From Candidatus Moranbacteria bacterium GW2011_GWF2_35_54 (GTDB taxonomy: Bacteria; Patescibacteriota; Minisyncoccia; Moranbacterales; UBA9337): a DNA stretch of 41,013 bases. The notes beneath the pieces are model-generated. The model was given only the letters and a program-made list of their open reading frames with translations, did not search any database and had not been told where the DNA came from. The stretch spans positions 1 to 41,013 of the forward strand of contig LBQR01000022.1 of assembly GCA_000990945.1 (NCBI GenBank), in the 5' to 3' direction. The translations under genes were made by a program, and so were the position numbers. The stretch's first letter is position 1, and each line of letters starts with the position of its first letter. Of the stretch, positions 1-41,013 are shown in pieces.

Positions 1-66
1 TAAATAGTGCGGATTACCGCAATTTAACGGGGTAAACCGTTAAATTATGCAGACCTATACTATTTA
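1..66. repeat. Nested inverted repeats; also an imperfect inverted copy of 404-428
   Basis: TAAATAGT (1-8)/ACTATTTA (59-66); AATTTAACGG-GGTAAA-CCGTTAAATT hairpin near 21-46; taaatagtgcggattaccgcaattt matches the reverse complement of 404-428 with about 3 mismatches. Confidence 0.6.
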
Positions 67-85
67 GCTAGGATTAATTATTAAT

Positions 86-388
86 TTATTTTTTACTTAG
101 CAGATATCCAGTACCCAATATCAATATTCCTACAACACCATAACCTACCCAGCTAGCTTCTTCAGCAACAAATGTATTGATATATAGGGAAACGCATACT
201 AGCACAAAAATTAATCCAATTAATAGAAGAAGTGCTCCCAAGGTCCTGCGTTTAATATCATTAAACCATGTCTGAACTTTGGCTGAAATATTATCCCCCA
301 CTTTGGTCAAGATATTGGACACAAACGTTTGGGTCATTTCTTTCCATGGGCTACTTTCTTCTTTTTTAGAATCTTTTTTTGTTTTCAT
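86..388 (-). CDS. Small membrane protein, two C-terminal hydrophobic segments, hypothetical
   Basis: ORF 100 aa; amphipathic N-terminus, then RRTLGALLLLIGLIFVLVCVSLYI and YGVVGILILGTGYLL. Confidence 0.6.
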   Translation of the reverse strand: MKTKKDSKKEESSPWKEMTQTFVSNILTKVGDNISAKVQTWFNDIKRRTLGALLLLIGLIFVLVCVSLYINTFVAEEASWVGYGVVGILILGTGYLLSKK

Positions 389-528
389 ATTTCTTGCCCC
401 ATTAAATCACGGTAATCCGTACTATTTAATTGGGGTTAAGTTACAACTTATTTATTATATTGTAACATTTATAACTTTTTTGTTCAACAATCAAATACGA
501 CCAGATCAATTGTTTTGCTCATAAAAAT

Positions 529-565
529 AAAAAACGGGGCCAATAATGGCGCACCCGTTTTTTTA
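529..565. terminator. Bidirectional intrinsic terminator-like hairpin
   Basis: aaaaaacggg...cccgttttttt. Confidence 0.65.
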
Positions 566-632
566 ACTCTTTAAGTATAGCATACTTTCAGCTTACTGTC
601 CAATTTGAGCTGAAAAATTATTTATTATTTTG

Positions 633-664
633 TTAACGCATTAACGAGCTAACGGATTAATTAT
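633..664 (-). repeat. Variant octamer array (TTAACGCA TTAACGAG CTAACGGA TTAATTAT)
   Basis: Period-8 degenerate tandem units. Confidence 0.5.
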
Positions 665-721
665 AAATTTTATTTTTGTTTAATACATAAATATAGAAAG
701 AACGCGTCGTAACGCGTTCCC

Positions 722-1228
722 CTAAATACATAATACCAACTCTACATCAAAAATCAAAGTAGCGTTAGGTGGAATTACTCCGCCTGCGCCTTGCGCGCCA
801 TAACCCATTTCCGATGGAATAGTTAAAGTTCTTTTTTCTCCCACTTTCATATCAAGCAAACCTTTATCCCAACCAGCGATTACTTGCCCCTGTCCGATTG
901 TAAAATCAAAAGGAGTTCCTCTGTCAACACTTGAATCAAACTTGGTTCCATTTTCTAATTTTCCAGTATAATGCACAGAAATAGTATCTCCATTTTTAGT
1001 TACTTTGTCGCCTGTTCCTTCTTGGGTAGTTTCTATTTTTAGATCCATATTTTTATTATCATTATTATTTACTTGTTTTTCTACTTTTTTCTCGGTTGTT
1101 TCGTTGACTTTAGATTTTATCTCCTTTGAATCAACATTAACGTTCCAATCGCTGACATACTTATACACAAAAACTCCCCCCACTACTAGTAAAATTGCAA
1201 TCAATACATTTGTTTTCATAGCATTCAT
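722..1228 (-). CDS. FKBP-type peptidyl-prolyl cis-trans isomerase with N-terminal membrane anchor
   Basis: [62 protein letters not shown] is a canonical FKBP core. Confidence 0.94.
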
Positions 1229-1229
1229 A

Positions 1230-1261
1230 TTAACATATTAACATTTTAGCACGTTAACATT
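1230..1261 (-). repeat. Octamer array TTARCAYN x4
   Basis: TTAACATA TTAACATT TTAGCACG TTAACATT, next to the FKBP start codon. Confidence 0.8.
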
Positions 1262-1342
1262 TTAATTTAATTATTTTTAAATTTGAAATTTGATATTTGT
1301 TTGGAAATTGTTGCTTGGAAATTGGTTATTCGCTTTGCGCAG

Positions 1343-1415
1343 TGGACCATGCCGGACTCGAACCGGCCACCTCTCCCATGCCATGGGAGCACTCTACCAG
1401 ATGAGCTAATGGCCC
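1343..1415 (-). tRNA. tRNA-Ala(GGC)
   Basis: Reverse complement GGGCCATTAGCTCA...CTCCC-ATGGCAT-GGGAG...GGTTCGAGTCC...ATGGTCC; cloverleaf stems pair; CCA not encoded. Confidence 0.93.
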
Positions 1416-1557
1416 AATAATAATCCCCTCTCCATCTTTGCCTGCCCCGTCAGATACTTTCTGACTGGGGTACTCAAGGGGGAGATGTCCAGCAGGACAG
1501 AGGGGGTTTCACACTACCTATCTATAATATAGGTTCAATATGTAAGAGTCAATATTT

Positions 1558-1718
1558 CCAAATGCGTAACTATTTATGCGAGTAATTTCTGTACTCAGAA
1601 ATTGCGTGGCAATCTAGTTTTAAAGTATATAATCCTGGATTGCCACGTCGGAGTACCGACTCGCAAAGACAAACCCTGGTCTATCTTTGGAGAGAACTGA
1701 ATAGTTACCCAAATGCGT
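1558..1718. repeat. Short inverted-repeat element flanked by a 10-bp direct repeat (CCAAATGCGT)
   Basis: CCAAATGCGT at 1558-1567 and 1709-1718; inner ends AACTATT/AATAGTT inverted; internal hairpins with TACT and AGTA loops. Confidence 0.6.
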
Positions 1719-1779
1719 CTTCTTATTTTATTAATAACATGCTAAAATAAAATCAATTAAAAAGATAACTTAAAAAAAT

Positions 1780-2355
1780 ATGCCTTTCGATTCAATTTGG
1801 AATTGGTTGATAGAAAATCATCCTGATATTTTTTGGTTTTCTATAATTCTTCTTCTTATTATTATCGCCGTTTGGAAAATATCTAAGTTCCATGACGAGT
1901 GCAAAAACTGTAGAGAAGTGTGTCATAATAAAACAGGAATAGCTAAAGATATTTCCAGGCTTAATGAAAAAATAAATACTATTTTAACAATTCTAACAGA
2001 AAAAGAAATAATAAAAAGCGATTTATTTTCATCGAATTCTCCTCTAAATTTAACGCCAAAAGGACACCACTTAATAAAAGAGATGGGCTGGGATAAGATA
2101 TTGGAAGATGAAAAAAGTCAAAGTGAGCTATTTGGAGCGTTGGATAAAATTAATCTAAAATCTAAGGCTGATGTGGAGAAATATTGTACAATATTATTGC
2201 ATGAATTAAATAGCAAACGAGATACGAATTTATTTACTCCAATAAAAAAATATTTATACGAAAATTCCAGTGTATCCGAAATGGACGCTATTTTTGCATG
2301 CTCTTTGCATTTAAGAAATAAATACTTAGAAAAAAGACCTGCTATAAAAGAGTAA
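1780..2355 (+). CDS. Hypothetical protein with N-terminal transmembrane helix
   Basis: ORF 191 aa; FWFSIILLLIIIAVW segment then soluble helical region. Confidence 0.6.
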   Translation: MPFDSIWNWLIENHPDIFWFSIILLLIIIAVWKISKFHDECKNCREVCHNKTGIAKDISRLNEKINTILTILTEKEIIKSDLFSSNSPLNLTPKGHHLIKEMGWDKILEDEKSQSELFGALDKINLKSKADVEKYCTILLHELNSKRDTNLFTPIKKYLYENSSVSEMDAIFACSLHLRNKYLEKRPAIKE

Positions 2356-2392
2356 TCTTGAAAACTATAATGATCCAACTTGCATTCAGAGC

Positions 2393-2420
2393 TGGACAAA
2401 TTTTTATTTTTGTCTATAAT
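2393..2420 (+). promoter_or_regulatory. Sigma70-like promoter upstream of tRNA-Gly
   Basis: TGGACA-16-TATAAT. Confidence 0.55.
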
Positions 2421-2435
2421 ACTAAAGGTATGCAT

Positions 2436-2528
2436 AAGCGGGCTTACCTCGCTGTAGTGAAACATAAGTGAGCTTGTCTCGTTTAAGTAGAATGTAGAGA
2501 AAGCGGGCTTTGCCTCGCCGTAGCGAAG
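2436..2528 (+). repeat. Three degenerate AAGYGRGCTT-containing units in the tRNA-Gly leader
   Basis: aagcgggcttacctcgctgtagtga (2436), aagtgagcttgtctcg (2466), aagcgggctttgcctcgccgtagcga (2501). Confidence 0.6.
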
Positions 2529-2533
2529 CGCAG

Positions 2534-2609
2534 GCGGGTGTCGTATAATGGCTTATTATATCAGCCTTCCAAGCTGAGGACGAGGGTTCGATTCCCTTCA
2601 CCCGCTCCA
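2534..2609 (+). tRNA. tRNA-Gly(TCC), CCA encoded
   Basis: GCGGGTG...TCAGC-CTTCCAA-GCTGA...GGTTCGATTCC...CACCCGC T CCA. Confidence 0.95.
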
Positions 2610-2613
2610 AGAA

Positions 2614-2644
2614 ATTAAAAACAGGCTCATTGCCTGTTTTTAAT
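2614..2644 (+). terminator. Intrinsic terminator after tRNA-Gly
   Basis: attaaaaacaggc-tcatt-gcctgtttttaat. Confidence 0.8.
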
Positions 2645-2701
2645 TTACGTTATAAAACTAAATTCAAACTTGCCTATCTTTCTTTAAAGATACTCTTTGA
2701 T

Positions 2702-4192
2702 ATGATAAACTACTTATATATGATTCTACTTAAAAGAATAAAACAAACGTTAAGCGGGGAAATTTTATTACTATCTTCCATCATCATTTGGGGAGCTTTT
2801 TTGAGATTATATTATCTGGGTGCGGACAGCTTATGGATAGACGAAGGATTTACGATTGCTCAAGTAGATGCAATTGGTAAAAATTTCCTGCCACTGCTTG
2901 ATTCTGGTGAGTACGTAACTAGAGACTTGCTCTTTCCATATCTGCTGGCAATCATAAAATATCTGACAGGTGCATCTATTGAAACTTATCGCCTAGTTTC
3001 TGCAACATTTGGAATACTATGCATTCCGCTGGCCTACAACATCGGAAAAAAAGTTTTTCAAAAAAATGTTGGCTTAATTTTTGCTTTTTTTATTTCTTTT
3101 TCTTATTGGCAAATTGCTTGGAGTCGACAGATAAGGGCTTATATAATGCTGGAATTTTTGGTTTTGCTGGCGATATTTTTTCTTATCAAATATCACCAAA
3201 CTCAAAAAAGGAAATTTTTATCCTTTCTCCTTATATCTATCGGCTTGGCGATAGCCACAAAAATTTCTGCAGTATTTCTTTTACCCGCTCTTCTCATTTA
3301 TTTCTTGGCTCAAAAAAATTACAAGATTTCTGCCATTTTTACTTTTGTTTTTATTATTTTAGGCTTTCTGGGATATTTTTATTTTAAACACAGCTTTTCA
3401 ATATCGCTAAATAATTACCTTACTTACTATCTGATTGGATATTTTTGGCTTAATTTGGGATTGCTTTTTCCACTGTCCATCGTAGGCGCTTACTGGACGA
3501 TTTATCGAGATAGATATTGGAGAAGTGTTCATCTTTTTCTTTTAAGTTTTTTCTTTTTAAACGTTTCTTTCTTTTCTTTTTTCTATTATGTTAATCAAAA
3601 AAGATATTTATTTATTCTTCTTCCAATTATCTTTCTTTATGCAGGCAGTCTTTTGTATTATTTAGCTGGAAAGAAAAAAAACCACATACTTATTACAGTT
3701 TTTTCTATTTCTCTTTTTGCCCTTGTCGATGTTTTTTCATTTAAAACATTACAAATAATTCCGCAAAAACAATTTATCCTAGAAGATTACACTCCCCAAC
3801 CAGATTTTCAATCGGCTTATAAATTTTTGCAAGAATCGCTCAAGCCGGAAGACTCACTAATTTCGCCCTATCCCTATATGGATAAAATATATCTAAACCA
3901 CCTATCTTACGCTTTGGCTATTTCTTATACGGGCAAAGAGGGCAACGAATCCATAGCAGAAAACAGACAAGAATATTATTCTGGTGCAGTTGAAATTTCT
4001 TCTATCGGTCGGATTGATTCGCTTAGAGCAAATGGGGATGTTTATGTCCTGCTTGATACGATGGCCGAGTCACGAGCTAACCAAAAAATAGTCCAATATG
4101 CTAGAGAATATTCCCCTTCTCAAACTATATCTTTTAGCGCTCTCTCTGGAGACGTAATCACTGTCTACCGCCTTCCTAGGCTCGAAGAATAG
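2702..4192 (+). CDS. GT39/PMT-like membrane glycosyltransferase
   Basis: RLYYLGADSLWIDEGFT, multiple TM segments; the ORF-track start at 2630 lies inside the tRNA terminator, so a start at 2702 or 2720 is preferred. Confidence 0.75.
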   Translation: MINYLYMILLKRIKQTLSGEILLLSSIIIWGAFLRLYYLGADSLWIDEGFTIAQVDAIGKNFLPLLDSGEYVTRDLLFPYLLAIIKYLTGASIETYRLVSATFGILCIPLAYNIGKKVFQKNVGLIFAFFISFSYWQIAWSRQIRAYIMLEFLVLLAIFFLIKYHQTQKRKFLSFLLISIGLAIATKISAVFLLPALLIYFLAQKNYKISAIFTFVFIILGFLGYFYFKHSFSISLNNYLTYYLIGYFWLNLGLLFPLSIVGAYWTIYRDRYWRSVHLFLLSFFFLNVSFFSFFYYVNQKRYLFILLPIIFLYAGSLLYYLAGKKKNHILITVFSISLFALVDVFSFKTLQIIPQKQFILEDYTPQPDFQSAYKFLQESLKPEDSLISPYPYMDKIYLNHLSYALAISYTGKEGNESIAENRQEYYSGAVEISSIGRIDSLRANGDVYVLLDTMAESRANQKIVQYAREYSPSQTISFSALSGDVITVYRLPRLEE

Positions 4193-4268
4193 TGGACTGT
4201 ATCTTCAAATAAGCATCAAGCACATCTTTAACCTAATATTTTTAATTTACTAAAATATTGATGTTGCT

Positions 4269-4300
4269 CATGCTAAAATGTTAACGTGCTAATATGCTAA
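4269..4300 (+). repeat. Octamer array NRTGYTAA x4
   Basis: CATGCTAA AATGTTAA CGTGCTAA TATGCTAA. Confidence 0.8.
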
Positions 4301-4332
4301 GATGATTTTGCCTTGACAAAATCATCTTTTTT
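4299..4332 (+). terminator. Intrinsic terminator
   Basis: aagatgattttg-ccttga-caaaatcatctttttt. Confidence 0.75.
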
Positions 4333-4340
4333 GTTATACT
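4313..4340 (+). promoter_or_regulatory. Promoter overlapping the terminator hairpin
   Basis: TTGACA (4313-4318) -16- TATACT (4335-4340). Confidence 0.5.
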
Positions 4341-4372
4341 TGGCAGTTAATTAAATAATGCATTAAAAGGCT

Positions 4373-4897
4373 TTGATAAGTCATAAATTTATGAGAGAAG
4401 CAGTAATTTCCCGACAGTTAAGCATTTATTTCATAGCCACCACATTATGCTTGGTTATAATTTCAACTTCCCTAAGCGAAGGGTTAATTAAAACAACTTA
4501 TGGTTACGGTTACGGCTATGGTTATGGAAATACCAAAACTGATGATAGTACTAAAAATAACACTATCCAGATAACGGAAACTGCCAGCGAAAAGAAGCCG
4601 TCCAAAAAGAAAGACAAAAAGGAAAAGAAACATTTAAAAATTTCACAAAAATCCGTAAAGAAAGGCGAAATATTAGTTCAATCAGGAAAAGGCTTTAAGA
4701 AAAATTCCAAGCTTAGACTTTATTTTTCCAAACCCGATGGAACTTTTTATCCTCCAGTAATTGTTAAGACTGACAGCAAAGGAAAATTCAGTGTAAAATA
4801 TTTAGCCACAAAACCGGCAGGAACCTATAAATGGTACGCAGTTGTGCCAGCTTCCGGCAAAAAGACAAAAATATCAAGTTATAAAATAGTAAGATAA
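4373..4897 (+). CDS. Secreted/surface protein with YG repeat, Lys-rich linker and C-terminal beta-sandwich-like domain
   Basis: Signal-like hydrophobic N-terminus, YGYGYGYGYG, then KKGEILVQSGKGFKKNSKLRLYFSKPDG...; TTG start at 4373 or ATG at 4391. Confidence 0.7.
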   Translation: MISHKFMREAVISRQLSIYFIATTLCLVIISTSLSEGLIKTTYGYGYGYGYGNTKTDDSTKNNTIQITETASEKKPSKKKDKKEKKHLKISQKSVKKGEILVQSGKGFKKNSKLRLYFSKPDGTFYPPVIVKTDSKGKFSVKYLATKPAGTYKWYAVVPASGKKTKISSYKIVR

Positions 4898-4930
4898 TGC
4901 ATCCGCTTATATCTATCAGCTAACTCAATT

Positions 4931-4959
4931 AAAAAATCTCCATTTTTGGAGATTTTTTA
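4931..4959 (+). terminator. Intrinsic terminator
   Basis: aaaaaatctcca-ttt-ttggagatttttt. Confidence 0.8.
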
Positions 4960-4999
4960 ATATTGGCGATAAAATATCAAACTGTGCTAATATTAATTT

Positions 5000-5272
5000 A
5001 TGGAAAACCTTTGGCAACAATTTAATATTAAAATTGCGATTCTAATATTTTTAGCATATTTCTTGATAGATGCCATGTATGCTGTTTACACCCTTTCTGT
5101 CGTTAAAAAGAAACCCCTCGTAGCATCCTCAATTGGTGCGCTGATGCATTTCCTCTTGGCCTTTGGGGTCATAAACTATGTTCAAAACTATCTTTACATC
5201 ATTCCCCTAGCCCTCGGCTCTTGGCTTGGAACATATTTCATAGTTTCGAGAGAAAAAAATAAAGAAAAATAG
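5000..5272 (+). CDS. Small multi-pass membrane protein, hypothetical
   Basis: ORF 90 aa, three hydrophobic helices. Confidence 0.65.
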   Translation: MENLWQQFNIKIAILIFLAYFLIDAMYAVYTLSVVKKKPLVASSIGALMHFLLAFGVINYVQNYLYIIPLALGSWLGTYFIVSREKNKEK

Positions 5273-5340
5273 CTTAAATTTTATCAAGCTATATTTTCAT
5301 CACCGATATCTTCATTACCAATAGGGAAAATCTGATTTTT

Positions 5341-5835
5341 ATGATAAAATATGAATATAAAAAATTAAAGAAAACTATGCTTTATATAAAAATTCTTTCT
5401 TATCTTTTTATCTTCTCTTTTTTTCCTTTTATATCAATTCCTGGTGGATGGACTAGCCTTTTCTTTTTTGCTCCATTTATATATTTACCTGGATTATTTT
5501 TGACAGCTTTTGTTTTAATAACATTCGAAAAAGTAAACAACGACATAGCTGCCAAAAAAATGCTTTTAAAAATGATAACGACATATATACTGGGATGTTT
5601 ATTGTTTGTTGATGGAGGTGATGGAAATTCTTATATTGGAATTGACGCTTTTGTAAACAGAGTAATTTTCCATAATTTTTCATCTGTTAATATAATAAGA
5701 GTTGTTCCAGAGTATCTTCACATTTTTGGACTTGCATCTTTTGGTTTACTTATTTATTTTATTATTTGGAACATCTCATTTATTCAAAAATTTAAAGTTA
5801 AAAATATAAAAATTCAGGACAGCAGCAATTTTTAA
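5341..5835 (+). CDS. Hypothetical integral membrane protein
   Basis: ORF 164 aa, multiple TM segments; terminator follows. Confidence 0.55.
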   Translation: MIKYEYKKLKKTMLYIKILSYLFIFSFFPFISIPGGWTSLFFFAPFIYLPGLFLTAFVLITFEKVNNDIAAKKMLLKMITTYILGCLLFVDGGDGNSYIGIDAFVNRVIFHNFSSVNIIRVVPEYLHIFGLASFGLLIYFIIWNISFIQKFKVKNIKIQDSSNF

Positions 5836-5852
5836 ATTAAAATTATATCAGC

Positions 5853-5886
5853 AAAAAAACTCTCCAGTAGAATAGAGAGTTTTTTG
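5853..5886 (+). terminator. Intrinsic terminator
   Basis: aaaaaaactctccagtagaatagagagttttttg. Confidence 0.7.
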
Positions 5887-5890
5887 TTTT

Positions 5891-6061
5891 TTAAACTATT
5901 GTAGATAATGCTTGATATTTAAATCTAATTTTAATATCAAAGTTAACCTTATTTATTTCTTCCAATAATTCCAAGGTAACTTTAACTGAAGGATTACTTG
6001 TATTTAAAAAAGAAATTCTTCCATTGTGTTTTTCATGCAAAGGCCTTAAAAATTCATCTGC
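5891..6061 (-). pseudogene. Possible gene remnant or very small ORF
   Basis: Open frame ADEFLRPLHEKHNGRISFLNTSNPSVKVTLELLEEINKVNFDIKIRFKYQALSTIV*; no upstream ATG, TAA just before it. Confidence 0.3.
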
Positions 6062-6192
6062 TTATTCATCATTTTCTAGCTATTGTATACATAATTTCGT
6101 TAAATATGTAATCAAAATGCATACATTTTTTATAAAATATGTATACATTTTGCAAAAAAATTAAAATAAATTGGAGAGCCTATAGAGAAACC

Positions 6193-7119
6193 TTAAATTT
6201 CTAAAAGCACCAAAGAAATAACATCTCGCGCATTTTTTATTTTACCCTGCTGGGCAAGTTCAGCGCCAAGTCTTATCCCTCGATAACTCAAGGGAATAGC
6301 CAACGTCTCTTTAAATGTTGAATCATCCAAAAATTCTTTTTTAACAATATCTAAGAAAGTTGAAGCTTCATTTTTTCGTTCAGAATAACCGATCATTTGC
6401 AAAATATAATAAGCAATATCATAATATTTTAATGACCACCCACTCCAGCCCGCATCAATAAGGATCAATCTATTATCAGAATGCTTACGAGCCATATGCC
6501 ACGGCACAATATCATGATGTTGGAATGCTTGATTTCGCAAATGTAATCCTGATCTAACTTTTTCTTCTAACGTTTTTATGTCAGATATTTCTAGTAGTCC
6601 ATGCTCTAATAAATATTTTGCATCTTTTTCAAATTTATCCAGAATATTTTTAACTCTTTTTTGAGTATCTTTTTTTAATTCAATCGGGATTTGTTCAAAC
6701 TCCATGCTTAGACAAAACCGCATAAATTTAATCATCTCTTGTAAATATTCTTTTAAAGGGACCATCTTTGTTTGGGGAGAAAAATCTTTTGCCAACCAAG
6801 TGGAATATTTTGTAATGTCTGGATAAATAAGCCTTTTGCCCGCTAACGTCGGGGTCAAGAATTCAAATCCAACATCTTTCCCATCGGCCATAGTTTTTAA
6901 GAAGAGTTGATTGTAAAATTCACGCTTATTCATCGCCACTCCATTTTCACTCTTGGCTTCCTTGATAAAAAAGTCTTTGCCATCAATATTTGCTGTATAG
7001 GTTAATAAATCAAACGTCTCCCTAATTATAATAGTTTCTTCATTTATTTCATTTTCTGGCATATAAATTATTTTTAATTTTAGTGTTTTCAGTATAACAA
7101 ACGAATTTACCAATAGCAA
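6193..7119 (-). CDS. Aminoglycoside phosphotransferase-like kinase family protein
   Basis: QHHDIVPWHMARKHSDNRLILIDAGWSGWSLKYYDIAYYI resembles APH/choline kinase catalytic and DxD-like loops; likely start at 7062 (MPENEINEET). Confidence 0.65.
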   Translation of the reverse strand: MLLVNSFVILKTLKLKIIYMPENEINEETIIIRETFDLLTYTANIDGKDFFIKEAKSENGVAMNKREFYNQLFLKTMADGKDVGFEFLTPTLAGKRLIYPDITKYSTWLAKDFSPQTKMVPLKEYLQEMIKFMRFCLSMEFEQIPIELKKDTQKRVKNILDKFEKDAKYLLEHGLLEISDIKTLEEKVRSGLHLRNQAFQHHDIVPWHMARKHSDNRLILIDAGWSGWSLKYYDIAYYILQMIGYSERKNEASTFLDIVKKEFLDDSTFKETLAIPLSYRGIRLGAELAQQGKIKNARDVISLVLLEI

Positions 7120-7260
7120 TTTTAATAAAAAATTAAATTTTCTTGTTTATTTAGCACTGCAAACTAATATTCCTATCAGATGGTTTTTACTAAAGACATT
7201 CTATCTTGAACTGTTCTTAAATTTATTATATAATTTAAACGTAAATTAATAAATGAAAAA

Positions 7261-7572
7261 ATGAAAAAAATAATTACGGCTTATCTAACTTTTATCCCTT
7301 ATACAGACTATTATACTCATGCATCATATTCCGATCTGCCTGCACCAAGTTTAACCGACATAATCATGAATGTTTTATCGTGGATTTCAATTATCTTGGG
7401 GGTGCCTTCATTTCTCTTACTTATACTGCTTAGTATCGTTTATTTTTTAAAAAATTCTGCGGGAAGAAATAACATAAAAAAAATTATGTTATATTGTCTT
7501 TACATTTTGACCGCAAGTCTTCTTATACATTTTATAGATACTACCTTTTTCACGAACTACAATTGTTTTTAA
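7261..7572 (+). CDS. Small membrane protein, hypothetical
   Basis: ORF 103 aa with two TM helices. Confidence 0.5.
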   Translation: MKKIITAYLTFIPYTDYYTHASYSDLPAPSLTDIIMNVLSWISIILGVPSFLLLILLSIVYFLKNSAGRNNIKKIMLYCLYILTASLLIHFIDTTFFTNYNCF

Positions 7573-7663
7573 ATTTGTCTAATAATGAAAGAACAGGACT
7601 AAGGATGTGAATGGACCGACTTAGATGAATCAATTATTCTCGAACAAGCGGAAATAACAAATC

Positions 7664-8194
7664 ATGAATAAAAAAGATATATGCATTTTGCCTGGGACTA
7701 TTCAATACGCCAAAAATTATGGCTATGATGGATTGGATATTTGGATGGACAAAAAAATAACTATTCCCAATGCCAAAGTTTTTATTGGCCACAGCCTGGG
7801 GGCAAGTTTTATTTTAAATTCAGATATCAATCGCAACTGTAAATTTATATTCATCAATCCTCTTGTCAGAAAAAGACCTTTTCTTTTTCACTTTATAAAC
7901 TGGCTAAGATTTCTTATTTTTGAAGGATTTGCAGTTAAAAAAGCTGTGCCCGTTAAATATTGGTGGCACACATTTAAGCAAGTTTTACGCTTACTAAAAG
8001 TTGACGTTCTTAGGCAGATAAAAAAAATCCCCCCAGAAAATATCACCATAATTCGAGGAAAAAATGATAATTATTTTTGCGATAAAAAAAGCGTAGAAAT
8101 ATTAAAATCTAACCAAATCAAATTTATCGAAATAGAAGCTGGTCATGATTGGAATGAAAATATCGCGGGAATGGTTAAAAACCTAGTTAATTAA
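7664..8194 (+). CDS. Alpha/beta hydrolase (RBBP9/YdeN-like)
   Basis: VFIGHSLGASFIL nucleophile elbow, ITIIRGKNDNYF, IEAGHDWNE. Confidence 0.78.
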   Translation: MNKKDICILPGTIQYAKNYGYDGLDIWMDKKITIPNAKVFIGHSLGASFILNSDINRNCKFIFINPLVRKRPFLFHFINWLRFLIFEGFAVKKAVPVKYWWHTFKQVLRLLKVDVLRQIKKIPPENITIIRGKNDNYFCDKKSVEILKSNQIKFIEIEAGHDWNENIAGMVKNLVN

Positions 8195-8261
8195 GTAAAC
8201 CCCCTCCCAACCTCCCCCTTGAGTACAAGAGGGAAGGGATGTATTTGATTCTATTTTTAAC

Positions 8262-8293
8262 AAAAAACTCTTCTTTTTGCAGAAGAGTTTTTT
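8262..8293. terminator. Intrinsic terminator between convergent genes
   Basis: aaaaaactcttct-ttttgc-agaagagtttttt. Confidence 0.75.
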
Positions 8294-8298
8294 ATTAG

Positions 8299-8346
8299 AT
8301 GTTTTATGTTCTATGATATATGGTCCATGTTTCATGCTCCATGTTT

Positions 8347-8347
<1 letters not shown>
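8299..8347. repeat. Heptamer array, 7 units
   Basis: ATGTTTT ATGTTCT ATGATAT ATGGTCC ATGTTTC ATGCTCC ATGTTTC, meeting the gyrB stop codon. Confidence 0.8.
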
Positions 8348-10395
<2,048 letters not shown>

Positions 10396-10530
10396 TTACG
10401 CATCACAAAATTAAGATACGCAAATCTTATTAGAAAATTTATTCTTTCACTCGGCCGATGATTATCAGCCAACCTCCTTAACTTATTCATTCTAGCACAT
10501 ATTTTTAGATTTTAAAAGAGCGCAAGCATT

Positions 10531-10562
10531 TTAACACGTTAGCATATTAACATATTAACAAC
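10531..10562 (-). repeat. Octamer array upstream of gyrB
   Basis: TTAACACG TTAGCATA TTAACATA TTAACAAC. Confidence 0.8.
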
Positions 10563-10600
10563 TTTCTAAAATTAATTATTTAATTATCATGATATGTTTA

Positions 10601-10624
10601 AATGTTAATATGCTAACATGCTAA
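10601..10624 (+). repeat. Octamer array upstream of the CAP gene promoter
   Basis: AATGTTAA TATGCTAA CATGCTAA. Confidence 0.8.
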
Positions 10625-10631
10625 AATGAAT

Positions 10632-10660
10632 TTGCTTTTTGTCTTATTCTATGCTATAAT
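10632..10660 (+). promoter_or_regulatory. Sigma70-like promoter
   Basis: TTGCTT-17-TATAAT. Confidence 0.65.
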
Positions 10661-10698
10661 TGATTTAGAATAGAAATTAAAAAAGATTAAAAGATAGT

Positions 10699-10757
10699 GT
10701 CGTTTCGCAGTTTGTGCCCCAAAAAGGGCTCAAATCAATGGGTGAAACGGCTTTTTT
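10699..10757 (+). promoter_or_regulatory. Structured 5' leader ending in U-run (attenuator or candidate riboswitch/leader RNA)
   Basis: GTCGTTTC/GAAACGGC 8-bp closing stem, inner GTTTGTGCCC/GGGCTCAAAT stem, then T6; lies between promoter and start codon. Confidence 0.5.
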
Positions 10758-10769
10758 ATTTGATTTTTT

Positions 10770-11576
10770 ATGAAAAACACAACATTAAAACTAAATACTT
10801 TAAAATCAAGCCTTCTAATAAGCGTTTTTGTCTTTATTTCTTTTTATTATTCATCCACAACCTATGCCAAAGAAATAAACTCTCAAAATATTATCGAACT
10901 CATCAATTATAGTCGTTTGAGTAATAGCTTAAACCCTCTTGCAGAAAGCTCCATTCTTTCTGAAGTGGCGCAATCAAAAGTTTCTGATATGGCCAAAAAC
11001 CACTATTTTGCCCATACTTCCCCCGCTGGAGTTACTCCTTGGCATTGGTTTGATAAAAATAATTATTCTTACAAATATGCCGGAGAAAATTTAGCTATTA
11101 ATTACGAGTCTGCCGAAGAAGAGCATGGGGCCTGGATGAAAAGCATCGCGCACAAAGAAAATATTTTAAATTCTAATTTTAAAGAAATAGGTGTTGCTAC
11201 TTCCAAGGGAATAATCAATGGCAAAAAATCAAATATTACGGTAACAGTTTTTGGCACACCCGAAGAAAATATTTTAGCGACTGCTGGAAAATCATCTGTG
11301 GCAAACAAAAATAGTTACATTTTAGGAGTTCAGTCTCAAGGTGTCAAACCGCTACCTCTGAAAAAGGGTTCTGCGTACCAATTAAATATCAGTCCTAAAT
11401 TTACCGGATCAATCAAAAAACAATCCCATAATATAGTTTGGACTGTCGCCTTGATTGCGATTTTAATTGTTTTAAAAGATATCGTTTTAAGAACCATTAA
11501 CGCCCAAACTTTTCAACATAGGCATTCTGTAGTAAATTTAATTTTATTTATCATGATTTATGCTATCTTTTTCTGA
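10770..11576 (+). CDS. CAP/SCP-domain (YkwD-like) extracellular protein with C-terminal membrane segment
   Basis: INYSRLSNSLNPLAESSILSEVAQSKVSDMAKNHYFAHTSPAG, AGENLAINYES, IAHKENILNSNFKEIGVA. Confidence 0.88.
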   Translation: MKNTTLKLNTLKSSLLISVFVFISFYYSSTTYAKEINSQNIIELINYSRLSNSLNPLAESSILSEVAQSKVSDMAKNHYFAHTSPAGVTPWHWFDKNNYSYKYAGENLAINYESAEEEHGAWMKSIAHKENILNSNFKEIGVATSKGIINGKKSNITVTVFGTPEENILATAGKSSVANKNSYILGVQSQGVKPLPLKKGSAYQLNISPKFTGSIKKQSHNIVWTVALIAILIVLKDIVLRTINAQTFQHRHSVVNLILFIMIYAIFF

Positions 11577-12344
11577 AATTTTAAATAACTCATAAAATAT
11601 GATAGCTGCACTAACTGCCACATTCAAAGATTCTATACTGGATGTGGTTTTTATATTTATGAATTTATCTGCTTCTTTTTCTAGAATTACATCCACGCCC
11701 TGACTTTCACTTCCCAAAATAATGCAACGCTTTTTCTTTATTTCAAAGATACCATCAAGACTCTCGCCTTTTTGGACATTGGTGGTGTAAATAGTAAAAT
11801 TATTTTCTCTTATTTTTCTAAAAATCTCGCTCTCTTTATCAAAGACGATATTTAATTTAAATATCGCATCTTTGGCAGCTTGAATAGTTTTTAAGTTATA
11901 GATATCTGCACATTTTTCATCTAGGACAATATTTTTTAAACCAAAAGCTAGCGCACTCCTCAAAATCGTTCCCAAATTTCCTGGATCATTAATGCCATTA
12001 AGATAAATAATGTCATTGTTCCAATCTAATGCCATTTCCTTTTTTTCATAAACGGCCACAACCCCCTGCGAAGAGTCCAATGAAGTTAGATTTTTTTTAA
12101 TATTTTCACTGACCAAAAAAACTCTCTTTTCATCGCCCAACATGTCTGCTAATACGACTTTATTTTTATCCAAAAAATCTCTTGTCAGAAAAAGTTCTTT
12201 AAAATAAATGTTGCTAGCAAAGGCATCCTTGATAATTTTCCAATTTTCTACTACAAATTCTCCTCGCAATTGACGATATTTTTTAAGTTTTAATTTGTTT
12301 AATTCTTTAATTTTTTTATTATCTTTGCTTTCAATTATAATCAT
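11544..12344 (-). CDS. RNA methyltransferase, SpoU/TrmH family
   Basis: LNGINDPGNLGTILRSALAFG, IILGSESQGV, IESLNVAVSAAIIFYEL. Confidence 0.94.
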   Translation of the reverse strand: MIIIESKDNKKIKELNKLKLKKYRQLRGEFVVENWKIIKDAFASNIYFKELFLTRDFLDKNKVVLADMLGDEKRVFLVSENIKKNLTSLDSSQGVVAVYEKKEMALDWNNDIIYLNGINDPGNLGTILRSALAFGLKNIVLDEKCADIYNLKTIQAAKDAIFKLNIVFDKESEIFRKIRENNFTIYTTNVQKGESLDGIFEIKKKRCIILGSESQGVDVILEKEADKFINIKTTSSIESLNVAVSAAIIFYELFKISEKDSINHDK

Positions 12345-12353
12345 ATGAGCATT

Positions 12354-12385
12354 TTAGCATGTTAGCATATTAACACGTTAGCATA
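12354..12385 (-). repeat. Octamer array upstream of SpoU/TrmH gene
   Basis: TTAGCATG TTAGCATA TTAACACG TTAGCATA. Confidence 0.8.
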
Positions 12386-12428
12386 TTAACTTCACTGCAA
12401 ATATACAAATCTACAAATTCCTAGAGGC

Positions 12429-12511
12429 GTCATCAGTCAAAAGTCACCGAGTCATTGAAATACAATTTTTAATGTTGATAACTGATGACTGATGACTTTT
12501 GACTTGATGAC
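12429..12511. repeat. Near-perfect 18/19-bp inverted repeat
   Basis: gtcatcagtcaaaagtca ... tgacttttgacttgatgac. Confidence 0.7.
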
Positions 12512-12548
12512 AATTTCTAAAATCCTAAATTCCCATATTCCTAAATTC

Positions 12549-13748
12549 TTAATTGCCCAACAGTTCATTGATAGTATCTTCATCATCGCATGAATATTTA
12601 TTATCAGCCGAGTAGAATTTTTTAGACTTACCATGGCAACCTCCATTTTCCTTGGGAAGCACAGCCACCATCGGCATCAAGAAACCGACATCCCGTTGGG
12701 CAAAATAATTATCCAGATATTTAAGCGATTGAGCCCGCTCCTCTTTGGTCATCAAGGAAAAAGTGCTCATATCATCCCCTATCTTTCCGCTCCAGTCCAG
12801 ATGAGCAAAGACATTATTAGCTTTACTTTTAAACTTGTCATGCCAAAGTAAAGCCCAGCACCAATCGCCTTCTTTTTTCCACCACCGCGAATAACATGGA
12901 CCGTTTTCAATTGTACCGCTGAAATTTAAGCCTACTCCTCCTTCGATAAAATCAAATTGGCGCAAATAATTTTCATCTTCAATATCGTTAGTTTGCGCAC
13001 CAATTACAATTTGCATCCCCCTGAGACCTGCGTATCTTCTCATCTTTTCCAATACAATTCCAATTGATGGTTCGGAGATATAGTCTTGATAAAAAACCTG
13101 TCCAAACATAAAACTCTGCACCCCCAAATCCATCGCTCTTTTGGTAATATCTAAGACGTAGCGCTGATATTCTTTTTTGGCCAAAGATGGTTTGCAGGTA
13201 TGTTCTCCCCAGAAATTTTTGCTTCCCGATCGGCACATTTTATCGAAATCTAATTCGCGCTCCCCTGCTTCATAATAATATTTGGTTTTGGTGCTAATAG
13301 CCTCGGCAATAAACATCCCATATACAACTTCTTTTTTCTCTATTTTGCCCATATTCTTCTTAACCTCCTCAAAGTCAGGAGCCTGAAGCCAAGTCTCAAT
13401 AGAGCGGTGCAAATAATAACACTTAGAACGATTTATCAATTTCAAGAGGCCGTCAGTACCATCCACATAGCCATTTAATAAACCATCTGCCACGCAACCG
13501 CTACTTTTCATCTTTTCCATCTTGGGTGGCGGAGGTGGCGGGATAACCTCATCTACTGGCAAAAGTTCTTTTAAACGAAAATCGTCCTCCCAATATTCAT
13601 CGCCTTTATTTTCAAAAACTATTTTTTGGTTGCCTATCTTATTTTTTTCTGAAACTCTATGCCAGAATATTCCCAAACTTAAACTTATTACTATCAAAAA
13701 TAGCATTCCCCATATAATCTTTGATTTTTTAAAGCTTAAGTAACGCAT
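12549..13748 (-). CDS. Hypothetical membrane-anchored extracytoplasmic protein
   Basis: ORF 399 aa; N-terminal TM, Pro-rich linker EVIPPPPPPK, large Cys-containing ectodomain. Confidence 0.65.
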   Translation of the reverse strand: MRYLSFKKSKIIWGMLFLIVISLSLGIFWHRVSEKNKIGNQKIVFENKGDEYWEDDFRLKELLPVDEVIPPPPPPKMEKMKSSGCVADGLLNGYVDGTDGLLKLINRSKCYYLHRSIETWLQAPDFEEVKKNMGKIEKKEVVYGMFIAEAISTKTKYYYEAGERELDFDKMCRSGSKNFWGEHTCKPSLAKKEYQRYVLDITKRAMDLGVQSFMFGQVFYQDYISEPSIGIVLEKMRRYAGLRGMQIVIGAQTNDIEDENYLRQFDFIEGGVGLNFSGTIENGPCYSRWWKKEGDWCWALLWHDKFKSKANNVFAHLDWSGKIGDDMSTFSLMTKEERAQSLKYLDNYFAQRDVGFLMPMVAVLPKENGGCHGKSKKFYSADNKYSCDDEDTINELLGN

Positions 13749-13821
13749 ATTTAGTTTTTTAAAAACTCCTTGTTTATTATTAATTGTAATATAGGAAAGG
13801 ATTTAAGTAAATAAAAATCTC

Positions 13822-13851
13822 TTGACAAAAAAATAGTTTATGAGTAAACTA
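13822..13851 (+). promoter_or_regulatory. Promoter with overlapping palindromic operator for marR-RND operon
   Basis: TTGACA-17-TAAACT; TAGTTTA-TGAG-TAAACTA inverted repeat (13834-13851) covers the -10. Confidence 0.65.
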
Positions 13852-13896
13852 ATTTAGTAATTGAAATAAGTCAAAATAATCTTGTAAAAATAACCT

Positions 13897-14364
13897 ATGA
13901 AATGCATCAAAATTCCCTCCGAAGATTTCATTTTCATTGGAGAAAAAATCGAATCCATGGCCAATAAATGTATCTTTCACCCAATGGGGCTCTCTTTGTC
14001 ATCCATGCGAATTTTGAGTTATTTGCACAACAAAAAAGTAACCACCGCCAAAGAATTGCTCATTTTAACTGGAAAAAGTAAATCTAACATTACTCAGAGA
14101 CTCAATATTTTAGAGAAAAATGGCCTCATTACTCGAGACAAAAGCCTTCAGAGTAAAGATAGAAGGGAAACTTTACTTAAAATAACTTCCTTGGGGAAAT
14201 CTCGAGTCAAAGAAGCCTTCAATAAAGTAGAAAAATTTCATTTATCTAAAGAAAAATATTTTACCAAAAAAGAAATAGAAGAGCATATCAAATTTATGCA
14301 TAAGTTAACAATTTTTCTAAATAAAGAAGAAGCCAAATTAAAAAATGTTTTTAATAAAAAATAA
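13897..14364 (+). CDS. MarR family transcriptional regulator
   Basis: Winged-helix pattern TAKELLILTGKSKSNITQRLNILEKNGLITRDKSLQSKDRRETLLKITSLGK. Confidence 0.9.
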   Translation: MKCIKIPSEDFIFIGEKIESMANKCIFHPMGLSLSSMRILSYLHNKKVTTAKELLILTGKSKSNITQRLNILEKNGLITRDKSLQSKDRRETLLKITSLGKSRVKEAFNKVEKFHLSKEKYFTKKEIEEHIKFMHKLTIFLNKEEAKLKNVFNKK

Positions 14365-14384
14365 TTCAACTATTAATAATCACT

Positions 14385-15458
14385 ATGAAATCAAAGCTAT
14401 TTATCTCAATCATTCTAATCGCTATCTTGTCCACCCTAGCTTTTAGGTTTTCTCAAAAAAAACCAGACACCGAAGAAGCTACGGTTAAGAAGCCCACCTT
14501 GGTCTCTACTCAAACTGTTTCAGCTAGTTACAATTTCAAAAAAACCGCCACTTACCCGGCGATTATCACCAGCAACCAGCAAGTTACCCTATCAGCCACT
14601 ACTAGCGGAACAATTACCCAACTTAACTTTGATTTAGGAAAAAATATTTCTCAAGGACAACGTTTGGCCACTATTGACTTAGCTGGCACAATTTCCAATT
14701 TTGGAGAAAGCGGACTCAGAGATAGCCGAGTTAGGGAATTAGAATCAGCTCTGGAAGTGGCTGATCAAAACTATCGTTTAGCTAAAAAGGTCTATAAAAA
14801 TCATGAAAACTATACCAACAAAAGACTCAAAGAAATAGCTGAAGCTCAACTCTCAAGCGCCAAGACAGCTTTACAGGGAGCACTGGATGGACAATTTGTA
14901 AGCGCCCCAATCTCAGGCACTATTACTCAAAAATTTGTCTCTATAGGAGATTCAATCAACAGTGGCCAAGCGATTGCCACTATTTCTAAACTAGGAAAAT
15001 TGGAAATTCAATTTTTTGTTGATAAGGAAGAATTGCCATATTTAAAAGTGGGAGATGCAGTGAAAGTTGTTGAAAACAACAATTCCGTAAGCGCCAAAAT
15101 CAGCCTAGTATCACCGCAAGCCGATGAAAAAACTAAAAGATTTCTAATTGAAGCGACACCTGCGGACAATCAAAAGCTTGCTATCGGTTCAGTTGTTAGC
15201 GTAGAATTTGATATCAATTATTCTCCCCAAGAACAAGGGAATTTAATTTTGCCCTTGTCGTCGATAATTATCAGTCAAAATGAAACTTATATTTTTATAA
15301 TCAAAAATGGAAAAGCAGAAAAAACAAATGTTGAAATAACAAAAGTTTTTGGAGAAATGGCTGAATTAAAAACAACTTTGAATAAAGAAGACCAGATAAT
15401 AATTGATGGCAGTAAATTGGTGAAGGTGGGCGATGAGGTGGCATTGGAAAATAAATAA
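14385..15458 (+). CDS. Efflux RND transporter periplasmic adaptor (HlyD/MFP)
   Basis: SGTITQLNFDLGKNISQGQRLATID, FVSAPISGTITQKFVSIGDSINSGQAIATI. Confidence 0.94.
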   Translation: MKSKLFISIILIAILSTLAFRFSQKKPDTEEATVKKPTLVSTQTVSASYNFKKTATYPAIITSNQQVTLSATTSGTITQLNFDLGKNISQGQRLATIDLAGTISNFGESGLRDSRVRELESALEVADQNYRLAKKVYKNHENYTNKRLKEIAEAQLSSAKTALQGALDGQFVSAPISGTITQKFVSIGDSINSGQAIATISKLGKLEIQFFVDKEELPYLKVGDAVKVVENNNSVSAKISLVSPQADEKTKRFLIEATPADNQKLAIGSVVSVEFDINYSPQEQGNLILPLSSIIISQNETYIFIIKNGKAEKTNVEITKVFGEMAELKTTLNKEDQIIIDGSKLVKVGDEVALENK

Positions 15459-15488
15459 ACTATTAACTTAAATTGAATTGAACTAAAA

Positions 15489-18400
15489 ATGAAAAATATT
15501 ATATTTAAAGAAAAAACTTCTCAAGAGTCAAAAAAAGTTAAATCCAGTGATTTGGCCTATCTAGAACAACTTGAGTTTAATCCCGAACTTAAAAAAAGTT
15601 GGTTAAACTTTTTTGTGGTTAATTTTAGGGTAGTCGTTTTAATGATTCTCCTTTTGTCCGGTTGGGGAATCTATTCTTATATCAAATTACCTCGCGAATC
15701 AAATCCCGAGGTAAAAATCCCGATTGCTGTTATCACAGCTGTTTACCCAGGCGCATCCCCTACCGATGTAGAAGAGTTGGTCACTAAAAAAATTGAAACC
15801 AATATTTCCGGAGTCTCAGGAATAGATAAAATAACTTCACAATCAACCAATTCATTCTCCTCTGTTACTGTAGAATTTAACGCCAGTGAAGATCTCGATA
15901 ATTCAGTGAGAAAACTGAGGGATAAATTATCTTCTATCCGAAATGACATCCCTGACGACGCCGATGATCCACAAGTGGTGGAAATATCTTTTGATGATAC
16001 CCCAATTGTTACTTTTGAATTAACAGGACCTTTCGACGGTTTTACGCTTCGAGAATACGCTGAAAAAATTCAAGATGAATTAGAAAAGATTTCTGGAATC
16101 CGAGAGGTAAAAATTTCCGGAGGAGATGAGCGAGAATTCGATATCGCTTATGACCCGCAAAAACTATCTTTTTTTAATATTTCTTTAGATCAAGCCAACG
16201 GAGCTATCGCAGCTACCAATAAAGCTATCCCGGCTGGAAATTTTGAGGGCAAAGAATACAATTATCCCGTAAGAACGGATGCTCGTTTTTATGATGCTGC
16301 TACGTTAGCGCAAATTCCTATTAGCCACCAGGAAAATGGAGCAGTTGTTTATCTTAAAGATATCGCTCAAGTAGAAGAAAAATCAATTGAAAAAAAAATT
16401 CTTTCTCGTTTTTCTCAAAACGGCAATCGGCCCCAAAATTCTATTAGTATCGCCATAGTTAAAAGAACCGGAAGCTCTATCTTGGACACTGTAGATGAAG
16501 CTAAAAAAACTATCCAAGACCAATTAAAAACTTTTCCTAGCGGATTAAACTATGCGACCACCGTAAATATGGCCGATTTAATCGAGCAAGATTTTGAACA
16601 ATTAGCTCATGACTTTATTATTACTTTAGTTTTTGTAGTAGGCGTTTTGTTTCTTATTGTGGGATTAAAAGAAGCTTTCGTAGCAGGACTCGCTATTCCC
16701 TTGGTGTTTTTCTCTACTTTTGGAGTAATGCTTGCCACCGGCACGTCTTTAAATTTCCTTTCCATTTTCTCACTTCTTTTGGCCCTGGGACTTTTAGTGG
16801 ATGATGCCATCGTGGTAGTGAGCGCTACCAAGCAATACATGAAAACGGGTAAATTTACCCCCGAAGAAGCAGTCTTATTGGTACTAAATGATTTCAAAGT
16901 TGTTTTGACAACTACTACGCTAGCCACTATCTGGGCATTCTTACCACTTTTAATGTCCAGTGGCATAATTGGAGAATATATCAAATCTATTCCGATTACT
17001 GTTTCTGTAACATTGGCTTCATCCCTCCTTATCGCATTAATGATAAACCATCCGCTAGCAGCTGTTTTGGAAAGAATTAGAATGACTAAAAGATTTTTCT
17101 TTCTTATTGTGGCTTTCTTATTATTTTTGGGTATTTTTATTATCACTCTTCATAATATTTATGGTTACATTTTTAGTGGCTTGTTTTTCGCTATTATTAT
17201 CTGGATGCTTTCCTGGTATTTCGGAAAAGGAGCTCGCACATTAAAAGAAAACGAAATATTGGTTAAAAAGGAATGGTCGGATGATGAATTGATAAAGAAA
17301 AAACTTTATTCCCAGGGTAACAGAGAAGATGGTACTTTCTCTCAGAAATTGATTCACGGTATCATTCATTTTGATAGGGTTATTCCTCTTTACGAAAAAT
17401 ATCTCAAAAAAATAATCTCTACCAAAAAATCTCGCCTTAGTTTTATTTCTGTAATTGTAATCTTATTTATTTTTTCTATGGCTTTGCCTTTTGTAGGCAT
17501 TGTCAAAACTGAATTCTTCCCCACTTCTGACGCTGAGGAAATTTATATCAGTATGCGCGCGCCTTCCGGTTTAAATTTAGACTCATCTGATAAAATTATC
17601 CAGAAAGTAGAAGAAAAACTTTATGCCTATCCGGAAATAATAAATTTCTCCACTCTTGTCGGCAACCCTGGCGCTGGCGGAGACATCGGCATAGTCCAGG
17701 ATACTTCCAATACTGCTTCTATCACCATCAAGCTCTCACCCGTTAAAGAAAGGGCTAGAAAATCCTATGAAATCGCGGAAGATATTCGCAAAGATTTAGC
17801 CGAATTTCAAGAAGCTACTCTTAAGGTGAGCAGTCCCTCTGGCGGACCGCCTTCTGGAGCTGCTTTTCAAGCTCAGATACTGGGCGATGACTTACAAGAG
17901 CTAGACAAAATTGCCCATGAATTAAAATCAGTTCTGGATTCTATCCATGGAACAGTTAATAGCGACATCTCTCTTAAAGAGTCTCCAGCCGAATACACTT
18001 TCAAATTAGACAGCGCCAAGATGGAACTTTATAACTTAAATGCTTCTTTGGTAGGCGGAACTTTACGCACCGCAATTTCCGGCAATACTATCTCTACGGT
18101 AATCAAGGGTAACAAAGACATTGATGTCGTAGCTAGATTTAATAAAGATAAAATCCCCTCTTTAGATTCAATCCAAAACTTACAGATTCTAAATATGTCA
18201 GGTGAGCCTGTTTATTTAAAAGATGTAGCTGAGATTGAACTTAAACCTTCAGTTGAAACTATTAACCGGATTGATCAAAAAAGGACGGTCCTTTTGACAG
18301 CCGGAGCTACCAAAGAAACCAACTCCAACCAAATTTTGGCTGAATTTCAAAGTAAACTTTCAAAAAACTACCTGCTACCCGAAGGTTACGAAATAACTTA

Positions 18401-18914
18401 TGGAGGAGAAAATGAACAAAATGCCGAATCGGTAGCCTCCATTCTCAGAGCAATGATTATTGCTGCCATTCTGATTTTCTCAACTATGATTATTCAATTC
18501 AATTCTTTCAAAAAATCATTAATTGTTCTGGTCACTTTGCCACTTGCCTTAATCGGAACATTTTTGGGACTAGCTATTTTTGGCATCAGCCTAAGTTTTC
18601 CTGGATTAATCGGAATCTTGGCCCTCTTCGGAATTGTGGTTAAAAATGCCATTATTCTTATTGATAAAATAAATTTAAATATCAATAGCCATATTCCATT
18701 TACTGAATCAGTGATTGATGCAGGAAAATCAAGACTCGAAGCGATTTTTGTTACTTCTATCTGCACTATTTTTGGAATTATTCCGATTACCCTATCCAAC
18801 GAAATGTGGCGCGCACTCGGAAGCGCCGTCATATTCGGATTAATTTTATCTTCCTTCTTAACTTTATTTTTGGTACCTGTATTATTTGTCACTTTTATCA
18901 AAGATAAGGAATAA
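15489..18914 (+). CDS. Efflux RND transporter permease (AcrB/MMPL-type HAE family)
   Basis: 1141 aa; YPGASPTDVEELVTKKIE, LLALGLLVDDAIVVV, GIVVKNAIILID. Confidence 0.97.
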   Translation: MKNIIFKEKTSQESKKVKSSDLAYLEQLEFNPELKKSWLNFFVVNFRVVVLMILLLSGWGIYSYIKLPRESNPEVKIPIAVITAVYPGASPTDVEELVTKKIETNISGVSGIDKITSQSTNSFSSVTVEFNASEDLDNSVRKLRDKLSSIRNDIPDDADDPQVVEISFDDTPIVTFELTGPFDGFTLREYAEKIQDELEKISGIREVKISGGDEREFDIAYDPQKLSFFNISLDQANGAIAATNKAIPAGNFEGKEYNYPVRTDARFYDAATLAQIPISHQENGAVVYLKDIAQVEEKSIEKKILSRFSQNGNRPQNSISIAIVKRTGSSILDTVDEAKKTIQDQLKTFPSGLNYATTVNMADLIEQDFEQLAHDFIITLVFVVGVLFLIVGLKEAFVAGLAIPLVFFSTFGVMLATGTSLNFLSIFSLLLALGLLVDDAIVVVSATKQYMKTGKFTPEEAVLLVLNDFKVVLTTTTLATIWAFLPLLMSSGIIGEYIKSIPITVSVTLASSLLIALMINHPLAAVLERIRMTKRFFFLIVAFLLFLGIFIITLHNIYGYIFSGLFFAIIIWMLSWYFGKGARTLKENEILVKKEWSDDELIKKKLYSQGNREDGTFSQKLIHGIIHFDRVIPLYEKYLKKIISTKKSRLSFISVIVILFIFSMALPFVGIVKTEFFPTSDAEEIYISMRAPSGLNLDSSDKIIQKVEEKLYAYPEIINFSTLVGNPGAGGDIGIVQDTSNTASITIKLSPVKERARKSYEIAEDIRKDLAEFQEATLKVSSPSGGPPSGAAFQAQILGDDLQELDKIAHELKSVLDSIHGTVNSDISLKESPAEYTFKLDSAKMELYNLNASLVGGTLRTAISGNTISTVIKGNKDIDVVARFNKDKIPSLDSIQNLQILNMSGEPVYLKDVAEIELKPSVETINRIDQKRTVLLTAGATKETNSNQILAEFQSKLSKNYLLPEGYEITYGGENEQNAESVASILRAMIIAAILIFSTMIIQFNSFKKSLIVLVTLPLALIGTFLGLAIFGISLSFPGLIGILALFGIVVKNAIILIDKINLNINSHIPFTESVIDAGKSRLEAIFVTSICTIFGIIPITLSNEMWRALGSAVIFGLILSSFLTLFLVPVLFVTFIKDKE

Positions 18915-18923
18915 GGTTAAAAC

Positions 18924-18953
18924 AAAAAACCATCTCAATTGAGATGGTTTTTT
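18924..18953 (+). terminator. Intrinsic terminator of RND operon
   Basis: aaaaaaccatctc-aatt-gagatggtttttt. Confidence 0.85.
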
Positions 18954-18959
18954 ATTTTT

Positions 18960-19145
18960 GATACTAAATCAACTTAAATACTGCTATAATGTCATTCCGA
19001 GTGAAGTGAGTCCGACCCCAAGGAGGATGAACGAAATCGAGGAATCTAAGCCCAGATCTTTCGACTTCATTTCTCCGCCAGCTGGCGGATCAATTCCGCT
19101 CAAGATGACAAATGCTGTAGGATAGATTTATTTGATTTGGTATAA
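18960..19145 (-). mobile_element. MITE-like dispersed element, copy A
   Basis: Inverted relative to copies at 22880 and 28014; ends with ATACT/TGGTAT-type imperfect inverted repeats. Confidence 0.6.
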
Positions 19146-19168
19146 GACCTGCGCTTAAAGTATTATTC

Positions 19169-19890
19169 TTATTTTCCTAAGATAATTGCCACATCTCCCT
19201 CAATTTCTTTATTTGAAAGCGCCAACTTTATTTCTGATTTAGTATTATTTGTTTTTAAAATATCCACAATTTTCTGAGCGGCATCCTTAAGACCATCTTC
19301 TTTATAAAAAACTATTATGCCGGACATATTATCTTGGGAATAATTTTTAGCTTCTACATTTTCATATTTATTGCTTGCCAAAAAATCTTTAATTTTGCCA
19401 GCTGCCCCGGCTACGCCATCTTTAGAAAATCTTTTGAGGGCGCAGTCAATTTTTCTTCCGATTCGACGCCATTTTCTTCTGCGGAAATATCTGCTGTTTG
19501 GGTTAGTTCTTTATTGCTTCTGTCTATAGACTCTTCCTGCTTGATTGCTGTTTTTTCTTCTTTTCTGTTATTCAAAAAAATATAGCTGGCAGAGCCAATA
19601 ATTAATAATATCAAAATAGAACCGGCCATCTTCCACTTGAAATTACTTGCGCTGTCTCTTTTGCCAGCCTTAATAACAATAATATTTTCATCAATGGTTG
19701 GCAGAACTTCCATTTTTTCGGAATATCTATTTCCGATAGGTTCGCTATTTATTGCTTCTGGCTTCCTAATATCCGCATTTTTATTCATTTGCGCCGAAAA
19801 TTGAGCCTTATTGTCTTTGGTGTCTGGGTTTAAATCTTTATCTTTATTTCTAACACGACCTTCTTTTTGGAAATCATCTGCCACAAACAA
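19169..19890 (-). pseudogene. Membrane protein with C-terminal LytR_C-like domain, frameshifted
   Basis: Frame 19411-19890 (TM MAGSILILLIIGSASYIFL) breaks at T4 tract 19426-19429; the other frame continues KDGVAGAAGKIKDFLASNKYENVEAKNY... Confidence 0.7.
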
Positions 19891-20184
19891 AGAACTGTCT
19901 ACAAAATCATTTGCTATAACCCTCTCCTCACTTGATTTATTTACCGCTATCTCAGTGGTATCAGTTGGATTTTCCTCAAAACTAACCCTGTCAATTCATC
20001 TCTGTTATTTTTTTTGTTTAACATTTTATTTTACACTAACATAATTTAAATTTAATTGAATTATACCACAAAAAATATTATCCTAAAACATTTCGTACAC
20101 ATTCATTAAAACTTCTTGCTAAAACCTCATTTTTCCGCCATAATAGAATGTAATGATTTGGAATAATATACTAATAAAAAATTT

Positions 20185-22710
20185 ATGATTGATAATAAAA
20201 TATTTGAAAAATTTACTATTCACGCCAAAAGCAGTCTCAATGAATCTCTAAATATCGCCAATTACTACGGTAGTGATTCTATCTGCCCTGAGCATTTGAT
20301 GTTTGCTATTTTTTTAGAAAAAGGTAGCCTAGGGAGCAACATCTTAACTGATCTTCATATAAAAAAAGAATCCTTCGACAAAATTTTCAAGTTTAAGAAT
20401 AAAAATAAGAAAATAATAAAAAATTTGGAGCTTTCTCCAGAATTAAAAAAAAACATTACTAGAGCCTATCTCTTGGCTAGTAATTTTAATTACTCTTACA
20501 TCGGAACAGAGCACTTAGTTTTTTCTATAATAGAAGCTCCCAATCCTATGGTTACAAAAATACTAGACATCAATGCCAAAAACTCTTCTTCTCCAGATAC
20601 TTCTAGCAAAAAACCATCTGATAAAATTTTAAACCCTCATCTTAAAGGAAAAAATATTTTAGACAAAAGTTTTCTATCAGGAATTTTTAAAGCTCTAAAT
20701 ATCCCAGAGGCGGATTTCCCTGCTTTTTCAAATAATTCAACAAAAAATAACACCACTCCTAATTTAGATTACTTTTGTAATAATCTAAACACTAAGGTAA
20801 AAAATGAAGAAACTCTCTTGATAGGCCGCGAAGAGGAAATGGAAAGAATTTTTAATTCTTTGGGAAGAAAAAGCAAAAACAATCCGCTCTTGATCGGAGA
20901 TCCAGGAATTGGCAAAACTGCCCTTATTGAAGGATTGGCCCAAAGAATCAACTCTGAACGAGTTCCTCAAAATTTACTCAATAAAAAAATATTAGCGCTT
21001 GATATCGCGTTAGTAGTAGCTGGCACAAACTTCAGAGGAGAATTTGAACAAAGGCTTAAAGACATCTTGCAAGAGGCTGCTGCCAATAAAGACACCCTTC
21101 TTTTTATCGATGAAATTCATGGCATTGTAGGGGCCGGGAATGCTTCTGGCGGATTGGACGCGGCGAACATCTTAAAGCCCCTTTTAACTCAAGGCACTAT
21201 CAGGTGTATCGGCGCGACCACAATAGAAGAATACAAAAAATATATAGAAAAAGATTCTGCGCTAGAAAGGCGCTTTCAGCCCATCATGTTGAAAGAGCCT
21301 TCCGCTAAGGATTCTTTAAAAATAATCAAGGGTATCAGAAAAAATTACGAAAAATTTCACAACGTGGATATTTCCGATGGCGCCCTAGCAGCAGCCGTAG
21401 ACTTAAGCTCTCGATATATTCAAGATAGATTTCAACCCGATAAATCTATCGACTTGATTGATGAAACTTCCTCCCGTATAAAAAACAAGCACAATGTCTC
21501 TCCTGCCACAAAAGAACTGCGGATGGCTGAAAAAAAATTAGACTCCTTAATTGAACAAAAAAATCTTTTAATTGCTGAAGAAAAATATGATGAAGCTATT
21601 ACTTTAAGAAAAAAGGAAGAATTATTGCTTGAAAAAATCTCTCAACTTAAAAATAAACAACAAAAATTCGAAAAGGATAACAAGCTTGTCATTGAACCTG
21701 AAGATATTGCGCAGACTATCTCATTAGGAACTAATATTCCTGTCCAAAAAATATTAGCTCAATCTTCAGATAGAAGCAAAAATATATTTGATAAATTGAA
21801 TCACGTTGTGATCGGACAGCCGGAAGCTTTGAAAAAAATATCTCAAGCAATTTTAAGAGCCCAAAGCGGAATTGGGGATACCGAAAAACCAATCGGGTCT
21901 TTCCTTTTCCTGGGACCCAGCGGAGTAGGAAAAACTCTCTGCGCCAAAACTCTAGCTCAAGAATTTTTTGGAGACACGCCTTCTTCTTTGATAAAAATAG
22001 ATATGAGTGAATTTATAGAAAAACACAATGTTTCCAGGCTAATTGGCGCCCCGGCTGGATATATTGGCTATGGCGAAGGAGGTAAATTAACAGAAAAGGT
22101 CAGGCGCCAGCCCTACAGTTTAATTCTATTTGATGAGATAGAAAAAGCCCACCCAGATGTGTTTAATATCTTGCTTCAATTATTGGAAGAAGGCATCTTG
22201 ACTGATGCTGAAGGCAGGAAAGTAAATTTTAAAAACACGATAATTATTTTAACTTCCAACATTGGAACCAAAGAATTTACCCGGGCTACCTCCATTGGAT
22301 TTTCTTCTCGAGAGAATAAAAATCAAATGGAAAAAAAGTTTGCCCACATCAAGCGAAAAGTCTTAGCTGAACTAAAAGAGAAGATAAAGCCTGAAATATT
22401 AAATAGATTGGATGAAATCATTGTTTTTGACGCACTCAACAAAAAAGATATAGAAGAAATAGTTGCCTTAGAACTAAAAAAATTAAGCCAGCGACTACAT
22501 ACTGAGAAAAAAATTAAATTAACTTATTCCAAGAATTTAGTAAAATTTATAATCGACAAAAGCTTTTCTACAGAAAAAGGAGCTCGCTATATCAAAAAAA
22601 ATATTAGAGATTTTGTTGAGAATGAAATTGCTGATAAAATTACTTACGCCAAGATTAAAAATAACGCGCTCAAACTTGATGTCAAAGACAAAAAAATATC
22701 CAGCCACTAA
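20185..22710 (+). CDS. clpC: ClpC-type AAA+ unfoldase (ClpA/B family)
   Basis: Two Clp_N repeats, GDPGIGKTALIEGLAQRI, LFIDEIHGIVGAG, GPSGVGKTLCAKTLA, RLIGAPAGYIGYGEGGKLTEKVR. Confidence 0.96.
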   Translation: MIDNKIFEKFTIHAKSSLNESLNIANYYGSDSICPEHLMFAIFLEKGSLGSNILTDLHIKKESFDKIFKFKNKNKKIIKNLELSPELKKNITRAYLLASNFNYSYIGTEHLVFSIIEAPNPMVTKILDINAKNSSSPDTSSKKPSDKILNPHLKGKNILDKSFLSGIFKALNIPEADFPAFSNNSTKNNTTPNLDYFCNNLNTKVKNEETLLIGREEEMERIFNSLGRKSKNNPLLIGDPGIGKTALIEGLAQRINSERVPQNLLNKKILALDIALVVAGTNFRGEFEQRLKDILQEAAANKDTLLFIDEIHGIVGAGNASGGLDAANILKPLLTQGTIRCIGATTIEEYKKYIEKDSALERRFQPIMLKEPSAKDSLKIIKGIRKNYEKFHNVDISDGALAAAVDLSSRYIQDRFQPDKSIDLIDETSSRIKNKHNVSPATKELRMAEKKLDSLIEQKNLLIAEEKYDEAITLRKKEELLLEKISQLKNKQQKFEKDNKLVIEPEDIAQTISLGTNIPVQKILAQSSDRSKNIFDKLNHVVIGQPEALKKISQAILRAQSGIGDTEKPIGSFLFLGPSGVGKTLCAKTLAQEFFGDTPSSLIKIDMSEFIEKHNVSRLIGAPAGYIGYGEGGKLTEKVRRQPYSLILFDEIEKAHPDVFNILLQLLEEGILTDAEGRKVNFKNTIIILTSNIGTKEFTRATSIGFSSRENKNQMEKKFAHIKRKVLAELKEKIKPEILNRLDEIIVFDALNKKDIEEIVALELKKLSQRLHTEKKIKLTYSKNLVKFIIDKSFSTEKGARYIKKNIRDFVENEIADKITYAKIKNNALKLDVKDKKISSH

Positions 22711-22879
22711 AAACATCTTAAGGTATCTTGAATTAAGAATTATGTATTATGAATTTTAAGATGACTCTTTTTTTGATTTTATTATAAATTTTGCTTCATT
22801 TTCAATTCTCAATTCCATTCTCTGCCTTATAAGCCCTATAAACTTTAAGATTTAGATTGATGACCATTGACTTGATGAC

Positions 22880-23048
22880 TAATACCAAATAAACTAAATC
22901 TATTATACATCATTTGTCATCTTGAGCGGAATTGATCCGCCAGCTGGCGGAGAAATGAAGTCGAAAGATCTAGGCTTAGATTCCTCGATTTCGTTCATCC
23001 TCCTTGGGGTCTGACATACTAGAAGTAATTAAGTTAATCTGGTATAAA
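22880..23048 (+). mobile_element. MITE-like dispersed element, copy B (internally deleted)
   Basis: TAATACCAAATAAACTAAATCTA...GTTAATCTGGTATAA; same core as copy C. Confidence 0.65.
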
Positions 23049-23076
23049 TGGCTATTTTACTCTTTTAACTATTATT

Positions 23077-23785
23077 ATGGGTATAATAAAATTTATCTTA
23101 GACATAATTTTTCCCATCTATTGTATTTCTTGCAAAAAAGAAGGCTCTGCTTGGCTTTGTGATAAATGTCTGAATAAAATAATATTCAAAGTAAACCAAA
23201 CCTGCCCCATTTGCAATAAAATTATTACTCCCAATGGAGAGGCTTGCTTTAGCTGCCAACACCAAAGTGCTATTGATGGAATACTGGTCGCATCTTTTTA
23301 CAGAAAAAACAAAAAGAAAACCGTTGTAGCGGCCCTCATCCATTTTTATAAATACCGCTTTGTCGATACTATTGGATTATCTTTAGGAAAAATTTTAGAA
23401 GCCATTGCCCGAAATAATAATTCCTGTTCCGCTCCATCATCGCCGTTTACGCTGGAGAGGGTTTAATCAATCCCAGCTATTAGCTACTTATTTAGGAGAA
23501 AATCTAACTCCTGGATTTGGTATTCCTGTTGCTACTGATGCCCTGCTAAGAAATCGCTATACTAAACCTCAGATGGAAATAAAAAATCGCCAAAAGAGAG
23601 AACTTAATACTCAAGATGCCTTCAGTTTTAATGGAAAAAAGATTACCTCCGGAGAGATACGGGGAAAAGTAATTTTTCTCGTTGATGATATCGCCACCAC
23701 TGGGTCAACTTTATTCGAATGCGCTAAAGAATTAAAAAAAACCGGAGCTAAAAAAGTTTATGGCATAGTTTTGGCCAGACAATGA
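23077..23785 (+). pseudogene. ComF family phosphoribosyltransferase, split by frameshift
   Basis: ORF1 CISCKKEGSAWLCDKC...CPICNKI...CFSC zinc ribbons; ORF2 PEIIIPVPLHHRRLRWRGFNQS...VIFLVDDIATTGSTL; +1 frame change near 23400-23411. Confidence 0.85.
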
Positions 23786-23866
23786 TAATTGGTTTATAAA
23801 GTTCTTAAGGTGCAAGAATGCGAATAAATGCTAAAACATTTTAGCATTAAAACAAGAAAACTATTT

Positions 23867-23975
23867 GTGTCATCTCGAGCGAAACGATAGTGGAGTCGAG
23901 AGATCTAAAATATTAAATTAGATTTCTCCACTCCTATGTTTTTGAGTACAAAAATATATTCGGTCGAAATGACAC
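23867..23975. repeat. Dispersed inverted-repeat element (GTGTCAT...ATGACAC)
   Basis: Related to 37027-37191; contains TATGTTTTTG-AGTA-CAAAAATATA hairpin. Confidence 0.65.
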
Positions 23976-23982
23976 GCTCAAC

Positions 23983-25293
23983 TTACAAATTTATAATTTC
24001 ATCCCCATTTAATTCCAAATCGAAATTTTTAATTTCTCCGCCAGGTAATTTTACGGATATTTTGGCAGGTACCACTCCACTGCCGGATTGTTTTTGAATT
24101 TTTAATTTGTATTCCGCTGTCTTTAATTCTTTGGGTAAAGTATATTTGATTTCAACAGTTTTAACAGAGTTGATTGGAACTTTTACAAATCCTCCCGCAA
24201 ATTTTTTATTAAATTCTTCCCCATAGGCTATTTCTCCACTTTCCGAAAATTCATTAATTCGAGAACCCTTGGGCATATATATTCTAAGATAAGTTAAATA
24301 ATCTCTTGTCATCCAATTCTTTTCTTTGCCTGTATGATTATAGGTTATTTTTAAAATGGCCTCTGGAATCTCTTTGGTAAGATCTACTGTATACATCAAG
24401 GAGCGCTTTACATAATAATCGCTCTTATAAGCACCCAAATTAGCATCTACTACCATTAAATAATCTTTATCCCAAGAAGCATCCATTACTCCGTCCCATT
24501 GCCCCTCTTGCGCTAATTTTTGCAAATTGCTGTTAACAAAATAAAGTTGGATATTTTTATTTTTCAGTTGGCCAATTAATTTCTTGGCCAATTTGAGCTT
24601 ATCCAGTTTAGAAAGTTCCACGGATTTTTTTAACAATTCTCTGAGAAAAACATTCATTACATCTTTTCTTTCCCCCTGCTCGATTCCTTGTTGCGCATAA
24701 TCTATTTCCACTTGTTTTTCCAAAGTAAGTAAAGCGCTATCTGCCTCAAAAATATTAGGATAACCCGCCAATCGGATTGGTCCGGTTATTTTTAGAATAC
24801 TTTCCAAAACAGCAGCGTTAACCGCAATTACTCCGTCAAATTTTTCCTTTCCTTGTCCTTGATAATAAAAATCTAAAGCTTTTTGCGCATTAGTTGGATA
24901 GTCTGGAGAATAGTTGGAATCTCTCAGCTTCCAAGCGTTGATTTTAAATATTTTTTTCATTGGAGCCGGCATCTGGTCATTTTCCGGAATTCGTCCATCA
25001 AAATTAGAAGTATCATGCACAGCATAGGATTTTACTTTTCCATTTTCTGTTTTAATTATAGCAAAAGACCCGATAAATCCTCCTCCTGGGCGCAACTCCA
25101 TATTGTTTTGGAAAAGCACCAAAAAAACTTTTTCTCCGGAAATAATTTCCTTTGCCAATTTAGTCAAAACACTGGCTGAAGGATGTTCGCTATTTGCCAA
25201 ATCCCATTTGTCTCGAAAAAAGACATATCCCAATGAAAAAAGTAAACCAACAACTAAAATAAGCCCTGCAAATTTTTCAATTTTTTTAGCCAT
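23983..25293 (-). CDS. DUF4012 domain-containing protein
   Basis: FLVLFQNNMELRPGGGFIGSFAIIKTENGKV, DSNYSPDYPTNAQKALDFYYQGQGKEKFDGVIAVN. Confidence 0.88.
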   Translation of the reverse strand: MAKKIEKFAGLILVVGLLFSLGYVFFRDKWDLANSEHPSASVLTKLAKEIISGEKVFLVLFQNNMELRPGGGFIGSFAIIKTENGKVKSYAVHDTSNFDGRIPENDQMPAPMKKIFKINAWKLRDSNYSPDYPTNAQKALDFYYQGQGKEKFDGVIAVNAAVLESILKITGPIRLAGYPNIFEADSALLTLEKQVEIDYAQQGIEQGERKDVMNVFLRELLKKSVELSKLDKLKLAKKLIGQLKNKNIQLYFVNSNLQKLAQEGQWDGVMDASWDKDYLMVVDANLGAYKSDYYVKRSLMYTVDLTKEIPEAILKITYNHTGKEKNWMTRDYLTYLRIYMPKGSRINEFSESGEIAYGEEFNKKFAGGFVKVPINSVKTVEIKYTLPKELKTAEYKLKIQKQSGSGVVPAKISVKLPGGEIKNFDLELNGDEIINL

Positions 25294-25320
25294 AAAATTA
25301 TTTATTTCCTAATAATTGAT

Positions 25321-26268
25321 TTAATCTTTTCTTAAAATCTTCCTCAGTTGGTTCCCTGCTTGAATTTTACTTGCTTCTTGAATGGATATAGCTCCTTTAT
25401 CTGAAATCTGTTTGTTTAAAAAATTACTCGTTTCAGTTTCTGGAAATATCCCCAAATCATTTAATATTTCTTCTCCATTTAATATTTCTCCTTCAACTTG
25501 GATTATTCTATTCAAATCATCTTCGGCAATGGGCAAATTTGCCGGGGAGGCGGCTTTTTTAAAATAAACTTGAGATTCTATGTTTGGTGAATAAATATCT
25601 TTTTTCTCCACATTACTTTCACTGGACCTCTTCACTGGTTTGATCCTGCTACCTTGACTCTCTAAGGGGAAAGAGGAAGAAAGTTTTTGGATTTTCTCCC
25701 GATTAGTTTTAAAAAAATCCCCCAAATACTTTTCTGTTTGGGCGCTTTCTTTTTTATTGCTAATTTTTATATTTATGAAGAATGAAATGGCATTTTCCAA
25801 CAAACTTATGCCTACTTGCACCACCAAAGAAAGAACCGCCCCAATCACAATGCTCCCAATTAAAATAATAATTTTGCTATAACTCTCCTGAAATATTTCT
25901 CTTGAAACAACATCATAAAATTTACTGAATAAATTAGACAATTTTAAGATTGAACTGTTTGATAATTTAATAGATTCTGACCTACTGTTCCCATGGCTCT
26001 GGATCTCAATTAAATTATCCTCAGGATCAGATACCAATGCGACCCCCTCGTCCAAAGTATTGCTTTTTTGAGCAACTACTACGATTCCCTCTTTTAACTC
26101 GCTTAGATAAGCAGCCGTTTTTGTATTTTTAGGATAAACTAAAATATTAACGTTTGAAACATAACCGCCAAAATTATCCAACAACAAAAGATATGCGCTT
26201 CCGGCAAATGCTAGCGCAACAAATAAAAAATAGATATTAATTTTATTCCAGAAACCTCTTTTTGTCAT
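25321..26268 (-). CDS. Two-TM membrane protein, possibly Wzz/chain-length-determinant-like
   Basis: TM near N-terminus, extracytoplasmic segment, second TM IIILIGSIVIGAVLSLVVQV; adjacent to DUF4012 gene. Confidence 0.5.
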   Translation of the reverse strand: MTKRGFWNKINIYFLFVALAFAGSAYLLLLDNFGGYVSNVNILVYPKNTKTAAYLSELKEGIVVVAQKSNTLDEGVALVSDPEDNLIEIQSHGNSRSESIKLSNSSILKLSNLFSKFYDVVSREIFQESYSKIIILIGSIVIGAVLSLVVQVGISLLENAISFFINIKISNKKESAQTEKYLGDFFKTNREKIQKLSSSFPLESQGSRIKPVKRSSESNVEKKDIYSPNIESQVYFKKAASPANLPIAEDDLNRIIQVEGEILNGEEILNDLGIFPETETSNFLNKQISDKGAISIQEASKIQAGNQLRKILRKD

Positions 26269-26336
26269 ATTTAATACAAAAAATTTAATTTACTCCAATC
26301 TTAGATAACTTGAAATAATAGCAAATAAAAATACTC

Positions 26337-26365
26337 TTGTCAATGTCTGATTAATGCGATATAAT
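26337..26365 (+). promoter_or_regulatory. Sigma70-like promoter
   Basis: TTGTCA-17-TATAAT. Confidence 0.6.
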
Positions 26366-26466
26366 TTAACTATAAAAATAAAAACACACACATAAAATTG
26401 AAAGATTTTAATAAGCGTTTGCGTTTTATTAGGTAAAGCTTATTTAGAAATTTTTAAAACAAAAAA

Positions 26467-27183
26467 ATGACAAAAAAAACTATTAATGAAGACAAGATTT
26501 TACAAATAGAAGCCCTTAGAAAAACCATCTCCAGCGCCGAAGAGACCATCCAGAGTGCTAAGGCAATGCTTTTGCAACTTGAAGGAAAAAATAAAATTAG
26601 CCGAAATAAAAAGATTGCTGAAGATGACGAAGGCAATGTTGTTTATGGCACTTTTGACGGACAAATAATGGTTGGGGATGATGGCAAACAATATCCTGTT
26701 CCTGCTAATTATGCTTCCAAATCAAAATTAATAGAGGGCGATATGCTCAAGCTATCCATTGACAATGGCTCTTTTATGTATAAACAAGTCGGTCCGATAG
26801 AAAGAAAAAATTTAATCGGAGTCGCAGGACAAGATGAGGGTGGCAATTATTTTGTTATTAGCGAAGGCGTGCCTTATAAAATACTACTAGCTTCTATAAC
26901 TTACTTTAAAATAGAACCCGGCGATGAAGTAGTTATTACAATTCCTGCTGAAAATCCCAGCATTTGGGCTGCCATTGAAAACGTTCTGCAGAAGAACTCT
27001 GAAATAAAGGATTATGATTCAATCGCTATCCACAAAAAAGATTTTTCCAAACGAGAAGAAAATCTGGAAAAGGAAGATGAAAACATCACAGATGGGAAAG
27101 ATCTAATGATAGATGAATGGATGAGTGATATTGAAGAAATCAAGAAAGAGATTCAAGAAGAAAAGACTAATATTCAAGCTTAA
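26467..27183 (+). CDS. Uncharacterised protein, N-terminal coiled coil plus YGTFDGQIMVGDDGKQYPVPANYASKSKLIEGD domain
   Basis: ORF 238 aa with good promoter. Confidence 0.7.
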   Translation: MTKKTINEDKILQIEALRKTISSAEETIQSAKAMLLQLEGKNKISRNKKIAEDDEGNVVYGTFDGQIMVGDDGKQYPVPANYASKSKLIEGDMLKLSIDNGSFMYKQVGPIERKNLIGVAGQDEGGNYFVISEGVPYKILLASITYFKIEPGDEVVITIPAENPSIWAAIENVLQKNSEIKDYDSIAIHKKDFSKREENLEKEDENITDGKDLMIDEWMSDIEEIKKEIQEEKTNIQA

Positions 27184-27279
27184 AAATAAACATTAAAACA
27201 TCAAAGCATTAAAACAAAAAGCATTAAAGCATTTTTTGCTCCAATGTTTCTTTGTTTCATTGTTCAATTGACCAAATTT

Positions 27280-27939
27280 ATGTCAGAAAATGTGAACTTG
27301 AGCCACAAGGATTTAAAGTTTAGCTTCATTGCAGGTCTTCTCATTGGTTTATTGTCTATGCCAGTTATAAAGGCCGCTAACTCCAATCTTTATGAATCAA
27401 TTTTCTTCACTATTGTCCCCTTTTTCTTAATTGCCACTCCGCTAGGGACAATTATAGCCTTTAGAATCGGACAAAAAATAAGAATTGTTTGGCAAATCGC
27501 TAAATTTGGGGTTATTGGGGTTTTAAATACTGTGGTGGATATAGGGTTTCTAGCCTTAATAATTTTTTTAACAAAAAGTTATTTGAGCATAAATTCCACA
27601 GATACTCTTTTTGCTTTGGGAGCTTGGACTGTAACTTTCTATTCTCTTTACAAAGGACTTTCTTTTATTGTAGCTAATATTAACAGTTATTATTGGAATA
27701 AATATTGGACTTTTCAAGAAAATATCAAAAAATCTTCCTCAGAAATTATTCAATTTTTCATAGTTAGTATTTTAGGCTTTGTTATTAACATTACTACCGC
27801 TTCCTATGTTTTTGGAGCAATCAAACCCTTTGGCGAACTTAATCCTGATCAGTGGGGTTTAATTGGAGCCGCTGTGGGAAGCATCGCCGGACTGCTTTGG
27901 AACTTCATTGGTTACAAACTTTGGGTTTTTAAAAAGTAA
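27280..27939 (+). CDS. GtrA family membrane protein
   Basis: FGVIGVLNTVVDIGFLALII, YYWNKYWTFQE, GSIAGLLWNFIGYKLWVFKK. Confidence 0.9.
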   Translation: MSENVNLSHKDLKFSFIAGLLIGLLSMPVIKAANSNLYESIFFTIVPFFLIATPLGTIIAFRIGQKIRIVWQIAKFGVIGVLNTVVDIGFLALIIFLTKSYLSINSTDTLFALGAWTVTFYSLYKGLSFIVANINSYYWNKYWTFQENIKKSSSEIIQFFIVSILGFVINITTASYVFGAIKPFGELNPDQWGLIGAAVGSIAGLLWNFIGYKLWVFKK

Positions 27940-27961
27940 TATTCTTTAGAAAAAGCATTTA

Positions 27962-27992
27962 AAAAAACTTTGACCGCAAGTCAAAGTTTTTT
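27962..27992 (+). terminator. Intrinsic terminator
   Basis: aaaaaactttgac-cgcaa-gtcaaagtttttt. Confidence 0.85.
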
Positions 27993-28013
27993 ATTAACCA
28001 AAACAAAAATATC

Positions 28014-28196
28014 TAATACCAAATAAACTAAATCTATCCTACAACATTTGTCATCTTGAGCGGAATTGAGATCAGCAGAGCGAAATGAAGTCAAAAGATC
28101 TAGACTTAGATTCCTCGATTTCATTCATCCTCTTTGAGGTCGGATTCATTGCACTCGGAATGACATGCTAGAAGTAATTAAGTTAATCTGGTATTA
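28014..28196 (+). mobile_element. MITE-like dispersed element, copy C
   Basis: TAATACCAAATAAACTAAATCTA...AGTTAATCTGGTATTA; inner TGTCATCTTGAGCG / CACTCGGAATGACA. Confidence 0.7.
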
Positions 28197-28243
28197 ATAT
28201 AAATTCTTTACTGCTAACCGCGCCACCTTTCTCCTGCGTAAAG

Positions 28244-28329
28244 CGGAAAGGGCGAGATTCGAACTCGCGGTGAGTTGCCCCACACACGCTTTCCAAGCGT
28301 GCGCACTAGACCAACTATGCGACCTTTCC
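28244..28329 (-). tRNA. tRNA-Ser(GGA)
   Basis: Reverse complement GGAAAGGTCGCATAGTTGGTCTAGTGCG-CACGC-TTGGAAA-GCGTG-...-GAGTTCGAATCTC-GCCCTTTCC; long variable arm. Confidence 0.94.
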
Positions 28330-28465
28330 GCTTTAAGCGGGATTTTATTTATCTTATTGAATTCAATAATGTGCTGCACTTCTATCACCATGCCACCCCT
28401 CCGCGCAAACGCGGAATTAGTATAATAACAAAAGAAAACTAAAAGAGCAAATATTTAAAATCATG

Positions 28466-28497
28466 TTAACATTTTAGCACGCTAACATATTAACAAT
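28466..28497 (-). repeat. Octamer array
   Basis: TTAACATT TTAGCACG CTAACATA TTAACAAT. Confidence 0.78.
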
Positions 28498-28521
28498 AGA
28501 ATATAAAGACACTCTAGAAAG

Positions 28522-28619
28522 ATTTATGATATATGATTTAAGATTTATGAAAAAATAATATCTTTAAAATTTTATCAATTCTCCTTCTTGAATCTTACAT
28601 CTTAAATCTTAAATCTACC
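28522..28619. repeat. Two heptamer arrays in inverted orientation
   Basis: ATTTATG ATATATG ATTTAAG ATTTATG (28522-28549); ATCTTAC ATCTTAA ATCTTAA ATCTACC (28592-28619). Confidence 0.7.
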
Positions 28620-28689
28620 AATTATAATTAATTTAATCATTTTGAATTTTGTTTGACATTTAAAATTGGAAATTTGAAATTTCCACAGT

Positions 28690-30117
28690 TTATCCTACTT
28701 TCTTCACTCCAACCAATCTCATCTTCTCCCCGTCCACTACCCTTCCCATTACCACCACCACTTTATCATTTTTCTTTAATTTTTTTTCTATCTTAGCTTC
28801 CGCCACCGCTTTGTCAATTAAATTTTCTAATTTTTTATCTTTAAATAAATATCCGGATACTCCCCATAAAATTGACAACTGACTAAAAGTTTTAGGATTA
28901 TTAGTGGCCACAATTATTTTTTGAGTCGGACGAAAATGACTAATTAATTTAGCTGTGTAGCTGCTTACACTCACGGCGCAAAGCGCTTGGGCATTAAAGC
29001 TTTTAGCCAGTTCATAAGCGCTTCGGATAATTACGATATAATCAGCGCAGGAATCCTTTTCGCATTCTAAAGTTTCATGCACATCATCATAAACCGATTC
29101 CTCTGTTTTTTCTATAATTCTAGTCATTATTTCTACAGTTTCAACTGGATATTTACCATTGGCACTTTCTCCCGAAAGCATCACCGCATCAGCATGATCA
29201 ATGACCGCGTTGGAGACATCTCCCACTTCCGCTCGAGTGGGGCGAGGATTATTTATCATACTATCGAGCATTTGAGTCGCCACGATTACTGGCTTTAAAT
29301 AATGGATGCTTTTAGCAATAATTTCTTTTTGCAAAATCACTACCCGGCTTTCATCCATCTCAATTCCCAAATCCCCCCTGGCTACCATCACTCCGTCAGT
29401 TTCTTTCAAAATATCTTCTAAATTATCAATCGCTTCTTTTCTTTCTATTTTAGCAATAATTTTAGGTTGCGTAGAAGCATCTTTTATTTTTTTGGCAATT
29501 AATTTTCGTAAATTTCTAAGATTTTCTCCGTTTTTCACAAAAGAAATTGCTACAAAATCTACGTCGTTTTCCAAGGAAAATTCTAAATCTTTCTTATCTT
29601 TAGGCGTAATAATTTCAATATCCAAATCGGCCCCAGGAATATTAACCCCTTTGTGGTTTTTTATTGTCCCGCCATCAATAACTTTAGTTAGCAAATACTT
29701 TCCTTTATTTTTAGCCACTTTTAGCTTTATTAAACCATCTTCAATTAAAATTTCTTGTTCTTTTTTCAAGACACTTACAATATTTTTTTTGTCTAAAAAA
29801 ATAAAAGGCTTGTTATTTTTGTCTTTCACTATTTCCCCTACTTCATAAAGCAATAATTCTCCTCCATTTTTTACCGTTACATCTTCTTTGGTATTAACTC
29901 TTATACGCGGACCTTGCAAATCAGCTAAAATAGCCACGTTGAAATTATTTTTCTTGGCTATTTTTCTTATTCTTTCTATAACCATTTTATGCCATGCATG
30001 TTCTCCGTGAGAAAAGTTCAATCTTGCTACATTCATTCCAGCTTTCATCATCTTTTCCAAAACTTTTTCACTTTCTGAAGCGGGACCAATGGTAGCTACT
30101 ATTTTTGTTTTTTTCAT
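28690..30117 (-). CDS. pyk: Pyruvate kinase
   Basis: KTKIVATIGPASES, MNVARLNFSHGEH, ILADLQGPRIR, VMVARGDLGIEM, KPVIVATQMLDSMINNPRPTRAEVGDVSNAV. Confidence 0.98.
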   Translation of the reverse strand: MKKTKIVATIGPASESEKVLEKMMKAGMNVARLNFSHGEHAWHKMVIERIRKIAKKNNFNVAILADLQGPRIRVNTKEDVTVKNGGELLLYEVGEIVKDKNNKPFIFLDKKNIVSVLKKEQEILIEDGLIKLKVAKNKGKYLLTKVIDGGTIKNHKGVNIPGADLDIEIITPKDKKDLEFSLENDVDFVAISFVKNGENLRNLRKLIAKKIKDASTQPKIIAKIERKEAIDNLEDILKETDGVMVARGDLGIEMDESRVVILQKEIIAKSIHYLKPVIVATQMLDSMINNPRPTRAEVGDVSNAVIDHADAVMLSGESANGKYPVETVEIMTRIIEKTEESVYDDVHETLECEKDSCADYIVIIRSAYELAKSFNAQALCAVSVSSYTAKLISHFRPTQKIIVATNNPKTFSQLSILWGVSGYLFKDKKLENLIDKAVAEAKIEKKLKKNDKVVVVMGRVVDGEKMRLVGVKKVG

Positions 30118-30215
30118 AAATTTAATTTTTCACTAATTTAAACTTTACGCGATTGACTAATATATCCTTAGTAAAACAAAGCTTAAAAATATAAGCTCTA
30201 AATTTATTATAAACT

Positions 30216-30246
30216 AAAACAGGCAACTTTAACAGAGGCCTGTTTT
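30216..30246 (-). terminator. Terminator-like hairpin downstream of DUF4870 gene
   Basis: aaaacaggc...gcctgtttt. Confidence 0.5.
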
Positions 30247-30269
30247 AACTTTAAAAAGTAGTATTAATA

Positions 30270-30638
30270 CTAATTTATAATTTTGAATCCGCCAATCATT
30301 GGCAATTCTTTCATTTCTCCCTTAGCGGCATTGATAAGACCAATAATTGCAAATACAAAAATTGCTATTGTACCCAAAGGTAAAATTAGAAACCATCCAA
30401 TAATAGGAATAATAGCGCCAACTACATTAACTGCAATAGCTCCAATTAGCAAAATTAATTGCTGATTTGCATGAAATTTTGCAAAAGGGCTATTCTTAGC
30501 ATCTGTTACCAAAGGAATGAAAAACAATATAGGAATAATATATCCGATAATCGCCATTGCTTTGTTTTGATTGACATCATTATTGGCAGTTGGTTCTACT
30601 TTAACTTCAGTTGTTTCGTTTGTTTTATTTTCTTCCAT
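30270..30638 (-). CDS. DUF4870/Tic20-like membrane protein
   Basis: FIPLVTDAKNSPFAKFHANQQLILLI, GLINAAKGEMKELPMIG. Confidence 0.82.
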   Translation of the reverse strand: MEENKTNETTEVKVEPTANNDVNQNKAMAIIGYIIPILFFIPLVTDAKNSPFAKFHANQQLILLIGAIAVNVVGAIIPIIGWFLILPLGTIAIFVFAIIGLINAAKGEMKELPMIGGFKIIN

Positions 30639-30685
30639 AGTGCACCTCCCTTCTTATTTATTTTATTATACACACGTTATCTTTA

Positions 30686-31330
30686 TTATTTATTTAAATT
30701 CTCTAGAATTTTTTGTTGCGATTTAAGCATTTCACATTGGTCTGAAAATTTGATATCGTCAGGAATTGAAAAATCTACATCACCAGCATCTTCACAATTA
30801 AGATTTTCTGCGCCTGATAAAGCATCCACAAAATTATCATCATCCTTGTCCGGAGATGCCTCGCCATCAGCTTCTTTGGTTGCTTCATTCTTGATATCCA
30901 AGCTATTAATACAATCCATAGCCATCTTTGTCCCAACCTTTTGCCCGGCTGACCAACTGTACATCACATCTCCATCAAAAACGGACACAGTTTTCATTTG
31001 CCCCAAATTAACTTCCGTTTTATATTTTTCTCCTTGCGCATAAGTAGTTACCTCCGTAGCTCCATTTTCATCACTTATCTTGTACGTGCACTTCATTTTC
31101 TTTCCTTTAGAAATAGAATTTTTAAGTTTTTCCATCATCCCGCCTTTATTTTCTCCAGTGTCTTCTTTCGGCAAACTCTCTGCTGATTCTTCAGCTAATT
31201 TCAAATCAACCTGCTCGCCACTATCGATTTTTTCATTTTTCCCGCAACCCGCCAAAACTGCTATCAAAAATAAACCACCCAAAATTAAGCTTACTTTTTT
31301 CATATTTTTGTATCTATTAATTAACTTCAT
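30686..31330 (-). CDS. Hypothetical lipoprotein
   Basis: Lipobox LIAVLAGC; likely start 31303. Confidence 0.72.
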   Translation of the reverse strand: MKLINRYKNMKKVSLILGGLFLIAVLAGCGKNEKIDSGEQVDLKLAEESAESLPKEDTGENKGGMMEKLKNSISKGKKMKCTYKISDENGATEVTTYAQGEKYKTEVNLGQMKTVSVFDGDVMYSWSAGQKVGTKMAMDCINSLDIKNEATKEADGEASPDKDDDNFVDALSGAENLNCEDAGDVDFSIPDDIKFSDQCEMLKSQQKILENLNK

Positions 31331-31352
31331 TGTAACACAGCCTCATTTAAAA

Positions 31353-31928
31353 TCAATTAAATAGCTCACCAATTATCTTATCTCTATTTATCTGGCTTTT
31401 TGAGGAATAAGTTATTATTTTTATTCTATCATCACTTATTTTTTCTTCTGTTTCTCTAATAACTTTAACAACTTCACCTTGTTTTAATTTATCAATCTTA
31501 TTCAATATCACGATAAAATCAATTTCTTCCGCTTTTAGTAAATCCACCATTTCCAAATCAAAATCCTGTATTCCCGCTTTGGCATCCACAATTAAGACAA
31601 CTTTTTTATGTTTTATTTCTGAATAAGTCAAATACCAAATTATCATTTTTCTAATTTTTTCTCTTTGTTTTCCCGGAGTTTTGGCATAACCATATCCAGG
31701 CAAATCCACAAAATAAACTTTTTGATCAATAAGAAAAAAATTTATTTGCTGGGTTCTTCCTGGCGTTGAGCTTGAACGAGCCAAGCTTTTATTTCCCACC
31801 AAAGAATTCAACAGTGTAGATTTCCCCACGTTGGAGCGGCCCACAAAGGCAATTTGGGCTTTGGTGTCATTAATAATATCATTTGTTCCTACTATTCCCC
31901 TCACAAATTGGGCATTGCGTATATTCAT
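31353..31928 (-). CDS. engB: Ribosome biogenesis GTPase YsxC/EngB
   Basis: IAFVGRSNVGKSTLLNSLVG, STPGRTQQINFF, FVDLPGYGYA, ILNKIDKL. Confidence 0.97.
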   Translation of the reverse strand: MNIRNAQFVRGIVGTNDIINDTKAQIAFVGRSNVGKSTLLNSLVGNKSLARSSSTPGRTQQINFFLIDQKVYFVDLPGYGYAKTPGKQREKIRKMIIWYLTYSEIKHKKVVLIVDAKAGIQDFDLEMVDLLKAEEIDFIVILNKIDKLKQGEVVKVIRETEEKISDDRIKIITYSSKSQINRDKIIGELFN

Positions 31929-31929
31929 A

Positions 31930-31964
31930 AGCTTAGTTATTAGGTTTTAGTTTACAGTTTTTAG
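31930..31964 (-). repeat. Heptamer array next to engB start
   Basis: AGCTTAG TTATTAG GTTTTAG TTTACAG TTTTTAG. Confidence 0.6.
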
Positions 31965-31978
31965 ATATATCTTACATA

Positions 31979-32018
31979 TTAGCACGTTAGTATATTAACA
32001 TTTCAGCATTAAAACATT
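31979..32018 (-). repeat. Octamer array upstream of engB
   Basis: TTAGCACG TTAGTATA TTAACATT TCAGCATT AAAACATT. Confidence 0.75.
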
Positions 32019-32030
32019 TTAAATCAGTCA

Positions 32031-32173
32031 GCGTCTTCGCGATGCATAAATTATCTCCAAAGATGATTTTTGCCGCGGCGATCCAGTATTTAATTTGACC
32101 TTAAGCTATTTGAATTTAATTACTGGACTGCCACGCAAATTCTGAGTACAGAATTTACTCGCAGAGACGAAGA
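32031..32173 (+). repeat. Dispersed element related (inverted) to 1568-1708
   Basis: GCGATCCAGTATT...ACTGCCACGCAAATTCTGAGTACAGAATTTACTCGCA matches the reverse complement of the 1584-1660 region. Confidence 0.65.
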
Positions 32174-32264
32174 AAATAATTTATCATTCCCAAAATCCTA
32201 AATTTTCATATTCCCCTGCTTTCAATTCGTAATTTCGTAAAAATTCGTACTTCGTAGAGAATCC

Positions 32265-34955
32265 CTATAGTTCTCCCCAATTCTTACCTATTTTAACATC
32301 TACTGTCAACGGCACAGACAAAGGATAAACCTTTTCCATAATTTCTTTAGTTTTTTTGGCTACTTCCGGTGCTTTATCTTCATCAACTTCTAAGATAATT
32401 TCATCGTGAATTTGTAAAATAATTTTCACTGCTTCGTTATTTTTATAATATTCATAAACTTTAATCATCGCCAATTTCATAATATCAGCCGCTAAGCCTT
32501 GGATAGGCATATTGATAGCCATTCTTTCAGCTGCTGATTGAACCATAAAATTAGGAGAATTTATTTCAGACAAATATCTCCGTCGGCCTGTCTCCGTTTC
32601 GACAAACTCATCTTTTTTAGCAGATTCTTTGGTATTTTTGATAAATTGAGCTACTTGTGAAAAATTTTCCATATATTCATCAATGAATTTCTTGGCCTCT
32701 GCTCTTGAAATATTGGCTGATTGAGCAAAACCGAATGTTCCCATTCCATAAATAATTCCAAAATTCAGAGCTTTGGCTTCCTGCCGCATCTTTTTGGTTA
32801 CCTTGGAAATAGTAGTATTATTCACTTCCATGGCTGTCTTGGTATGGATATCCTCTCCTGCCCAAAAAGCTTCTTTCATCTTTTTGTCGTTGCTCATATG
32901 AGCCATTACTCGCAAGTCAATCTGAGAATAATCGGCCGATACGAAAACTTTTTCCTCCTCAGCTTCAAAAGCCACGCGAATAATTTTTCCAATATCACTT
33001 TTAATCGGAATATTTTGTAGGTTAGGATTTTCTGAAGAAAGTCGGCCCGTAGCCGCTACCTCTTGTTTAAATGTAGTATGAATTCTCCCATCTTCTTTTA
33101 TGAGCAAAGGAATATTATCCAAGTAAGTCGTTTTTAGTTTAAACAATTCTCGATAAGTTTCTATTTTTTCGATTATTTCATGTGTGCCTTTTAATTTTTC
33201 CAATTCTGGAGCCGCAGTTGAATAACCGGTTTTATTTTTCTTAATTCCCTCTGCGGGTAACTTCAGATCTTCAAAAAGAATTATACTTAATTGCTGAGTA
33301 GAATTAACATTAAAACTTTTCCCCGCTAATTCTTGAATTTTTTTCTCCAAATGTTCCAGCTGAACACTTATTTTTTCGCTAATCCCTTTAAAGATTATTT
33401 CATTGATTTTTATTCCGTTAATTTCCATCTCCGCTAAAATTTCTGCCAGTGGCATCTCTATTTTTTCAAAAACATTTTTCAAATTTTTAGTTTGAGAGTA
33501 ATCTTTTTGATTAACCGAAATCTCCTCGATTTTTTTAGCTAAAATTCCTTTTAATTTCCATATATAGTCAACCTTCTGGCATAATTTTTTAGCCTCTTCT
33601 TCTCGCGAAAAACCCATTAAACTTATTTGACCTGTTCCTTTATCATTGAATTCTTCGCCTAATTCCGCCAAAATCAACCTCTCTAGCTCTATTTTTTCTC
33701 CTGATTGCAACAAATAATCAGCCAACATCACATCAAAAGCAAGACCTCGCAAGCTGATATTTTTAATCTTAAAAAATTTATACTCATTTTTTAAATTCCA
33801 ACCTGTTTTCTTGATATTTTCGTCCTCTAAAATAGATTTTAATTTTTCCAAATTTCCTTTATTAATCTCCAATGAATAAGCTCGACCAGTCTTCCAAGAA
33901 AAAGCGATTTCGTTTTCTCTGATACTAAGCGCTATTTCTTTTTCTTTTTTCAGTTCCTTTACAAAATCATCAACTTCACTATCTTTTAGAACCTGATATT
34001 TAAAATCTTTTACACCAATTTTATTTTTTTCTTTCCCACTATCCGGCTTGCTTTCGCCCCCTTGTAAACGTTTAATTAAACTATAAAAACCCAACTCTTG
34101 AAAAAGATTAACCAGGGTTTGCCTATCAAAATCATGCGTCTGACAAGCCTCTAGTTTAAATTCAAAGGGCACGTCAATTTTAATTGTGCCCAGTTCCTTG
34201 GAGGTAAAAGCTAACATTTTATCTTTTTCCAATTTTTCTTTTATCGCTCCTTTGATATTCGTAAGATTTTTATAAACTCCTTCTAATGTTTGGTATTCTT
34301 TGAGCAAAGTTATGGCGCCTTTTTCGCCAATACCTTTTACCCCCGGGATATTATCGCTAGCATCTCCGCGAAGTCCTTTATAATCTTTAAGTTGCTCTGG
34401 CGTCAATCCTCCATATCTAGTCGTCACAGCCTCTCGATCATATAAAACAGCTTTACTCAAGCCACGACTCATTGTATATACTTTAATTTTATCATCAACC
34501 AACTGCAAAGTATCCATGTCCCCAGTAACAATTACAACTTCTATATCATCTGTGAACTGTGAACCAGAAACTGAGAACTTCTTGGCGATTGTTCCAATCA
34601 TATCATCGGCTTCAAAACCTTCTTTTTCATAAATTGGAATATTGAAAGTTTTGACCACTTCTTTTACTCTTTCAATTTGACTATACAATTCATCCGGTGC
34701 TTTTGCGCGAGTAGCTTTATAATCTTCAAATTGATCATGCCTGAAAGTCGGGCCTTTTAAATCAAAAGTAGCCACGATATACTCGGGCTTAAATTTATCA
34801 ATTACTGCCAAGAGTGTTGAAGCAAAACCATACACCGCATTAACCAGCTCACCTTTTTTGGTAGTAAAAGGTGGCAAAGCATGAAAAGACCGATGGATTA
34901 TCGCATTTCCATCCAATAGCACTATTCTCTTATTTTTTTCTTGATTGTTTTTCAT
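32265..34955 (-). CDS. polA: DNA polymerase I
   Basis: 5'-3' exonuclease N-terminus; polymerase motifs AATGRLSSENPNLQNIP, VSADYSQIDLRVMAHMS, KALNFGIIYGMGTFG, LQIHDEIILEV. Confidence 0.98.
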   Translation of the reverse strand: MKNNQEKNKRIVLLDGNAIIHRSFHALPPFTTKKGELVNAVYGFASTLLAVIDKFKPEYIVATFDLKGPTFRHDQFEDYKATRAKAPDELYSQIERVKEVVKTFNIPIYEKEGFEADDMIGTIAKKFSVSGSQFTDDIEVVIVTGDMDTLQLVDDKIKVYTMSRGLSKAVLYDREAVTTRYGGLTPEQLKDYKGLRGDASDNIPGVKGIGEKGAITLLKEYQTLEGVYKNLTNIKGAIKEKLEKDKMLAFTSKELGTIKIDVPFEFKLEACQTHDFDRQTLVNLFQELGFYSLIKRLQGGESKPDSGKEKNKIGVKDFKYQVLKDSEVDDFVKELKKEKEIALSIRENEIAFSWKTGRAYSLEINKGNLEKLKSILEDENIKKTGWNLKNEYKFFKIKNISLRGLAFDVMLADYLLQSGEKIELERLILAELGEEFNDKGTGQISLMGFSREEEAKKLCQKVDYIWKLKGILAKKIEEISVNQKDYSQTKNLKNVFEKIEMPLAEILAEMEINGIKINEIIFKGISEKISVQLEHLEKKIQELAGKSFNVNSTQQLSIILFEDLKLPAEGIKKNKTGYSTAAPELEKLKGTHEIIEKIETYRELFKLKTTYLDNIPLLIKEDGRIHTTFKQEVAATGRLSSENPNLQNIPIKSDIGKIIRVAFEAEEEKVFVSADYSQIDLRVMAHMSNDKKMKEAFWAGEDIHTKTAMEVNNTTISKVTKKMRQEAKALNFGIIYGMGTFGFAQSANISRAEAKKFIDEYMENFSQVAQFIKNTKESAKKDEFVETETGRRRYLSEINSPNFMVQSAAERMAINMPIQGLAADIMKLAMIKVYEYYKNNEAVKIILQIHDEIILEVDEDKAPEVAKKTKEIMEKVYPLSVPLTVDVKIGKNWGEL

Positions 34956-35031
34956 ATATCTTAAGTATAATCATATTTCACAAATAATACAAAAAGTCTT
35001 ATGTAAAGATATTTTTTGTTTTCATATTAGC

Positions 35032-35238
35032 CTAGGCACGCACCTCGATTCCGAAATTGATAGAGCCCAGGCTCTGAAATGCGCCTGCTCTATCGGCAGG
35101 AATTGAGAGGAGAAATTCAGACCGTTTACTTAAATCTTTAACTGCAATCCCCCATTTTTCCGCTGCGTTTAGCGCTGAGCGCAAATCTCCTCTACTCTTG
35201 AATTTCAAAGTGCATTTTTTCCTATCATCTTTTACCAT
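35032..35238 (-). CDS. Small hypothetical protein (68 aa)
   Basis: Strong SD GGGAGGG upstream of ATG. Confidence 0.6.
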   Translation of the reverse strand: MVKDDRKKCTLKFKSRGDLRSALNAAEKWGIAVKDLSKRSEFLLSIPADRAGAFQSLGSINFGIEVRA

Positions 35239-35286
35239 TTTTCAGACCCTCCCAATTCATAGGTTAAGGTTTGCAAAAAATATTTT

Positions 35287-35565
35287 TTATATCTCCAACC
35301 ATTCTGCCTCAAATTTTCCAGCCATACCTCTATATGGGTGACAGAATCTTTCAAACATATTATCTGGAATCACGATTGTCCAAGGAACTACATCATTTTC
35401 TTTTTTCACATCTACATATAAAATTTCCCATGGAATTCTCCAAATGGTATCCACCCAGTGAAGTGCGTTCATATGAGTATCTCCATCTTCAAACTGAAGA
35501 ATGCAGATACCTTTGGGTTTTCCCAAGTACTCCCATTGTAATTCTGTGATGTTATTTTGCATCAT
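35287..35565 (-). CDS. Small hypothetical protein (92 aa)
   Basis: Strong SD GAGGAGG just upstream of ATGATG; soluble Trp-rich composition. Confidence 0.65.
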   Translation of the reverse strand: MMQNNITELQWEYLGKPKGICILQFEDGDTHMNALHWVDTIWRIPWEILYVDVKKENDVVPWTIVIPDNMFERFCHPYRGMAGKFEAEWLEI

Positions 35566-35675
35566 CTTCCTCCTCTATACACTTAAAATACCAACAGTTA
35601 ACTACACAATTAATTAAATTTTATCACTCTCAATCTATCATTCTTTTAAAAACTCCGCAATGAAACATCGTCATA

Positions 35676-35723
35676 TTAACATGAAAACATTAAAATAATT
35701 TAACAATATAGCCATTTAACAAT
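35676..35723 (-). repeat. Degenerate octamer array variant
   Basis: TTAACATG AAAACATT AAAATAAT TTAACAAT ATAGCCAT TTAACAAT. Confidence 0.5.
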
Positions 35724-36527
35724 TTATTTTTCCAATTCAATCCCCTCAATCACCACATCCTGAGTCGGATGATCTTTTTCATTAATCCGCACTTTTTCTA
35801 TTTTCTCTACTACATCCATACCCTCAATCACTTCTCCGAAATTAGTATGCTTGCCATCCAGATGCGGAGTTGAGTCAGCAGTTACAATAAAAAATTGCGA
35901 TCCATTGGTATCTTTACCGCTATTAGCCATCGCTAGCGAGCCTTTAATTAATTTATGCTGATTAACTTCATCTCTAAATGCATAACCTGGACCACCCACT
36001 CTATCGTCATCCCAATTTCCGTCTTTGGAGTTAGGATCGCCCCCTTGGATCATAAATCCGCTAATTACGCGATGAAATTTTGTTTCATTATAAAAACCGC
36101 TCTCGGCTAATTTAATAAAATTTCCTACTGCCATTGGAGCTTCGGATGGATAAAATGTAACTTTTATATCTCCCTGATTAGTTTTAATAGTGGCTTTAGT
36201 GTATTTATTAGTATAATTTAATAACTCTTTTTCTATATCTGTCTTTTCTGTTACGACGGGAGCGGTTTCTTTTTTTAGTTTTTCCTCTTTTAATCGCATC
36301 TCGTAATCTGCTTGGTTAACTGCTTGCTCCAATTGTTGCATTTCACTGTCTCCCTTGGCTGCTTGAGAACCTTTTGCATAATCTTCTTTTACATTTATCT
36401 TGTTTAGAGGATTAACTTTTCCATTATTTCCGTTTAAATCGTCTTTTGGAGTAATAAAATTACATCCGCCAAGAAAGAAAGGGACTGAGGTAATTACTAA
36501 AAATAATTTTATCTTTTCATTTAACAT
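35724..36527 (-). CDS. Cyclophilin-type peptidyl-prolyl isomerase, lipoprotein
   Basis: Lipobox-like FFLGGC; ATIKTNQGDIKVTFYPSEAPMAVGNFIKLAESGFYNETKFHRVISGFMIQGGDP. Confidence 0.95.
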   Translation of the reverse strand: MLNEKIKLFLVITSVPFFLGGCNFITPKDDLNGNNGKVNPLNKINVKEDYAKGSQAAKGDSEMQQLEQAVNQADYEMRLKEEKLKKETAPVVTEKTDIEKELLNYTNKYTKATIKTNQGDIKVTFYPSEAPMAVGNFIKLAESGFYNETKFHRVISGFMIQGGDPNSKDGNWDDDRVGGPGYAFRDEVNQHKLIKGSLAMANSGKDTNGSQFFIVTADSTPHLDGKHTNFGEVIEGMDVVEKIEKVRINEKDHPTQDVVIEGIELEK

Positions 36528-36533
36528 ATTTGT

Positions 36534-36974
36534 TCAAATAACACTTATTTTTCTACTTTTTTCATCTACTATTTCAAAATTTATCCAAATTGAATACTCG
36601 GGCAAAATATCTTTTATTTTTTCCGGCCATTCTACCAAAACAATATTTTGTTTATCCTTAATTATTTCCTCCCAGCCTAAATCTAAAATATCTTTGCTTC
36701 CTACTCGATAAGTATCGATATGATAAATACTTTTTAAATTTAAAACATTCTTTTTTATCGCGTATTGTTTCATCACCACAAAAGTCGGACTAGTTAACGC
36801 CCCTTCTGCGCCAAGTTCTCTCAAAAATCCTTGAGAAAAAGTAGTTTTTCCTGCGCCCAAATCACCCTTTAAGCAAATAACCTCTCCACCTTTGCAATTA
36901 CTTGCCATTTTCTTTCCCAAATCCCTGGTTTCATCGGCACTATTCGTAATCATTTCTCTTAAGTCATTTAGCAT
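36534..36974 (-). CDS. tsaE: tRNA threonylcarbamoyladenosine biosynthesis ATPase TsaE
   Basis: LKGDLGAGKTTFSQGFLRELG, TSPTFVVMKQY, IYHIDTYRV, VLVEWPEK. Confidence 0.95.
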   Translation of the reverse strand: MLNDLREMITNSADETRDLGKKMASNCKGGEVICLKGDLGAGKTTFSQGFLRELGAEGALTSPTFVVMKQYAIKKNVLNLKSIYHIDTYRVGSKDILDLGWEEIIKDKQNIVLVEWPEKIKDILPEYSIWINFEIVDEKSRKISVI

Positions 36975-37007
36975 ATTAGTATTTTAGCACGTTAATATAT
37001 TAACATT
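36968..37007 (-). repeat. Octamer array overlapping tsaE start codon
   Basis: TTAGCATA TTAGTATT TTAGCACG TTAATATA TTAACATT. Confidence 0.78.
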
Positions 37008-37026
37008 AAAGCAAACATCTGACGTG

Positions 37027-37191
37027 TGTCATCTCGACTAAATAAATTTCTGTACTCGGAAGTTTATGCATGGAGAGATCTCAAACTTAATAATTTAGCA
37101 TACATTAAGAGATTCCTCCACTTCCAAATCTTTGAGTACAAAGATTTGTCCGGCCCGCTTCGACAAGCTAGCGAGGCGAGTCGGAATGACA
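37027..37191. repeat. Dispersed inverted-repeat element (TGTCATCTCGA...TCGGAATGACA)
   Basis: Two internal hairpins: TAAATTTCTG-TACT-CGGAAGTTTA and CAAATCTTTG-AGTA-CAAAGATTTG. Confidence 0.7.
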
Positions 37192-37203
37192 GCCCCACTT
37201 TAT

Positions 37204-37239
37204 AAACTTTAAGAACTTTACAAACTTTAAAAACTTTCA
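37204..37239. repeat. Nonamer array x4
   Basis: AAACTTTAA GAACTTTAC AAACTTTAA AAACTTTCA. Confidence 0.75.
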
Positions 37240-38778
37240 TCATTCATTCTTAAACCGATATTGTATACTCTCGGCAATATGCATTGGTAAAATTTCTTTC
37301 TCCTGAGATAAATCCGCGATAGTGCGAGCTATTTTAATTAGGCGATAATAAGAACGAGCGCTCAACCCCATTTTAATAACCGCGCTTTTCAATAATACCA
37401 AAGAATCACCCGTCAAAGGACAAAAAGTTTTTATTTCATTAGATGACATTTCACTATTTGTTATTTTACTTGAATCTTTAAATCTTTCTTTTTGAATTTG
37501 CCGGGCTATTTCTATTCTAGCCCTTATTTCAGCGCTGCTTTCCCCAGAATTTTCTTCTTGAAGCTTATCAAATTTTAACCGAGGAACTTCAATTTGCAAA
37601 TCTATTCTGTCTAAAATTGGTCCGGATATTTTCCGCTGATAATTTACTATTTGAGAAGGTGAGCAAGAGCACATTTTTTCAGGATCAGTTGCATTACCGC
37701 ACGGACATGGATTCATGGCGGCTACCAAAGTAAAACAGGCTGGAAAACTAAGAGTGCCTTTGGCTCGAGAAACTGTCACTACTCCATCTTCCAAAGGTTG
37801 GCGCAAATTTTCCATTACATTTTTAGGAAATTCTGCAAATTCGTCTAAAAATAAAACTCCACGGTGAGACAAACTTATCTCTCCCGGCTTAGGATAGCTC
37901 CCTCCTCCTACGAGAGAAATAGCACTAGCGCTATGATGAGGCGAGCGAAATGGCCGCTGGGTTATCAGAGGATTGCTCTTGGGCAAATTACCTGAAATTG
38001 AAAATATTTTTGTAATTTCTAGCGCTTCAGGCAGGGTTAACTCGGGCAAAATTGAAGCCATAGCTTTAGCTAAGAGAGTTTTGCCACTTCCGGGAGGACC
38101 ATTCATTATGATATTGTGTCCGCCGGCTGCCGCAATTTCTAAAGCTCGCTTAGCATGCTCTTGCCCCTTGATATGAGACATATCTATTAAAAATTCACTT
38201 TTTTTGAATAAGGCTTCTTGATCAATTTGAGGAAAAGGTTCAATAATTTTCTCTCCAATTAAATGAGCACATAAATCATGTAAAGTACCAATAGGAATTA
38301 CGTCTATCCCATCAACCACGCTGGCTTCTCTGGCGTTTTCTAGCGGGACATAAATTTGGGTGAAATTTTTTCTTTTAGCCATAAGTGCTATAGGTAAAAC
38401 TCCTTGCACGCAGCGAGCACTTCCATCCAATGATAGTTCTCCGATAAAAATTTTATCTTTAAAGTTAAAATTTATTTGACCAGTAGCTAAAAGAAATCCC
38501 AGCGCAATCGGAATATCATAAATAGGACTATTTTTAGGCAAATCAGCTGGTGCCAAATTAACGGTTATCCTACCACATTGATGCGGAGGCTTAAATCCAC
38601 TATTTTTTATGGCACTGCTTACCCTATCTCTAGATTCTTTAATGGAAGTGTCTGGAAGCCCCACAATAGTAAAATTATGCAAGCCCTGACTGAGAGTATC
38701 CACTTCAACTTCTACTATTTCGCTATCCAGTCCGATAGTCGCGGCTGAAAAAACTTTTGAAGACATTTTAATTTTCAA
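37240..38778 (-). CDS. YifB/ComM-type Mg-chelatase-like AAA+ ATPase
   Basis: GLPDTSIKESRDRVSSAIKNSGF, GPPGSGKTLLAKAMASILP, RPFRSPHHSASAISLVGGG, CPCGN. Confidence 0.96.
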   Translation of the reverse strand: MKIKMSSKVFSAATIGLDSEIVEVEVDTLSQGLHNFTIVGLPDTSIKESRDRVSSAIKNSGFKPPHQCGRITVNLAPADLPKNSPIYDIPIALGFLLATGQINFNFKDKIFIGELSLDGSARCVQGVLPIALMAKRKNFTQIYVPLENAREASVVDGIDVIPIGTLHDLCAHLIGEKIIEPFPQIDQEALFKKSEFLIDMSHIKGQEHAKRALEIAAAGGHNIIMNGPPGSGKTLLAKAMASILPELTLPEALEITKIFSISGNLPKSNPLITQRPFRSPHHSASAISLVGGGSYPKPGEISLSHRGVLFLDEFAEFPKNVMENLRQPLEDGVVTVSRAKGTLSFPACFTLVAAMNPCPCGNATDPEKMCSCSPSQIVNYQRKISGPILDRIDLQIEVPRLKFDKLQEENSGESSAEIRARIEIARQIQKERFKDSSKITNSEMSSNEIKTFCPLTGDSLVLLKSAVIKMGLSARSYYRLIKIARTIADLSQEKEILPMHIAESIQYRFKNE

Positions 38779-38850
38779 ATATTACACGCCTCTAAATATT
38801 AACTTAATTAAGCAATTAATTGTTACTTTTGTTTTAAATCTAGAGCTACC

Positions 38851-38885
38851 ACAAATCTACAAATCTGTTACAAATCTACAAATCT
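38851..38885. repeat. Octamer repeat ACAAATCT x4 (2+2)
   Basis: ACAAATCT ACAAATCT GTT ACAAATCT ACAAATCT. Confidence 0.85.
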
Positions 38886-39053
38886 CGCAGGAAATAAGTT
38901 CTTTTCACATTTGTAAATTTGTAGTTGATTTGCCTGTCTCGCTCTGGCTTGCCAAGACGGGTGGATTCGTGGGAGAAAAGCTAGAGTTATAATCAGAAAC
39001 CCAATTAATGCCTGGAGTAAGTCAAAATATTAATGTGCGCAACACCTGCTTAT

Positions 39054-39470
39054 TTAAGAATTACTTTTAAAACTTTTCATTATAATTATTATAGCACCAA
39101 TTGTGATAAAAATATCGGCCAGATTAAAAACGGAAAAGAAATTCAAGTCAATAAAATCTATTACGCACCCATAATTATATCGATCAATAAGATTAGCCAC
39201 AGCTCCGCCTAAGATAAAAACAATTCCAATTTTATTTAGGACAAAATTTTCAAATTTTATTTTCTCCAAAAGATAAAGCAACGCTAATAAAAAAATAACA
39301 GCTACGATAAAATAAAAAAACCAACTGGGGAATAGAAAACCGAAAGATATTCCTGGATTACAAATATAAAATCCGTCATTATGACGGATTAAATATTTAG
39401 ACAATTGGTCGCCTACTGCTAGAAAAGAAATTAAAAAAATAAAATTGTATTTTTTGATTATTTTTTTCAT
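39054..39470 (-). CDS. lspA: Lipoprotein signal peptidase
   Basis: GDQLSKYLIR, GGAVANLIDRYNYGCVIDFIDL, VFNLADIFITIG. Confidence 0.94.
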   Translation of the reverse strand: MKKIIKKYNFIFLISFLAVGDQLSKYLIRHNDGFYICNPGISFGFLFPSWFFYFIVAVIFLLALLYLLEKIKFENFVLNKIGIVFILGGAVANLIDRYNYGCVIDFIDLNFFSVFNLADIFITIGAIIIIMKSFKSNS

Positions 39471-39536
39471 TCTCTTATTTTTTCTATTCGAGTTATCGGG
39501 GTGTTATTCGTATCATTAGAGTCGCATTACGGAAGT

Positions 39537-39896
39537 TTATTTACCAGCGCATTTCATACATTTTTCAGCTGATGGGTTAGCTTCCAATCTTTCGGGAGAG
39601 ATATCTACTCCGCATTCTTCGCAAGCTCCATAAGTTCCATTTTTTATTTTTTCTAAAGCATTGTTGATTTCCTTCAACTGTTCTTCTAAATTGCTCTCCA
39701 AAGCGACGTTATCCACATATTCCTCAACCTCAGAAGCATTATCTTCTCTGTCACTGCCTATTTCTTCATGCTTTATTTCATAATCCCCGTTATCAGAAGT
39801 TGGATTAGCTATTCGGCTAAGTTCTTCTTTCAATTTATTTTTTTGTTCAATTAAAATCCCTTCAAATTTTTTAAGATCTTTTTCATTTAATGCCAT
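39537..39896 (-). CDS. TraR/DksA-type C4 zinc finger protein
   Basis: ALEKIKNGTYGACEECGVDISPERLEANPSAEKCMKCA. Confidence 0.92.
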   Translation of the reverse strand: MALNEKDLKKFEGILIEQKNKLKEELSRIANPTSDNGDYEIKHEEIGSDREDNASEVEEYVDNVALESNLEEQLKEINNALEKIKNGTYGACEECGVDISPERLEANPSAEKCMKCAGK

Positions 39897-40006
39897 ATTT
39901 TTTTATAATAACACTTAATCCATACGGATAAATTAAGGCTATGTCTGTTTACTGCTTATATATCTATATTATCAATTTAACCTGAAGATGTCTAGAGTCA
40001 GTCATT

Positions 40007-40046
40007 TTAGCATTTTAACATATTAGCACGTTAACAATTTAACAAA
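40007..40046 (-). repeat. Octamer array, continuing as looser period-8 sequence to about 40108
   Basis: TTAGCATT TTAACATA TTAGCACG TTAACAAT TTAACAAA. Confidence 0.78.
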
Positions 40047-40170
40047 AAGCATCAAAACTTTAAAACAATTGAACAATGGAGCATTAAAACAAAAAACAAC
40101 ACAACAATTTTATTATAAAATTTTACATTCTCAAATTCATAATTCTTTATTCTTAATTCATCCCCATACT

Positions 40171-41013
40171 TTACAAACTAACTATTTTCTTCCTCAATAA
40201 ATCCATTTCCGAAATATTTTCTTTATCAAACAAAAAATAATAATTTTTGCCGTGTCCACCATGAGCCGAAGTAACCTCTTTTATTTGATCATCCAGCATT
40301 TTTAGTATTTTTACCGGATAATTTCCCTCTCTTCCCACTATTTCAATTTCATCCGTACTATAAATCGCATTATGCACTTTCACTTCAAGTAAACTAGCAT
40401 TTTTCGTATTCTTCCCTTTTGTTTTTTTTGTTTCATGTTTCATGTTCCATGTTCCATGACCTACGACTTCTCCGACAAACTCAAACTCACTCTTATTATG
40501 AGAGTTGGCGAAATTATGCTCCGGCTCAGTTCCTAAAAGAAACCCCGTCGTGTAACCGCGATGAACCAAATCACCGAGATTTTTCTGTTCTTTTTTAATT
40601 ATCTTTTTTAAATTTTTATCTTTGCTGCTAATTGCGTTGCTAACATTTCGATAAGCCCTGACCACTGTGGCTAAATAATAAACACTTTTATTCCGTCCCT
40701 CAATCTTAAAAGAATCCACTCCGGCTTTAACTAATTCATCTAAATAACTCAGTAAATTTAAATCTTTACTATTAAAAAAATAAGTCCCCTGTCTATCCTC
40801 TTCCAAATCAATTTCAAACTCCCCCCGTTTATCCACCACAGTCATCTCCTTAATTTCATTTTTTGTATTTTGATTTTTTAATTTTGAATTCTTGCCTGCC
40901 GGTAGGCAGGGTGTTTGGAAATTGGAAATTGGAAATTGGAAATTGCGTGTATACTCCCATCGACATGGTTGCGAGCAATCCCCTAAATTAGCACTTTTAT
41001 TGCTCATCCATTT
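40171..41013 (-). CDS. U32 family peptidase, partial (N-terminus beyond window) with two in-frame low-complexity insertions
   Basis: SNKSANLGDCSQPCRWEY, GTYFFNSKDLNLLSYLDELVKAGVDSFKIEGRNKSVYYLATVVRAYR; M at 41007 is probably internal. Confidence 0.9.
   Translation of the reverse strand, partial: KWMSNKSANLGDCSQPCRWEYTRNFQFPISNFQTPCLPAGKNSKLKNQNTKNEIKEMTVVDKRGEFEIDLEEDRQGTYFFNSKDLNLLSYLDELVKAGVDSFKIEGRNKSVYYLATVVRAYRNVSNAISSKDKNLKKIIKKEQKNLGDLVHRGYTTGFLLGTEPEHNFANSHNKSEFEFVGEVVGHGTWNMKHETKKTKGKNTKNASLLEVKVHNAIYSTDEIEIVGREGNYPVKILKMLDDQIKEVTSAHGGHGKNYYFLFDKENISEMDLLRKKIVSL

Follow-up and report, generated by a model that had tools for sequence, protein, structure and literature searches.

Octamer arrays in the window

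The window, the whole 41,013-nucleotide stretch analyzed here, derives from an ultra-small, Moranbacteria-type Patescibacteria bacterium whose genome is designated G000 in the comparisons below. Tandem runs of a degenerate octamer, TTARCAYN (NRTGYTAA in the sense direction), stand next to its protein-coding and tRNA genes (Table 1). An Rfam scan of the window returned three tRNAs at the gathering threshold and no other structured RNA family. The nine main sites of the initial annotation were all recovered by a rescan, at their coordinates and in 8-nt register, except that the site placed at 10601-10624 begins at 10593 and the one placed at 12354-12385 spans 12346-12393. Of two weaker sites, 633-664 (units TTAACGCA TTAACGAG CTAACGGA) represents another octamer family, TTAACGNN, and 35676-35723 matches TTARCAYN only in part. 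When up to two mismatches were allowed, the window contained 45 two-unit matches, compared with 7.0 ± 2.7 in shuffled sequence.

Table 1. Octamer arrays in the window and their genic context
Feature	Coordinates	Strand	Context
Array of another octamer family, TTAACGNN, not degenerate TTARCAYN	633-664		copies in the congener G001
4-unit array	1230-1261	-	sense NRTGYTAA on - strand; stops 1 nt before FKBP start codon (722-1228, -; Pfam)
4-unit array	4269-4300	+	promoter-like TTGACA-16-TATACT begins 12 nt later; gene 4373/4391-4897 (+)
4-unit left arm of inverted pair	10531-10562	-	divergent gyrB/CAP-domain gap; points to gyrB (8347-10380, -; Pfam)
4-unit right arm, paired with 10531-10562	10593-10624	+	30-nt loop; TTGCTT-17-TATAAT 7 nt on; gene 10770-11576 (+)
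6-unit array	12346-12393	-	stops 1 nt before SpoU methyltransferase start codon (11544-12344, -; Pfam)
4-unit array	28466-28497	-	upstream of tRNA-Ser (28243-28329, -); TTGCTC-17-TATTAT 15 nt after array
4-unit array	31979-32010	-	50 nt upstream of engB/YihA-type GTPase gene (31353-31928, -; Pfam)
5-unit array	36968-37007	-	overlaps tsaE start codon (36534-36974, -; Pfam)
5-unit array	40007-40046	-	110 nt upstream of DksA/TraR zinc-finger gene (39537-39896, -; Pfam)

Array number and unit consensus

Arrays of at least three units in strict 8-nt register were sought in 918 kb, about 75% of the host genome. One hundred TTARCAYN arrays were found, 99 of them intergenic in sequence that is 82% covered by genes. 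Control scans for arrays of at least three units returned none with the reversed pattern, 0-2 in Markov sequence and 0-13 with ten permuted consensuses; over the whole host genome, there were 274 three-unit matches and none to the reversed pattern. The genome-wide scan thus places the copies far above permuted, Markov and reversed controls and almost entirely outside genes. The initial proposal that the arrays are not a microsatellite holds; they are intergenic and polar, keep strict register and have many copies genome-wide.

Five octamer positions are near-invariant (93.5-99% conserved) and three are variable. The variable positions are tighter than TTARCAYN implies. In the sense orientation, N is A, T or C and rarely G (3%); R is A in 80% of units, G in 12%, T in 8% and C in 0.5%, and nearly every G at R occurs in CGTG; at Y, C (46%) and T (53%) are about equally frequent. 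TTG is found mainly in the loop-side unit. Adjoining units share N less often than chance (z -3.6 to -4.5), and this contradicts recent slippage as their source. Arrays have 29 three-unit strings in common, compared with 27.4 ± 7.9 for independent draws. By this measure copy kinship between arrays does not rise above the chance level, and recent transposition or gene conversion between arrays was rejected.

Polarity and position at gene borders

Both neighbors are known for 95 arrays. Seventy-nine are codirectional with the gene that they precede; 77 of these were tabulated, and the other two, L034:3857 and L048:2613, reach into the start of their own genes. The remaining 16 point at the 3' end of a gene, and 12 of them overlap the stop codon or tRNA end or lie no more than 19 nt from it. 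The proposal that arrays are always in the sense direction of the downstream gene is therefore exact within the window and fails genome-wide. Array polarity is set by the gene border rather than by transcription.

Many arrays adjoin a start codon, eight of them stopping 1 nt before ATG, and others adjoin tRNA genes, at both ends, or come after stop codons. Thirteen lie in divergent gaps, at least 55 nt from a gene and upstream of promoter-like sites, and so are probably outside both mRNAs. Spacing between an array and the promoter or start codon varies. Neither of two roles suggested initially, an UP element or a translation leader, is supported as a general one by these locations.

A role as a promoter-upstream element or activator site for RNA polymerase would agree with the -35-like hexamers that start 7-19 nt past the array in 20 of the 39 arrays with room for one. 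Many arrays, however, stand at a start codon or gene 3' end with no promoter after them. The congener G001, moreover, retains the promoter-like TTGACA region in the gap orthologous to that of array 4269-4300 (the window 4192 gap) and lacks the array. We consider this role highly improbable.

The unit could alternatively be a translation start/stop module, since NRTGYTAA contains ATG or GTG plus TAA, and its complement TAA or TAG; an array would then close every reading frame of either strand and line up successive start codons, the last of them being the real ATG. The preferences at R follow the order of bacterial start codons, Y preserves TAR on the opposite strand, the eight arrays noted above end at an ATG, and MacGregor proposed a translational role for the TAACTGA repeats (PMC4679880). 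Codon logic does not predict, however, that G at R comes with a C before it, and the occurrence of TTG mainly in the loop-side unit and the arrays beside tRNA genes and probably outside mRNAs also speak against a module of this kind, which we regard as quite unlikely.

Inverted pairs and RNA folding

In five related genomes (clean examples in G033, G044, G056, G009 and G011), an inverted pair forms the basic unit. Its layout is stop-TCAT-[TTARCAYN]n-loop-[NRTGYTAA]n-ATGA-start, and it often occupies the entire gap between two genes. Across several genomes, 43 candidate pairs have the inverted-arm hairpin layout known from short tandemly repeated repetitive (STRR) and TAACTGA sequences. The order TTARCAYN...NRTGYTAA also prevails in G000, where a partner lies on the inner side for 26 of the 100 arrays and on the outer side for 4; roughly three in four G000 arrays lack a partner within their gap. 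The initial annotation described neither this architecture nor 3'-end copies or evidence of insertion.

Transcribed arms could form an imperfect stem acting in mRNA stability, attenuation or translational coupling, as suggested for cyanobacterial STRRs. Consistent with such intercistronic hairpins, 22 of 24 pairs in the relatives are in tandem gaps, many only a few nt from the stop and start codons, and gaps with arrays fold far better than shuffled sequence (mean z -3.1; CDS -0.04). Array-free gaps fold equally well, however (mean z -2.9), and the arms are not complementary at the variable positions. Arms of the same element match at R/Y in 0.45 of comparisons and at N in 0.25, versus 0.52 ± 0.04 and 0.34 ± 0.04 for arms of different elements, and A.C mismatches (35) are as common between arms as G.U pairs (39). 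Selection for an RNA stem is thus not supported. Together with the many partnerless G000 arrays and those that precede promoter-like sites or border tRNA genes, these results make an RNA hairpin function unlikely.

Presence and absence at orthologous junctions

The secD-secF gap is at most 12 nt, with some overlaps, in G000, G012, G015, G028, G050 and G372. In G033 it is a 78-nt octamer hairpin, and in G020, G038, G044, G056 and G398 the same slot holds other, unrelated repeat types. Likewise, the priA-def gap is 44 nt and contains octamers in G033 and is 5-13 nt in G015, G020, G028, G372 and G398. Because both junctions are nearly empty in most relatives, we conclude that the element is a gained insertion.

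Among orthologous gaps of G000 and G001, 11 have an array in both species, 11 in G000 only (the gap of array 12346-12393 is one without an array in G001) and 8 in G001 only. Individual array sites are therefore not indispensable. For seven arrays kept at matching places, fixed positions agree in 88-96% of cases and Y and N in only 33%, in a comparison conditioned on both copies still fitting the consensus.

Other repeats and candidate genes

Several other 7-8-nt families share the same intergenic DNA. TTAACGNN has 11 intergenic three-unit copies in G001, none in CDS and none in the reversed control; this family and TTYGCATN were the only others to stand out in G001, and for several further families, guessed consensus patterns matched perfect three-unit copies rarely or not at all. 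An unrelated palindrome, TCCGCCAGCTGGCGGA, lies inside several arrays. Some arrays are followed by a repeated ORF-like stretch (MTYSHQLV...), which was considered as a mobile gene and proved to be the antisense of repeated protein C-termini.

A ribbon-helix-helix profile, RHH_1 (PF01402), had no match in any of the eight array-bearing genomes, and an RHH_1 protein was accordingly rejected as the binder on grounds of co-occurrence. Reverse transcriptases (RVT_1; seven of the eight array-bearing genomes versus 23 of 49 other relatives) and Y1 transposases (Y1_Tnp; seven of eight versus 26 of 49) are not discriminating.

These data bear on whether the arrays are selfish or neutral dispersed inverted repeats, comparable to REP/REPIN, MITE or foldback elements, that have no host function and insert where gene and promoter are unharmed. 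Filled junctions that are otherwise empty, different repeat types in one slot, high turnover between congeners, the palindrome within arrays and the Y1 transposase counts, undiscriminating as they are, all agree with this. In contrast, no two arrays show copy kinship, no octamer pair flanks the three G000 Y1 transposase genes that were read, and variation is limited to three of eight positions, unlike the neutral decay of inactive copies. A purely selfish or neutral origin is doubtful on balance but carries appreciable weight.

Discussion

We tentatively favor the explanation that the arrays are arms of a dispersed, intergenic STRR-type insertion whose octamers are held as putative recognition sites for a stacking binder. 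The full element would be the inverted pair [TTARCAYN]n-loop-[NRTGYTAA]n with outer ends TCAT...ATGA, gained as an insertion of roughly 45-90 bp. Its slot would extend from the last functional base of one gene (stop codon, tRNA end or terminator) to the first of the next (-35 box or start codon), and the arms would point into gene borders because the element sits between the functional ends of two genes. Most arrays in the window genome would now be single arms, or arms split by other repeats, by a presumed route of separation.

Under this explanation the consensus may be held because a nucleic-acid-binding protein recognizes each octamer, one copy per unit, and stacks at 8-bp intervals. Recognition would probably occur on DNA rather than RNA, because some arrays in divergent gaps precede promoter-like sites and others flank tRNA genes at either end. 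The arrays may mark gene junctions in an architectural or insulating role. The position, polarity and pairing of the arrays, their presence or absence at orthologous junctions and their strict consensus with free positions are direct observations. The lack of copy kinship, the low likeness of neighboring units, arms that match no better than those of different elements, and five near-invariant positions beside three variable ones fit repeated recognition sites for a putative binder better than they fit an RNA stem, slippage or recent transposition. Repeated protein binding sites are also the best-fitting of the options offered initially, although the most obvious candidate class of binder, RHH_1, is without a match in the array-bearing genomes.

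One binder for each 7-8-nt family would be uneconomical, and a shared generative process would be a simpler explanation of the families. A cellular process other than ordinary transposition might write gene-junction spacers as inverted runs of degenerate 7-8-nt words, with several words per genome and each array sampled independently from a consensus in which some positions are fixed and others free; a putative 8-bp-stacking protein or a templated repeat-adding enzyme would make and/or read them. We think such a process unlikely.

TAACTGA heptamers in marine Beggiatoaceae occur as 2-6 tandem copies in more than 100 intergenic sets per genome (MacGregor, 2015, PMC4679880). These sets mostly point to a nearby start codon, most commonly ending 1 nt before it; they have little Shine-Dalgarno character, stops in all frames, an occasional reverse set right after a stop codon and a patchy distribution over distant phyla, including Bacteroidetes (PMC4679880). 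The octamers resemble them as short tandem units in many intergenic sets directed mostly toward a start codon. The Moranbacteria unit is 8 nt with three free positions, whereas TAACTGA is 7 nt and nearly invariant; inverted pairs, direct comparison of empty and filled sites, sequence and host phylum also set the octamers apart. With STRRs of filamentous cyanobacteria (PMC2670836) and the trnL intron P6b repeats of Nostoc, TDNGATT and NNTGAGT (PMC4476775), they share degenerate tandem units as hairpin arms and the swapping of motif classes at one place with the architecture kept. Those units are 7 nt, however, and pairing is structurally important in the trnL intron, whereas complementarity of octamer arms is not maintained. 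The arrays are, like both systems, contiguous direct repeats in register, of 8 rather than 7 nt, at many intergenic loci. Because NRTGYTAA differs from TAACTGA, TDNGATT and NNTGAGT (PMC4679880, PMC4476775), it would be a separate family of the same kind. We found no account of these octamer repeats in the literature on Patescibacteria/CPR.

The met boxes of MetJ are 8 bp. In the parS heptads of pSM19035, contiguous asymmetric boxes in direct and inverted order are bound box by box by small omega dimers, and at least four contiguous boxes are needed for full activation of the ParA ATPase (PMC9499535). The octamers are similarly contiguous and asymmetric, in direct and inverted order, and differ in occupying about 100 chromosomal sites, with RHH_1 undetected, rather than a plasmid centromere or single operators. 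REP and REPIN sequences are palindromes without internal tandem units, and their copies are related. Octamer arrays are like them (PMC3116915) in being small, inverted, intergenic, numerous and patchily distributed, and unlike them in having internal tandem units and no copy kinship.

Taken together, the octamer arrays appear to form a new family within the kind of short tandem repeat known from cyanobacteria and giant sulfur bacteria. Degenerate repeats at gene borders have been noted in those groups, as STRRs and TAACTGA, with no agreed function or origin, and the same kind now appears in Patescibacteria. Gained insertion at orthologous junctions, arrays that are not copies of one another, arms without covariation and polarity set by the gene border narrow the options, and an old question thereby becomes testable: does some protein read tandem copies of an 8-bp word, and by what route do new arrays arise?

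Results

The octamer arrays read into gene borders

A sample of about 918 kb of the window genome (1.22 Mb, 35% GC, 76 contigs) was analysed; genes were called crudely by codon usage, giving 961 genes and 82% coding sequence, and ARAGORN was also run. All nine arrays listed in the initial annotation are present in the window sequence. When an array was defined as three or more TTARCAYN octamers, each with no more than one mismatch, 100 were found in the sample, as compared with 0 for the reversed pattern, 0–2 in Markov sequence and 0–13 for ten permuted consensuses; by the crude gene calls, 99 of the 100 are intergenic. The arrays had been proposed to lie always in sense orientation (NRTGYTAA) to the downstream gene. 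Where both neighbours are known, NRTGYTAA reads into a gene 5' end in 79 arrays and into a 3' end in 16 (15 in tandem gaps and one convergent), two arrays that overlap their own gene's start having been hand-reassigned from the table in this count; the proposed orientation is therefore a strong tendency, not a universal rule. Twelve of the 16 arrays facing 3' ends overlap a stop codon or tRNA end or lie at most 19 nt from one, and the better rule is that an array reads into the gene border.

At Bacteroidota and other non-patescibacterial loci identified by pattern scan, octamer arrays sharing the TTARCAY core likewise adjoin gene borders, with the opposite polarity to the patescibacterial arrays (64 versus 14 by crude gene calls; unit mostly CACATTNN-like). 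In many Bacteroidota, arrays of CACATTNN-like octamers adjoin start codons and stop codons (e.g., loci L158, L160, L178, L210 and L254).

For 20 of 39 arrays with at least 55 nt before the gene, the best −35-like hexamer, scored by consensus match only, begins 7–19 nt past the array. Other arrays adjoin the ATG, overlap it (tsaE) or adjoin tRNA genes on either side, and 13 arrays at least 55 nt from a gene occupy divergent gaps. Such varied placement does not sit easily with one role in either transcription initiation or translation; the positions fit an element filling whatever slot adjoins the first functional base.

Inverted pairs are inserted at orthologous junctions

Arrays are present in 8 of 57 genomes searched (own and relatives), and across the class a strict hairpin pattern was found in 8 of 384 genomes, which belong to several families (reversed control, 0). 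In five relatives (G033, G044, G056, G009 and G011) the arrays are inverted pairs lying in intergenic gaps mostly of 44–170 nt, often 0–10 nt from a stop codon on one side and a start codon on the other. In the window genome, an inverted partner shares the gap on the inner side of 26 of 100 arrays and on the outer side of 4.

The secD-secF spacing is at most 12 nt in six genomes, with the genes overlapping in some; in G033 the gap is 78 nt and consists of the octamer hairpin. The same gap holds a GC-richer dispersed repeat, like ATTGCCACGTCGCTACGCTCCTCGCAATGACA, in G044 and G038 (loci L321 and L324), a hairpin from another 7–8-nt family in G020, a TTTAGAC run in G056 and yet another hairpin in G398. 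The priA-def gap is 44 nt with an octamer element in G033 and 5–13 nt in five relatives. Between the window genome and its congener G001 (median protein identity 78%), orthologous gaps carry an array in both genomes in 11 cases, in the window genome only in 11 and in G001 only in 8, and some array gaps correspond to a different inverted repeat of about 7-nt words in the other congener (e.g., locus L060). For seven arrays present at matching distance in both genomes, agreement is 88–96% at fixed positions and only 33% at Y and N, a comparison conditioned on both copies matching the consensus.

The consensus is kept without copy kinship

The fixed positions of the sense octamer (T, G, T, A, A) are conserved at 97.5, 97, 99, 93.5 and 96%, respectively. 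Y is T (53%) or C (46%); N is A (40%), T (40%), C (16%) or G (3%); and R is A (80%), G (12%, nearly always as CGTG) or T (8%, mostly in the loop-side unit). NATGATT ends the arrays on the gene side. Adjacent units carry the same N base less frequently than do permuted ones (z −3.6 and −4.5 under two null models), the opposite of what slippage predicts, and recent slippage was rejected. Array pairs share three identical consecutive units 29 times, versus 27.4 ± 7.9 for independent draws, and four once, versus 0.9; this comparison of shared unit strings detected no recent copying for any array. When registers were aligned from the outer and from the inner end, two arms belonging to one element resembled each other at the variable positions no more than arms taken from different elements did; there were 35 A.C mismatches, about as many as G.U pairs (39).

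Other word families and nested repeats

The autocorrelation of intergenic DNA peaks at lags 7, 8 and 14–16 in the window genome, with octamer arrays masked, and in G001; these peaks are absent from coding sequence (3-nt only) and from shuffles. Intergenic gaps, with or without arrays, fold far better than shuffles (z about −3; coding sequence 0), a signal to which terminators contribute. TTARCAYN is thus one of several word families and the most conspicuous among them. Further degenerate 7–8-nt words in the intergenic DNA of the two genomes include GATTTAN, GATGACT, AATTCNTA, TTAACGNN and TTYGCATN; some families form inverted arms, and one can substitute for another within an orthologous gap. 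A 16-nt palindrome, TCCGCCAGCTGGCGGA, with a longer nested variant, lies between YTAA and GYTAA within octamer arrays, including those tabulated below, and also within an unrelated dispersed repeat, as nested small repeats. C-terminal coding segments recur among several genes, and octamer arrays lie near several of the gene ends.

Positions of individual features
Feature	Locus	Position
Array overlapping tsaE ATG	window	36968-37007
TCCGCCAGCTGGCGGA in array	L035	16983
TCCGCCAGCTGGCGGA in array	L037	6403
TCCGCCAGCTGGCGGA in array	L049	10397
TCCGCCAGCTGGCGGA in array	L055	3848
TCCGCCAGCTGGCGGA in array	L077	2029
TCCGCCAGCTGGCGGA in dispersed repeat	window	19073
TCCGCCAGCTGGCGGA in dispersed repeat	window	22935
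Gap with other word families	L060	2492
Repeated C-terminal segment	L066	6612
Repeated C-terminal segment	L058	5649
Repeated C-terminal segment	L059	1042
Repeated C-terminal segment	L038	2257
Repeated C-terminal segment	L077	2052

Discussion

The octamer elements are dispersed, polar, inverted, inserted and consensus-bound, without copy kinship. Sequence-specific recognition at 8-bp intervals, probably of DNA, would account for the maintained consensus; a serious rival explanation is a selfish element that has no function for the host. RHH_1, tested as an obvious candidate binder, is absent from the array-bearing genomes. Co-occurrence of Y1 transposase or of reverse transcriptase with arrays does not discriminate.

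In an orange Guaymas Maribeggiatoa genome, MacGregor described 169 sets of TAACTGA repeats, most of which point to a start codon; sets that end 1 nt before it form the largest class. Copies also occur in cyanobacteria and in five Bacteroidetes, and a binding protein was suggested (PMC4679880). In filamentous cyanobacteria, STRRs are usually 7-bp repeats of unknown function that form hairpins (PMC2670836), and the Nostoc trnL intron has a stem of degenerate heptamers, TDNGATT or NNTGAGT, in which one class has repeatedly been substituted by the other (PMC4476775). The octamer arrays, with a degenerate 8-nt unit and a patescibacterial host, are a new family of the STRR/TAACTGA kind.
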